From Archilochus colubris (taxonomy: Eukaryota > Chordata > Aves > Apodiformes > Trochilidae), in contig CM041107.1 in assembly GCA_023079485.1 (NCBI GenBank), forward strand, positions 6,654,657 to 6,718,656: a DNA stretch of 64,000 bases, in the 5' to 3' direction. Shown here one piece after another: positions 1 to 64,000 of this stretch. Below the pieces are notes generated by a model. It did not search any database. It saw nothing but the letters and a program-made list of their open reading frames with translations, and was not told the origin of the DNA. Numbering within the stretch: the first letter of the stretch is position 1; each line of letters starts with the position of its first letter. A program made the position numbers and the translations under genes.

Positions 1-203
1 AACTGAGAGAGTCCATTGCTGAGCACAAGCCTCATATTGACAAGCTGCTGAAGATTGGGCCGCAGCTGAAGGACCTCAACCCTGAGGAAGGGGAGATGGT
101 GAAGAAAAAATACTCGAGGACTGAAGCCATGTATGCCAAAATCAAGGAGGAGGTGTGTCAGCGGGCTCTGGCGCTTGATGAAGCTGTCTCCCAGTCCACC
201 CAG
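1..203 (+). CDS. MACF1: MACF1 exon (partial, cut by window start)
   Basis: Open from codon position 3 with the reading [16 protein letters not shown] and ending [11 protein letters not shown] before the donor CAG|GTATGT. This is rod-domain spectrin-repeat sequence. The exon ends in phase 0. Its 5' boundary is outside the window. Confidence 0.93.
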
Positions 204-3200
204 GTATGTTGGGGTGCAGAGGAGCTGAGTTGTCTTCTCACAGTCCCCTGAGGAAGCCACATGCTTTGAAACACAGTTCCATCCCCAGTGTTATGATTAT
301 AAAACCCTTGAGAAGGCACAACGTGGTCAGACACCTCCAGGGGAGTTTCCTCCTGCTGGCTGCTGGCTGTGAAAGCCAGGGAGAAAGCATTTGAATCTTG
401 GCTTAGTAAATAGGGTCATAAATTTTTACAGCCTCAGTAATGATGCTCGTTCAAAGGGGCTGTGTTGGCATCCACCCAAGGTTGGAAGAGCCCAGAGAGC
501 CACTCTAAAGAGCTTGGAGAGATAAGTTTCACTTCTGATAAGCTGTGTGTGCCACAGGAGATCTTTGTATGGGAGAGTTAATGGTTGTCTCCAGGGTCTG
601 GGCATCTCCAGAGAAGGTCATTGACTGCAGGAGCAGAGATAGGAAAGGAAGGGCAGAGGTTGTATAGGTGCTAAAGTCCAGAGAGGAGATGAAGAGTTTC
701 TCCATGCAGGGTTTATGACTTCTAGCTGTGTTTGATTTCACCCCATGTAGCTCAGTTGTTTGGGTTTTTGTGTCACGTCTGGGTGTTGTTCTATTTTTTT
801 TTTTTTTTTTATTCCTGTATTGTGTAGTCACTTCTCTTGGTTTGCACTTGTATTAACTCCGAGTTTTTCCCCCCCCACATCCCCCTCCCTTCTCATCTCT
901 CACTCCCTTTGTGGAATGTGTTATCTGTGTGTGTTGCTGCCTGTGCCCGTCTTCCCCACATGGTCCCATTTCATTCTTGTGTTGACCGCCTCCCACCATT
1001 GCAGATCACCGAGGTAAGCCCCACCACCACTGAGCTTCACTTAACACTCTTTCTTTGGGCTGATTCTCTTTTACATCTGGATTTTATTGTTTCTGGTCCG
1101 TGCACAGCTCAGCAGAACATGCTTCAAAATTAATTTTGGGGTGGGGGGGCCTGAAATCACCTTTCAGATGGCTTTCATTGCATTGCTGCCTCCTCTCCAG
1201 CTTCTGCTGGGAATGCTTCCTGCAAAGCCAAGGTTTTGCTTTTGGGCCAGTGTACACCGATGCACAGAGCTTTCTGCTCTAGCTGGACTTGTCCCTTTGC
1301 TCCTGCTTTTTGGCTGAGCCATCATGCCCTGAGCAACTTTGCAGCCGGACCTTGCTCCTCTGCTGCCAGAGCCTGGAGCATGGCAACACCAGTGCTGGTG
1401 TACTGCAGAGAGGGACCCGAGCTGGCAGCTGGCATGCGGAGCTGTTCTTCTCACCAGCAAAGGTGGTTTGGGATCTCTAAGGTCAAAGATGACTTTGGTT
1501 TTTTAAAATAATAATTAGAATGGCTGCTGGACCCCCTTCCTCTCTCACTCTCAGCTTTCTGGTTCTGCTTTTGTCCAAGCCCAGCTCTCCTCCCATGTGC
1601 ATGCAGCCTGCCACCATCTCCCTGCCGGGAGGGTGTTTCTTGCCAGCATCCCCCCGAGCAGAGATCTTTCCATCAGCACCAAATACGGAGGAATTTCCAG
1701 ATGCTCTAAACAATCAGGATTGGCTTTTCTCTCACTAAGCCGCCCGTCCGCAAGAAGCGGGAGAGCGGTCAAAAAATGTGGATTTTAAGTGGTTGAACCT
1801 GGTGGTAATTCCCCCCCGTGTTTGGTTGGCAGTTGCCTGGCTCTGGGGGTCTCGGTGGCTGCCGCATGGTCGGTGCTGTTGGCAGCAGAGGAGAGTGGTG
1901 GCCCGGGCAGGAGGCTGCAGGTGTTTGTCCCCTGGGGGCAGCGAGGCAGCGTTGCTTAACCTCATCTCACCCACCCTGACGGCCTCGCTGCTCTCCTCCA
2001 GTTCCACGACAAGATTGAGCCTATGCTGGAGACACTGGAGAGCCTCTCCTCCCGCCTACACGTGCCCCCCCTCATCCCCGCCGAGGTCGAGAAGATCCGG
2101 GAGTGCATCAGTGAGAATAAAAGCTCCACAATGGAGCTGGAGAAGCTGCAGCCTTCCTTCGAGGCTCTGAAGCGCCGCGGGGAGGAGCTGATCGGGAGAT
2201 CGCAGGGAACGGACAAGGACCTGGCAGCCAAAGGTATCTCGGGGTGGATTTAACAGGAGGGGTTGTTTGGGCTGGTAGCACTGCCCAGTGCCTGCCCAGC
2301 CCATGGCTCTGTCACCATGGGCTTTTGGTGTCCCAGTGAAGTGTTTCAGAGGGTCTCCTGGCCTTAGGAGAAAGAATGAGTGTTTTGCACGGAGATATCC
2401 AGTGCCTGCTTCCATCTGGAGCGGGCAGGGTGGTATCAGCCAGAGGAGAAAGAAGGATTTATTCAGGCAGAGGTTCAGCTCAGCCTAGCTGAGCCCATCA
2501 CCCCAAGCCGGTCTCTTGTGGCAACCACTGGTGGCCCCTCTGAAATGAATTTTTGGGATGGATTCAGCATCTAATGGAAGGAAGGAACATCCCCAGGACA
2601 AAAAGACCTGTCAACACAGTTGGCACTAATTGGCACCTTTCTTGGCAGCTCAATGGCCAGCTCAGGGACTGAGTGAGCATAGACTTCACGCTAGAGGTGG
2701 CCAGAACAGAGGTTTGTTGGAGGAGTGTGTGTGGGCAAATTTGCCCTGATCTTGCCTGCACATACATAAGGGCTTTATTTCTGCAAGCTGGAGTTTCTCA
2801 TGTCCCTCGGTATCTGCAAGTTAATGCTCTGATAGTTTTGGTCATCTTGAATTCATATTTGAATATTCTGTTGGCTGTTTCTGAGGGGGAAGTGTTTGCA
2901 GAATGCTTTGGAGTTGTAAAAAGGTTTCCTTCCTCACTGAATGTTTTCCTTCCCTTCCTCAGTAATCCAGGATAAGTTGGATCAGATGGTCTTCTTCTGG
3001 GAGGACATCAAAACTCGGACAGAGGAACGTGAAATGAAGTTCCTTGATGTCCTGGAGCTCGCAGAGAAGTTCTGGTATGACATGGCAGCGCTCCTGACTA
3101 CCATCAAAGACACACAGGACATTGTTCATGACCTGGAGAGCCCAGGCATTGACCCCTCCATCATCAAGCAGCAGGTGGAAGCAGCTGAGGTGAGGCCTGT

Positions 3201-6200
3201 GGGACTGTTCCCCTGTATGGAATTTGTCTGCACCCAATGTGTAAGCTCAGCTGGGACAGATCTTTGGTGTGAGAATGGCCAGGAGGGGCTGTGAAACAGT
3301 TCTGTAGCAGTGCTTATGAAATGTGAATTCTATTGCAATTCCAGCTGCAAGGCAAGTACCCAAAGTGGAGTTCACAGCTCCCTCCCCACCACCTCCACTC
3401 TCCCTTCCAGGCAAGGAAATGATGCTTAAAACACTTTCTCTGCTCCTGTTTTGGGAAGCTCCTCAAGCGTGTGGTCAGCGTTTTGTGCCCACTTGTTTTG
3501 TGTGATGTGGAGACTTGCATGGTGCTGCTCTCAGCCTCAGCAGAGGTGTCTGGAGTGGGAAGTGTATATTTAGATTTTGGTCAGACTAGGGATAATTGTG
3601 AAGCTGGGTGAGCTTGGATTTGTGTGTTGTTTCAACTAAGGGGTGAAATCCTCTTCAGGTGGATTTGACTTGACTCAGACCTTGAGGAACAGGGATGCTT
3701 CTTTATGTTTTCCTAAGTTTGTCCTTGCCCTTTTTATAACCATCCTCACTTGGGTTTGTGACTTTGGAGTCTCAAAACCTAGTTCTTCTGTTGACAAAAC
3801 CCTCCTGTAAACAGCACATCTCTTGTAAACAACCTCTTCAGCAAGGCACTCCAGCCTAAATACAGATGTTCTTATTTTAGTCCCCCCCACCAGCAGCAGC
3901 ATTGCCACAGCCACCAGACGTGGCAGCAAACCAGTTTGGCGGTGGCAATGCTGGTGAGCAGGCTGGCCATCTGCTCCCTGCAGGACCTGGTCCTGGTTTC
4001 AGTGTTTTGGCCAGGTGGCGGGACACCAGAGCAGGAAGGTTCTCCATGCTGCAGCCCTCCTGTTCATGGGGTGATTTTGGAACATAATAAATCATAACAA
4101 CCATTTGTTTTTTGTCACTGTGTTGTACACAGACTATTAAAGAAGAGACGGATGGGTTGCATGAAGAGCTGGAGTTCATCCGACTCCTTGGAACTGATTT
4201 AATTTTTGCCTGTGGTGAAACTGAGAAACCAGAAGTGAAAAAGAGCATTGATGAGGTAGGCAAGGCAGCAGCCTCTCCTTCTGGTAACATCGGGTAGGAG
4301 CAAGTGGAAACTCTGGTAGAAAAGCCTAACGAATTTTGTGGGCAATCCTGTGTTCCGCAGATGAACAGCGCCTGGGAAAATCTGAACAAAATGTGGAAGG
4401 AGAGGCTTGAAAAGCTGGAGGAAGCCATGCAGTCAGCTGTGCAGTACCAAGATACACTTCAAGTAAGGGGCAGGGCTGTTTGTGTGGAGTGGGTAGACCT
4501 TGGGAACACCACTGTGGGTCTTCCCTTGGAGGTGTATTGTAGTCTGCAGAAAACATCTCCTGAGTGAGTGGTAGGAGGCTCTGTTAGAGCCTGAGCTCAA
4601 TGACCAGCTCTGAGGAAGAGCAGGTGGACCATAGAATCATAGAATGCCAGGTTGGAGGGATCTCAAGGATCATCTGGTCCAACCTTGTTAGATGGGAACA
4701 CAGTTTAGGTGAGACAGCCCAGCACCTGGTCAAGCTGAGCCTTAAAAGTGTCCAGTGCTGGGGAATCCACCATTTCCCTGGGGAGCTTGTTGCAATGAAT
4801 ATTTGGTTGAGTTTGTCTTCCCAAATTGCTCTCCGTTTCTGGATGAAGCAGCAGGATGACACTTGTCCTGTGTCCCTGAGGGGCTGCAGGGAGGACACAG
4901 CAGGGTGTTCTTGTGCTCATGGTGTCCATTCTCATTCCAGGCCATGTTTGACTGGCTGGATAATGCTGTGATCAAACTCTGCAACATGTCTCCTGTTGGC
5001 ACTGACCTCGGCACGGTGAAGGAGCAAATGAATGAGATGAAGGTACGTGAGTGAAGTGGGACCTGTTCTCCAGCCCCTGCTCTGCATCTCAGAGTTAGTT
5101 CTCCAGTGATTCATTTTTGTTCTGGTTTTTGTCCTGCTTGTTTTGGCAGGAGTTTAAGATGGAGGTTTACCAGCAGCAGATTGAGATGGAAAAGCTTAAT
5201 CACCAAGGTGAACTGATGCTAAAAAAAGCCACAGATGAGACAGACAGAGACATCATAAAGGAACCACTGACAGAGCTGAAACATCTCTGGGAGAATTTGG
5301 GCGAGAAAATTGCTCACAGACAGGTAGAGAGAAGATCTGGGCACTCAAAAGCACTGGGTTGAAACTCACTGGGGTGTTCCCTTCCTTCTTGACTTAAACT
5401 TTCCTTTTCCCATCTCTGTCCTTGTCCAGCATAAGTTAGAAGCTGCTCTCCTGGCCCTTGGCCAGTTCCAGCATGCATTGGCAGAGCTGATGGCCTGGCT
5501 GACCCACACTGAGGAGCTGCTGGACGCCCAAAAACCCATCAGTGGAGACCCAAAAGTCATCGAGGTTGAACTCGCAAAGCATCACGTGAGTGTTGCCACT
5601 CCAGGTCCTGTTTCAGCCCATTCCTGGGGCAGGAGTTAATTTCTCCTGATGGGTTTGAGTTGGTTCAAGTCCAGGAGAACAGGAAGGGATGAACTGGGGG
5701 GTTGTAGAGAGGTGTCCAACGTTTGCCCAACACATCTCCTAGGTGCTGAAGAACGATGTCCTGGCCCACCAAGCAACTGTGGAGACGGTGAACAAAGCTG
5801 GCAACGAGCTCCTGGAGTCGAGTGCAGGGGATGATGCCAGCAGCCTGAGAAACCGCCTGGAGAAGCTGAACTCCTGCTGGGAGTCAGTGCTGCAGAAAAC
5901 GGAGGAGAGGGAGCAGCAGCTGCAGTCCACCCTCCAGCAGGTCAGGGAGAAACCTCAGGGATACCACCCCTGTACCACAGAGAGCTGCCGAGAGGCCACT
6001 GCCCTCATCGCTCTGGGGGGAAATGATGGGGAAAAGAATTAGGGAGACACTTTTATGCAAGTTTTTCATTTAGCTTTGTCCTAGAGTGATTCAGTGCCTG
6101 CCCAGGTGCACAACAGTGACCAGGCACATGCTGGAGATGCCATGGACCTGTCCAGCCCTGCCTCTTGAGCTGGTTTTGAAGCAGAGGCAGCGTTAACCCT

Positions 6201-9200
6201 GGCGTGGGATCAATGGTGGGTGATGTCATCTGATCTGGAGCCCATTCTGTGTTCCTCAACAGGCTCAGGGTTTCCATGGTGAGATTGAAGACTTTCTCCT
6301 ATGGCTAACGAGGATGGAGAGCCAATTGTCAGCATCAAAACCCATGGGAGGTCTGCCAGAAACTGCCCGGGAGCAACTCAATGCCCACATGGTAATTTCT
6401 TAGGAGAGCTGTTTTTTTTTTTTAATGCTTTTAATTTAGCAAGCTCCTTGCTGTCACATGGCACCATCAAAACTTCTCCCTTCTGTATCTGGTGGGAAGA
6501 AGAGTACTTCTCTGGTTTCTTATGGATGATTTTGCACTTGCTGCCTGGAGACATCATGGTGCTTCAGCCACCTTTCTATGCTGTCACTTTGCCTGCCCCG
6601 AACCTAATTTTCTTGTCACCCTGAGTCTCAACAAGCCATGGGGCCCCTCTCCAAGTTCTTTCTTTGTCTAACACCTGGGTGGTACCTCCCTTGCAGGAGC
6701 TCTACAGCCAGCTCAAAGCCAAGGAGGATGTCTACAGCCAGCTGCTGGCCAAGGGGCGTCTGATGCTGCTGAACCGCGATGACTCCGGCTCTGGCTCCAA
6801 GACGGAGCAGAGTGTGGCACTTCTGGAGCAGAAATGGTGTTTGGTCAGCACTAAAATGGAGGAGAGAAAGGTAGTGTTGGGCTCCACCCTTGCCCCGTGA
6901 GCTGGGCTGACAGGGCTTGCTCCATACTTTTCTCCTCTGCTTTCCCAGGGGGAAGAAGCTGGTCAGGGCTGGAGAGGAAGCGTGGGGTTGTTTTTTTAAC
7001 AACCTCTCCTGCATAAATTGAATTTGGTTTTCAGATTGGGCTGTCTGAGCATCAAGATGTTGGGATTTTTTTCTTCCAGATAGTCATCAGAGTTGGTTAA
7101 ATCACAACAGCAAACGAGACTAAAATTGCACTTTGGGTTAATTTAGAGGAGAGGTTTGATGAAACCTCCCGCAGCTCTGAAAGGCAGGCTTTGTTGGGTC
7201 TCTGTGAGACAGCAGGCCAACTCCTCCTCGGAGCTGCCTCCATCCCAAGCTTTTGCCTGGTGATGAGATAAAACAAGGCCTGCAGTGGCCTCAGCCCAGA
7301 ATAAATTTGCGGGGCTGCAGCTGTTACCATCGAAATATCATCCACCTCTTTCACCCAGCCACGCTCCCCACGGCCACCCCTGCCTCAGGAAGCGGAGGGT
7401 GAGGCAGCTGCTGGTGTGCCCATGAAGGTCTCCCTTTTCAGGGGCCATTCTTGTTTTGAAAGAAAGCGGTGGCTTTCACTGGAACCCCTCAGCTTTGGTA
7501 AACAAGTCGCGTTCCCAGGCCGCGGCAATGAGGTTCCTGTTGGAGGGCATTGCAGCAGGGACACAAAGGCTGCTTCTGTCTGCGAAACCGCCCGATCCGG
7601 AGCTCTCACCATCCGTGTTGTGTTTTGTTTTATTTTGTTTTGTTTTGGTTTGGTTTTTATCCCCCCCCTCTCTCCTCTCCCTCCCCGCTGCGGCAGGCGA
7701 AACTGGAGGAAGCTCTGGCCCTGGCCACGGACTTCCAGAACTCTCTTCAGGACTTCATCAACTGGCTCACACTGGCTGAGCAGAGCCTGAACATCGCGCC
7801 CCCGCCCAGCCTCATCCTCAATGCGGTCTTGGCCCAGATTGATGAGCACAAGGTACCAGCACCCTGAGCACCCAACGGCTCCCCGGGATGGAGGAGCAAG
7901 GGTGGCACTTCATCTCCCCTGCACCCATCCAGCTCTCCTTGCAGCTATGAGGACATCTTTGCTGTTTGCAGGTGTTCGCAAACGAAGTCAATGCTCATCG
8001 GGATCAGATCATCGAGCTGGATCAAACTGGGAACCAGCTGAAGTTTCTTAGTCAAAAGCAGGATGTGGTGTTGATCAAGAACCTGCTGGTGAGCGTCCAG
8101 TCCCGCTGGGAGAAGGTTGTCCAGCGCTCAGTGGAGAGAGGACGAGCTCTTGATGATGCCAGGAAGCGAGCCAAGCAGGTGAGAAACATGGGAAGGGTGC
8201 AGTAGACCTCAGAGGATTGTCAGACTTGAGAGACAGGAGGTCCCAAAACCAAAAGTAGACTGGGGACACCACCAGGGTTAAGTTTCAGACTGCCTCCTTT
8301 TTCTTTGCAGTTCCATGAAGCTTGGAAGAAACTGATTGATTGGTTGGAGGATGCAGAGAATCACCTGGATTCAGAGCTGGAGATCTCCAATGATCCTGAC
8401 AAAATCAAGCTCCAGCTCTCCAAACACAAGGTAGAGCTTTGCCGATGCAAGACTGGTGCTGGACACTGGGGTGAAGAATGCTTCGATGGGAGGGAGAGCA
8501 GGTTATCATCTCTGCTGTCAGATCAGGCTTTCTGACACAGTTTTGTTTTCTCTCGCTGGTTCCCAGGAGTTCCAGAAGACACTGGGGGGGAAGCAGCCTG
8601 TGTATGACACCACCATCAGAACAGGCAGAGCCCTCAAAGAAAAAGCCTTGCTTCAAGATGACACTCAAAAGCTGGACAATTTACTGGGAGAAGTCCGGGA
8701 TAAGTGGGACACAGTGTGTGGCAAATCAGTGGAAAGGTAAGACCAGCCCCAGTGTTGTCTTATTAGAGCTTGTTTGCTGAGGACCTGTCAAAGTGGAGAT
8801 CAGGAGGAGGTGATTTAATGTGGTGGTTGGGGGAGATCACTGGGACATGACAGAGGAGGTGATTTTATTCATGGAAGTTCACTGGAATGTTTTTTTTCCA
8901 GGCAGCACAAGCTGGAAGAAGCCCTCCTGTTCTCTGGCCAGTTCATGGATGCTCTGCAGGCCTTGGTGGACTGGCTCTACAAGGTGGAACCTCAGTTAGC
9001 TGAAGACCAGCCTGTCCATGGTGACCTGGATCTGGTCATGAACCTGATGGATGCTCACAAGGTGAGAGCACCTTTGCCAGCTCTTCGCTGGGTCATGAGT
9101 GGGGCTTGCTTTCCCAAGAGCCAAGGAATGGAGGAGTCAGAATTGGTGCCTTCCTGCAGATCTTTGTGATTTTTGGTGGACAAGGAGGGCAAAGCCAGGC

Positions 9201-12200
9201 AAACAAGTGGGAAACAACCTGCTGGGATTGACTGGCCCACTCATCTTCTGCCCTTTCTCCATTCAGGTCTTCCAGAAGGAGCTGGGGAAGCGCACAGGGA
9301 CGGTCCAGGTGCTCAAGCGCTCCGGCCGGGAGCTCATTGAGAACAGCAGGGATGACACCACCTGGGTGAAGGTGCAGCTGCAGGAGCTGAGCAACCGGTG
9401 GGACACGGTGTGCAAGCTGTCTGTGTCCAAACAAACCCGTCTGGAACAGGCCTTGAAGCAGGTGAGCAGAAAACAATGGGTGGAAATGATCTTGAGGAGC
9501 TTTGCTGAGCTCCAGGTTGGTGCCAGGAGGTCAACACCAACCTCGGAGAAGAGGTATTGCTCAGGGAGTGACCTTCTGGCTGAACAGAACCCACCAGCCT
9601 TGAAAACTACAAAGCAGTGGGTTGAGGTCAGGAACCCTTTCTTTTCCCCAAAGGAGAGCCAATAAAGGCTGATGTGAAAGAGGAGGCTGAAAAGATCTCA
9701 CTGGTGCGCACAGCAGGACCCAGATCCTGTCCAGATGGGTCCAGAGAGACCCAGATCTAAGCTAGAAATCCAAAAAGTCAAAAACTTCAGTAAATTTTAG
9801 GTCAAGTCATCCACTTACAGAATAAACTGCCCAGATGGCAGGTTGGGCTGGTTTGAAAAATATCAAGTCCTTCAGTGCAGCTGATGCCTTTCCATAATGT
9901 CTTTTTCAAGTCCCCTTTGGCCCTTGGTCTCTCAGCAGTGAGGAGGAGGAGGGCTAAGCCTTCTGCTTTTGTTGCTGCAGGCAGAGGAGTTCCGGGCAGC
10001 CGTGCACATGCTGCTGGAGTGGCTCTCAGAAGCTGAGCAGTCCCTGCGCTTTCGGGGAGCCCTTCCCGATGACACCGAGGCCCTGCAGTCCCTCATCGAC
10101 ACCCACAAGGTAGCAGGGGAGCATTGAAACACAACCCCAGCTGAATTTGGGTGGGGGGAGAAGATTGCAGGAGGCTTTGTTTTGTAGAATGGTTTGGGCT
10201 GGAAGGGACCTTAAAGATCATCCAGTTTCAGTCCACCTCCCACCAGCCCAGGGTGCTCCAAGCCCCATCCAACCTGACCTTCAACACTGCCAGGGATGAG
10301 GCAGCTACAGCTCTCTGGGCAACATGGGCCAGGGGCTCACCATCCTCACAGTGAAGAATGTCTTCCTGATACCTAACTTGGGCTTTTCAGGAGTTCATGA
10401 AGAAAGTGGAGGAGAAGAGAGTGGATGTGAATTCAGCAGTGGGCATGGGGGAGGTCATCCTGGCTGCCTGCCACCCCGACTGCATCACCACCATCAAACA
10501 CTGGATCACCATCATCCGAGCCAGATTTGAGGAGGTGAGTCCAATGGGCTTTATTCCAGGCTGGTGGGGAGAGGAGGTGGTGGACACTGCCACCACCTGG
10601 GCTGGCATGTGGTGTTGGCAGGTTTCCCACCCTGGGCTAATGCTCATCTCTGTGTTACCAACAGGTTCTCACATGGGCAAAACAGCACCAGCAGAGACTG
10701 GAGTCAGCACTCTCCGAGCTGGTGGCAAATGCAGAGCTTCTGGAAGAACTCCTGGCATGGATCCAGTGGGCTGAGACAACCCTGATCCAGCGGGACCAGG
10801 AGCCCATGCCCCAAAATATTGAGCAGGTCAAAGGCCTCATCTCTGAACACCAGGTGAGACCAGTGCTGAACACAGCGGGCACTCAGGAGAGGGGAGGGGG
10901 GATATTCCTGCCCCTCTATGGGGGAGGCATTGACTTCTCTTGGAAGTCCCTATGAAAACAGCTTCTGACCCAGCCAGAGCTGTCACCAGGGAACAAAGCC
11001 AGTCCAGGGATGAACTCCCGCATTTCCAGATCCAAGCCAGTGCTGGGCATGAACTTGACCATTGAGCTCCCACCACCAGTGCTTGATGCTCCCATCTCCT
11101 CTATGGGCTTGGCATGTCCCAGCAAGGACGTGGAGCACCAGGAGACTGAAACCATCTTGAAACTGCAAATTCCCTTCTCCTTTCTATCTTTTGACAGTCC
11201 TTTATGGAGGAGATGACACGGAAGCAACCAGATGTGGACCGGGTCACCAAGACTTACAAGAGGAAAGCTACTGAGCCCCCCCATGGGCCTTTCATTGAGA
11301 AGTCTCGCAGCAGCAGTACGTCTCTGCTCCATCCTCAGGCTAGGATGGGAGGAAATTAAACACCTTGGAAACTAATTAACTCTGATTATCAATCACAGAG
11401 GCATCCTGCCTCTAAAGCCACCAGGAAGGGGGTGAAAATATGCAGGAGTGGAAAATCCAGGTGGCATCTGCCAAAATACCTGCATGAGAGTGGGTTGGGC
11501 CTGGGGGAGCTTGTGCACTTCTTCCCTTCCTGTCTGCACTTGCTTTGTCAGGAGCTTTTTTGGGGGGGTTTAGTGGTTTTTGAAGCCAGTGGCTGTTGTG
11601 AGTTCTTGAGGGGGGGCTGTAGAGCCATCCATCATCCCATCCTCCTACCTGGGGACAGTAGGTCCCTTTGACAACACAAAACATGTTTCATCGCTGCTCT
11701 CCACCAAAACCATCCAGACCACCTCAACCAATTCCTTTTTTTTTTTTTCCAGGAAAGTCCTTGAGTCAACCCACACCTCCTAGTATGCCCATTATCTCCC
11801 AGTCAGAAACCAAGAACCCCCGGATCAACCAGCTCTCTGCTCGCTGGCAGCAGGTCTGGCTCCTGGCCCTGGAGCGGCAGAGGAAGCTCAATGATGCCCT
11901 GGACAGGCTGGAGGAGGTAACAACCCCTGGGTGTTTGGGACAAGGCTGGAGGAAGGTGCCAGAGGGGGAGGTTGATGGCTGGAGAGAAGCATTTTAAATT
12001 ACTGCTGCCTCTGGAATTGCCCTTGCAGACCCTCGCTGCTGCCTTTGGGGGAAAAAAATGGCAAAAGAAAAGAAGAACTCCTAAAATATTAGGGCTAAAG
12101 TACCTGCTGTAGCTTACTACTACCTCTGTAGTGGGTTTCTGGGGCATTAAAGAGAGCCAGGCCTGCTTTACTCCTAGTAATTAGTTTAACAAATATTGTC

Positions 12201-15200
12201 TATATCTTTTCCAAACATCTAATGTAATTTTTATTTTTATTTACGCTTAACAAAGCAGCTATGCCCAGAAGTGAGTGGTTTTTTTGTTTTGTTTTTTGTT
12301 GCTTTTGCTGTAGGTCAGTTCAGTTTCTATGTATTATAAATGTTTTTTCTTTGTTGCTTTCAACTCCCAAGAATGTTTAAGGGGGTGGTGGAGGGGCGTG
12401 AAAGATAAGGACACTAAAAATTGTTGTGTTATTTTGCTGAGAGCTGCTTTAGGTGGTGGGGTTGTGAGGGTCCTTTTTCGGGGGGGATAAAAAGGATTTT
12501 AGTGTAAGTTGGAGGGCGAGTAGCTCAGCAGAGCTGCAGGGCTGGAGTTTGCAGAGCTGAGCTGTGCCTCAGCCTGGAAGATTGAGCAAGAAAATCCCAT
12601 TTCAACTGCTAATATTAAAAGGGAGAGGGAGGATGTATATATAAAATGCTCCCAGTGATGGGAATTCCTCCCTGGCTAGTTGTAAGGGAAAATTTGGGGT
12701 GAGGAAGCATCCCCAAACACCCAAGCAGAGCTGGGGATGTGTGTCTGTGCAGTAGCTGGTATCTCCACCTGTGTGTCTGTCCAGCACCCTGGGGATGCTG
12801 CATCCCATGTCCGTGGTGCCGTGCTGGCTGCGCTGTCTGTCCTTCTGGTCCTGAGGGGCCATTTGAGGAAAAAAAAAAAAACCTCATTAACGGGATTAAT
12901 CTGGGATAAACCCAGATTAATCTTCCCAGCAGGGTGGGCTGTGGGACTTTTAGCACCGGGAGCTTGGGTGTGGGTGGCTGAGGGTGCTGCTGGTTCGGGG
13001 CTGTGTTTTTTTCCCCAGCTGACTTACTGGTTTTCTTCCAGTTGAAGGAGTTTGCAAACTTTGACTTTGACATCTGGAGGAAGAAATACATGCGCTGGAT
13101 GAACCACAAGAAATCCCGTGTCATGGACTTCTTCCGACGCATCGACAAAGACCAGGATGGGAAGATCACCCGGCAGGAGTTCATTGATGGCATCCTGGCC
13201 TCCAGTAAGTCCCTGTTTGTTGCTGAAATGAGCTTGGAGGACAGCCACCTCGTTGTGACAAGCTTGTCCTTCCTCCAGGACCAAGCTGCAGACCGTGCCC
13301 TGACATCTCCCCAGCTCTGATGACTGAGGTCCCTGCATTGGTTGCTCATTTCTCTCTCCTTCCAGAGTTCCCCACTACCAAGCTGGAGATGACAGCAGTG
13401 GCTGACATCTTTGACCGTGATGGTGATGGCTACATTGATTACTATGAGTTTGTGGCTGCTCTCCATCCCAACAAGGATGCCTATCGCCCCACCACTGATG
13501 CTGACAAGATCGAGGATGAGGTAGAACACCAAAAGACCTGGGGGCTGGAGGGTGGGGTGTGGTTCCCACTGTGGGTTGGCAGCAGGGAAGACAAGAAGAA
13601 ATGAAAAAGTATTGTGGTGATGCCAAGTTAAAATAATGGGTTGGGAGCACCAGCACCTACTGTGTTTTTGAAGGAAGTGTGGTGTGATATCCAGGCAGTG
13701 CCTTATAATTGGTGGAGCCTCCCAGAATCCCGGTCCCTCACCTCTCTCCTTGGTGATGACAGGTCACCAGGCAAGTGGCCCAGTGCAAGTGTGCCAAGAG
13801 ATTCCAAGTGGAGCAGATCGGAGAGAACAAATACCGGGTAAGGCAGAGGGGTCCAACCACTCCCCCAGCAGCACAAATCCTGCTCCCCCTTCCCACCAAG
13901 GGGGGAGACACCCCCTGGGTGCCAAGCCTGGGGTGGGGAGAACCCTGGGGTTCCCTGGGGCGAGATGGAGACCTCGGGACATGGCTGAGCTGTGTTTGCT
14001 CAGTGCTGTCCTTGGCCCCAGGGCGTTACCTGAATGGGGAGAACATAAGTGTCCCTGTTCTGGGGACCGCCCACTCCCTCACACGAGGCTTTCACTGCCC
14101 CACCAGCTGCCCTTGGATTTTTCCTGGGTGGATGAGTGTGTACCTTACGCCTGTGTTTTTCTTAGCTGGCTCCTGAGAAGGAAAAAAAAAAAAAGAGAAT
14201 AATTTCCTTAAAGAATCTCTTTGTAACTGGGCTGCCTGTTTATGTTTCAAACGGGTCACCGAGGTGAGCGGAGCTGCCAGCAGAGCTCTGCTTGGGGATG
14301 ATGGGGAGGAGCTGAGCTGCAGCATTTCTGTGTTGCCCCCCCTTTAAGGCTGCACCAGCCCCCTGAGCTTCTACCTTCCACCCAAACAACCCCCCTCAGA
14401 TTTCTAGCAGTTTACAGTTTTCATGATGATTGCACTGTTAATCCCATAAATGTTTTTTCTTGTTTTTCTTTTCCCCTCCTCTTCCTCTCGACTTTTCCTT
14501 CTCTTTCCCCTCCCCTATCCCCTCTCCCTCCACATCTCCTCTTCCCTCCGTAGTTCTTCCTCGGCAACCAGGTACAGTTTGCCTTGCAATGCTGTCTCTC
14601 ACCTCTTTTGTGGGCTTGGGGTGTTTTTTTGGTTACAAATGTAGCTTTGTGTGTTGGGGATGCTGCTCCATCCTTTGGTGGTGCGGGAGGATGTGATCTG
14701 TGAGTGCTGCTCAGCAGAGCCTGGGACAGAGAAAGGGCCTGAGCCTCGTGGGGGTGCACCCAAAAAAGAAAAAAAAAGTGCATTGAGCAGAAAAAAGGGG
14801 AAAAAATCATGCAAAAAGCAGGATTTGGCAAAAATTGAGAGATTTTTCTCTCCCTGGCTCCTTTCTTATATACACTGAGGATGATGATGGTCCTGTCTTG
14901 GTGATAACCAGCCCAGACAAAGTCCCAGGGGTACAGCTGCCTGTGCCAGGCTCTGGTGGCTTTGGGTTGCAACCATTGTGCAGTGAGAATGCTAAGCCCC
15001 ATAGGTAACGATAACTAAACCCTCATCCCTGCTACACCCATTGAGTAACTCCTAACTGGAGCAAGGCTCATGAGACCTGCATGTGTCCCTGCTACTGGTG
15101 TGACCTGAGCAGTGCCAGCTGGCTCTGGGGCCAGAGCTCTTCTTTTAGTGGGACTGGAGCCTCACAGATCCCTATGATGCCCCCACTCTAACAGAAAAAC

Positions 15201-18200
15201 AGATTTTTTTTCACGTGGAATGATGGTGTCCTATCAAAAAGGAACAAACTTAGATGGCCAAAGTGGACAGATGCAAGAGAGCTCTGGCTTCTCGTTTTGA
15301 CAGTAATTCCAGAAAAATTGTCAACTGAAAAATCATGTCTGTGTGGCAGAAGAAATGAGAACTGGCTTGTCTCTGGTTGTCTCCAGAACTGGCTCTTGAA
15401 GCCACCCTAGGTAGTGCCTAGGGAAGGCAGCACCGTGGCCATGCTATCTCTTTCACCACCACAATGGGACAAGCACATTTTGGTAGGACCCTAAACCAGG
15501 GAGACCCATTAGGTCCAGGGTCTCATGTCCCCATGGGAAAAGGAGGGTTGGGAGATACTGCCACCTCCTGCCCCTCTCTTCCATGACCCATCTCAGGGTG
15601 GCTTTTCACACTGTTTTCATTTAATCTTTCAGGTTTTGCATTCTAACCCACCTAAGGGAAAATATTGCTGCTTTTTAGAATTTTTTAATCATTCTGAAAA
15701 TGGTTTTGCTTGCAAAGGTTCTTCTTGTCTTCTTATCATAGACGAGATGGATGCAGAGCTGCTCCATCCAAGCCAGGTTCCTGGTGTCCCACACCGGCTC
15801 TGCCAAATTCCCAGTGCCTGAACTTGGCTCTCCAGGAGTTTTAGGGGAGCTTTGAAAACCTGACACATGCTTCTGAATCTGGGTGCACTTGTTTGAAATT
15901 TCCAAAGGGCTTTCAAAATCACTAATGAACATTGCAATCACTAATCACCATCACCATGGGATCCCCATCTGGATTCCCGGCACTCTGCACTCACCGAAAC
16001 ATCCTCACCAGCTGACGGCTGCAGCAGGGGTTTTCTGGCTTGTGGGGTCAAGTCTGAGGCTGGGTGAAAAACCCCTGGACTTCAGACTTGAGGAGAGGAG
16101 ACATTTCTTCTCTCAGCAGGGCCACAGCATTGCTTTGCCTCTCAGAATCTGCCAGCTCTATTCCAGGTGGGCTGCACCAGGAGGGTTAGAGCAGTGCCAA
16201 GCTTCTGTTTCCTTCCTAACAAAAGGAAAAAAAAAAACCAGTTCTGGCTGAGCAAACCCATCCAAAAAACAAATTCTCATTTGCTGCTCAAAAAAAAAAA
16301 AAATCTCAAATTTTAAAGTAAAAAGGATTTGGGTAATTTCATCACCTCAAACCCACGCAGCAAAAAAACCTCCCGTAACTTGGCACTAACCTGGACTTAC
16401 TCCAGAAGAACCTTTCTGGAGAGTCCTTAGAAGCATTTGATAGACCAAGAAAAGCATTTTGGGACCTCACAGAACCTTTCCAATAGCTTTGCCCTGGTGC
16501 AGCCAGCTGCCTCAAGGGGCTGAGGGTCCCTCTTTGTGTCCCTGGGATCTGACCTTGGCTCCTTGGCTCCGCAGTTCGGTGACTCCCAGCAGCTGCGCTT
16601 GGTCCGGATCCTGCGCAGCACGGTCATGGTGCGGGTCGGCGGGGGCTGGATGGCCCTGGATGAGTTTTTGGTGAAGAATGATCCTTGCAGAGGTAAGGCA
16701 ACGCTGGGGGGGGTTTCTACAAGCAGGGGGCTTCTTGGCCACTAGAGTGGGAGGTGGAGAGCTTGCCCGCTGGGACTGTGGATGGCCAGATGGTCCCGGG
16801 GTGGGTCTGGGTTATCCATGTAATGGGTGGGAGGTGGAGGAAATGGATCCAAAGCAAACCCAGAACCTATAATGGCATTTAAGGTGCATCTCTCTGCCTG
16901 TTTTGCAGAGCTTAGGTCTGTGCTTCATGTGTCCCCATCTCACTGGGGTCTCTGAGATGTTAATTGCTTCTGGTCTGTCTTCAGGCTGCTGTCTTGATTG
17001 TTCCTTGCTCCAGCTGTTGGGTGTTTTACAGGCTGTGCCACTTGTTCCGGGGAACCCTTAGGGTTTTCCTGCTCCCCCAGCCTTCCCCATTCATGCTTTG
17101 CCTTGGCTGTTTTACAGCACAAACATCAAAGTTCTTGCCATCCCTTGGTTATCTCAGCATGGTGCTTCCCTTGGCTCTCTACTCTGTACTGTGTTGACTC
17201 AAAAGTTACTCCAGTGTCCTGCAGGGCTCAGTCCATGCTCAGTCCATGGTTGATGCCCTGGGTGTAAAACACATTGCTGTTCATCAGCTGGTCCACAGAC
17301 CTTCTCTCTGCTTGCTTGCCCCTTGCTTGCCCCCCCACCCGTCACAAGCTCCAGCTCTCTAAGGCATTTGGATGAAAAGTTTAAAGTTGGCTTTTAATGA
17401 GTGGTGGTCACTTCTGTCTCTCCTTTCCCCCAAAATTGTTGAAGAGCTGCCCAGAGCTGTAAGTGAACAGAATCATGACCCTTCAAAGCTGCTTGTACTA
17501 TTTTTGAGCTTTGTTAAAGCTGACAACTCCTGCTGTGGTAACACACCATGATTAGAGGCCATCAGGTTTGTTTTCCCCAAGACACTAGGGAATCACAGCA
17601 CTCCCAGGATGAATTCAGGGGCCTTGGGCACCTTTTAATCAGACAATTTTTTAAAGAGCAGAGGTGGTGAGGGTAGAGGAAGAGAGCTGAGAGAGTCTTG
17701 CTGCTATCTGCTCACCCTCAGAGTTGGGCTTTGGTATCCGTTGTAGGACACGCGCTCAGTCCCCTCGGAACCTCCTAATGCTGTTGAGAAGCTGAAAATG
17801 AACCTCAGGTCGTCTTTTTCCCCCCTTCCAGCACGAGGACGGACCAACCTTGAACTCCGGGAGAAATTTATCTTACCAGAGGGGGCCTCCCAAGGAATGA
17901 CTCCCTTCCGATCGCGAGGACGGAGATCGAAACCATCCTCCCGGGCGGCTTCCCCGACACGATCCAGTTCCAGTGCCAGCCAGAGCAACCACAGCTGTGC
18001 CTCCATGCCATCCTCTCCTGCAACGCCAGCCAGTGGAGCCAAGGTGGGGTTCACATGGGAAGCCTTCTGCTTTCCTCTCCTTTAGAAACCACTGCCTTCC
18101 CACCCTGTCCCTGCGAGATGAGGATCACCAGGAGGTGTCTGGAGGAGGAAGGTTTAAGGATCAGGTGTTTGATGGTTTCTAGGTGATGTTCATGGTGTCT

Positions 18201-21200
18201 GCAGGAAGAACCCTGCTGCCCACGCTGGGTGGGTGGGATGGGACACGTTTACAGCCCAAGCTGGGTGTTCAGGGGTCCCTGCAAGAGGGTCCCCAGCTCT
18301 CGCCGTGCAGCTGAAGGCTCGTGGTCCCCAAGCAGGACTGTGCCACAGCCGTGGTGTCCAGCTGGCCTGAGGGAAGACACCATCACCCATCATCTTTCCT
18401 GCTGCATCGCTGGCCCATGCATGTTTTATTTCATCATCTGTTTGGATTTTTTTTTTCCCTTTATTTCAATTTATATATTTACATTTGGTTCCTGTTTCAT
18501 TTTAGTGCTGTTTTCCGCCCCCCATTCCAGATACTTTTCCATTTCTTTTTTTTTTTTTTTCTTTTTTTTTTTTCACTCACTCCCCCTTCTCCCCCCTTGG
18601 ATTTTCCATTTCACAGACTCCACATCACTTCTCTCGATGTTATGACAAACCCTGGTTGATAAACAGTAAAGCCAGCACCCCCCTGAGGGGATTCGATTAT
18701 TCCGACTTCCAGCTCTTGAGCACCGAGGTAGAGTATGGTCTGGCAGCCCCAAGGACCTGTGGACAGGCCCGGAGACCTCTTGCTCCCTTGCCTGTTTTAA
18801 TGCTTTCCTCGTGGTAGAGCAGAGCTTGTTAGCACCGCTGACGCCCTGGCTGTTAGTGTTTTTCATGGGTTTCTAACTCGGATTGACTCAAAACACCAAC
18901 TTCCAGCAAAGCACACGGTTCGCGGATCCCGTCGAACCTTTTTCCAACCAAGGGAGAACCTGTATTTATCCTCCCTGTGCTTTACAAATTTCCCAAGCTT
19001 TCAGTAGCTGTTTTTTAAGCCCACCTTGGGCTTTTCCCACTTGAAATCCAGCAGCCGAGTTGAGACCTGAAAATCAGCTACAGCTCATGCAGAGTAACCA
19101 AGCCAGCCAAGCGCGTGTCCCCGTCACCGGGTGGTGTAGCCGGCACTGCCACTGCCTCCACCCTCCCGAGAGGATGAATTCAGGCTGAGATGTTTTGATC
19201 TCCTGAAAGTTTCAGCCTCCTTGTGATTTATTTATTTTTTTCCTGACCTTGTGAACCCAGTGAGGAGAAATCCCCAGGGCGGGGGGGGAGCTCGGTGATG
19301 TGCTGATGCTGGCTGGCAAGGCGGCTGCGTCTTGCTGGGTGTTGCTTTCACATGGAAAAAAAAGGGATTCTTTAAAATCATCATCAGGTCAGGAGCACTC
19401 CCCACCTGCCCTATATCGCCTGCTTGCTGCTGTCAGTGTGTTTAGAAAATAGGATCGAGGACGAGAATGGAAATCTCTGATGATGACAGTGGTGCCTTCA
19501 CAATCACAAATTAATGGATTTTAATTCCCCTCGCACACAGTGGGGGACCCACTGCTGGGTGCCCCCTTCCCACCACTGCAGCTCCAGTTTCCTCATGGCT
19601 TAATACTTCTAAGTTTCAAAAAATCACACAAAAAAAAAGGAGGGAAACCCCTCCAGCTATTGCTTTAAAGCTTTCTAAATTTGGGAAATAGCCTCAGGTA
19701 TGACTGTCCATCTCTGTGGGGCTGCAGGGATTCCTCCCCATGCCCCAGGGGACACCCTGGGCAGCCACGTTCCTGCAGCACTGCCCCGACCCCAGAGCTT
19801 TGGTTGGGGTCTAGAAACTGGAGCTGCCCTTTCTGGCTAGATCCAGATGCTCTCACCCTGCAGCACCTCCGTCCCCTTTGCTTTCTCTCACTGCAGTGGG
19901 AGCAGAGCTGCCTCTCATGCTGCTTTCCCACCCCCCATCTGTGTTTGTGACATCTTAAAGGTCAGGGGAAAGCCCCGTTTCAGGACGCAGCCAATTCACC
20001 ATGCTTTGTGCCCCTGGACATGGCTGGTGCTCTTCAAAATCTGCCCTTGGGTGATGGGATGCTCAGACCATCACCCTGCACTGATACCTCCTGCCAAGGG
20101 GATCCAGTTCATCAGCCCCTTGTATATGACCTTTCCAAACAGTCCTGAGCTGCAAAATCTTGATTTTTGCAAGATTTCCCACTCTCTTTGGGGAGCTTCT
20201 AAGCCCAGATGATGCTGACGTCCTCCAAATGGAGAGCAGTTTTGCTTTTGTTTTATTTTTTTCCAAACACTTCTAGATAGCTAAGGATGAGCAGCACATC
20301 AACTGCCCTCACCCTCCAAATTGTCTCTTTTTTCTTTTTTAATAACTGCTTCTGGAACGACAGCTTGTCTTCTCCTTGACCATTAAGATGTGTTCCTCAA
20401 TGTCCAAGTCTGATTTTTTTGCTGAGGAACAGATCTCAGATGTGCTTTTGGCCTGATATGACCCAGGTGACACCTAAAAGTTGTTCTGTGTGTGCTTCCC
20501 CCCCCCCAGGTGACCCCCTCAGCCAGCAGCAAGCTGAAACGACCCACCTTCCACTCCAGCAGGACCTCCCTGGCTGGGGACACCAGTAACAGCTCCTCAC
20601 CAGTCTCTACAGGTGCCAAAACCAGTCGGGCAGGTAAGTGAGTACACAGCCCCGAAACCTCCTGCTGTGGCTCTTCCCATTTGGTTACCTTAATTGCCAG
20701 AGAAAATATCTGGGGAGCCCCCAGCCTGTTGGGGTCCCTGCCTGAGAGAAGGGGACACTGCAGTGGTTTTGCAGTGCCAGGGCTCATGGCTACTGCCTTA
20801 AAAGATGGGGAAGGAATCAGTCCTAGCTGAGCACCCCCTGGTTCAGGGGTTCTGGGTGGGTGGGAACAGCCATAGCAGTGCTGGGAATGTGGGTGCTGGT
20901 TGGTGTGGGGATGGGGAGGAATAATCCTCTTCCTCTTCCTTCTCCTTTTTCCTCCTTTTTTCCTTCTCACCTCCCTTTTCCTTCTTTTTTTCTCATTTTT
21001 TCTTTTTTCCCATGTTGCCTCCTCCTTTTCCTCTTTACTCTCTTTTTTCCTCCTCTTTTTCCCTTATTTCCCCTCTTATCTCCTTTTCCCCCTTTTTTTC
21101 TTTCTCCCTCTTTTCCTCCTGTTGCCCGTCTTTCCTCTTCTTTTTCTCCCTATTTCCCTCCTTCTTTTCCCCTTTTTTCTTCTCCTTCCCCCTCCTTTTT

Positions 21201-22019
21201 TCTTCCTCTTTCCCACCTTTCTTTCCTCTTTCTCCCCCCTTTCTCCTCCTTTCCCTCTCCTTTGTTCTTCCTCTTTTCTTCCCCTTTTTTCTTCTCCTTC
21301 CCCTCTCCTTTTCCTCTTTCCTTCACTCTCCTTTTTCATCCTCTTTTTCCCCTATTTCCCTTCTTATCTCCTTTTCCCCGTCTTTTCCTCCTGTTTCCCC
21401 TTCTTTCCTCCTTTTTCTCCCTATTTCCCCTTTTTTCTTCTCCTTTTTCCCTCTCCTTTTTTCTTCCTCTTTTCCACCTTTCTCCCCCCCTTTCTTCTTC
21501 TTTCCCTCTCCTTTTTTCTTCCTCTTTTCCACCTTTCTTTCCTCTTTCTCCGCCCCTTTCCTCCTCCTTTCCCTCTCCTTTTTTCTTCCTCTTTTCCTCC
21601 TCCTTCCCCCCCTTCCTTCCTTCCTCCTCTTCCCCTCCCCTTCCCCTCCAATCCTCCTCCCTTACTTTCTCCTCCTTTTTCCCTTTTCTCCCCCCTTTTT
21701 CCTCCCCCTTTGTTCTCCCTCCCTCCCCTTTTCCTCACTCCTCTTTGCCCTTCCTTTTCCAGATCCCAAGAAATCTGCCAGCCGCCCCCCGAGCCGGGCT
21801 GGGAGCCGGGCCGGGAGCCGGGCCAGCAGCCGCCGGGGCAGCGATGCCTCCGATTTCGATCTCCTGGAAACTCAATCGGTCTGTTCGGACACCTCGGAGA
21901 GCAGCACGGCCGGAGGGCAGGGAGGTTCCCGCCGAGGGATGGCCAAACCTTCCAAAATCCCAACCATGTCCAAGAAAACAACCACTGCCACCCCAAAAAC
22001 TCCAGGCCCTAAAAGATAA
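1..22019 (+). CDS. MACF1: MACF1, 3' part of the gene (31 coding exons traced, plus a cassette exon)
   Basis: MACF1 is a giant spectraplakin that links F-actin to microtubules at the cell cortex and along growing microtubule ends. The window begins inside the spectrin-repeat rod and runs to the stop at 22,017-22,019. Joined exons give about 1,566 residues in one open frame: roughly eight to nine spectrin repeats (recurring W..V/K..R.KLE..L and F...L..L..WL patterns), two EF-hands, the GAR domain, and a Gly-Ser-Arg-rich tail. The last residues (KTPGPKR) and the [14 protein letters not shown] block distinguish MACF1 from the paralogue DST. Every internal junction has a GT donor and AG acceptor, and exon lengths restore phase. 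The N-terminal actin-binding and plakin regions lie upstream of the window. Introns are short and GC-rich, as in avian microchromosomes. Individual exons are listed separately. Confidence 0.97.
1005..1013 (+). CDS. MACF1: MACF1 9-nt microexon (Ile-Thr-Glu)
   Basis: ATCACCGAG is flanked by the acceptor CCATTGCAG and the donor GTAAGCC and adds three residues in frame between the STQ-ending and FHDKIEP-starting exons. Its small size and phase 0 on both sides suggest regulated inclusion. The alternative is a chance pair of splice motifs, but both sites are strong. Confidence 0.7.
2002..2233 (+). CDS. MACF1: MACF1 exon, spectrin repeat
   Basis: Acceptor CTCCTCCAG and donor AAG|GTATCT. It encodes [19 protein letters not shown] onward to GTDKDLAAK and ends in phase 1. 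This is helical rod sequence rich in Glu, Lys and Leu. Confidence 0.92.
2963..3189 (+). CDS. MACF1: MACF1 exon, spectrin repeat
   Basis: Acceptor CTTCCTCAG and donor GAG|GTGAGG. It completes the split codon from the previous exon and reads [16 protein letters not shown], then [13 protein letters not shown], and ends [11 protein letters not shown] in phase 0. Confidence 0.93.
4133..4255 (+). CDS. MACF1: MACF1 exon, spectrin repeat
   Basis: Acceptor TTGTACACAG and donor GAG|GTAGGC. It has 41 codons reading [16 protein letters not shown] and ending EVKKSIDE. The upstream intron (3,190-4,132) holds no gene I can support. Confidence 0.92.
4361..4462 (+). CDS. MACF1: MACF1 exon, spectrin repeat
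   Basis: Acceptor GTTCCGCAG and donor CAA|GTAAGG. It has 34 codons, [19 protein letters not shown] and then the helix ending QYQDTLQ. The conserved Trp and the heptad pattern mark a repeat core helix. Confidence 0.92.
4630..4920 (-). mobile_element. CR1 LINE 3' end fragment in a MACF1 intron
   Basis: The + strand shows ATAGAATCATAGAATG followed by GTTGGAGGGATCTCAAGGATCATCTGGTCCAACC-like sequence (4,632-4,684). This is the reverse complement of the CR1 3' end with its short terminal repeat. The 3' end is clear and the 5' limit is approximate. It lies directly upstream of the next MACF1 exon. Confidence 0.85.
4941..5042 (+). CDS. MACF1: MACF1 exon, spectrin repeat
   Basis: Acceptor CTCATTCCAG and donor AAG|GTACGT. 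It has 34 codons, [20 protein letters not shown] and onward to MNEMK, phase 0 on both sides. It begins about 20 bp beyond CR1-like sequence. Confidence 0.92.
5150..5323 (+). CDS. MACF1: MACF1 exon, spectrin repeat
   Basis: Acceptor TTTTGGCAG and donor CAG|GTAGAG. It has 58 codons, [20 protein letters not shown] and onward to [14 protein letters not shown], phase 0. Confidence 0.93.
5430..5585 (+). CDS. MACF1: MACF1 exon, spectrin repeat
   Basis: Acceptor CTTGTCCAG and donor CAC|GTGAGT. It has 52 codons beginning [20 protein letters not shown] and including the signature [11 protein letters not shown] of a spectrin-repeat B helix. Confidence 0.93.
5743..5940 (+). CDS. MACF1: MACF1 exon, spectrin repeat
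   Basis: Acceptor CATCTCCTAG and donor CAG|GTCAGG. It has 66 codons, [20 protein letters not shown] and onward to [16 protein letters not shown], ending STLQQ. Confidence 0.93.
6263..6391 (+). CDS. MACF1: MACF1 exon, spectrin repeat
   Basis: Acceptor CCTCAACAG and donor ATG|GTAATT. It has 43 codons, [20 protein letters not shown] and onward to [11 protein letters not shown], phase 0. Confidence 0.92.
6697..6870 (+). CDS. MACF1: MACF1 exon, spectrin repeat
   Basis: Acceptor CCCTTGCAG and donor AAG|GTAGTG. It has 58 codons, [20 protein letters not shown], a Ser/Gly linker [11 protein letters not shown], then [15 protein letters not shown]. The following intron (6,871-7,696) holds no gene I can support. 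Confidence 0.92.
7697..7852 (+). CDS. MACF1: MACF1 exon, spectrin repeat
   Basis: Acceptor GCTGCGGCAG and donor AAG|GTACCA. It has 52 codons, [20 protein letters not shown], then [11 protein letters not shown], ending AQIDEHK. This is a typical repeat boundary plus the WL signature. Confidence 0.93.
7972..8178 (+). CDS. MACF1: MACF1 exon, spectrin repeat
   Basis: Acceptor TGTTTGCAG and donor CAG|GTGAGA. It has 69 codons, [20 protein letters not shown], then [20 protein letters not shown], ending KRAKQ. Confidence 0.94.
8311..8430 (+). CDS. MACF1: MACF1 exon, spectrin repeat
   Basis: Acceptor TTCTTTGCAG and donor AAG|GTAGAG. It has 40 codons, [20 protein letters not shown], ending IKLQLSKHK. 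Confidence 0.93.
8567..8736 (+). CDS. MACF1: MACF1 exon, spectrin repeat
   Basis: Acceptor GTTCCCAG and donor AAG|GTAAGA. It reads [20 protein letters not shown] and onward to [13 protein letters not shown], ending with a split Arg codon (phase 2). Confidence 0.93.
8902..9061 (+). CDS. MACF1: MACF1 exon, spectrin repeat
   Basis: Acceptor TTTTTTTCCAG and donor AAG|GTGAGA. It completes the split Arg codon and reads [20 protein letters not shown], then [12 protein letters not shown], ending NLMDAHK. Confidence 0.93.
9267..9461 (+). CDS. MACF1: MACF1 exon, spectrin repeat
   Basis: Acceptor CTCCATTCAG and donor CAG|GTGAGC. It has 65 codons, [20 protein letters not shown], then [20 protein letters not shown], ending ALKQ. 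The intron that follows (9,462-9,980) shows nothing else. Confidence 0.94.
9981..10109 (+). CDS. MACF1: MACF1 exon, spectrin repeat
   Basis: Acceptor GTTGCTGCAG and donor AAG|GTAGCA. It has 43 codons, [20 protein letters not shown], then a loop and LQSLIDTHK. Confidence 0.93.
10184..10377 (-). mobile_element. CR1 LINE 3' end fragment abutting a MACF1 acceptor
   Basis: The + strand reads TAGAATGGTTTGGGCTGGAA, then GGGACCTTAAAGATCATCC, then a stretch with AAGCCCCATCCAACCTGACC. This is reverse-complement CR1 3' sequence. The similarity appears to run through CTTCCTGATACCTAAC at about 10,362-10,377, only 13 bp before the acceptor-proximal end of the intron. Confidence 0.88.
10391..10534 (+). CDS. 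MACF1: MACF1 exon, spectrin repeat
   Basis: Acceptor GGCTTTTCAG and donor GAG|GTGAGT. It has 48 codons, [20 protein letters not shown], then [17 protein letters not shown]. Its branch region lies in CR1-like sequence. Confidence 0.93.
10665..10853 (+). CDS. MACF1: MACF1 exon, spectrin repeat
   Basis: Acceptor TACCAACAG and donor CAG|GTGAGA. It has 63 codons, [20 protein letters not shown], then [12 protein letters not shown], ending GLISEHQ. Confidence 0.93.
11198..11315 (+). CDS. MACF1: MACF1 exon, end of last full spectrin repeat and linker
   Basis: Acceptor TTTTGACAG and donor GCA|GTACGT. It reads [20 protein letters not shown] and ends in a Ser-rich linker (EKSRSSS), phase 1. Confidence 0.92.
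11753..11916 (+). CDS. MACF1: MACF1 exon, linker and start of last helical segment
   Basis: Acceptor TTTTTTTCCAG and donor GAG|GTAACA. It restores phase and reads [18 protein letters not shown] (Pro/Ser-rich linker), then [20 protein letters not shown], ending DRLEE. Confidence 0.94.
11917..13041 (+). other. MACF1 intron with an AT-rich island
   Basis: This is 1.1 kb of intron without a supported gene. Positions about 12,130-12,420 are markedly AT-rich (TTTATTTTTATTTACGC, CTATGTATTATAAATG) against GC-rich flanks. They could be a conserved element or an old AT-rich insertion. I see no open reading frame of interest. Confidence 0.6.
13042..13204 (+). CDS. MACF1: MACF1 exon, EF-hand 1
   Basis: Acceptor TCTTCCAG and donor CCA|GTAAGT. 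It reads [20 protein letters not shown], then the Ca2+-binding loop [12 protein letters not shown] with acidic residues at loop positions 1, 3, 5 and 12. It ends in a split codon. Confidence 0.96.
13366..13520 (+). CDS. MACF1: MACF1 exon, EF-hand 2
   Basis: Acceptor CTCCTTCCAG and donor GAG|GTAGAA. It reads [16 protein letters not shown], then the loop [12 protein letters not shown], which is a canonical EF-hand loop, and ends DADKIEDE. With the GAR domain this forms the microtubule-binding EF-GAR module. Confidence 0.96.
13763..13837 (+). CDS. MACF1: MACF1 exon, start of GAR (GAS2) domain
   Basis: Acceptor GATGACAG and donor CGG|GTAAGG. It has 25 codons, [20 protein letters not shown] and onward to ENKYR. 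The CxC pair belongs to the metal-binding GAR fold. Confidence 0.95.
14554..14571 (+). CDS. MACF1: MACF1 18-nt microexon in the GAR domain
   Basis: TTCTTCCTCGGCAACCAG encodes FFLGNQ between the acceptor CTCCGTAG and the donor GTACAG. It sits after a pyrimidine-rich stretch (14,462-14,553) that may help its inclusion. The six residues are required to complete the GAR fold between NKYR and FGDSQQ. Confidence 0.93.
14572..16574 (+). other. MACF1 intron, no other gene seen
   Basis: This is 2.0 kb of intron with A-rich runs (about 14,762-14,815, 16,225-16,310). I find no supported exon, RNA gene or clear transposon in it. Confidence 0.55.
16575..16692 (+). CDS. MACF1: MACF1 exon, end of GAR domain
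   Basis: Acceptor GCTCCGCAG and donor AGAG|GTAAGG. It reads [20 protein letters not shown], then [19 protein letters not shown], the C-terminal half of the GAR fold, and ends in phase 1. Confidence 0.96.
16693..17831 (+). other. MACF1 intron, no other gene seen
   Basis: This is 1.1 kb of intron with no supported coding or RNA feature. Its 3' end is T-rich and gives the acceptor CCCCCTTCCAG at 17,831. Confidence 0.55.
17832..18043 (+). CDS. MACF1: MACF1 exon, basic Ser/Arg-rich tail
   Basis: It restores phase ([18 protein letters not shown]), then reads [20 protein letters not shown], ending ATPASGAK before GTGGGG. The basic Ser/Arg/Pro-rich tail binds the microtubule lattice in spectraplakins. 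Confidence 0.94.
18617..18727 (+). CDS. MACF1: MACF1 candidate cassette exon (111 nt)
   Basis: Acceptor TTTCACAG follows a long T/C tract (18,546-18,600), and the donor is GAG|GTAGAG. The 37 codons are open in the gene's frame ([20 protein letters not shown], then [12 protein letters not shown]) and phase 0 on both sides, so inclusion or skipping preserves the frame. I infer a skipped or tissue-specific exon of the C-terminal tail. Confidence 0.72.
18728..20509 (+). other. MACF1 intron, no other gene seen
   Basis: This is 1.8 kb of intron. A TTTATTTATTTTTTTCC tract lies near 19,226 and mixed non-repetitive sequence elsewhere. I see no additional exon with matched phase. Confidence 0.55.
20510..20633 (+). 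CDS. MACF1: MACF1 exon, Ser/Thr-rich tail
   Basis: Acceptor CCCCCCCCAG and donor CAG|GTAAGT. It reads [20 protein letters not shown], then [18 protein letters not shown], and ends in phase 1. Confidence 0.94.
20926..21760 (+). repeat. Polypyrimidine tract filling the last MACF1 intron
   Basis: About 835 bp consists almost only of C and T in irregular CTCCTTTT-like words, leading straight into the acceptor of the terminal coding exon. There is no fixed period. Long open frames in all + frames here are a low-complexity artefact. Confidence 0.9.
21763..22019 (+). CDS. MACF1: MACF1 terminal coding exon (GSR repeats, SKIP motif)
   Basis: Acceptor TTTTCCAG. It reads [20 protein letters not shown], then [18 protein letters not shown], then [12 protein letters not shown], with the stop TAA at 22,017. 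The Gly-Ser-Arg repeats are the known GSK3-regulated microtubule-binding segment of MACF1/ACF7. SKIP matches the SxIP motif that binds EB1 at microtubule plus ends. Confidence 0.97.
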
Positions 22020-23460
22020 TACTGTAACCCCCACCCCGACATACACACACAAGACACCCCCCCTCTACCTGAAAGGAAGCAAAAACCCAACCTGTGTCCA
22101 GTTTTTAATCCTGCTACGTACATTGGATGTATATTTATTCTAAATGGGAGAAACTATATTGTTAAAAGTGTAAAAGAAAAGTTGTGTTATGAAGCTGCCT
22201 TACTTGGTTTTTTTGGGGGGGGGTTTGGCTTTTGGGTTTTTTTGGTTTTGGGTTTTTTTTTTTCCTTTTTTGTAAGTTACTATTTTTCATGTGAATATTT
22301 ATGTAGATAAAAATTGCCTCTCGGTGACCCTTGTTAAGAGGGGCCTGGAAAACCGAAATATGGGAGAACGAAAGAAAAAAAAAAGGAAAAAAAACAAAAA
22401 AAAAAGGAAAAAAACACAAAAAAACCCACACAAAAAAACAAAAAACAAACAAACAAAAAGGTCAAGATGTGAAAGTGTAAAGAAAAACTAAAATATAAAT
22501 AGGATTTCTGCGCGGTGCAGGGTGCGAACCTGCTTTATCTTTTAGGATTGTTTCCTAAATGCATCTTTATAAACTTAACTTGCTGTCTCAGCAAGGTAAA
22601 TTATATTTAAAAGCAAAGACCTGAATCCTGCAGTGTTCAAGGAACTCTCTTTTTGTAAATCACAGATTACCTCAACCAGAGAAACTTGAGGTGAGGGGAC
22701 TTGGGGCTTCTGTTTCCATTTTTTTAAAGCTATGTGGTTTTACCTGAAGCAAGCAGAGTTTGACTGAATAAAATTTGCACACACTACAGCAAAGGTGATG
22801 ACAATTGCTGTCTTGAAAAATACTGTCCCGACAACTTTGTTGTTTTCTTTTTTAAAGAACAAACACGTGGGCTTGGGGAGGGGGTTCATGCTGGTGAGGT
22901 TGTGGGTTTGGAGCACTCTGAGACATCTCTTAGTGGTTGTGGGTCCTACAAAGGAGAAAATCCTTCTGGATTGATGGCCTGAGAGACCAACCTGAGGTGT
23001 TTTTTCCCCAATCACTGTTTATCTCCATCTCTCTTTTTTTCTCCTATTTATTATTTAACTGGTCATTCCACTTTCACCCAGGCTGATGCCACCTCTGCTC
23101 CTAAAAGAAATCTGGAGTTTAAACACACACACAGCCTCTTGTCCTTGAAATGAGTCTCACCAGCACACTTGCCACAAATCCTGTCTCGCTTTTGTACACT
23201 CTTGTTTTATTTTTCTTTGTAATAAAATCAAACTTGACCAAGTGACCAGGAGACAGGCTGGGGGAAAGGGCTCTCCAGAGCTCAAATATTTATTAAATAT
23301 TTTGCTCCTCTCCGGCTCTGACCATGTTGCTGTGTGATTCTCTCAGTTGGTTGAAATTGAGGCAAAACCTGAAGCTCTACCAATGAATTGTTTAAAAAAA
23401 ATACAGACACATTTTTGTATTAAAATTGCTTGCAGTAATAAACAATCTTGCCTCCTACTT
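22020..23460 (+). other. MACF1: MACF1 3'UTR with three AATAAA signals
   Basis: It follows the stop directly. AATAAA hexamers lie at 22,767-22,772, 23,221-23,226 and 23,437-23,442, so alternative 3' ends are likely. The 5' part holds a T/G-rich block (22,208-22,275) and an A/C-rich block (22,374-22,465) that can pair. The exact cleavage site cannot be set from sequence alone. Confidence 0.75.
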
Positions 23461-23499
23461 TATTCCACAGTTTTAGCTTTTTACTTACGGTAGCTCACC

Positions 23500-24170
23500 T
23501 GTTCATCCCAGGTGAGGAGGCAATGGTTGTTGTGCTGGCCACGGTGTCTGCACCCAGAGTTCTTGGCTGAACAGGGCAGGGAACCACCAGCCCCCCATTT
23601 AAAAAGCCCAGGTGGGTGCTGGTGAAGGTGCTCAGGGTTGTGGGTACCCGTGGTGAGGTGGGTGCCCACCAGTGTAGGTGCTGGACACTGGACTGCCTGT
23701 TGAGTGGGTGTTTGGGTGGTGGGGGTGAGGTGGATGCTCAGTGAGGTTAATGGGTGGGTGGGTGTCCGCGGGGTGGGTGCACAAGGTGAAGAGCTACTGT
23801 GGGAGGGTGCTGGTGGGGATGGGTGCTGCTGAACTGAGTGCATGTGAGGGTGGATTCACAGGTTGGAGGCCCATGGGGTTTGGGGGTCCATAGAGGTGGG
23901 TGCCCATGGGTTTGGGTGACTGTGAGAGTGAGTGCCACTGGGTTTGCATGTCAGTAGTGAGTGAATGCCCACGGATTTGGGTGTCAGTAATGGTGGGTGT
24001 CCATGGGTTTGATTGCCTGAGAGTGAGCAAACCATGAGAGTTGTGGGTGCCTGGGAGGGTGACCATCCCCAGGGATGGGAGCCTGTGGGTTTGGGTGTCC
24101 GTGGGTTTGTTGTTCATGGGTTTTGGTTGCCCATGAGGATTTGAATCTCTAAGGGTGGGTGCCTATGTGT
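23500..24170 (+). repeat. Degenerate G/T-rich minisatellite
   Basis: This is an imperfect repeat of words such as GGTGGGTGCCCATGGGTTTG with a period of roughly 20-30 bp, best preserved between 23,870 and 24,130. It separates the MACF1 3'UTR from the next locus. Antisense open frames rich in Thr, His and Pro are repeat artefacts. Confidence 0.75.
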
Positions 24171-24326
24171 TTGCATGCTCCCGAAAGTCCGAACGGTCGG
24201 GACTGGCAAACAAATGCAAAGAGTGACCACTGAAAACTTTGGCTGGCCCCTTCTTGTCATTGTGACCCTGTCCTTCTACTCCTCCTCCTATGGCTGTGGC
24301 CTTCTTTTTTCCCAGGCCATCTTCTT

Positions 24327-24352
24327 TCTCTCTCTCTCTCTCTCTCTCTCTC
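24327..24352 (+). repeat. (CT)n microsatellite
   Basis: A run of 13 CT dinucleotides. Confidence 0.95.
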
Positions 24353-24559
24353 ATGCTTTTCTCTTGCCTTTTCTCTCTTTCTTTGGCTCTGAGCCTTGTC
24401 CCCAATTCTGCTGGGATTTTTGAAAAGTCTAAATGAACCTTTTCCTTCCTTCAGAGTGCCCTAGGGGGAGTGGGGGTGGGGGGCGGTGGTTGTGGGTTTT
24501 TGGCAGACCGTGGGGACAGAGCTCCCAGCTGTGGCCTGAGCAGGGGATGATGTTCTCTG

Positions 24560-24720
24560 AAGGGCTCCAGCTGGGACTGGGGTAGCCCAGGTGTGGCCAG
24601 TCAGGTTGATGAGGGGCCTTTCCCAAGGGGCTGTGGGGAGGGCCCAGGGTATATAAGCCTCCACCTCTACTCAAGGGCTCAGTCTGCTTGGGAGTTGTGG
24701 TGTACTTGGAGCTCTACCAG
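24560..24720 (+). promoter_or_regulatory. TATA promoter and putative first exon of the repeat locus (P1)
   Basis: GGGTATATAAGCC places a TATA box at 24,650-24,657. Upstream, CCTTTCCCAAGGGGCTGTGG resembles the elements of the three promoters at 51.1-51.9 kb. A start about 30 bp downstream would give a first exon of about 35-40 nt ending CTCTACCAG|GTAAGAGG at 24,720. No conserved ATG is seen, so I infer a non-coding first exon. Transcription is not shown by sequence alone. Confidence 0.62.
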
Positions 24721-24808
24721 GTAAGAGGAGGAGGGCTGGGGGCTTTTGGCTGGTGCAGTAGTTGTTTGCTCTATCTTGGTATTCTTTGGTGGTTCCCTGA
24801 GTGGTAAC

Positions 24809-25274
24809 ATCTGTAGTGTTCAACTCTGGAATGAGAGAGTAAGTGGAACACTCAGGGGCTCTTTGGAGGACTTCAGCATTCTAAAAGAGGTTAGTGTTTA
24901 CTGATGTGGAACTTGGTGGTGGTACTGTTGGTTGGAATTTTTTCATGGCACATGATGAAGAGGAACCCTGTGGCTACAGGAATATCCCAGCCCTGTGATG
25001 TGTCTTTCCTTGTTGACCATGGCTTCAGGTGCCCAGCCCTCTGAAAGGTAAGTGGAACCAAGTGTGGGGAAGGGCTGGCCAGGGAGGGGGAAAGTTGAGA
25101 ATTGCAGGGAGGGGTTGGAAGTTAGTGTAGGGGAGAGGGCTGTCCAGGAGCAGCTCCCTTTGGTCAGGTGAAGGGACCGGGTTAGATTCCAACATGATGT
25201 GAATGTGGGCAGGGCAGCTCCAGCCTCTGTGTGTGGTGGTGTGTAGTTTCTGCTGTCTGTCTTTGTTGTCTTAG
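24809..25274 (+). repeat. Array unit U0: partial cassette (C-D) next to P1
   Basis: It holds a C-like module ending GAATGAGAGAG|TAAGTGG near 24,850 and a D module beginning ATGATGAAGAGGAAC at about 24,954. The D module ends CTGAAAG|GTAAGTGG, one of the few D copies with an intact GT donor. The linker to 25,274 carries GGGCAGGGCAGCTCCAGC, a block found ahead of each E module. Confidence 0.65.
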
Positions 25275-27397
25275 AGCTTTCTAAGGACTTGATGTCCTCG
25301 CTATGCTCACAGAGCAAGTCTTGCACCTTTGGCACCATCCCTATGCTCTGAAACACCTTATCAGCGCATTCAGTGATGCTTTGTCTTGCACAACAAATTC
25401 ACAACATGGAATGGTCTCGGGTATCAGCTTTCTCAAAGGTTGTTCTCTGACATGTTCTTCCTAACTATGTCAGCATCTCTAATTGTGGATTTTCTTAAAC
25501 TGGGACTGGTTCCCTGTATCCTTAGGTCTTGAATCCAGGCTTCTCATTTACCTGTCATCTAAGCTGAGAAAGTAGCTTCTTGTTCTTCAATGCTCTTGGG
25601 GCCACAATGGAGCCTCCATGTGTCACTGTTGCATCCCTGGATGTCTTCTAGCCCAGCTGTCTTGGATCCTGGAATCATTCATCTTCCTGTGAGTTTCTTC
25701 TTGAGGTCAAGTCTTGTGGGTTGCAGTGTTGTGTATTGGGTTGATCTCAGCACTGAGAGTTTGGTTTGGAGCTGCCCTGCCCATATGGTAGGGTCAAGGG
25801 TCCTTGGAAGAGTCTTAGTGGAATTGTCCATGTGTTCAGCAGCATTCAATAGAGCGAAGGTTGGTGGGCTGCAGGAGAAGCTATTTCTCAGGTGTTGTAT
25901 TGCTGTGGAAGGCATTGGCATCCCCTGTTTTTTGTGTTTTCTATGTGCCCTCCAAACCTCATTTGGGCACCTCACAAGGCTGGCAGGCAGATGGGTGAGG
26001 GGCCAAGGTAAAGGAGCAAGTGGGAGGTGGACATCATGGTGGTCTGCCTGTTGTTTTAGGCAGTATCTCTGCATGTGCTTTTCCTTTGACTTTTGCAGGT
26101 GCCACACAAAGCCATGTCTTGAGGAGCAGTTGGAGAAGGTGAGATGGTTGCTTGTTGGCTCATCCAGAGATTTTACATCAACTCGCTTAAGTGTTTCCCT
26201 TTGTTTTTGCAGGCGCTGCGTGTGCCACCTTTGGAGGCAGAAGAGCGCTGGAGTTGAGCCGGGATGGTAATGAGGAGGCTCAATCTCACAAGCAGAACAG
26301 GAATTTTGTGTCTCCTGGTATCTCAGGTGCCAGAAGCAATGGTGACCATAACGTGTGGAAAGAGAAGGTGAGCAGGACAAGACAGGGGTTATGAGGAGCT
26401 TGTGGAAGAAGTTGGTATTTAGCTGACATCCTATTTCTGGTGGCACTGCCGTTATTGCAAATGATGAGGAGGAACTTTGTGGTTTTGGGAAGATTTATGT
26501 CAGCTGATGCAGGTTACTTTTCTGTCCAGGGCTTCAGAGCCCAGATCTTTGAAAGATAAGAGAAAGGGAGGATGGTTGGGGAGGGTCTGTGTAGAGGGGT
26601 CAAGGTTAGGAATTACAAGGTTGGGTTTTAAAATTACTGTAGGGGAGTGGGCTGTCCAGAAGCAGTTCCCTTTGGGTGGTTGATGGGAGCCTGTCCCTTC
26701 CTGGCATGATGCTAGCAAGTTCCAAGAACTGAATGAGCATTGGAGGTGAGGTGGTAGTGCAGGGCTTGTGGACCTAGTGTCTTCTCTCAAGCACAACAAT
26801 AGTTTTGTGCCATTTAGGTGCCCTGAATGACGATGCCTACAGCATCCAACTCTGGAAAGTGTGGGTGAGTGGGACCCTGCAGGGCTCTTCTGCAAAGCTG
26901 TGTCATTTGGAAGAGAACGAGGCTGTCTGATGTTGGACTTATTGCTGAATATTCTGGTAGGTATGTTGGTGTTTTGGCTATGTGTGTGTGTGTTTTTGGG
27001 TTTGTTTGTTTTGGTATTGTGGTGTGACTGTTTTTATTACTTGTTTTTTATTTTTTTAAATGCAGGTGGTGAAGGGGAACCTAGCAAGTTGACGATTATC
27101 CCGAGCTGCTCCTGTTTTTTTTTTCCTGGCTAACTATGGCTTTGGAGTGCCAGTCCTCTGAAAGATAAGTTGAGGGCCCAGGGGTGGGTGGGGAGGGGCT
27201 GAGCAGAGGAGTCAAGGTTGGGAATTGCAGGTGGTGTTTCAAAGTTAGTGTAGGGGAGAGGGCTGTCTGGGAGCGGCCCCCTTTGGGTGGGTGAAGGGAA
27301 CAGGTTACTTTCCAGTATGATTCCAGCATGGGCAGGGCAGCTCCAGCGTTGGTGTGTGGGGTTGTGTGTTTTGTGTTGTCTGTCTTTGTTGCCTTAG
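25275..27397 (+). repeat. Array unit U1 (E-H-A-B-C-D-C'-D')
   Basis: The E module starts after GTCTTAG. F and G are absent or decayed. H begins near 25,950 (TGCCCTCCAAACC) and ends at GTAAAGG. Module A is 26,099-26,138 with acceptor TTTTGCAG and donor AAG|GTGAGA. A 74-nt intron follows, then B from 26,213 and C at 26,327-26,367. B has lost its usual GTGAGC donor (TTGAGC). The tail holds a diverged second C/D pair (C' near 26,819, D' near 27,066). Confidence 0.7.
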
Positions 27398-30298
27398 AAC
27401 TTCCTCAGGCCTTGATGGTCCTCTGTGTCCTCACAGAGCAAGTCCTTCATCTTGGGCATTGTCCCTGAAAAGCCTTTCCTGATCAGCACGGTGCTGATCA
27501 GCAGCGTGTTATTCTGCACGATGAGTCTAAATTGCAGATCGGTCTCTTGACTTGGAAGTTTCTTGATGATTGTCTTCTGCAACGTCATTCTCAATTGCAT
27601 TGTCATCTGATCTCTGTCCATCCAGTTTTCCTGAGTGGAACTCATTCCCCGCATCCTTGCGTCCTCAGGTCTTGAAGGTGGCTTCTCGAGCATCCGTTGC
27701 TTCATTCCCTCGCTTTGCAGACGCATCGGTGTAGGTCTTATTGCCCAAAAGTCTTGGATTCCAGAGTCCCTCATCTTGCTGCAAGTTTTATCTTGAGGTC
27801 AAGTCTTGCGACTCACATGGCTGTGTCTCCTTCTGTGGGTGTGAGTGTTTGGCTTGGAGCTGCCCCGCCTGCTGTGTAGGATCAGGGGCCATGAGAAGTG
27901 CCACAACCTGACTGACTTGGTGCTGAGCAGCTTCCCAGTGATCTGCATAATCCTGTTTTTCAGATCCCATGTGTCAATTACCAGCAAGAAGCAGATGGAG
28001 GAGGAGAGGAGGTCGCCATCCGAAGGTTGGTCAGGGTGTGGAGTTGGTGGGAAGGTGCCTCCCTTGGCTACCTGACCACTTTATGGTTTGTTGTCATTTT
28101 GAAGGTGGAAGCTGTGAGCAAAGCAGGATACGAGCACCGGAGGTGGCTGTAGCAAAGTGAGCAAAGGTTGGTGGGCTGGAGGAGCAGTTACTTCTCAGGT
28201 GCTGTATTATTGGTTGGTCATGAACATCCCTTGTTGTTTGTGGGTTTTTTTTTCAGGTGCCCTCCTAACCTCATTTTGGCACGCCAAGAGATGGCAGGCA
28301 GATGGATGAGAGGCTGAGGTAAAGGAGCAGGAGGTGGACGTCGCAGTGGCCTGGTTGTTGTTGGGGGCAATATCTCAGCGTGTGCCTTTTGCTTTGACTT
28401 TTGCAGGTGTCATACACAGTGCCAGAGTGTCAAAGCCATGTCCTGAGGAGCAGGTGGATAAGGTGAGATGTCTGTGGGCTGGGTCAACCATGTGTTAACA
28501 TCAACTCTGTAAAAGGTTTCCCTTATTTTTCAGGTGCTTTGCGTGCCACCTTTGGAACCGGATGAGCATTGAATGTGAGTGGGGGTGGTAGAGAATGGGT
28601 TCATGAAGCTGATGAGTACTGATCAGCAGAACAGTAGCTCTTTCTCTTGGTCTTTTAGGTGCCCAAAGCAGTGGTGGCCAAAGCATTCAACTCTGGATCA
28701 AGGAGGTGAGTGGAACAATGTGGGTCTCTTTTGAGGTGGTGGGTGTAGTATAAGTGGTTGTTGATGGCTGAAGCGCACCTTATTGGTGACACTGTTTCTG
28801 ATTTTCCTTTTTTTTCTGATTGCAGGTGATGAAGAGTAAGATGCCTGTCAGACAGTGTTGTGTTTTGCTGGACATAGATCCAAAAACACCGTCCCTCAGA
28901 AAGATAAGTTGAGGGACTGAACTGAAGTGCTGAGGTTGGGAGTTGTTGCAGAGGAGATGTTGAAGTTTTCTGAGTAAAGGCTGGTGTGGGCTGCTGTTGA
29001 TTGGGGCAGTAGCTCAGTATGTGGCTTTTCCTTTGACTTTTGCAGGTGCCACACAAAGCCACGTGTTGAGGAGTGGTCAGAGAAGGTGAGATGGTTGCGG
29101 GCTGCCTCATCCAGAGATTTTACATTGACTAGGTTAAGTGTTGCCTTTTGTTTTTGCAGGCACTGTGCGTGCCACCTTTGGAGCAGGAAGACCACTGGAG
29201 GTGAGCCGGGATGGTAACGAGGAGGCTTGATCTTGCAAGCAGAGCAGTAATTTTGTGTCTCCTGGTATTTCAGGTGCCAGATGCGATGGTGGCCATAACA
29301 TGTGTGGAAGGAAGAGGTGAGCAGGGCAAGCTGGGGGTCATGAGGAACTTGTGGAAGGGGTTGGTGTTTAGCTGACGTCTTATTTCTGGTGGCACTGCCG
29401 TTTGTTATTGCAGATGATGAGGAGGAACTTTGTGGTTTTGGGAAGATTCCCGTCAGCTGATGTGGCTTTACTTTTCTGGCCAGTGCTTCAGAGCCCCAGA
29501 TGTTTGAAAGGTAAGTGAAAGGGAGGAGGGTTAGGGAGGGTCTGTGTAGAGGGGTCAAGGTTTGGAATTACAAGGTTGGGTTTTAAAATTACTGTAGGGG
29601 AGTGGGCTGTCCAGAAGCAGTCCCCTTTGGGAGGTTGATGGGAGCCTGTCCCTCCCTGGCATGATGCTAGCAAGTTCCAAGAACTGAATGAGCATTGGAG
29701 GTGAGGTGGTAGTGCAGGGCTTGTGGACATAGTGTCTTCTCTCAAGCACAACAATAGTTTTGTGCCATTTAGGTGCCCCTGAATGATGATGCCTACAGCA
29801 TACAGCTCTGGAAAGCGTGGGTGAGTCCGCGAAGCTGGGTCATTTGGAAGGGAGCGGGGCTGGCCAATGTTGGACTTATTGCAGAATATTCTGATAGTTT
29901 TGGTGTTGTGATTATGTGTGTGTGTTTTTTGGTTTGTTTTGGTGTGACTTTTTTTGTTTTCTTATATTATTTTTAATTTTTTTAATGCAGGTGGCAAAGG
30001 GGAACCTTGCAAGTTGAGGATTATCCCAGGCTGCTCCTGTTTTTTTTTTCCTGGCTAATTATGGCTTTGGAGTGCCAGTCCTCTAAAAGATAAGTTGAGG
30101 AACCAGTGGTGTAGAGGGGTCAAGGCTGGTGGGAGTTGTGGAAGGGGTTTTGAAGTTAATGTAGGGGAGAGGGCAGTCTGGTCAGGTGAAGGAAGCGGAT
30201 TTATTTCTGATGCGATGCCAGTGTGGGCAGGGCAGCTCCAGCCTTGGAGCCTTGGTGTGTGGTGGTGTGTAGTTTGTGTTGTGTGTCTTTTGTCTTAG
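27398..30298 (+). repeat. Array unit U2 (E-F-G-H-A-B-C-D-A-B-C-D-C'-D')
   Basis: This is the fullest unit. E starts at 27,398 after GCCTTAG and contains a 23-bp near-perfect palindrome at 27,479-27,501. F follows TTTTTCAG at about 27,962. G is at about 28,104 and H at about 28,257. Modules A are at 28,407 and 29,046, with B at 28,534 and 29,160. The second D (near 29,414) keeps the donor GAAAG|GTAAGTG. Module order matches other units, so the cassette itself was duplicated internally. Confidence 0.72.
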
Positions 30299-32045
30299 AG
30301 CTTTCTCAGGCCTTGATGTCCTCTCGGAGCAAGTCCCGCATCTCGGGCATCATCCCTGGAAGGTCTTCTCTCATCAGCACAGTACTAGTCAGCAGCATCT
30401 TTTTCTTGCGTGACAAAATTGAAGTGTAGATAGGTCTTTCATCTGGGAAGTTTCCTGTTGGTCATCTTCTGAAACATCATCGCCAACGGCATCAGTGTCG
30501 TCTCTGGTTGTGGATTTTCCCAGAGTGTGACTTTGTTCCCCGCATCCTTGCGTCCTCAGGTCTTGAAGCCCGGGTTCTTTGGCATCCCTTGATTCAGCCC
30601 CTTGTTTTGCCGTTGCATTGCTGTAGGTTTTCTTGCCAAACAGTCTTGGATCCCAGAGATATTCTTCTTGCTCAGTCTTCTCTTGAGGTCCAAGTCTCAT
30701 CATTTGGAGTGCTGTGTCTCGAATTTGTCTGAGTGTTTGGCTTGGAGCTGCTCTTCCCAGAGTTTGTTGGAAGAGCCATAACTGAATAGTTCATCTGTTG
30801 GGCAGTGTTCCAGTGACTTGTGTCATACTGTTTTTCAGATTCTGCGTGACAAGGATGTACATGAAAGAGCTGGAGGAGAAAATAGTGCCGTCCAAAAGTT
30901 AGTCAGTGTATGGTGTTGGAGTGAAAGTCCCTCTCCTGGTTACCTGACCACATTATGGTTTGTTTGCTCGTTTGAAGGTGAGAGCAGCCAACGAAGCAGA
31001 ATATCTGTTCCTGAGGTTGCTCTGGCAAGGTGAGCAAAGGCTGGTGTGCTGAAGGAGCAGTTATTTCTCAGGTGTTTTATTGCCGTTGAAGGCATTGGCA
31101 TTGCCTGTTTTTTGTGTTTTCCAGGTGTCCTCCAAACCTACTTCTGGCACCTCACAAGGAGGGCAGGCAGTTGAGTGAGAGGCCGAGGTAAAGGGGCAGG
31201 AGGTGGACATTACAGTTGGACTGGATGTTGTTGTTGGAGGCACTACCTCAGCATGTGCCCTTTTCTTTGACTTTTGCAGATGCTGCAACCCTCCTTGGAG
31301 GGACAAAGACACGTTTAGGAGCAGTTGGAGAAGGTGAGATGGTGGTGGGCTGGGTCAGCCATGTATTTTACGTCAAGTTGCTTAAAAGTTTCCTTTTGTT
31401 TTTGCAGGTGCTGTGCGTGCCACGTTTGGAACCGGATGAGCGTTGAAGTTGAGCTCAGTTGGTAGCGAAGGGGTGCCTTGGGGCTGGTGACTTCTGATCA
31501 GCACAACAGGAACTCTTTTTCTTGGTGTTTCAGGTGCCCCAAGCAACAGTGGTGCTAGCATTCAACTCTGGAACAAGAATGTGCGTGGAATACCATGGGG
31601 CTTTCTTGAAGAGGTGAGTGCAGCGGAAGTAGCGTGCGTTGGCTTAGGTGGGACTTGTGCCAGCACTGTTCATGGTCTGTGGGTTGTGTTTTTTTCCTTT
31701 CTTTACTATGTATGCGGTATGAAGAGGAACCGTGCGACTGGAAGCGCATCCCAGTCAAAAAAAGCAGTTTTCCTTTACTGACCATGGCTTTGTGCTGCTG
31801 TTGCTCTTGAAGATAAGTTGATGGCCCAGGGGTGGGTGGGGAGGGGCTGAGCAGAGGAGTCGAGGTTGGGAATTGCAGGTGGTGTTTTGAAGCTAGTGTA
31901 GTGGAGAGGGCTGTCTGGGAGCAGCTCCCTTTGGGTGGGTGAAGGGAACAGGTTACTTTCCGGTATGATTCCAGCATGGGCAGGGCAGCTCCAGCCTTGG
32001 TGTGTGGGGTTGTGTATTCTGTGTTGTCCGTCTTTGTTGCCTTAG
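30299..32045 (+). repeat. Array unit U3 (single E-to-D cassette)
   Basis: Basic 1.75-kb cassette: E at 30,299 (a diverged subtype shared with U6), F near 30,839 after TTTTTCAG, G near 30,978, H near 31,125, A from 31,280, B from 31,408, C near 31,534, then D ending GAAGATAAGTTGA. Its E palindrome is degraded. Confidence 0.7.
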
Positions 32046-34399
32046 AGCTTCCTCAGGCCTTGGTGGTCCTCTGTGTCCTCACAGAGCAAGTCCTTCATCT
32101 TGGGCATTGTCCCTGAAAAGCCTTTCCTGCTCAGCACAGTGCTAATCAGCAGCATGTTATTCCACACGATGAGTCTAAATTGCAGATCAGCCTCTTGACT
32201 TGGAAGTTCCTTGATTGTCACCTTCTGAAACATCATTGCCAACTGCATCAGCATCTGGAGTCATTTCCCGCATCATGCGCCCTCAGGTCTTGAAGGCAGC
32301 TTCTTGGGCATCTTTTGCTTTGTTCCCTTGCTTTGCAGATGCATCACTCTAGGTCTTATTGCCCAAAAGTCTTGGATTCCAGACTCCATCTTGCAGCGAG
32401 TTTTATCTTGAGGTCAAGTCTTGTGACTCACATGGCTGTGTCTCGGGTTGGTCTGTGTGTGTGAGTGTTTGGCTTGGAGCTGCCCCGCCTGCTGTGTAGG
32501 ATCAGGGGCCATGAGAAGTGCCACAACCTGACTGACTTGGTGCTGAGCAGCTTCCCAGTGATCTGCATAGTCCTGTTTTTCAGATCCCATGTGTCAATTA
32601 CCAGCAAGAAGCAGACAGAGGAGGAGAGGAGCTGCCATCTGAAGGTTGGTCAGGGTGTGGAGTCGCTGGGAAGGTGCCTCCTTTGGCTACCCAACCGCAT
32701 TATGGTTTGTTGTCATTTTGAAGGCGGAAGCGGTGAGCAAAGCAGGCTACGGGCACCGGAGGTGGCTGTGGCAAGGTGAGCAAAGGCTGGTGGGATGAAG
32801 GAACAGTAATTTCTCAGGTGTTGCATTGTCCGTTGGTCATGAGCATGCCTTGTTGTTTGTGTTTTTTTTCAGGTGCTCTCCTAACCTCATTTTGGCACGC
32901 CAAGAGATGGCAGGCAGATGGGTGAGAGGCTGAGGTAAAGGAGGCAGAGGTGGACATCGCTGTGGGCTGGTTGTTGTTGGGGGCAATATCTCAGCGTGTG
33001 CCTTTTTGCTTTGATTTTTGCAGGTGTCACACAGTGCCAGAGTGACAAAGCTGTGTCTTGAGGAGCAGTTAGAGAAGGTGAGATGGCTGTGGGCTGGGTC
33101 AGCTGTGTATTAACGTCAACTCTGTAAAAGGTTTCCCTTATTTTTCAGGTGCTGTGTATGCCACCTTTGGAACCGGATGAGCATTGAAGGTGAGCTGGGG
33201 TGGTAGAGAGTGGGTTCATGGAGCTGGTGACTACTGATCAGCAGAACAGTAGCTCTTTCTCTTGGTCTTTTAGGTGTCCAAAGCAGTGGTGGCCACAGCA
33301 TTCAACTCTGGATCAAGTCTTGTGACAAGGAGGTGAGTGGAACTGGGTGGAGCTCTTTTGAGGTGGTGGGTGCAGTATAAGTGGTTGTTGATGGTTGAAG
33401 TGCACCTTATTGGTGACACTGTTTCTGATTTTCCTTTTTTTTTCTGATTGCAGGTGATGAAGAGGACCATGCCCGTCAGACAGCGTGGTGTTTTGCTGGA
33501 CATAGATCCAAAAACACCATCCATCAGGAAGATAAGTTGAGGGGCCAAAGTGAAGTGCTGAGGTTGGGACTTGTTGCAGAAGGGGTGTTGCAACGGCTGG
33601 TGTGGGCTGCTGTTGATTGGGGCAATATGTCGGCAAGTGTCTTTTCCTTTGACTTTTGCAGATGCCACACAAAGCCATGCGTTGAGGAGCGGTCAGAGAA
33701 GGTGAGATGGTGGTGGGCTGGGTCAGCCATGCATTTTACGTCAAGTCGCTTAAACATTTCCTTTTGTTTTTGCAGGTGCTGTGCGTGCCACGTTTGGAAC
33801 CAGATGAGCGTTGAAGTTGAGTTGGTAGTGAGGGGTTCATGGGGCTGGTGACTTGTGATCAGCAGAACAGGAACTGGTTCTCCTGGTGTTTCAGGTGCCC
33901 CAAGCAATGGTGGTGATAGCGTTCAACTCTGGAATGAGAAGGTATGTGGCATACCATGGAGCTTCCTTGAGGAGGCGAGTGCAACAGAAGTAGTGTGCGT
34001 TGGCTTAGGTGGGACTTGTGCCAGTGCTGTTTGTGATCTGTGGGTTGTGTTTTTTTCTTTTGTATGTATAGGGGATGAAGAGAAACCTGCAACTGGAAGC
34101 ACATCCCAGTCAAACACTGTGGTTTTCATTACTGACCATGGCTTTGTGCTGCTATCACTCTTGAAGATAAGTTGAGGGCCCAGGGGTGGGTGGGGAGGGG
34201 CTGAGCAGCGGAGTCGAGGCTGGGAATTGCAAGTGGTGTTTTGAAGTTAGTGTAGGGGAGTGGGCTGTCTGGGAGCGGCCCCCTTTGGGTGGGTGAAGGG
34301 AACAGGTTACTTTCCAGTATGATTCCAGCATGGGCAGGGCAGCTCCAGCCTTGGTGTGTGGGGTTTTGTGTTTTGTGTTGTCTGTCTTTGTTGCCTTAG
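32046..34399 (+). repeat. Array unit U4 (E-to-D plus extra A-B-C-D)
   Basis: E is at 32,046, F at about 32,584, G near 32,725, H near 32,873. A copies start at 33,024 and 33,662, B copies at 33,149 and 33,776, C copies near 33,275 and 33,896. The stretch 33,697-34,399 belongs to a recent near-identical duplication that recurs at +4,637 bp. Confidence 0.72.
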
Positions 34400-37309
34400 A
34401 GCTTCCTCAGGCCTTGGTGGTCCTCTGTGTCCTCACAGAACAAGTCTTGCATCTTGGGCATCATCCCTGCAAAGCCTTTCCTGATCAGCACAGTGCTGAT
34501 CAGCAGCATCTTCTGCATGACAAGTCAAAATTTCAGATTGGTCTCTTGACTTGGAAGTTTCTTGATGGCTGTCTTCTGCAATGTCATTCTCAATTGCATT
34601 GTCATCTGATCCCTGTCCGTCCAGTTTCCCTGAGCAGGAGTCATTCCCCGCATCCTTGCATCCTCAGGTCTTGAAGGCGGCTTCTCGGGCATCCGTTGCT
34701 TCATTCCCTCGCTTTGCAGGCGTATCTCTGTAGGTCTTATCGCCCAAAAGTCTTGGATTCCAGAGTCCCTCTTCTTGCTGCGAGTTTTATCTTGAGTTCA
34801 AGTCTTTTGACTCACAAGACTTGTGATTTGAGTCAGTCTGTGCATGTGAGTGTTTGGTTTGGAGCTGCCCTGCCTGCTGTGTGGGATCAGGGGCCATGGG
34901 AAGCACCGTAACCTGACTGTCTAGTTGTTGAGCAGCTTTCCAGTGACTTCCATAATCCTGTTTTTCAGATCCTACTTGTCAATGACTAGCAAGAAACTTG
35001 AGGGAGGAGGAGAGGAGGCTGCCACGCAAAGGTTGGTCAGGGTATGGAGTCAGTGGGAAGGTGCCTCCCTTGGCTACCTGACCACGTTATGGTTTGTTGT
35101 CATTTTGAAGGCGGAAGCGGTGAGCAAAGCGGGATACGGGTACTGGAGGTGGCTGTGGCAAGGTGAGCAAGGGCTGGTGGGCGGGAGGAGCAGTTACTTC
35201 TTGGATGCTGTATTATTGGTTGGTTATGAGCATCCCTTGTTGTTTGTGGTTTTTTTCAGGTGCCCTCCTAACCTTGTTTTGGCACCCCAAAGAGGTGGCA
35301 GGCAGATGGATGAGAGGCTGAGGTAAAGGAGCAGGAGGAGGACGTCACAGTGGCCTGGTTGTTGTTGGAGGCAATATCTGAGTGTGCCTTTTGCTTTGAC
35401 TTTTGCAGGTGTCACACACAGTGCTGGAGTGACAAAGCCATGTCTTGAGCAGGTGGAGAAGGTCAGATGTCTGTGGGCTGGGCCAGCCATGTATTAACAT
35501 CAACTCTGTAAAAGGTTTCCCTTATTTTTCAGGTGCTGTGTGTGCCACCTTTGGAACATGGCTCTATTGCTTTGCTCCACTTTAGAGCATTGAATGTGAG
35601 TGGGGGTGGTAGAGAGTGGGTTCATGAAGCTGGTGACTATTGATCAGCAGAACAGTAACTCTTTCTCTTGGTCTTTTTAGGTGCCCAAAGCAGTGGTGGC
35701 CAAAGTGTTCAACTCTGGATCAAGGAGGTGAGTGGAACAATGTGGGTCTCTTTTGAAGTGGTGGGTGCAGTATAAGCGGTTGTTGATGACTGAAGTGCAC
35801 CTTACTGGTGACACAGTTTCTGATTTTCCTTTTTTTCTGATTGCAGGTGATGGAGAGGAACATGCCCGTCAGACAGCGTGGTGTTTTGCTGGACATAGAT
35901 CCAAAAACACCATCCCTCAGAAAGATAAGTTGAGGGACTGAACTGAAGTGCTGAGGTTGGGAGTCGTTGCAGAAGGGGTGTTGCAACGGCTGGCGTGGGC
36001 TGCTGTTGATTGGGGCAATATCTTGGCATGTGGCTTTTCCTTTGACTTTTGCAGATGCCACACAAAGCCATGCGTTGAGGAGCGGTCAGAGAAGGTGAGA
36101 TGGTTGTGGGCTGGCTCATCCAGAGATTTTACGTCGACTCGGTTAAGATGCTGTGCGTGCCACCTTCGGAGCCGGAAGAGCGCTGGACGTGAGACGGGAT
36201 GGTAACGAGGAGGCTCGATCTCGGAAGCAGAACAGTAATTTTGTGTCTGCTGGTATTTCAGGTGCCAGAAGCGATGGTGGCCATAACATGTGTGGAAGGA
36301 GAAGGTGAGCAGGGCAAGTCGGGGATTATCAGGAGCTTGTGGGAGAGGTTGGTATTTAGCTGACATCCTATTTCTGATGGTACTGCTGTTTGTTATTGCA
36401 GATGATGAGGAAGAACTTGGTGGTTTTGGGAAGATTCCCGTCAGCTGATGTGGGTTACTTTTCTGTCCAGTGCTTCAGAGCCCCAGCTATTTGAAAGGTT
36501 AAGTAAAAGGGATGATGGGTGGGGAGAGTCTGTGTAGAGGGGTCAAGGTTAGGAATTGCAGGGTTGGGATATCAAAGTTAGTGTAGGGGAGTGGGCTGTC
36601 CAGAAGCGGTGCCCTTTGGGTGGTTGATGGGAGCCTGTCCCTCCCTGGCATGATGCTAGCAAGTTCCAGGAACTGAATGAGAATTGGAGGTGAGGTGGTA
36701 GTGGAGGGTTTGTGGACATAGCGTCTTCTCTCAAGCACAACAATAGTTTTGTGCCTTTTAAGTGCCGTGAATGACAACGCCTACAGCATCCATCTCTGGG
36801 AAGCGTGGGTGAGTCTGCGAAGCTGGGTCATTTGGAAGGGAGCGGGGCTGGCCAATGTTGGACTTATTACAGAATATTCTGATAGGTGTTTTGGTGTTGT
36901 GGTTATGTGTGTGGGGTTTTTTGGTTTGTTTTGGTGTTGTGGTGTGACTTTTTTTGTTTTTATTTTTTAAAAATTATTTTTAACTTTTAATTTTTTAAAA
37001 ATTTTTTTAAATGCAGGTGGTAAAGGGGAACCTTGCAAGTTGAGGATTATCCCGGGCTGCTCCTGTTTTTTTTTCCTCGCTAACTATGGCTTTGGAGTGC
37101 CAGTCCTCTGAAAGATAAGTTGAGGGACCAGTGGTGTAGAGAGGTCAAGGCTGGTGGGAGTTGTGGAAGGGGTTTTGAAGTTAATGTAGGGGAGAGGGCA
37201 GTCTGGTCAGGTGAAGGAAGCGGGTTAATTTCTGATGCAATGCCAGTGTGGGCAGGGCAGCTCCAGCCTTGGTGTGTGGTGGTGTGTAGTTTGTGTGTCT
37301 TTGTCTTAG
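34400..37309 (+). repeat. Array unit U5 (double cassette with C'-D')
   Basis: It has the same module order as U2. E is at 34,400, A copies start at 35,409 and 36,055, B at 35,533. The second B (near 36,149) has lost its pyrimidine tract and acceptor: the intron runs from GACTCGGTTAAG straight into ATGCTGTGCG. That copy probably cannot splice there. C' is near 36,762 and D' near 37,018. Confidence 0.7.
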
Positions 37310-39036
37310 AGCTTCCTCAGGCCTTGATGTCCTCTCGGAGCAAGTCCCGCATCTTGGGCATCATCCCTGAAGGTCTTCTCTCATCAGCACAGTACTAGTC
37401 AGCAGCATCTTGCGTGACAAAATTGAAGCGTAGATAGATCTTTCATCTGAAGAGTTTCCTGTTGGTCATCTTCTGAAACATCATCGCCAACGGCATCAGT
37501 GTCGTCTCTGGTTGTGGATTTTCCCAGAGTGTGACTTTGTTCCCTGCATCCTTGCTTCCTCAGGTCTTGAAGCCTGGGTTCTTTGGCATCCCTTGATTCA
37601 GCCCCTTGTTTTGCAGTTGCGTTGCTGTAGGTCTTCTTGCCAAACAGTCTTGAATCCCAGAGATATTCTTCTTGCTCAGTGTTCTCTTGAGGTCCAAGTC
37701 TCATCATTTGGAGTGCTGTGTCTCGAATTTGTCTGAGTGTTTGGCTTGGAGCTGCTCTTCCCAGAGTTCGTTGGAAGAGCCATAACTGAATAGTTCATTT
37801 GTTGGGCAGTGTTCCAGTGACTTGTGTCATACTGTTTTTCAGATCCTGTGTGACAAGGATGTACATGAAAGAGCTGGAGGAGTGAAGAGCACCATCCAAA
37901 GGTTAGTCAGGGTTTGGTGTTGGACTGGAGGTCCCTCTCCTGGCTACCTGACCACATTATGGTTTGTTTGCTCGTTTGAAGGTGAGAGCAGCCAACAAAG
38001 CAGGATATTTGTTCTGGAGGTGGCTCTGGCAAGGTGAGCAAAGGCTGGTGTGCAGAAGGAGCAGTCATTTATCAGATGTTGTATTGCCATTGAAGGCATT
38101 GGCATCCCCTGTTTTTTGTGTTTTCCAAGTGTCCTCCAAACCTACTTTTTCCATCTCACAAGGATGGCAGGCAGCAGATGGGTGAGAGGCTGAGGTAAAG
38201 GAGGAGGAGGTGGACATCACAGTGGGCTGCCTGTTGTTGGAGGCACTACCTCAGCATGTGCCTTTTGCTTTGACTTTTGCAGTTGCCACAACCATCCTTG
38301 GAGGGACAAAGACACACATTTAGGAGGGGCTGGAGAAGGTGAGATGGTGGTGGGCTGGGTCAGCCATGCATTTTACGTCAAGTCGCTTAAACATTTCCTT
38401 TTGTTTTTGCAGGTGCTGTGCGTGCCACGTTTGGAACCGGATGAGTGTTGAAGTTGAGTTGGTAGTGAGGGGTTCATGGGGCTGGTGACTTGTGATCAGC
38501 AGAACAGGAACTGGTTCTCCTGGTGTTTCAGGTGCCCCAAGCAACGGTGGTGATAGTGTTCAACTCTGGAATGAGAAGGTACGTGGCATACCATGGAGCT
38601 TCCTTGAGGAGGTGAGTGCAACAGAAGTAGTGTGCGTTGGCTTAGGTGGGACTTGTGCCAGTGCTGTTTGTGATCTGTGGGTTGTGTTTTTTTCTTTTGT
38701 ATGTATAGGGGATGAAGAGAAACCTGCAACTGGAAGCACATCCCAGTCAAACACTGTGGTTTTCATTACTGACCATGGCTTTGTGCTGCTATCACTCTTG
38801 AAGATAAGTTGAGGGCCCAGGGGTGGGTGGGGAGGGGCTGAGCAGCGGAGTCGAGGCTGGGAATTGCAAGTGGTGTTTTGAAGTTAGTGTAGGGGAGTGG
38901 GCTGTCTGGGAGCGGCCCCCTTTGGGTGGGTGAAGGGAACAGGTTACTTTCCAGTATGATTCCAGCATGGGCAGGGCAGCTCCAGCCTTGGTGTGTGGGG
39001 TTTTGTGTTTTGTGTTGTCTGTCTTTGTTGCCTTAG
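37310..39036 (+). repeat. Array unit U6 (single cassette, sister of U3)
   Basis: E at 37,310 is of the U3 subtype. F follows TTTTTCAG at about 37,842, G near 37,982, H near 38,130, A from 38,283, B from 38,413, C near 38,533. From 38,334 onward it is almost identical to U4 sequence 4,637 bp upstream. Confidence 0.72.
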
Positions 39037-40960
39037 AGCTTCCTCAGGCCTTGGTGGTCCTCTGTGTCCTCACAGAACAAGTCTTGCATCTTGGGCATCA
39101 TCCCTGCAAAGCCTTTCCTGATCAGCACAGTGCTGATCAGCAGCATCTTCTGCATGACAAGTCAAAATTTCAGATTGGTCTCTTGACTTGGAAGTTTCTT
39201 GATGGCTGTCTTCTGCAATGTCATTCTCAATTGCATTGTCATCTGATCCCTGTCCGTCCAGTTTCCCTGAGCAGGAGTCATTCCCCGCATCCTTGCATCC
39301 TCAGGTCTTGAAGGCGGCTTCTCGGGCATCCGTTGCTTCATTCCCTCGCTTTGCAGGCGTATCTCTGTAGGTCTTATCGCCCAAAAGTCTTGGATTCCAG
39401 AGTCCTCACAGGACAAGTCAGTAATATTGAACCTCATCCTCATGGTGTGGAACACATTTAGTCATCATCATCACAGTGCCATCTGGATCCTTTTCTTGCA
39501 TCTTGCAGATTTCTCGATGGACATCTTTTGTTATCTTTATGAATGAATGGGCATCTCTGTTCATAAATTTTCCACATCTGCAACCTTGTCTCTGCATCCT
39601 TAGGTCATGATGCTAGTGGTTTTGCACATCTGGTATGTTATTTTGAAGAGTAGTTATTGTAACAAGCAGTGTTCTATGACACGATGTCATCACTGGGTCT
39701 TCTTGCCTCACCCTTGCATCCCTGTAGATCTTCTTGGCCAACTTCTTGGAGCCCAGATTAATTTCTTGTTGAGAGTTTTCTCTTAAAGTTGAATCTTGTA
39801 TTTTGCAGTGGTGTGTCTTGGGTTGGTCTGTGTCTGTTTGGTCTGGAGCTGCTCTGCCCAGAGTGTAGAGTTGGGGATAATGAAGAGCCATAAGGGTCTC
39901 TGGTGATGTTTGTGTGCCTTGAGTTTTTAGGCCACAGTCATACAGTGATCTTGGGTGGACCAGCCAGAGTCAAGCTGGGTGGGCAGTTGCTTTGATGGTG
40001 TTTGAAGGTGACGGGACCCTCATGAGAGGGCTTTTCCTGTGCAGTGCAGATTGACCTTCTTAGTAGTTAACGATTGCATGTGTATGGGTTTAAAGTTTTG
40101 GGGCTGTGTTTATTAATGGCATGAGGGTAGTAGTACTCTAGATGGGGTTCCTAACTGGGATGGAGATGTCTGGAATTGTCTGTCCATTGTTCAACATTCC
40201 AGTGACTTGTGTAATACTTTCTTTCAGATGCAAAGGACAAATATGCGCTTGTAAGAAGAAACAAGGGAGCAGAGAGTGGTCAGGTCAGTGTGTAGTGTTG
40301 GAGAGATTGTGCTTCTGGTACCTGATTACAGTGTGTGTTTAACTCATTTTGAAGGTAGAAGCAGTAAGCAAAGTGGGACAGTCATTGAAGGTGATTGGGG
40401 TGAAGTGAGTGATGACTAGTGGGCCCAAAGAGCAGTTATTTTTTGAGTGTGTTGTTTAAGTTAGAAGCATCAGTTGATGTTTATAGGTTCTATTGTAGCC
40501 ACCATGTGACAGTAAGAAAATTGCAGAGGCTGGATATGCAAATTGCCAAGGTAAAGGAGTAAGAGATGGGAGTTGTTGCAGGCAAGGGTGCTGTTTGAGG
40601 CAGCATCTTGGTACATTCCTTCTGGTTTTTGCAAATATTGTAAGCAGGCTCACTGGGACAAAGCTGCTGACTATAGCAAGTAGTCCAAGGTAAGGTCAGT
40701 GTCAAAGAGCAGAGAATAAAGTGGTTACTCAGTGAAGCTGTTACTTTTTTGCATGAACTTTGTAGGCCACTTTTGGGACTGGATGAGAATTTGAGGTAAG
40801 CTGGGGTAGTAGTGAGGATGAACATGGAGCTGGTGACTTCCTTCAAGTATAACAGTCTTAGTCTATAATAGTCTATAGTGTAGCTTGGGTTCCACAAACA
40901 ATGACAGATGCAGTATCTGGCATTGAATGGGTCCAGAGCAGGTGAGGGGAAGCCCAGGGT
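39037..40960 (+). repeat. Array unit U7 (chimeric and decayed)
   Basis: The first 367 bp copy the E module of U5. At 39,404 the sequence jumps, inside a GTCCTCACAG word, to an older diverged E copy. Decayed F (near 40,229, after TTTCAG), G (near 40,354) and H remnants follow, then weak A-C remnants to about 40,930. This looks like the edge of the array. Confidence 0.6.
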
Positions 40961-40962
40961 GC

Positions 40963-41115
40963 TAATCACAGAATTACCTCTATTAGAAAAGACCTTCAAG
41001 ATCATAGAGTCCAACCATTAACCTAACACTGACAAGACCTTAAGCCATACCCCTAAGTGCTATTTCTATATGACTTCAGGGTTGTCTTTAGGGATGATGA
41101 GTACTTCAAGGGATG
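40963..41115 (-). mobile_element. CR1-like LINE 3' end fragment
   Basis: The + strand has ATCACAGAATTACCTC, then AAAAGACCTTCAAGATCATA and GAGTCCAACCATTAACC, the reverse complement of a common avian CR1 3' end. It marks the downstream border of the first module array. Confidence 0.8.
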
Positions 41116-41499
41116 GTGAAGGAGGTTGTTGCAAAAGAGGTTTGTCAACCCATACGATTCCTCTGGATGCTTCCTGCTGGCACTCTGCTTTGTGGAAGAT
41201 GAAGACGAGCCTGGTGATTGCAGAAATATACCAGCTACCTGATATACCTTTTCTTGAGGAAGGAATCTGATCCCTGGCCTGCTGCAAGCTGAGCTGGGAG
41301 GCCAGGAACAACTGACCTTCAGCATGAATATTGATATAAGACGGGAAGAGAGAGTCCAAAACAGAAATGCCTCTCATTCAAAGATGTTGCATTTTGGAAA
41401 CTGCTCTGAGGGGGAGTCTGTGGAAGAGTCTGTGGAAGTCAGCAGCAACAAGACTCTTTCCTCCTTCAAAAAAAAAGAAAGTCATTCTCAAGATGGAAG

Positions 41500-41877
41500 T
41501 GTGGAGGATTGGTTAGCCGAACAAGGGCATACAGACTTGACCAAAGTTGCAGACAACTTAGCAAGGGTCAGAGTGCAAGCTGTCTGACTTGCTGAGGTTG
41601 TACAAGTTCAGCAGTTTGCAACCTTAGAGTCACAAGTGTCCTTGTACGTGCTGCTCAACACATTGTGGTCAGCAAAGCAGGATGAAGAAAAGACTGTATC
41701 AGTGAATAAAAGTAACAGAGAATGAAACTAACTTTCAAATTAATGCACCGATCATGAGCTCAGCTTTTGCAATATGTATGAGCTTATTAACAAGAGTATA
41801 TTAACCTGAACTTGGAATACAATAAACGAGTTTGGTGGATTCTTATATTAAGCGTCTCCTTCTTCCTCATCGTGACA
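41500..41877 (+). mobile_element. 5' LTR of a betaretrovirus-like ERV (5' limit uncertain)
   Basis: The sequence just before the primer site carries AATAAA at 41,821-41,826 and ends CGTGACA at 41,877, as expected for R-U5 ending in CA. The 5' TG boundary and any target duplication could not be placed, so the start is approximate. An AT-rich TATA-like stretch (GTATATTAAC) precedes the polyadenylation signal. Confidence 0.55.
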
Positions 41878-41880
41878 AAA

Positions 41881-41898
41881 TGGCGCCCGAACAGGGAC
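41881..41898 (+). promoter_or_regulatory. Retroviral primer-binding site, tRNA-Lys type
   Basis: TGGCGCCCGAACAGGGAC matches the 3' end complement of tRNA-Lys(UUU), three bases after the LTR end. This primer is used by betaretroviruses (ERVK-like) and lentiviruses. The gag downstream favours the betaretrovirus-like assignment. Confidence 0.93.
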
Positions 41899-42150
41899 CA
41901 AGAATGGCCCAGACCAGGAATTAAGGCTGGCCGGGACCAGGGACAAAACCGAACGGTGAGAGCCCCAGGGACAAACCGAACGGCGAGAGCCCCGAAGCCA
42001 CGGTCCGATGCAGTAACGGTCAATCTTGATGCAGCACAAGAGGCAGAAGAGCTGGACTCCGTGCCCCGAGCTACCTTATAGAAGAGCCTCGGTCGACGAC
42101 ACCGCCGAAGCCTTGCAGGGCTGCAACAGCATGCTGACGATTTTGTAAGT

Positions 42151-43626
42151 ATGGAAAGGCAAGCGGTGCTTTCATTATTCCAGAGCTTTTTAGAAAAGCG
42201 AGGAATTAAGGGTTTAGATTTGAAAAAGGAACTGCCAGGATTACTGGCAGCAGGGGTCGCCAAAGGTTGCTTTGCAGACCCCAATACAGTTTTTGAGGAA
42301 GGAGAATGGAGGCGTTTTGGGGACAAGTTGTGGGAAGGTACAATAGAGGATGATAAAATTGCTAAGAAATTAGGGAAACAGTGGCGGGTCGTTATCAACG
42401 CGTTACAACAACATAAGGCTGAGCAACAGGCTGCTCGTGCAGCGGCACAGCGCCTGGGAGAGCCCAGTCCTCCTGTTGTTGTTACAGAGCCTAATTGCCC
42501 ATTATCCCCCGCTACCAATGTCATAAATATTCCGACTGAGCCCTTAGGAAAGGGAAGTGATTTGCTGTCTGCCCCTGCTGTGCCTCCTACTCCGGAGGGT
42601 CCTTCTACCCCCTTGTCGGGTTCTGCCCCACCACCAAATTGTTTAGATCCTCCTGAGCCTCCTTCAAATCCTTTTTTGGAATCCTCTAAATTGTCAAAAA
42701 ATCCATTTAGGGATAATGCTCCTGTTCTTCCGCCTGAGGAGCTGCAAATGACTGCCATGAGATGGCAAATGTTGTGGCAAACTATTGCTGCAGACGCTAT
42801 GCAGGCGGGAGATAGGGACGCAGCTGATTCTTTAACCAGTGCGTTCCCAGTAGTTTATTCTCAAGTACCTGGTAGTATGCAGGCGAACATTAATAATCTG
42901 GACTGGAAAATACTATCACAGTTACGTGCCACTGTCAGTGAAAACGGAGTGCAGAGTGAGCCTGTTCGGCAAGTGTTGGATTATATCTGGGGAGGTAATC
43001 TGCTTCTGCCAGAAGATATTAAGAACATCATGAAATTGATTCTTACTCAGCATCAGCAATTGCTATACAATGCATACTGGCAATCATACTGCCAGGAGTC
43101 AGCGGCAGTGCAGAGGCAGGCTGGCGATCCTTTGTATGGAATAACACTTGAGGAGTTAATGGGTCTAGGTCCATGGCGTCAGTCTGAGGCACAAGCACTG
43201 TTGGGACCAGATAAAATCAGGGAATCCATGCATTTAGCATGTCTTGCTTTGAGGCGCGTTAAAGCACCTGGAGGAGTTCCGTCTTATATGGGAATCAAGC
43301 AGGGGAGGGAAGAGCCATTCGGGTTGTTTGTGGACAGAGTTGCTAGCGCTATTCAGGCAGCCGGAGTTCCAGAGTATATGCATGGGGCTTTACTAAAACA
43401 ATGTGCCATGCAAAATTGTAACTCTGTAGCCCATAGTGTCATCGTTACGCTTCCAGGGACTTGGTCGATAGAGGAATTATTAGAGCGCATGCAACAAGTA
43501 CCTCAGGGGCCAAATGCTATGTTAGTAGAGGCAGTTAAGGACTTAGGTGAAAGCCTAAAGGAACAGGCGAGGGCTACTAAAAAGAAAGTCATTCTCAAGA
43601 TGGAAGCACAGCACATCTTTCTCTAG
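42151..43626 (+). pseudogene. ERV gag, truncated before nucleocapsid
   Basis: This is an intact 491-codon frame about 250 bp after the primer site. The N-terminal matrix-like part starts MERQ, so it lacks the Gly-2 needed for myristoylation. A Pro-rich spacer covers residues about 110-200. The capsid includes a major homology region near residues 383-402 (QGREEPFGLFVDRV). The frame leaves retroviral sequence after a Lys-rich stretch near residue 478 and ends with 13 unrelated residues. The nucleocapsid zinc knuckles, pol and the 3' LTR are missing here. Gag normally builds the immature particle; this copy cannot supply RNA packaging on its own. Confidence 0.88.
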
Positions 43627-44940
43627 TTGATGGTGTTTCTGGCTTTGAGGTTCACAACTGCAGCAATTGAGATGATGATGAAAATGCATTCCTCTGCATG
43701 TTTTGGTACATCCGGATGTATTAACAAATCAGAGTCCTTTTTGGTAACCTTATATACTGCAGCACTGGGGATTTGTTTGACTCTGCAATTTTACCCTCCC
43801 TTCTCTCCATCATCCTTCAAAAATTAAAGCCAAAGAGTTATCACAGATTTTTTTTGTATCATAAATGTAACAAAAACAGTTGTATAAAGTACAAACTGCA
43901 TTGTTTAGATGCTAACAGCCCCATAATGCTTCGGATCTCATATATTACCTAGTTTAATTATCTATTCTAAATCTTTGAACAGAGAGACAGCTGGATGCTG
44001 CAGGTATTTTCTGCTGATGTTTTGATGGAGTGCTCTGAAGTACTATGTTTCTGTCTCCCTCTAAATGGGGTATTTCCCTGGTGGTTTGGTAGCATCTCCT
44101 TTGGGCAGCTCTCCCTCCCGGTTGTGTAACCCACAAAAAATTCCTGGTCAAATTATCCCTGTGTTCGAGATAGAAAATGTAGTGGTATCAGTTAACAGTT
44201 GTACAAGTTACATGAATGCAGAAAGGAAGTGAAATACTTGCCTATAGAAGTATTTAAATAGGGTATGTATAAACATGTGGACACCTCATGAGCAGATGCT
44301 GAATTTATTTTTTACTTTCAGGAGTCATTTTTTTACTTTCAGCTGTGCTGTCTAAGCAGGATGCAGGGCCACTGCTGCTGCAGTGTGTGTGTAGGTGTCT
44401 CTTCTGGTACAAGTAGAGGCAGCCATACAGGGTTCTCTACCCCGGCAGTGGAGTAGGGCAGGATAGAAGCTTTTTCTGCCCCTAGCAAGAGCGTTGCTTT
44501 GATGTTATGAATGTAATGACAAATCCTGCCCAATAGTCTTCATCCATGTGTTTTAAGCACTGGAGTTACAGTGGAGAGGGGTAAAGGGCTGTGAGGGCTG
44601 TCAGGCTGTCTGAGGTAGAGGTGAGGGGGGAGTGTGGGACCAGGAGGGATGGGGGATATTTTGCTCCAGGGAGTCTGTGTGAGTGTATCGAAGCTGATGT
44701 ATAGGTCAAAGTAGATACTATATGTGTAAATGGGCATGTAAATGCTTGCTGACAGACACCAGTCCTCCAGCAACTGGAAATAGCATGTGAAGCAGCCAAA
44801 CACACTCTTTATTTTGGACCTTTAGAAACGAGATGTTCCCCATTCCTCAGCTGCACTCTCTGTTCTTTTTTTGTCCTCCTGCAACCAGAAGCAGCCAGAC
44901 AGCTTCTCACTGTTCTCTCTTCTGGTCCTTGAGCAACAAG
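43607..44940. other. Unassigned sequence downstream of the ERV fragment
   Basis: I find no gene I can support in these 1.3 kb. Short open frames on both strands look like chance. The sequence begins immediately after a 28-bp word that also occurs upstream of the ERV. Confidence 0.5.
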
Positions 44941-44944
44941 GTAA

Positions 44945-45178
44945 GGTGGGGGGCTTAATGTACAAGAGGTAATGGGGAAATTCTGATTGCATATAAGAAG
45001 TTCATTTTTCACCATGTGGACAGTAAAAGATTGGAATGGTCTCTCAGGAGAAGTGGTAGATTCCCTCCGTTGTAGAAACTGTTAAGACATCGAATGCATA
45101 ATATTACGTAGAGGGATGCACCAGATGCTCTTTGAGGGTCCCCTTGCAACATGACTGATTAAATGAATCTATGAAGTA
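44945..45178 (+). mobile_element. Decayed CR1-like LINE 3' end, sense orientation
   Basis: AGATTGGAATGGTCTCTCAGG, then AGAAGTGGTAGATTCCCTCC, then a block ending GATTAAATGAATCTATGAAG. The order and words match a CR1 3' end in sense orientation, well diverged. Confidence 0.6.
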
Positions 45179-45299
45179 AGAGAGAAAATTAGGTTTTGGC
45201 GACGATCAGAGGATCTCCCAGATGATGTGTTTCTACGCTCAGGGGACACTGGGGGTTCGGGGGAGGAGAAGGATTCTAAATTTTCAACTTTCAGTTTGT

Positions 45300-46870
45300 C
45301 CGATTGCCGGAGACGCATTTGTAGTTTTTCGCAAAAAGATGGCCGACTTCCGGTAGCAAGATGGCCGACTTCCGGAGACTCATTTGTAGTTTTTCGCTTA
45401 AAAGATGGCCGACTTCCGGTAGCAAGATGGCCGACTTCCGGAGACTCATTTGTAGTTTTTCGCTTAAAAGATGGCCAACTTCCGGTAGCAAGATGGCCGA
45501 CTTCCGGAGACTCATTTGTAGTTTTCCGCTAAAAAGATGGCCGACTTCCGGTAGCAAGATGGCCGACTTCCGGAGACTCATTTGTAGTTTTTTGCTAAAA
45601 ACATGGCCGACTTCCGGTAGCAAGATGGCCGACTTCCGGAGACTCATTTGTAGTTTTTCGCTAAAAAGATGGCCGACTTCCGGTAGCAAGATGGCCGACT
45701 TCCGGAGACTCATTTGTAGTTTTTTGCTAAAAACATGGCCGACTTCCGGTAGCAAGATGGCCGACTTCCGGAGACTCATTTGTAGTTTTTTGCTAAAAAG
45801 ATGGCCGACTTCCGGTAACAAGATGGCCGACTTCCGGAGACTCATTTGTAGTTTTCCGCTAAAAAGATGGCCGACTTCCGGTAGCAAGATGGCCGACTTC
45901 CGGAGACTCATTTGTAGTTTTCCGCTAAAAAGATGGCCGACTTCCGGTAACAAGATGGCCGACTTCCGGAGACTCATTTGTAGTTTTTCGCTAAAAAGAT
46001 GGCCGACTTCCGGTAGCAAGATGGCCGACTTCCGGAGACTCATTTGTAGTTTTTCGCTAAAAGATGGCCGACTTCCGGTAACAAGATGGCCGACTTCCGG
46101 AGACTCATTTGTAGTTTTCCGCTAAAGATGGCCGACTTCCGGTAGCAAGATGGCCGACTTCCGGAGACTCATTTGTAGTTTTTCGCTAAAAAGATGGCCG
46201 ACTTCCGGTAACAAGATGGCCGACTTCCGGAGACTCATTTGTAGTTTTCCGCTAAAAAGATGGCCGACTTCCGGTAACAAGATGGCCGACTTCCGGAGAC
46301 TCATTTGTAGTTTTCCGCTAAAAAGATGGCCGACTTCCGGTAACAAGATGGCCGACTTCCGGAGACTCATTTGTAGTTTTCCGCTAAAAAGATGGCCGAC
46401 TTCCGGTAACAAGATGGCCGACTTCCGGAGACTCATTTGTAGTTTTCCGCTAAAAAGATGGCCGACTTCCGGTAACAAGATGGCCGACTTCCGGAGACTC
46501 ATTTGTAGTTTTCCGCTAAAAAGATGGCCGACTTCCGGTAACAAGATGGCCGACTTCCGGAGACTCATTTGTAGTTTTCCGCTAAAAAGATGGCCGACTT
46601 CCGGTAACAAGATGGCCGACTTCCGGAGACTCATTTGTAGTTTTTCGCTAAAAAGATGGCCGACTTCCGGTAACAAGATGGCCGACTTCCGGAGACTCAT
46701 TTGTAGTTTTCCGCTAAAAAGATGGCCGACTTCCGGTAGCAAGATGGCCGACTTCCGGAGACTCATTTGTAGTTTTCCGCTAAAAAGATGGCCGACTTCG
46801 GTAACAAGATGGCCGACTTCCGGAGACTCATTTGTAGTTTTTCTCTAAAAAAATGCCCGACTGCCGGTCA
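45300..46870 (+). repeat. 66-bp tandem array with paired YY1-like/ETS composite sites
   Basis: About 23 copies of a 66-bp unit. Each unit has two copies of AAGATGGCCGACTTCCGG separated by TAG/TAA-C and followed by an AGACTCATTTGTAG spacer and TTT(T/C)CGCTAAAA. AAGATGGC is the core of the YY1 site and ACTTCCGG is the reverse of the ETS/GABP site CCGGAAGT. Sequence between copies is nearly constant, with T/C and G/A variants (TTTTTCGC or TTTTCCGC, GTAGC or GTAAC). Because 66 is a multiple of 3, long open frames appear on both strands; these are artefacts. Confidence 0.93.
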
Positions 46871-47239
46871 ATGGTTTTGTATCTTCTTATATTCAGTGCG
46901 CGGCAGTGTGCATTGGGGTGTTCAATTCTTAGCACACATCACACTCTTTGGTTTTTGGAGACAGCGCATCTGACACGTAGGACCAATCCTAACCCTGTTA
47001 TGTGAGGTAACAAGGGAAAAGTGTGAGTTTGCAGAGGTGAACAGCAGGGTGATTTGGAATTGACAGAAGAAGCTTAACAAAAGGTTTTGGATTTCCGATC
47101 GTCACAAATAAGAAGAGGTCTCAAACATATCTTTAAACGGGTTACACAGAACTTGGAGCCCAGGGGAGAAAATTACCAGAAGCAGAAAACAACCACACTT
47201 TGAGAGTTATAAACGACTGGGACTCAATATTCTGTTAAT

Positions 47240-47850
47240 AGTTTAATTAATAAAATTGCAATAAGCAAAACAGCACTGGGTGCGTGGGGAGTCTCTGCTT
47301 CACTCACACACGCCGCAAAGTTTAATCTTTTATTTTATATTCCATACCTTAATACATCTTCATAATTAATCTAATGCATATTCATGACTGTTCTAGGAAT
47401 AGGCTGGATTATGTTTATTCATTCTTGGAAGAGGTGGCCTTCAAAGGCACATGCCCACTTTATCTCTGAGGGTCTTTTTTACCCCCATCTGGTGGTCATT
47501 GGATGAAGCCAGTGTCTGCCTCAGTTTCCACTGTCATTACCCTTTGATTCTGCACATGCGCTCCTTCTTTTTTCCTGTCCAGCACTCTGCCGTCAGCAGT
47601 AAAACCATCTTAAATTCATTGCTATGTGGTGAGCAGCAAAATCAGATTAGATTAGCACAACAGGATGTACGTTTTCAGGGTACAGAAACAGTGGATGTCT
47701 TGTTTCTTGTTCCCTTAAGCTTTGTAGTTACACAAAGAACAGCTATATTTCATTCTAACAAATTCCTGTTTGCATATTTCACAATGTTGAAGACAGATAC
47801 GTTATTAATACTCTCAAAGTTGAGTTAGCAAACACTTCATAATTATTTAA
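47240..47850 (-). mobile_element. Possible antisense LTR remnant
   Basis: On the minus strand, AATAAAAGATTAAAC is followed by a GTGTGTGAGTGAAGCAGAGA stretch, suggestive of the R-U5 part of an avian LTR. Boundaries and terminal TG/CA were not found, so this is a weak call. Confidence 0.3.
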
Positions 47851-47885
47851 CATGAATACACAAACACATATATTACATTAGCCCG

Positions 47886-48240
47886 TATTAGGGCTGCGCT
47901 AGAACTAGAACAACTCACAGAAGTAGGACATAAAGCAGCTCTGTCTGCCATAATTCCTATCATACAATGGGTCAAATACATTCAAGATAGAGCCAAAGTG
48001 GGAGTCTATGGTGTGGCTGCCTTCCACTAGCAGCTAGCCACTGCCCTCCATGAGTAATCAAGAACTAAACCCTGATTTTGCAGTAAAAAATAAATCTTGA
48101 ATGAGGTTTGGAAAAACCTTGGATCTATTAACTCATCCTGAGACAGAGGACATTTGGTTTCGTGGAAGATCAGCTAAGTATGTAGGAGGAAAATGGCTTG
48201 TGAAAGCAGCAGCTTATCGTCCCCATTCTGAGACATTTTT
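47886..48240 (+). pseudogene. Degenerate retroviral pol (RNase H-like) fragment
   Basis: The + frames contain IIPIIQWVKYIQDRAKVGVYG, then (after stops) DIWFRGRSAKYVGGKW and KAAAYRP. The latter resembles the RNase H opening WFTDGSAKY with the catalytic Asp region mutated. Stops and frame changes make it non-functional. It is possibly unrelated to the gag-bearing ERV. Confidence 0.35.
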
Positions 48241-48419
48241 TTGAAACCATGAGAGAGTGCAAAAGCAGCCAATATGCCGAATTGTCTGGGCAGATATTTT
48301 AGATAACCACCAGTAAGATGTCTAGGGGAGATAGTTAACGTAGCCCTACGATCTGTGACTTGGGCCCCAGCTAGGCCTGGTTTCAGTCATTAGGGGGCAT
48401 AAGACCAGACATTTTCACA

Positions 48420-49738
48420 TTAAGAAAAGCGCAAGTCCTTTGGACTAGCAGCAACGGGATACTAAAAAAACTGGACCCTTTATGTGGTTCTCACCTACAA
48501 GAGGACGCACCATGTAGAATTTCCCAACTGCTGGGAAGGGTTCTCCGCGTCCTCATAACAACCAGGGCTCCCCAGCAACCGCAGATCCAGACAAAGTCAA
48601 ATCATTACGGCAATTAGTGACACATCTTTCTTACTCACTATCACTGCGTGTGTATAGTAACAATTAGATAAGTTGCTGTGTTTTACTTTGACTTTGCTAT
48701 TGCACTTCAGTTATGTTGTTTGTTTCTGCACTTGTTCTCCTATAATTTAATACATCAGTAAATATAAACTAACTTCTTTATTTGGGTCCCTGTGTCTTTT
48801 GCACTGACCCCACCCTTTTGGCAAAATATCATATTAAGTAGCAGCCCTATATAGACCTCAGGACACTCTCAACTGTCATTGAAATCTAGTAAAACCGTTG
48901 CCATGTGAAACACTAAGGACAGACTAATAGAAAAGCAGTGCAGCAAGCCCCTCCCCCCTTGAGAGTCAGATAAGTCACAGGACATGGAGCCGGCAAAATG
49001 AAAGCTGAATTTCAGGAACCAGAGTTCCATATGGAGACCAGGAAGCAAATGGATCAATTTGGAGATTGCAGCAAACCATCAGAACTTCAGGTGCAGATGG
49101 AATAACCAATGAAATCAAAGGCTCATGCAGAAGAACCAAGCAACCAATCACCCTGGGGTAAGATGCATTTTAAAGAAACCCTTTATACAACAGGGCAGGT
49201 GCACATCATGCAGACAGGTAGCGAGGTATTAAAAGGCAGAGATAAAATACACCAGCTCTGGGGCAGAAGGACAGTAAGAACTCTGCTTTATAGCCAGGGG
49301 CACAGACCACATCCAGCCACACCTAGGGTCCTCTCCAAGTAAGCATTCAGAAAGAGATGGGGGTCCAGTCTCCCCCTCAAGACTCTGCCAGAGGGTCTTC
49401 CCGGACTTTTCTTCAACATTATTGCCTATCAGAGCCCTCTCATTCAGGGCACCGCTCCTTATGAGACCATCCTCACAATGCCCTACACCCTTCCATCTCT
49501 GTGGCGCTCTTTTTAGCTCTCTTACTGAGACAGAATCCTTCTTCAGGCTCTCTTTGCACCCCAGAACCCTTTCTTTATTTGTTGAGATCCTAGATGTCTG
49601 TTCAGTCACTCAGCCCCTGAGGGCATCCATACATCAACTGAACAAATCCATTTTTTCCTCGTGTCCCAGAGCTGCCTTTTACCTCTCTCGTAGCACCCTT
49701 CTGCCACCATCACTCCTCTGGAGGCCAACCTCACACCC
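48420..49738. other. Unassigned, probably decayed retroelement sequence
   Basis: There is no gene I can support. CCAAT words (about 49,105 and 49,143) and a TATACA word (49,185) could be LTR remnants. No terminal structure was found. Confidence 0.4.
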
Positions 49739-50566
49739 CCTTGTGTCCTGGTCTGGGCCAGGATAAAGGTGATTTTCTGTTTTGTACTTTTGCTTTTAGC
49801 TAAGTCTCTTGTAAGTAGTTGTACTTGCTGAAATTGTCAGCAAGTTTCTCAGACATTGTGTGCTTCTTCTAGGACTGATAACACTCGATGTTTATAGGTA
49901 CTGCTAGAGACTGGTATGCAGAGCCAAGGCCACTGCTCAGCTCTGAGGAAAACTTTGACCCTCCAGAAGGAAGAAAGAGGTCCCACCTGCAGCCCTCCTT
50001 TGGGGAGGAACAAACAAGATAGATGCCAGAAGTGACCACACAGAGTGTTCCATCCCACACACGTCATACTCGGTATAAATTTGAGGCATCACGAGGGCCA
50101 AGCCAGATTTCCTGCTTCCAGCTTCCATCTGCCTGCCCTTCCTGCCTTTCCTGCTTCCCTTCCTTCCCCCGGCATCCTGGAAGGATTCCGTCCGTTCTTC
50201 TGCCTGTGCTCATGATCTGTGCCAGCCCATATCTGTGTGTTCCTGCCTCCAGTTCCCGACTGCTCCTGACTCTGGGAGTCCAGGACTTTCCCAGGGCTGC
50301 CCTGCAGCCTCGGTGGTGAGGTGAGAGTTCTTGGGGAAAAGGGTGGAGGCACGTGGTTTCCATTTTCCTGTTTATTTGTATATATTTAGTAATTTTTTCC
50401 TATTTATCATTACCGTTTCATTAAAGTTATGCAGTTTAGTTTCCAATTCCATGAGTCTCTCTCCCTTATTCTCTCTTCTTTCTTTATCAAGGAGGAGAGT
50501 GAGATTAATAGAGAGCATCTGTTATGTGGTTTAATTGCCAGGCCAATGTTAAACCGTGACACCTTG
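49739..50566 (+). mobile_element. Solo LTR with perfect 5-bp target-site duplication
   Basis: The LTR spans 49,744-50,561 (818 bp), beginning TGTCCTGG and ending CGTGACA. CCTTG flanks it on both sides (49,739-49,743 and 50,562-50,566). It has a TATAAA at about 50,072 and an ATTAAA signal at about 50,421. A 5-bp duplication fits ERVL or class I avian elements rather than ERVK (6 bp). No internal region remains, so it arose by LTR-LTR recombination. Confidence 0.88.
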
Positions 50567-51059
50567 CTGGCGTCTCACAGCCGTCTTCTGGCTCTGTTGC
50601 ACATTTTACACCTTTTTCGCTCCACGAGAACCTCTTCTGAAACCGTCTGTCATTTGGTTCCCAACATCCCAGGGACACCTGTACTTTATTCAAATTCCCT
50701 CCAGACTGCTGCTTGTGCCCCTCAGCTTTCTTCAGTGTCTTTGATCCAAAAATGACCCCTCTAACAGAACAGTGCCTTCCAGGTTGCCTTTAGTACGCTT
50801 TTAGCTTTGTTGCAGAGCTCTCACCCCTCTGAGTCTTTCAGGGGACTTTTTGAGTCCATATCTGTGACCCACCCCACTTGTTCTTTCCTCCTTTCTGTCT
50901 AATCCAAGCCTCCAACAACCTTTACTCTGTTAACATTCTCTAGGGGTTGAATTCTTACCTGGTCATGTTGCTGAAACAACAAAAAGATAGAAAAAACCCA
51001 AAATTCCTCAGCCAGCATCATAGACCTCTGCTTGTCCTGTAAACTGAAGAAAGGGGAGA
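50567..51059. other. Spacer between solo LTR and tandem promoters
   Basis: No gene is supported. Sequence is T/C-rich and not obviously repetitive. Confidence 0.5.
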
Positions 51060-51069
51060 AAACTGACTG

Positions 51070-51288
51070 CTTCTCCTCTGGCTGCTTTTATACCTTGTGG
51101 TAATTGCTACCTCCCCTTTCTCAGGGGATTGTGGGAAAATCTGTGGGCGGTGCCTGTGGTATATAAGACACAGCCTTTGGCTAGGGGCTTCAGTCAGCTC
51201 CTGGGCTTCTCTGAAGTTAGAGCTCTCCTTCTCCTGTAGCCGAGGGCAGCTATGGAGCCGTTTGGACTGATCAAGAAGACTCTTCAAG
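51070..51288 (+). promoter_or_regulatory. Tandem promoter/first exon copy 1 (P2)
   Basis: TATATAAG at 51,160-51,167, preceded by CCCCTTTCTCAGGGGATTGT and GGGAAAATCTG. A start about 30 bp downstream, near GGCTTCAGTCAGC, would give an exon of about 100 nt ending CTTCAAG|GTAAGAAC at 51,288. An ATG in this copy (51,252) is not kept in the other two copies, which argues for a non-coding exon. Confidence 0.66.
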
Positions 51289-51398
51289 GTAAGAACTTTA
51301 GAACCACTTAAAGATAGTGCTCTTTATAACAAGAATATTGTTGCATGCAAGCATCTGTGCTTGTCATGTAAACTGAAGATGAAAGAAAAAACTGATGG

Positions 51399-51617
51399 CT
51401 TCTCCCCTGGCTGGTTTTATACCTTGTGGCAATTGCCACTTCCCCTTTCCTAGGGGATTGTGGGAGAGGCTGTGGGTGGTGCTTGTGGTATATAAGCCAC
51501 AGCCTTTGGCTAGGGGCTTCAGTCAGCTCCTGGGCTTCTCTGAGGTCAGAGCTCTCCTGCTCCTGGAGCTGAGGGCAGCTGTTGAGCTGCATGGACTGTC
51601 TGAGAAGACTCTTCAAG
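51399..51617 (+). promoter_or_regulatory. Tandem promoter/first exon copy 2 (P3)
   Basis: TATATAAG at 51,489-51,496, exactly 329 bp after copy 1. The upstream block is CCCCTTTCCTAGGGGATTGT. The donor CTTCAAG|GTAAGAAC is at 51,617. Confidence 0.68.
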
Positions 51618-51727
51618 GTAAGAACTTTAGAACCACCAAATGATAACGCTCTTTATAGCAAGGATATGGTTGCATGCAAGTGTCTGTGCTTGTCATGTAA
51701 ACTGAAAATGAAAGAAAAACCTGATGG

Positions 51728-51946
51728 CTTCTCCCCTGGCTGGTTTTATACCTTGTGGTAATTGCCACTTCCCCTTTCCTAGGGGATTGTGGGAGAGGCT
51801 GTGGGTGGTGCTTGTGGTATATAAGCCACAGCCTTTGGCTAGGGGCTTCAGTCAGCTCCTGGGCTTCTCTGAGGTCAGAGCTCTCCTGCTCCTGGAGCTG
51901 AGGGCAGCTGTTGAGCTGTCTTGGCTCTTTGAGAAGACTCTTCAAG
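51728..51946 (+). promoter_or_regulatory. Tandem promoter/first exon copy 3 (P4)
   Basis: TATATAAG at 51,818-51,825, again 329 bp on. The donor CTTCAAG|GTAAGAAC is at 51,946. The next module (D-like) follows AATTGCAG at 52,038, so a short first intron of about 90 nt is possible. Confidence 0.68.
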
Positions 51947-52035
51947 GTAAGAACTTTAGAACCACCAAAAGGTAGAGCTCTTTATAGCAAGAATATTGTT
52001 GCATGCATGTTTTGTTTTTTTTTTTTTTTTAATTG

Positions 52036-54082
52036 CAGTTGTTGATGAGGAAGCTTAGAACTGCAGAAACATGCTCGTCAGCCACCGTGGTTTTGTTACT
52101 GGACATAAATTTAGACCCACAGCCCTCTGAAAGCTAAGTACAGGAACTTGGTTCCAGAGGGGCTGAGGCTTGGAGTTGCAGGAGGGGTTTTGACGATGGC
52201 ATCTGGGTGACGGCTGTCTATAATCAGCCCCCTTTGAGTGGGAGAATAGAGTATGATACTTTCCAGCACAATGCTAGGGTGGGCAGGGCAGCTCTAGCCT
52301 TGGTGTGTGGGGTTGTGTATTTTATGTTGTCTGTCTTTGTCTTGATGGTCTTCTGTGTCCTCACAGAGCAAGTCTTGCATCTTGGGCATCATCCCTGCAA
52401 AGCCTTTCCTGATCAGCACGGTGCTGATCAGCAGCATCTTCTGTATGACAAGTCAAAATTGCAGATCGGTCTCTTGACTTGGAAGTTTCTTGATGATTGT
52501 CTTTGGCGATGTCATTCTCAATTGCATTGTCATCTGATCTCTGCCCATCCAGTTTCCCTGAGGGGGACTCATTCCCCGCATCCTTGCATCCTCAGGTCTT
52601 GAAGGCGGCTTCTCAGGCATCTGTTGCTTCATTCCTTCGCTTTGCAGACGCATCGCTGTAGGTCTTATTGCCCAAAAGTCTTGGATTCCAGACTCCCTCA
52701 TCTTGCTGCAAGTTTTATCTTGAGTTCAAGTCTTGTGACTCACATGGCTGTGTCTTGGGTCAGTCTGTGCATGTGAGTGGTTGGCTTGGAGCTGCCCTGC
52801 CTGCTGTGAAGGATCAGGGGCCATGGGAAGCACCAAAACCTGACTGACTCAGTGTTGTGTGGCAGTCCAGTAACTTGCGTAATCCTGTTTTTCAGATCCC
52901 ACAAGTCAAGGATGAGCAAGAACTGGATGGAGGAGGAGACAAGGGAAGCAGCCGAAGGTTGGTCAGGGTGTGCAGTTGGTGGGAATCTGTCTCTCTTGGC
53001 TATCTGACCACATTATGGTTTGTTGTCCTTTTGAAGGCGGAAGCAGCGAATGAAGCGGGATACGGACACCGGAGGTGGCTGTGACAAGGTGATCCAAAGC
53101 TGTTGGGCTGGAGGAGCAGTTACTTCTCGGGTGTTGTATTGTCGGTTAGTCATGAGCATCCCCTGTTTGTGTTTTTTTTTCTTTTTCAGGTGCCCTCCTA
53201 ACCTCATTGTGGCCCCCCAAAGAGATGGCAGGCAGATGGGTGAGGGGCAAAGGTAATGGAGCAGGAGAGGGATGTCACAGTGGCCTGGGTGTTGTTGGAG
53301 GCAATATCTCAGCGTGTGCCTTTTTCTTTGACTTTTGCAGGTGTCGCACACAGTGCCGGTGTGACAAGGCCATGTCTCGAGGAACAGTTGGAGAAGGTGA
53401 GATGGCTGTGCACAGAGTCGTTCACATATTTTATGTCAACTCGGTTAAATGTTTCCCCTTTTTTTGCAGGCGGTGTGCATCCTACCTTTGGGAACGGATG
53501 ACCATTGAAGGTGAGGTGTTAGAGAGCGGGTTCATGCAGCTTGTGGTGGTTGATCAGCAGAACAGTAACTCTCTCTCTCTCTTGTTCTTTTAGGTGCCCA
53601 AAGCAGTGGTGGAGACAGGATTGAGCTCTGGATCAGGAAGGGGAGAAGAATGCTGTGGGACTCTTCTGAGGCCTCTTCTTTGTAGTGTAAGTGTTTGTAG
53701 ATGGCTGAAGCAGTCCTAACTGGTGACATGGAATCTGATTTTTTCCTTTTTTTTTTTTCTTCTGATTGCAGATGATGAACAGGAACATGTATACTGAAGC
53801 AACATGCCTGTCAGACGATGTGGTGTTTGCTGCTGGACATAGGTTCAGAACCCCAGCTCTCAGAAAGATAAGTTGAGGGACTGAATCGTCGAGGGGTTGA
53901 GGTTGGGAGTTGCCGGAGGGATTTTGAAGTTGCTTTCTGGGAGAGGGCTGTCTGGGAGTAGCTCCCTTTGCGTGCCTAAGCGGAGCAAGTTAGTTTCTGG
54001 CACAATGCTAGCGTGGGCAGGGCAGCTCCAGCTTCAGTGTCTGGGGTTGTGTGTTTTGTGTCATCCATCTTTGTTGTCTCAG
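52036..54082 (+). repeat. Array unit U8 (D, then E-to-D) behind P2-P4
   Basis: A D-like module follows TTGCAG at 52,038 and ends CTCTGAAAGCTAAGT. E (from about 52,341) has lost its first acceptor by a deletion of about 20 bp but keeps the palindrome near 52,407. F follows TTTTTCAG near 52,896. G is near 53,037 and H near 53,190 after TTTTTCAG. A starts at 53,341, B at 53,470, C near 53,595, D near 53,772. Confidence 0.7.
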
Positions 54083-55700
54083 GCCTTGATGGTCCTCTGT
54101 GTCCTCAGAGAGCAAGTCCTGCATCTTGGGCATCATCCCTGCAAAGCCTTTCCTGATCATCACGGTGCTGGTCAGCAGCGTCTTCTTCTTGCGTGACAAA
54201 TGCAAACCGTAGATTGGTCTTCCCTCTTGGAAGTTTCTTGACGGTCATCTTCTGAAACATCATTGCCACTTGCATCGGCATCTCTGGTCATAGATTTTTC
54301 TTGGATCGGAAATCGATCCCCACGTCCTCGTGTCCTCAGGTCTTGAAGTCCGTGCTTTTGGCATCCATCGCTTCATTTCCTAGCTTCGCAGTCACAGCGG
54401 GTGACTGTGGGTCTTCTTGCCGAGCAGTCTTGGGTGCTGGAGATGTGCTTCTTGCTTGGTATTCTTTTGACATGGTCTCATGGTTTGCAGGGTTGTGTCT
54501 TGTTTCTTTGAGTGTTTGGCTTGGAGCTGCCCTGCCTGTAGTTGTAGGGTCAGGGATTGTTGGAAGGGCGCTAAAGGGAATCTTCCAGGTGTTGAGTAGC
54601 ATTTCAGTGACTTGTGTAATCCTGTTTTTCAGATCCCACAAGTCAAGGATGAGGATGAAGTGGATGGAGGAGGAGAAGACAAGGGCACCAGCTGAAGGTT
54701 AGTCGGTGTTTGGTGTGGGTGGGAATGTGCTGTCAATATTTATAAGTATTTCTGAGATTAATTTATTTCTTTCAGAAGCGGAATTCCAGGACATGGCATA
54801 AAAAGCAGAGGAGGTGCGTAGCTGAATGTCATAACAGGGCTTGGTAAAGTCTGTCATAGGGCAGGTGGATGTAGTTGCTCTATGAGTAGCACTAATGGAT
54901 TTTTTTTTCTTATCTTGCAAAGGTGTGTAGAGCAGGTGATTCATCTCACTGGGAGAAGAAATTTGGAAGGTGAGTGCAGTGAAATTGACTGCTGGAAGTG
55001 TAAAATGTTATGAGTATTATTCACGTAAAAAACATTACCTGTGTGTTTTTTTCAGGTGGTGCCTCAGCATCCAGTTCATACTAACATGCCTGAGGGGCAT
55101 CTGGCGAAGGATTGAGGTAAAGGAGATTGGGCAATTCTTTGGGAGGGTTTTGTTAGAAGTAGCAGTATATTACAAATTGCCTTTCTCTTTTCAGGTGCCA
55201 TGAACAGCCATTGAGATGTCAGGAAGTACACCCATCAGCTGCTTAAGAAGGTGAGATGCTAGTAAGCTGTTTCAGTGAGTAAGATCAAAGTCCTTGACTG
55301 CTCGTTAAAGCATTTTCCTTTGTTTTTGCAGATGCTGTCCTGGCCATTGTTGGACTTGGCTGAGCCTTTGAGGTGAGGTGGAGTGGTTGGAACAACAAGG
55401 ATCATTTTAAGGAGCACAACAGTAATTTTGTCTCTTGGTCTTCTAGGTGACAGAAGCACGGTGTCTCTGAGGAGCGTGTTGACTGAGGACAGCGTGCTGT
55501 TCGAGCAGTCGGTGACGGTAGAAAGGACGCCATAGGATTCTGCACGGTTTATGGAGAACCATCTTCGGGGAGAGCATCTGAACCTGTGCCTTTTCATCTC
55601 ACAAACTGTTTCCATGACAGCGCTATGTTGTATTTCATCTGTGCATCCTTCAGGGTTTCAGTCTCAAAGCCCATCAGGTAACAAATCTGTTTATCTGGTG
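54083..55700 (+). repeat. Array unit U9 (most diverged cassette)
   Basis: E follows GTCTCAG at 54,083 and F follows TTTTTCAG near 54,634. G is near 54,777 and H near 55,056 (TTTTTTCAG, ends GATTGAG|GTAAAGG). A is from 55,195 (donor AAG|GTGAGA), B from 55,332 and C near 55,447. Bodies differ much from other units, yet the splice-signal positions and the order are kept. Confidence 0.66.
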
Positions 55701-55912
55701 TTTGGTTTTGTAGGGCTCTGTATCTGTTGTGTTTGGCAGCATACTGGTTTTGTACTGTAGGTCTCCAGGTATACATTGTATACGTGACTAGTTTTCAGTG
55801 TCTTGCAATGCTTTGCATTTGAATTGCTGTGGCTTCATGGCGGGCTAGGTGCTGTGGCTTCATTGCCTCCTTGTGTTTCTGTATTAGAGCATCTACTGCA
55901 TTGTACGGTATG

Positions 55913-56288
55913 GCTCATGTCGGTGTTGCGCCGTACTTGCCCTGGTGTTGCGCCGTACTTGCCCTGGTGTTGCGCCGTACTTGCCCTGGTGTTGCGCCGT
56001 ACTTGCCCTCCCACTGCCCTGGTGTTGCGCCGTACTTGCCCTGGTGTTGCGCCGTACTTGCCCTGGTGTTGCGCCGTACTTGCCCTGGTGTTGCGCCGTA
56101 CTTGCCCTGGTGTTGCGCCGTACTTGCCCTGGGTTCGCCGTACTTGCCCTGGTGTTGCGCCGTACTTGCCCTGGTGTTGCGCCGTACTTGCCCTGGTGTT
56201 GCGCCGTACTTGCCCTGGTGTTGCGCCGTACTTGCCCTGGTGTTGCGCCGTACTTGCCCTGGTGTTGCGCCGTACTTGCCCTAGTGTC
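55913..56288 (+). repeat. 22-bp minisatellite
   Basis: About 16 copies of TGTTGCGCCGTACTTGCCCTGG, very homogeneous, with one short variant near 56,130. It is CpG-containing, unlike the related arrays downstream. Long + frames here (CCAVLALVLRRT...) are repeat artefacts. Confidence 0.95.
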
Positions 56289-56289
56289 T

Positions 56290-57180
56290 GAGTTGTTACT
56301 CTATTTTTTTACTAATGTGCACTAAGATTATCTGTATTAGTGTCTGTGGTTCCATTGGTGTTTTCCATGTGTGGTTGTATTGTTCTGTGAAGCCTTATTT
56401 GTGTGTTAGGGTGGCTTTGTTACAGCTTGTACTGTATTAAATTACAGTGCCCTACATTTGAGTGCTTGAGTTTTTATTGCACTGTATTGCTATGCAATGT
56501 AATGGAGTTTGAATCTGTATTGTACTACATTTGCCTGTATGGGGCTGTATTAGTGTGCCAGTGAGCCTATAGCATTGTAGGGGACTAGCAACACGACTGG
56601 GTGTTGCTATGTATGACTATGTACTCAAATATGCATTGCAGACTATTTGTGTCTATCTGCCTATGTTGCATTGCATTTTTGGTAGGTTCCCTTGTGTAGG
56701 TTTGTATTTTCCTATGTATTGTATTGTTGTTCAATGGTTTGACTTTGTACAGCCCTACTTTAGAGCGGTAGATTTAGTCTGTAGTGTCTTGTCTGCCTTT
56801 GTGATGCCTTGTAGTTTAATCCTAATTTGAGTCTGTGCTGAAATTAAATTGAGTTTGTGTAGTTATAGTATTTGAGTGAGTCATTAAAGTATTTGCCTGT
56901 AAGTAGTGGAAGTTTGAGTTGAAGTCTGTAATGCCTTCTTTGTCTGTCTTTGACTGTGTATAGTCTTGAATATTTGTTTACCTCCCTGTTGGACTCTGTC
57001 CTTGAATATTTTCATTAACTGTTTTTGACTGCATTGTGAGTGTACTTGTGTGTGTAATGTGATGGAACTGGCTGTAATTGACTGAGTATAGCATTGTAAC
57101 AATCTAATGGTATGCATTGCCATTGCATGTGTATTGATTTGTAATGATGTATGTGTATTGCCTTGAAACTGACTGTGTAC
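56290..57180 (+). repeat. Decayed T/G-rich relatives of the flanking minisatellites
   Basis: There is no clean period, but words such as GTATTGTACTACATTTGCC and TGCATTGCCATTGCATG recur. I read this as old, diverged copies of the same repeat class. No gene is supported. Confidence 0.45.
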
Positions 57181-57189
57181 GGCCTTGTA

Positions 57190-57745
57190 GTCATGTACTC
57201 GAAGCTTGGAGCTGGGTGTGGGTAGCCTTGGAGCTGGGTGTGAGTAGCCTTGTAGTGATGTACTTGAAGCTTGCAACTGGGTGTGGGTAGCCTTGGACCT
57301 GGGTGTGGGTAGCCTTGCAGTGATGTACTTGAAGCTTGCAACTGGGTGTGGGTAGCCTTGGACCTGGGTATGGGCAGCCCTGCAGTGACGTACTTGAAGC
57401 TTGCAACTGGGTGTGGGTAGCCTTGGACCTGGGTGTGGGTAGCCTTGGACCTGGGTGTGGGTAGCCTTGGACCTGGGTGTGGGTAGCCTTGGACCTGGGT
57501 GTGGGTAGCCTTGGACCTGGGTGTGGGTAGCCTTGGACCTGGGTGTGGGTAGCCTTGGACCTGGGTGTGGGTAGCCTGGACCTGTGTGGGAGCCTTGCAG
57601 TGATGTACTTGAAGCTTGCAACTGGGTGTGGGTAGCCTTGGACCTGGGTATGGACATCCTTGCAGTGACGTACTTGAAGCTTGCAACTGGGTGTGGGTAG
57701 CCTTGGACCTGGGTGTGGGTCGCCTTGGAAATGGGTATCGCTTTG
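57190..57745 (+). repeat. 22-bp minisatellite (GGTAGCC type) with longer variant units
   Basis: Copies of TTGGACCTGGGTGTGGGTAGCC, in a homogeneous run at about 57,415-57,580. They alternate elsewhere with a longer unit containing GATGTACTTGAAGCTTGCAAC. Confidence 0.93.
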
Positions 57746-57769
57746 TCATGATGTACTTGTCACCAAATT

Positions 57770-60700
57770 GTGTGTCTATTGCCCTGTACTGCTATACTTC
57801 TGTATTGCCTAGTAATGCTGTACTTGTATTGCCTTAATTGTGTCTGCTGCTTTGTACTCAAATGTCTATTGCCTTGAACTTGAATGTCTATTGCCCGGTA
57901 CTGCTGTACTTGTATTGCCCTGAATTCGAATGTGTATTGCCCTGAATTCGAATGTGTATTGCCTTGAAGTGTTGTACTTGTATTGCCCTGAACTCAAATG
58001 TGCATTGCCCTGTACTGTTGTACTTGCATTGCCCTGCACTCGAATGTGTATTGCCTTGTACTGTTGTACTTGCATTGCCCTGCACTCGAATGTGTATTGC
58101 CTTGAACTGTTGTATGTGTATTGCCTTGAACTGTTGTACTTGTATTGCCTTGTACTCAAATGTGCATTGCCTTGTACTGTTGTACTTTTATTGCCTTGTA
58201 CTGTTGTACTTTTATTGCCTTGTACTGTTGTACTTTTATTGCCTTGTACTGTTGTACTTTTATTGCCTTGTACTGTTGTACTTTTATTGCCTTGTACTGT
58301 TGTACTTTTATTGCCTTGTACTGTTGTACTTGCATTGCCCTGAACTCAAATGTGTATTGCTTTGAACTGTTGTACTTGTATTGCCTTGAACTGTTGTACT
58401 TGTATTGCCTTGAACTGTTGTACTTGTATTGCCCTTAACTTGAATGTGTATTGCCTTGTACTGTTGTACTTTTATTGCCTTGTACTGTTGTACTTTTATT
58501 GCCTTGTACTGTTGTACTTGCATTGCCCTGAACTCAAATGTGTATTGCTTTGAACTGTTGTACTTGTATTGCCTTGAACTGTTGTACTTGTATTGCCTTG
58601 AACTGTTGTACTTGTATTGCCTTGAACTGTTGTACTTGTATTGCCTTGAACTGTTGTACTTGTATTGCCCTTAACTTGAATGTGTATTGCCTTGAACTGT
58701 TGTACTTGTATTGCCCTTAACTTGAATGTGTATTGCCTTGAACTGTTGTACTTGTATTGCCTTGAACTGTTGTACTTGTATTGCCTTGTACTGTTGTACT
58801 TGTATTGCCTTGAACTGTTGTACTTGTATTGCCTTGAACTGTTGTACTTGCATTGCCCTGAACTCAAATGTGTATTGCCTTGAACTGTTGTACTTGTATT
58901 GCCTTGAACTGTTGTACTTGTATTGCCTTGAACTGTTGTACTTGTATTGCCTTGAACTGTTGTACTTGTATTGCCTTGAACTGTTGTACTTGTATTGCCT
59001 TGAACTGTTGTACTTGCATTGCCTTGAACTGTTGTACTTGCATTGCCTTGAACTGTTGTACTTGCATTGCCCTGTACTCGAATGTGTATTGCCTTGAACT
59101 GTTGTACGTGTATTGCCTTGAACTGTTGTACGTGTATTGCCTTGAACTGTTGTACGTGTATTGCCTTGAACTGTTGTACTTGTATTGCCTTGTACTTGAA
59201 TGTGCATTGCCTTGAACTGTTGTACTTGTATTGCCCTGAACTCGAATGTGTATTGCCTTGTACTGTTGTACTTTTATTGCCTTGTACTGTTGTACTTTTA
59301 TTGCCTTGTACTGTTGTACTTGCATTGCCCTGAACTCGAATGTGTATTGCCTTGAACTGTTGTACTTGTATTGCCTTGAACTGTTGTACTTGTATTGCCC
59401 TGAACTGTTGTACGTGTATTGCCCTGAACTGTTGTACTTGTATTGCCCTGAACTTGAATGTGTATTGCCTTGAACTGTTGTACTTGTATTGCCTTGAACT
59501 GTTGTACTTGTATTGCCTTGAACTGTTGTACTTGTATTGCCTTGTACTTGAATGTGTATTGCCTTGAACTGTTGTACTTGCATTGCCCTGAACTCGAATG
59601 TGTATTGCCCTGAACTGTTGTACTTGTATTGCCTTGAACTGTTGTACTTGTATTGCCTTGAACTGTTGTACTTGTATTGCCTTGAACTGTTGTACTTGTA
59701 TTGCCCTTAACTTGAATGTGTATTGCCTTGAACTGTTGTACTTGTATTGCCTTGCACTATTGAACTTGTATGTATTCTGAACTGTTGTACTTATTGCCTG
59801 AACTGTTGTACTTGTATTGCCCTTAACTTGAATGTGTATTGCCTTGAACTGTTGTACTTGTATTGCCTTGAACTGTTGTACGTGTATTGCCTTGAACTGT
59901 TGTACTTGTATTGCCCTGTACTTGAATGTGTATTGCCTTGAACTGTTGTACTTGTATTGCCCTGAACTGTTGTACTTGTATTGCCTTGAACTGTTGTACT
60001 TGTATTGCCCTGAACTTGAATGTGTATTGCCTTGAACTGTTGTACTTGTATTGCCTTGAACTGTTGTACTTGTATTGCCTTGAACTGTTGTACTTGTATT
60101 GCCCTGTACTTGAATGTGTATTGCCTTGAACTGTTGTACTTGTATTGCCCTGAACTCGAATGTGTATTGCCTTGAACTGTTGTACTTGTATTGCCTTGAA
60201 CTTGTATGTGTATTGCCTTGAACTGTTGTACTTGTATTGCCTTGAACTGTTGTACTTGTATTGCCTTGAACTGTTGTACTTGTATTGCCCTGAACTTGAA
60301 TGTGTATTGCCTTGAACTGTTGTACTTGTATTGCCCTGAACTCGAATGTGTATTGCCTTGAACTGTTGTACTTGTATTGCCTTGAACTGTTGTACTTGTA
60401 TTGCCTTGTACTGTTGTACTTGTATTGCCTTGAACTGTTGTACTTGTATTGCCCTGTACTTGAATGTGTATTGCCTTGAACTGTTGTACTTGTATTGCCC
60501 TGAACTCAAATGTGTATTGCCTTGTACTGTTGTACTTGTATTTCCCTGAACTCAAATGTGTATTGCCCTGAACTGTTGTACTTGTATTGCCTTGTACTTG
60601 TACTTGTATTGCCCTGAACTTGAATGTGTATTGTCCTGAACTGCTGTACTTGTGTTGCCTTGTACTTGAATGTGCATTGCCTTGTAATCAAATGTGTATT

Positions 60701-60785
60701 GCCTTGTACTGTTGTACTTGTTTTGCCCTGTACTCGAATGTGTATTGCCTTGTACTGCCGTACTTGTATTGCCTTGTAATGTGTT
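57770..60785 (+). repeat. 3-kb minisatellite, 22/24-bp units
   Basis: Roughly 130 units alternate between TTGAACTGTTGTACTTGTAT + TGCC (24 bp) and TTGAACTTGAATGTGTATTG + CC (22 bp), with Ala/Val-type single-base variants (AAC/TAC, TAT/CAT/TTT). Arrangement in blocks suggests higher-order duplication. Open frames on both strands are artefacts of the repeat. Confidence 0.95.
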
Positions 60786-60929
60786 GATTTTTGTTTTTAA
60801 TATAGTTCTTAGTTATTACTCTGTAGTTGTAGCTGCAGGTTCTTGCAAGGGTAGATGGTTTAGTTTTTGTGGGCTAGCTTGCTTGTATCATAGTGGTTTA
60901 GGTGTAGCCAGTGCTTGTACATTGTGTGT

Positions 60930-61166
60930 TGAGATAACAATTCTTTCCTTTTCAGGTACTTAAAAAAATACTTAGAATAAAAAAGCCCCAGCTGGGGGAT
61001 TTTTTTTTGCTCCCCCAGCTGGGGTTTTTTTTCCTAGGTCCCGGTCGGTCTGTGAGGCGATGTTCATCGCCTATGTTTGGATCCAGAAAGACCTGGGACC
61101 TGGGTTTTGGCAGGCAGGATGATTTAGGAGGCTCCTGGGAGCAATGTTCCTGAGGAGCATGGTGGA
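60930..61166 (+). ncRNA. Structured segment copy 1 (two strong hairpins)
   Basis: It follows TTTCCTTTTCAG, a good acceptor. Hairpin I has a 13-bp perfect stem at 60,986-60,998 / 61,012-61,024, extended by an A-run and T-run. A nearby AATAAA lies at about 60,977. Structure II is closed by GGTCCCGGTC (61,037-61,046) and GACCTGGGACC (61,090-61,100) and contains the stem AGGCGAT/ATCGCCT with a GTTC loop (61,055-61,072). Whether it is a stable RNA or a 3'-terminal exon is unknown. Confidence 0.45.
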
Positions 61167-61324
61167 TGAAGGGTGTAGGTGGATGGAAGGAGAGAAAGTG
61201 TAGCTGGTAGCTGAGAGCTGGTTGTGGCTTGTGCAGTAGTGGAATGAGGGTTGAGGAATTTTATTGGCAGTGTTAGGTAATAATAGATTTTGGGGGTAGG
61301 TGTTGTCTGTGTTGTATATGTGTA

Positions 61325-61563
61325 GATGACAATGTTTTCCCTTTCAGGTACTTAAAAAAAATACTTAGAATAAAAAAACCCCAGCTGGGGGATTTTTTTT
61401 TTGCTCCCCCAGCTGGGTTTTTTTTTCCCGGGTCCCGGTCGGTCTGTGAGGCGATGTTCATCGCCTATGTTTGGATCCAGAAAGACCTGGGACCTGGGTT
61501 TTGGCAGGCAGGATGATTTAGGAGGCTCCTGGGAGCAATGTTCCTGAGGAGCATTGTGGATTC
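61325..61563 (+). ncRNA. Structured segment copy 2
   Basis: This is a duplicate of the preceding segment at a spacing of 394 bp. The acceptor is CCCTTTCAG. Hairpin I is at 61,379-61,391 / 61,406-61,417 and structure II at 61,431-61,494 with identical paired bases. Only the loops and A/T runs vary in length. Confidence 0.45.
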
Positions 61564-61845
61564 ATGGCAGAAGTGGGTACCAATGATAGTAACATGTAAT
61601 TGGGATATTTGCAGGAGAGGACTGCATAGGTGTTGTGCTGGAGGGGTAGTATGGAGAATTGAAAGGCAACACTGAGATAGTAGAGCCAGGCAGATGTTGT
61701 GAAGGGCCCTTAGTTTTATCTGTAAGTCACTTGTTTAGAGAAAGGGATTGTAAAGATGCATTAGGTGTGTGGAACAAATAGGAGCTAGTATAAAAAGACA
61801 TTTTTCCTGGTTTTGTGTACTGTGTCATTATTTCCTTGGTTTGGG

Positions 61846-62121
61846 ACCAATAAAACTTGAATAAAGCTGTGTTTTGCCTTGCTGTGTCTCATGTCATTGT
61901 TTCCTTGGTTAGGGACCAATAAAACTTGAATAAAGCTGTGTTTTGCCTTGCTGTGTCTCATGTCATTGTTTCCTTGGTTAGGGACCAATAAAACTTGAAT
62001 AAAGCTGTGTTTTGCCTTGCTGTGTCTCATGTCATTGTTTCCTTGGTTAGGGACCAATAAAACTTGAATAAAGCTGTGTTTTACCTTGCTGTGTCCTGTA
62101 TCATTATTTCTTAAGGTAGGT
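61846..62121 (+). terminator. Four-copy 69-bp polyadenylation module
   Basis: Units start at 61,846, 61,915, 61,984 and 62,053. Each has two AATAAA hexamers 11 bp apart (for example 61,849 and 61,860) followed by a T/GT-rich stretch (GTGTCTCATGTCATTGTTTCC) that fits a downstream element. I infer the 3' end of a + strand transcript coming from the P2-P4 promoters. Confidence 0.6.
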
Positions 62122-62215
62122 TTTGTATGTTGTCTCTTTGTAGTGACTGGATTGGCTGTGCATGTCTGTGTTGGTGTGTCTGTGTATGTCTGTCAAATTC
62201 TATTTGTCTCTCTCT

Positions 62216-64000
62216 TGTCTGAGTTGGCCAACTCATTCTCTACTGTCCACTTTGTTCCTGTCTTTCTCTTCTACTGTCTCTTTCTCTTCTATTGTCTTCT
62301 TTCTCTCTCCTACTTTGTCTTTCTCTCTTCTACTTTGTCTTTCTCTCTTCTACTTTGTCTTTCTCTCTTCTACTTTGTCTTTCTCTCTTCTACTTTGTCT
62401 TTCTCTCTTCTACTTTGTCTTTCTCTCTTCTACTTTGTCTTTCTCTCTTCTACTTTCTCTTTCTCTCTTCTACTTTCTCTTTCTCTCTTCTACTTTCTCT
62501 TTCTCTCTTCTACTTTGTCTTTCTTCTACTTTGTCTTTCTTCTACTTTGTCTTTCTTCTACTTTGTCTTTCTTCTACTTTCTCTTTCTTCTACTTTGTCT
62601 TTCTTCTACTTTTCTTTCTTCTACTTTCTCTTTCTCTCTTCTACTTTCTCTTTCTCTCTTCTACTTTCTCTTTCTCTTCTACTTTGTCTTTCTCTCTTCT
62701 ACTTTGTCTTTCTCTCTTCTACTTTGTCTTTCTCTCTTCTACTTTGTCTTTCTCTCTTCTACTTTGTCTTTCTCTCTTCTACTTTCTCTTTCTCTCTTCT
62801 ACTTTCTCTTTCTCTCTTCTACTTTGTCTTTCTCTCTTCTACTTTGTCTTTCTCTCTTCTACTTTGTCTTTCTCTCTTCTACTTTGTCTTTCTCTCTTCT
62901 ACTTTGTCTTTCTCTCTTCTACTTTCTCTTTCTCTCTTCTACTTTCTCTTTCTCTCTTCTACTTTGTCTTTCTCTCTTCTACTTTGTCTTTCTCTCTTCT
63001 ACTTTGTCTTTCTCTCTTCTACTTTCTCTTTCTTCTACTTTGTCTTTCTCTCTTCTACTTTCTCTTTCTTCTACTTTCTCTTTCTCTCTTCTACTTTCTC
63101 TTTCTCTCTTCTACTTTCTCTTTCTCTCTTCTACTTTCTCTTTCTCTCTTCTACTTTGTCTTTCTTCTACTTTGTCTTTCTTCTACTTTGTCTTTCTTCT
63201 ACTTTGTCTTTCTTCTACTTTGTCTTTCTTCTACTTTGTCTTTCTTCTACTTTGTCTTTCTTCTACTTTGTCTTTCTTCTACTTTGTCTTTCTTCTACTT
63301 TGTCTTTCTTCTACTTTGTCTTTCTCTCTTCTACTTTGTCTTTGCTCTTCTACTTTGTCTTTCTCTTCTACTTTGTCTTTCTCTTCTACTTTGTCTTTCT
63401 CTCTTCTACTTTGTCTTTCTCTCTTCTACTTTGTCTTTCTCTCTTCTACTTTGTCTTTCTCTCTTCTACTTTGTCTTTCTCTCTTCTACTTTGTCTTTCT
63501 CTCTTCTACTTTGTCTTTCTCTTCTACTTTGTCTTTCTCTCTTCTACTTTGTCTTTCTCTCTTCTCTTTGTCTTCTCTCTTCTACTTTGTCTTTCTCTCT
63601 TCTACTTTGTCTTTCTCTCTTCTACTTTGTCTTTCTCTTCTACTTTGTCTTTCTCTTCTACTTTGTCTTTCTCTTCTACTTTGTCTTTCTCTCTTCTACT
63701 TTGTCTTTCTCTCCTACTTTGTCTTTCTCTCCTACTTTGTCTTTCTCTCTTCTACTTTGTCTTTCTCTCTTCTACTTTGTCTTTCTCTCTTCTACTTTGT
63801 CTTTCTCTCTTCTACTTTGTCTTTCTCTCTTCTACTTTGTCTTTCTCTCTTCTACTTTGTCTTTCTCTCTTCTACTTTGTCTTTCTCTCTTCTACTTTGT
63901 CTTTCTCTCTTCTACTTTGTCTTTCTCTCTTCTACTTTGTCTTTCTCTCTTCTACTTTGTCTTTCTCTCTTCTACTTTGTCTTTCTCTCTTCTACTTTGT
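62216..64000 (+). repeat. Polypyrimidine minisatellite, 16/20-bp units, open at window end
   Basis: Units CTACTTTGTCTTTCTCTCTT (20 bp) and a 16-bp form lacking one CTCT, plus GTC/CTC variants, grouped in blocks. On the + strand it is almost pure pyrimidine with one A and one G per unit. It continues past position 64,000. Confidence 0.96.

What the first reader, a model, noticed from the sequence alone, without database searches (positions are those of the whole stretch)
24560..55700. Unrecognised MACF1-adjacent locus built from a tandemly duplicated multi-exon cassette
At least nine units repeat the same order of exon-like modules (E-F-G-H-A-B-C-D, sometimes with an extra A-B-C-D and a C'-D' pair). 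Modules A, B and C are about 40-47 nt, bounded by TTTTGCAG-type acceptors and AAG|GTGAG donors, with introns of about 75-100 nt. Even the most diverged unit (54.1-55.7 kb) keeps the splice-signal positions. Module reading frames do not stay open when joined, so I infer a spliced long non-coding RNA whose exon set was amplified. The architecture recalls repeated host transcripts such as the SNORD115/116 locus, but I could not find a convincing snoRNA in it.
Basis: partly seen in the sequence, partly recalled or inferred. Interest (0 to 1): 0.88.

Follow-up and report, generated by a model that had tools for sequence, protein, structure and literature searches.

The report
Chromosome-end tandem-exon noncoding RNA genes
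In this bird genome, many chromosome ends carry what looks like the same spliced, non-protein-coding RNA gene built from repeated tiny exons and pointing toward the telomere, which gives a concrete candidate for the RNA made at bird chromosome ends.

Summary
The tandem exon-like array is real, but it is not a MACF1-specific locus. The window ends 887 bp from the end of a 6.72 Mb contig, and the array belongs to a subtelomeric family. Parts lie within 110 kb of 25 contig ends; in 24 the splice strand points outward. The window has TATA + initiator promoters at 24.65 kb and, tripled, at 51.16-51.82 kb. The distal unit runs promoter, cassette exons, tail repeats, two hairpin-rich 3' elements, tandem poly(A) signals. 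It recurs in the same order at the start of 7.8-Mb contig C23. On C17 the poly(A) block lies 3 kb from (CCCTAA)n. Splice dinucleotides are intact in 0.84 of copies against 0.61 for other AG/GT (14 sites, 37 of 50,000 permutations as high), although the D donor is mostly lost. Exon indels ignore frame; no protein match was found. Best reading: telomere-directed, spliced, polyadenylated ncRNA genes. Their role (perhaps terminal RNP aggregates of oocyte chromosomes) is inferred; a neutral subtelomeric passenger remains possible. No RNA data were available.

The parts
24650..24720 (+). Promoter P1: TATATAAG at 24650, initiator-like TCAGTC (A at 24681), first exon to 24720 with donor CAG|GTAAGAGG
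   Evidence: Read directly. Core aligns to P2 with score 31 against maxima of 26 and 25 in two controls. Relatives at the starts of C15, C12 and C5: TATA kept in 2 of 3, TCAGTC and GT donor in 3 of 3
24792..41288 (+). Proximal cassette array (C, D, H, A, B, C, D ... to a diverged last unit F, G, B, D at 40.2-41.3 kb)
   Evidence: Profile hits and exon table; strand-specific splice sites; 7-kb duplication, 27121-32387 against 34123-39405 at 88%
51026..52010 (+). Promoter P2: three 329-bp copies, each with TATATAAG (51160, 51489, 51818), TCAGTC 32 nt on, and a first exon ending CTTCAAG|GTAAGAAC (ends 51288, 51617, 51946)
   Evidence: In 8 copies (window 3, C23 3, C3 2) TATA-to-initiator varies in 1 of 39 columns and the donor in 0 of 15, against 71 of 275 elsewhere, Fisher p = 8e-6 over columns
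52039..55477 (+). Distal cassette array: D, F-G-H-A-B-C-D, F, then a diverged last unit with A', B', C'
   Evidence: same order at the C23 start with one more F-G-H-A-B-C-D cassette
55922..60776 (+). Tail: T-rich unique stretch (56.3-57.1 kb) and tandem repeats of 22, 65 and 24 bp; probably intronic to the last acceptors (inference)
   Evidence: same kinds of repeat at C16, C7 and C17 starts
60956..61168 (+). 3' structured element T-alpha: acceptor CTTTTCAG|GTACTT, AATAAA at 60976, 21-bp hairpin with U-rich loop, long GC stem, third hairpin
   Evidence: Fold z = -6.3. Found at 8 contig ends, in each paired with T-beta
61348..61562 (+). 3' structured element T-beta, with its own acceptor CCCTTTCAG|GTACTT and AATAAA at 61369
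   Evidence: Fold z = -5.3. 40-column windows of the core are 0.93-1.0 identical to T-alpha, the acceptor window 0.82, flanks 0.28-0.62
61823..62095 (+). Tandem poly(A) signal block: 69 bp x 4, two AATAAA each (8 in all), each copy with TGTGTTTT after them
   Evidence: same block at C6, C7, C16, C17, C18, C23 starts and C21 end
62265..64000 (+). 20-bp pyrimidine satellite; runs about 0.5 kb past the window to an inverted repeat near the contig end
   Evidence: same satellite between the poly(A) block and telomere-like repeats at C16 and C17 starts

Best explanation
This is a subtelomeric, multi-chromosome family of noncoding RNA genes. RNA polymerase II starts at TATA + initiator promoters (three tandem copies in the distal gene), reads toward the telomere through a tandemly amplified set of 40-100 nt exons separated by near-minimal introns, splices them, and ends in one of two hairpin-rich 3' exons or at a block of eight AATAAA signals about 3 kb short of the telomeric repeats (distance from C17). 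Shown from sequence: the anatomy, its recurrence near contig ends, near-uniform orientation, constraint on splice sites and core promoter, no sign of coding. Inferred: that it is transcribed, chiefly in the germ line, and that the amplified splice sites and structured 3' end make the nascent RNA a chromosome-end scaffold that gathers splicing factors; [quoted passage not shown] Rough probabilities: transcribed and spliced gene family 0.85; noncoding 0.9; role as a terminal RNP scaffold 0.3.
For: Location: the window ends 887 bp from the end of contig C25. Module C has 40 scored matches (307 candidates, so a lower bound); 25 of 40 lie within 110 kb of a contig end, where at most 3.6% of the genome lies, and 24 of those 25 point to the nearest end. 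Of 24 contig starts read to 10 kb, 13 hold family parts, all pointing to the start (C20 by two short matches only). Merging both lists gives 25 distinct ends, 24 outward. C17 start: (CCCTAA)201, degenerate repeats, 20-bp satellite, poly(A) block, T pair. Distal gene in the same order at C23. Splice dinucleotides, all 14 sites: window 0.855 against 0.629 (142 controls, 28 of 50,000 permutations as high); with the fetched loci 0.841 against 0.612 (145 controls, 37 of 50,000). Earlier runs that lost the D donor (and, one C site) gave 0.906 against 0.626, 0 of 20,000, and 0.894 against 0.606, 0 of 50,000. Promoter core. Noncoding: exon indels mod 3 (0/1/2) 34/51/37; no Pfam match at E 1 in 10 of the 11 array ORFs of 150 aa or more; no homologous protein for two translations. 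Strand asymmetry: GC skew +0.24, AT skew -0.20 in the arrays, near 0 in MACF1 and 41.3-50.9 kb. No AATAAA or ATTAAA from 24560 to 40714 (about 4.5 expected from base composition, my arithmetic).
Against: No RNA evidence at all. Uniform orientation is expected if chromosome ends exchange segments, so it is not evidence of function. 12 of 40 module-C matches lie more than 500 kb from an end (C28, C33, C13, C5), one C13 match is reversed, and the match on 60-kb contig C121 points away from the nearer end. The D donor is GT in only 0.19 of window copies and 0.15 of all copies; B lost GT in 4 of 12 and H lost AG in 2 of 7, so many cassettes would not splice fully. Exon bases alone have AT skew +0.10, against the array trend. 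P1's relative at C5 has lost its TATA box. 11 of 24 contig starts show no cassette, promoter, T or poly(A) match in their first 10 kb, and only 4 of 24 starts show telomere-like repeats (C14, C16, C17, C18; C14 lacks the family). The C25 end itself shows no telomeric repeat. T-element pairs show no two-sided compensation, and likeness of the two T cores could come from gene conversion. The GITERA link rests on position and published composition only.
Confidence: 0.7

Rival explanations
1. Neutral passenger: a once-active gene or fragment copied among chromosome ends by subtelomeric exchange. It may still be transcribed but serves nothing, like duplicated noncoding genes near human telomeres (recalled).
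For: An interchromosomal bias of subtelomeric duplication is reported for birds (PMC13431229, passages); it alone would give multi-chromosome spread and uniform orientation. Several copies are damaged.
Against: Splice dinucleotides and the core promoter vary less than the rest of the same alignments, and the T core is kept while its flanks are not.
Confidence: 0.35
2. TERRA-type transcription: these are promoters and upstream exons of telomeric-repeat RNA, with read-through past the poly(A) block into the telomere.
For: Orientation and distance to telomeric repeats fit.
Against: Eight AATAAA signals and a pyrimidine satellite stand between gene and telomere; no tandem TTAGGG array was reported between P2 and the poly(A) block, although each 69-bp copy holds a single TTAGGG.
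Confidence: 0.1
3. Germ-line small-RNA (piRNA) precursor locus.
For: One-stranded, repeat-rich, with an endogenous retroviral gag frame between the two units.
Against: The gag frame lies in the sense direction of the array, so read-through would not make antisense small RNAs; conserved short-exon splicing is not required for a precursor (inference).
Confidence: 0.06
4. Protein-coding gene with many short repeated exons, decayed or still used in some copies.
For: Spliced unit 30839-31812 has a 125-codon stop-free stretch, reached by 1 of 200 shuffles; 25945-26555 has 92 (5 of 200); 32584-34166 has 101 (16 of 200). B-C-D reads alike in several units.
Against: Only 34 of 122 pairwise exon indels are multiples of three; diversity is about flat across codon positions (lowest p 0.048, in D, of 7 families); no protein match.
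Confidence: 0.05
5. A mobile or satellite element that happens to contain splice-like motifs.
For: Tandem, multi-copy, with internal copies on C28, C33, C13 and C5.
Against: No inverted repeats in the array region and no Pfam match in the array ORFs searched; the order promoter, exons, 3' end next to chromosome ends is gene-like.
Confidence: 0.05

Closest known systems
GITERA / terminal giant loops and telomere bow-like loops of avian lampbrush chromosomes
   Same: Chromosome-terminal, RNA-rich, at transcribed loci; passages read describe GITERA as SC35 domains, with poly(A)+ RNA and p54nrb/NONO in pigeon (PMC7151628), and on chicken chromosome 4 (PMC10268536). This fits a spliced, polyadenylated terminal gene.
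   Different: These are cytological structures; no sequence is named for GITERA in the passages I read. The link is inference.
LL2R lumpy-loop repeat RNA of chicken chromosome 2
   Same: Tandem-repeat-derived noncoding RNA that forms lumpy loops, which appear as SC35 domains (PMC7151628, passages).
   Different: Chromosome 2 only in the passages read; here a promoter-exon-3' end gene near many chromosome ends.
PO41 subtelomeric repeat RNA of chicken and quail
   Same: Subtelomeric noncoding RNA in birds (PMC4301066, passages).
   Different: A 41-bp repeat transcribed on both strands, with no snRNA interaction on lampbrush loops; here long, one-stranded by its signals, with conserved splice sites.
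TERRA (recalled definition)
   Same: Subtelomeric promoters, transcription toward the telomere.
   Different: Defined by UUAGGG repeats in the RNA; here tandem poly(A) signals precede the telomere.
SNORD115/116 host transcripts; FIRRE (both recalled)
   Same: Noncoding transcripts with tandemly duplicated exons.
   Different: No snoRNA match here; those are single loci, not chromosome-end families.

Membership tests
Spliced Pol II noncoding RNA gene | Promoter, splice sites and 3' end signals on one strand | tested here: met
   the D donor is mostly lost
Spliced Pol II noncoding RNA gene | Transcript actually made and spliced | not testable with these tools
   No RNA data held
Spliced Pol II noncoding RNA gene | No conserved reading frame | tested here: met
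   Indels mod 3 (0/1/2) 34/51/37; about flat codon positions; no protein matches; some long stop-free units
Subtelomeric duplicated gene family | Copies at many chromosome ends in one orientation | tested here: met
   24 of 25 contig ends within 110 kb outward; telomeric repeats seen beside the family at C17, C18 and, as variants, C16
TERRA | RNA contains telomeric repeats | tested here: inconclusive
   Telomeric repeats lie beyond the poly(A) block in DNA; read-through cannot be judged
TERRA | Transcription directed to the telomere | tested here: met
   By splice and promoter strand only
SNORD115/116-type snoRNA host | snoRNAs in introns | tested here: not met
   0 Rfam matches at gathering score in the window; proximal array at E 1: 2 sub-threshold, non-snoRNA
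LL2R / GITERA-forming RNA | RNA found in the terminal or lumpy RNP domain of oocyte chromosomes | not testable with these tools
   Needs RNA FISH
MALAT1-like triple-helix 3' end (features recalled) | U-rich motifs clasping a 3' A-rich tract, with a tRNA-like RNA after it | tested here: not met
   ARAGORN finds no tRNA-like gene; no Rfam match at gathering score. U-rich and A-rich tracts exist but pair in a simple hairpin

The most novel reading that the evidence does not exclude
A previously undescribed class of chromosome-end gene: a telomere-directed, multi-promoter lncRNA whose splice sites were amplified so that each chromosome tip makes a spliceosome-loaded, structured, polyadenylated RNA. 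That RNA nucleates the terminal RNP aggregates of bird oocyte chromosomes and keeps transcription from running into the telomere.
Probability: 0.28. Interest if true: 0.9.

Novelty: new variant of a known kind. Interest (0 to 1): 0.72.

Why it matters
If true, it supplies a sequence, a promoter and a probe for transcription at bird chromosome ends, which the passages I read describe by microscopy. The identity of the terminal RNP aggregates would become directly testable by RNA FISH. It would also be a natural case of selection on splicing itself: exon bodies are less alike between copies than the introns beside them (0.65 against 0.71 mean pairwise identity) while most splice sites are kept.

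Tried and rejected
SnoRNA, miRNA, tRNA-like: Rfam on the whole window, 0 matches at gathering score. In 60.7-62.2 kb, 35 matches up to E 5, all below their gathering scores; the best is a bacterial cis-regulator at E 0.0002 on the minus strand, 36.8 against 100 bits; I put these down to the long hairpin. Proximal array 2 sub-threshold matches. ARAGORN 0.

Coding: joined-exon translations, frame and indel tests, Pfam on 10 of the 11 array ORFs of 150 aa or more, one PDB search with one match at E 0.35, two protein searches with no hit.

Single transcription unit from 24.7 to 62 kb: my first model. Dropped in part when the tripled P2 promoter was found at 51 kb. Where the proximal unit ends is open: AATAAA at 40715, or read-through.

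Related loci elsewhere: four exact-pattern scans of viral contigs found nothing.

Literature: 10 searches. No listed title or abstract start described a spliced subtelomeric ncRNA gene family in birds. PMC11061957 reports many newly annotated, mostly protein-coding, chicken genes in subtelomeres (passages), so annotated relatives cannot be ruled out. The library lacks most subscription journals. Papers were seen only as passages found by term, never whole.

A genome-wide count of T elements and promoters was wanted, but the genome search answered only once.
Full report
Observation. Profile searches with one seed per module recovered A 11, B 12, C 15, D 16, F 8, G 7 and H 7 copies in the window, all on the + strand, between 24.7-41.3 and 52.0-55.5 kb. 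In the alignments acceptors and donors keep register while exon bodies have mean pairwise identities of 0.55-0.83. Strong splice-like sites are confined to the + strand: 30 donors and 17 acceptors against 0 and 0 in the proximal array (site frequencies recalled). 27121-32387 and 34123-39405 are 88% identical and a 1.2 kb pair is 96% identical, so amplification was repeated.

Promoters. At 24650 a TATATAAG is followed by TCAGTC (A 31 nt on) and a donor. At 51026-52010 a 329-bp unit is present three times, each with TATATAAG, TCAGTC 32 nt on, and a first exon ending CTTCAAG|GTAAGAAC. The two core promoters align with score 31, against at most 26 for 200 random pieces of 1-22 kb and 25 for 200 shuffles. 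In eight P2 copies from three contigs, TATA-to-initiator varies in 1 of 39 columns and the donor in 0 of 15, while 71 of 275 other columns vary (Fisher p = 8e-6; columns and copies are not independent). Relatives of P1 lie at the starts of C15, C12 and C5; the one at C5 has lost the TATA box. So I read two transcription units, proximal and distal. Between them, 41.3-51.0 kb holds an endogenous retroviral gag frame (Gag_p24) and other sequence with no strand skew.

3' end. Downstream of the distal array come a T-rich stretch and 22-, 65- and 24-bp tandem repeats, then two copies of a 213-215 nt element (T) that begin at acceptors, hold an AATAAA, and fold better than 200 of 200 shuffles (z -6.3 and -5.3). 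Then comes a 69-bp x 4 block with eight AATAAA, and a pyrimidine satellite that runs past the window's end. In 40-column windows the two T copies are 0.93-1.0 identical in the core, 0.82 at the acceptor and 0.28-0.62 in the flanks; constraint or gene conversion would both explain this. Across 16 T copies from eight contig ends (11 distinct), 10 of 67 predicted pairs vary, each on one side only, and every cell still pairs. No two-sided change exists and the structure was derived from these same sequences, so the support for the structure is weak.

Chromosome-end family. The genome search, answered once, places the window at C25:6,654,657-6,718,656; C25 is 6,719,543 long. The last 887 bp hold no telomeric repeat, so that this is a chromosome end rests on comparison with other contigs. 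Module C gave 40 scored matches out of 307 candidates: 25 within 110 kb of a contig end, 3 at 110-500 kb, 12 further in. Of the 25, 24 point to the nearest end; the exception is mid-way on 60-kb contig C121. At most 3.6% of the genome lies within 110 kb of a contig end. I read the first 10 kb of 24 contigs (C5, C7, C16, C17; 20 more). Family parts are present in 13 (C3, C5, C6, C7, C12, C13, C15, C16, C17, C18, C19, C20, C23; C20 by two short matches), all toward the start. The T pair with poly(A) block occurs in 6 (C6, C7, C16, C17, C18, C23). The other 11 show no cassette, promoter, T or poly(A) match; C2 and C10 had weak matches to the satellite or the terminal inverted repeat. Adding the far ends (C2, C3, C12, C14, C15, C17, C21, C22, C25, C26, C161) gives 24 distinct ends, all outward, or 24 of 25 if C121 is counted. 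Telomere-like repeats were seen at 4 of 24 starts (C14, C16, C17, C18), three of them with the family. C17 begins with (CCCTAA)201, then degenerate telomeric repeats, the 20-bp satellite, and the poly(A) block at 4229-4662, about 3 kb from the repeats. C23 carries the distal gene in the same order, with one more F-G-H-A-B-C-D cassette than the window. The end of C21 carries the T pair and poly(A) block in the + orientation. MACF1 is named by recall from its C-terminal sequence ending at 22019; a spectrin repeat matches Pfam at 9.1-9.7 kb. I did no full gene annotation between MACF1 and the end. The gag frame has 101 relatives among the 7,999 candidates scored; the hits named after a host are birds, one is named Retroviridae sp., some carry no name; best 64% identity over 54% of the query. 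So the genome is a bird's; the species was not identified.

Selection on splicing. With all 14 annotated AG/GT sites, the dinucleotide is intact in 0.855 of window copies against 0.629 for the other 142 AG/GT of the same references (28 of 50,000 permutations as high), and in 0.841 against 0.612 (145 controls, 37 of 50,000) when copies from the fetched loci are added. Two earlier runs gave 0.906 against 0.626 (13 sites, 0 of 20,000) and 0.894 against 0.606 (12 sites, 38 sequences, 331,774 bases, 0 of 50,000). They had dropped the D donor, and one C site, through gaps at the dinucleotide, which favoured my reading. The D donor is kept in only 0.19 and 0.15 of copies, below its controls (0.42 and 0.41), so D is probably not spliced as an internal exon in most copies. 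Exon bodies are less alike than adjacent introns (0.646 against 0.714). This is the pattern expected if splicing rather than exon sequence is kept. The caveats: I chose the families by their splice motifs in one copy, and copies are related by duplication.

Coding. Pairwise exon indels are spread over length classes (34, 51, 37 for 0, 1, 2 mod 3). Diversity by codon position is about flat (lowest p 0.048 in D and 0.082 in B of seven families). Against my reading, some spliced units have long stop-free stretches: 125 codons in 30839-31812 (1 of 200 shuffles as long), 92 in 25945-26555 (5 of 200), 101 in 32584-34166 (16 of 200). No protein relative was found.

How it most likely works. Shown: anatomy, recurrence, orientation, constraint on promoter core and most splice sites. 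Inferred: polymerase II starts at the TATA promoters, splices many short exons, and stops at the poly(A) block before the telomere. The strand asymmetry (GC skew +0.24, AT skew -0.20 in the arrays; +0.26/-0.35 in the unique tail; near zero in MACF1 and the middle segment; exons alone AT +0.10) fits long germ-line transcription, though composition near splice sites would also contribute. In bird oocytes, chromosome ends carry giant terminal RNP aggregates that appear as SC35 domains and, in pigeon, hold poly(A)+ RNA and NONO (PMC7151628, passages). A many-intron, polyadenylated terminal gene is a natural source. I rate this role at about 0.3, and a neutral passenger of subtelomeric exchange at about 0.35; birds are reported to favour interchromosomal subtelomeric duplication (PMC13431229, passages).

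Verdict. Transcription itself remains to be shown.

Noticed in passing
window 45300-46868: A 66-bp x 24 array carries 45 ACTTCCGG and 44 AAGATGGC motifs (ETS- and YY1-like by recall), a dense potential promoter or enhancer array between the two units.
   Followed up: partly
window 41880-43626: Endogenous retroviral stretch: a lysine-tRNA-like primer site (recalled) and an open gag frame matching Gag_p24, with avian relatives. Described only.
   Followed up: partly
L009 541-640; also C16, C7, C17, C6, C18 starts: A near-perfect inverted repeat of about 100 bp lies between the 20-bp satellite and the outer side at each of these ends.
   Followed up: no
L013 1240-1771: Degenerate telomeric repeats just inside (CCCTAA)201 read TTAGGG-like on the same strand, i.e. 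inverted relative to the terminal array.
   Followed up: no
L027 4043-5568: On C18 the telomeric repeats start 4 kb inside the contig, so sequence lies outside them: assembly join or interstitial array.
   Followed up: no
G000 C28:3.32-3.33 Mb, C33:35.47 Mb, C13:21.69-21.77 Mb, C5:3.48 Mb: Internal copies of module C, perhaps former chromosome ends after fusion or inversion.
   Followed up: no
window 40970-41090: A stretch that reads like an avian CR1 3' end (recalled) at the edge of the proximal array.
   Followed up: no
window 20942-21660: Long polypyrimidine tract just upstream of the last MACF1 coding exon.
   Followed up: no
window 61823-62095: Each copy of the 69-bp poly(A) unit holds one TTAGGG hexamer (GGTTAGGGACC) just before its AATAAA pair.
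   Followed up: no
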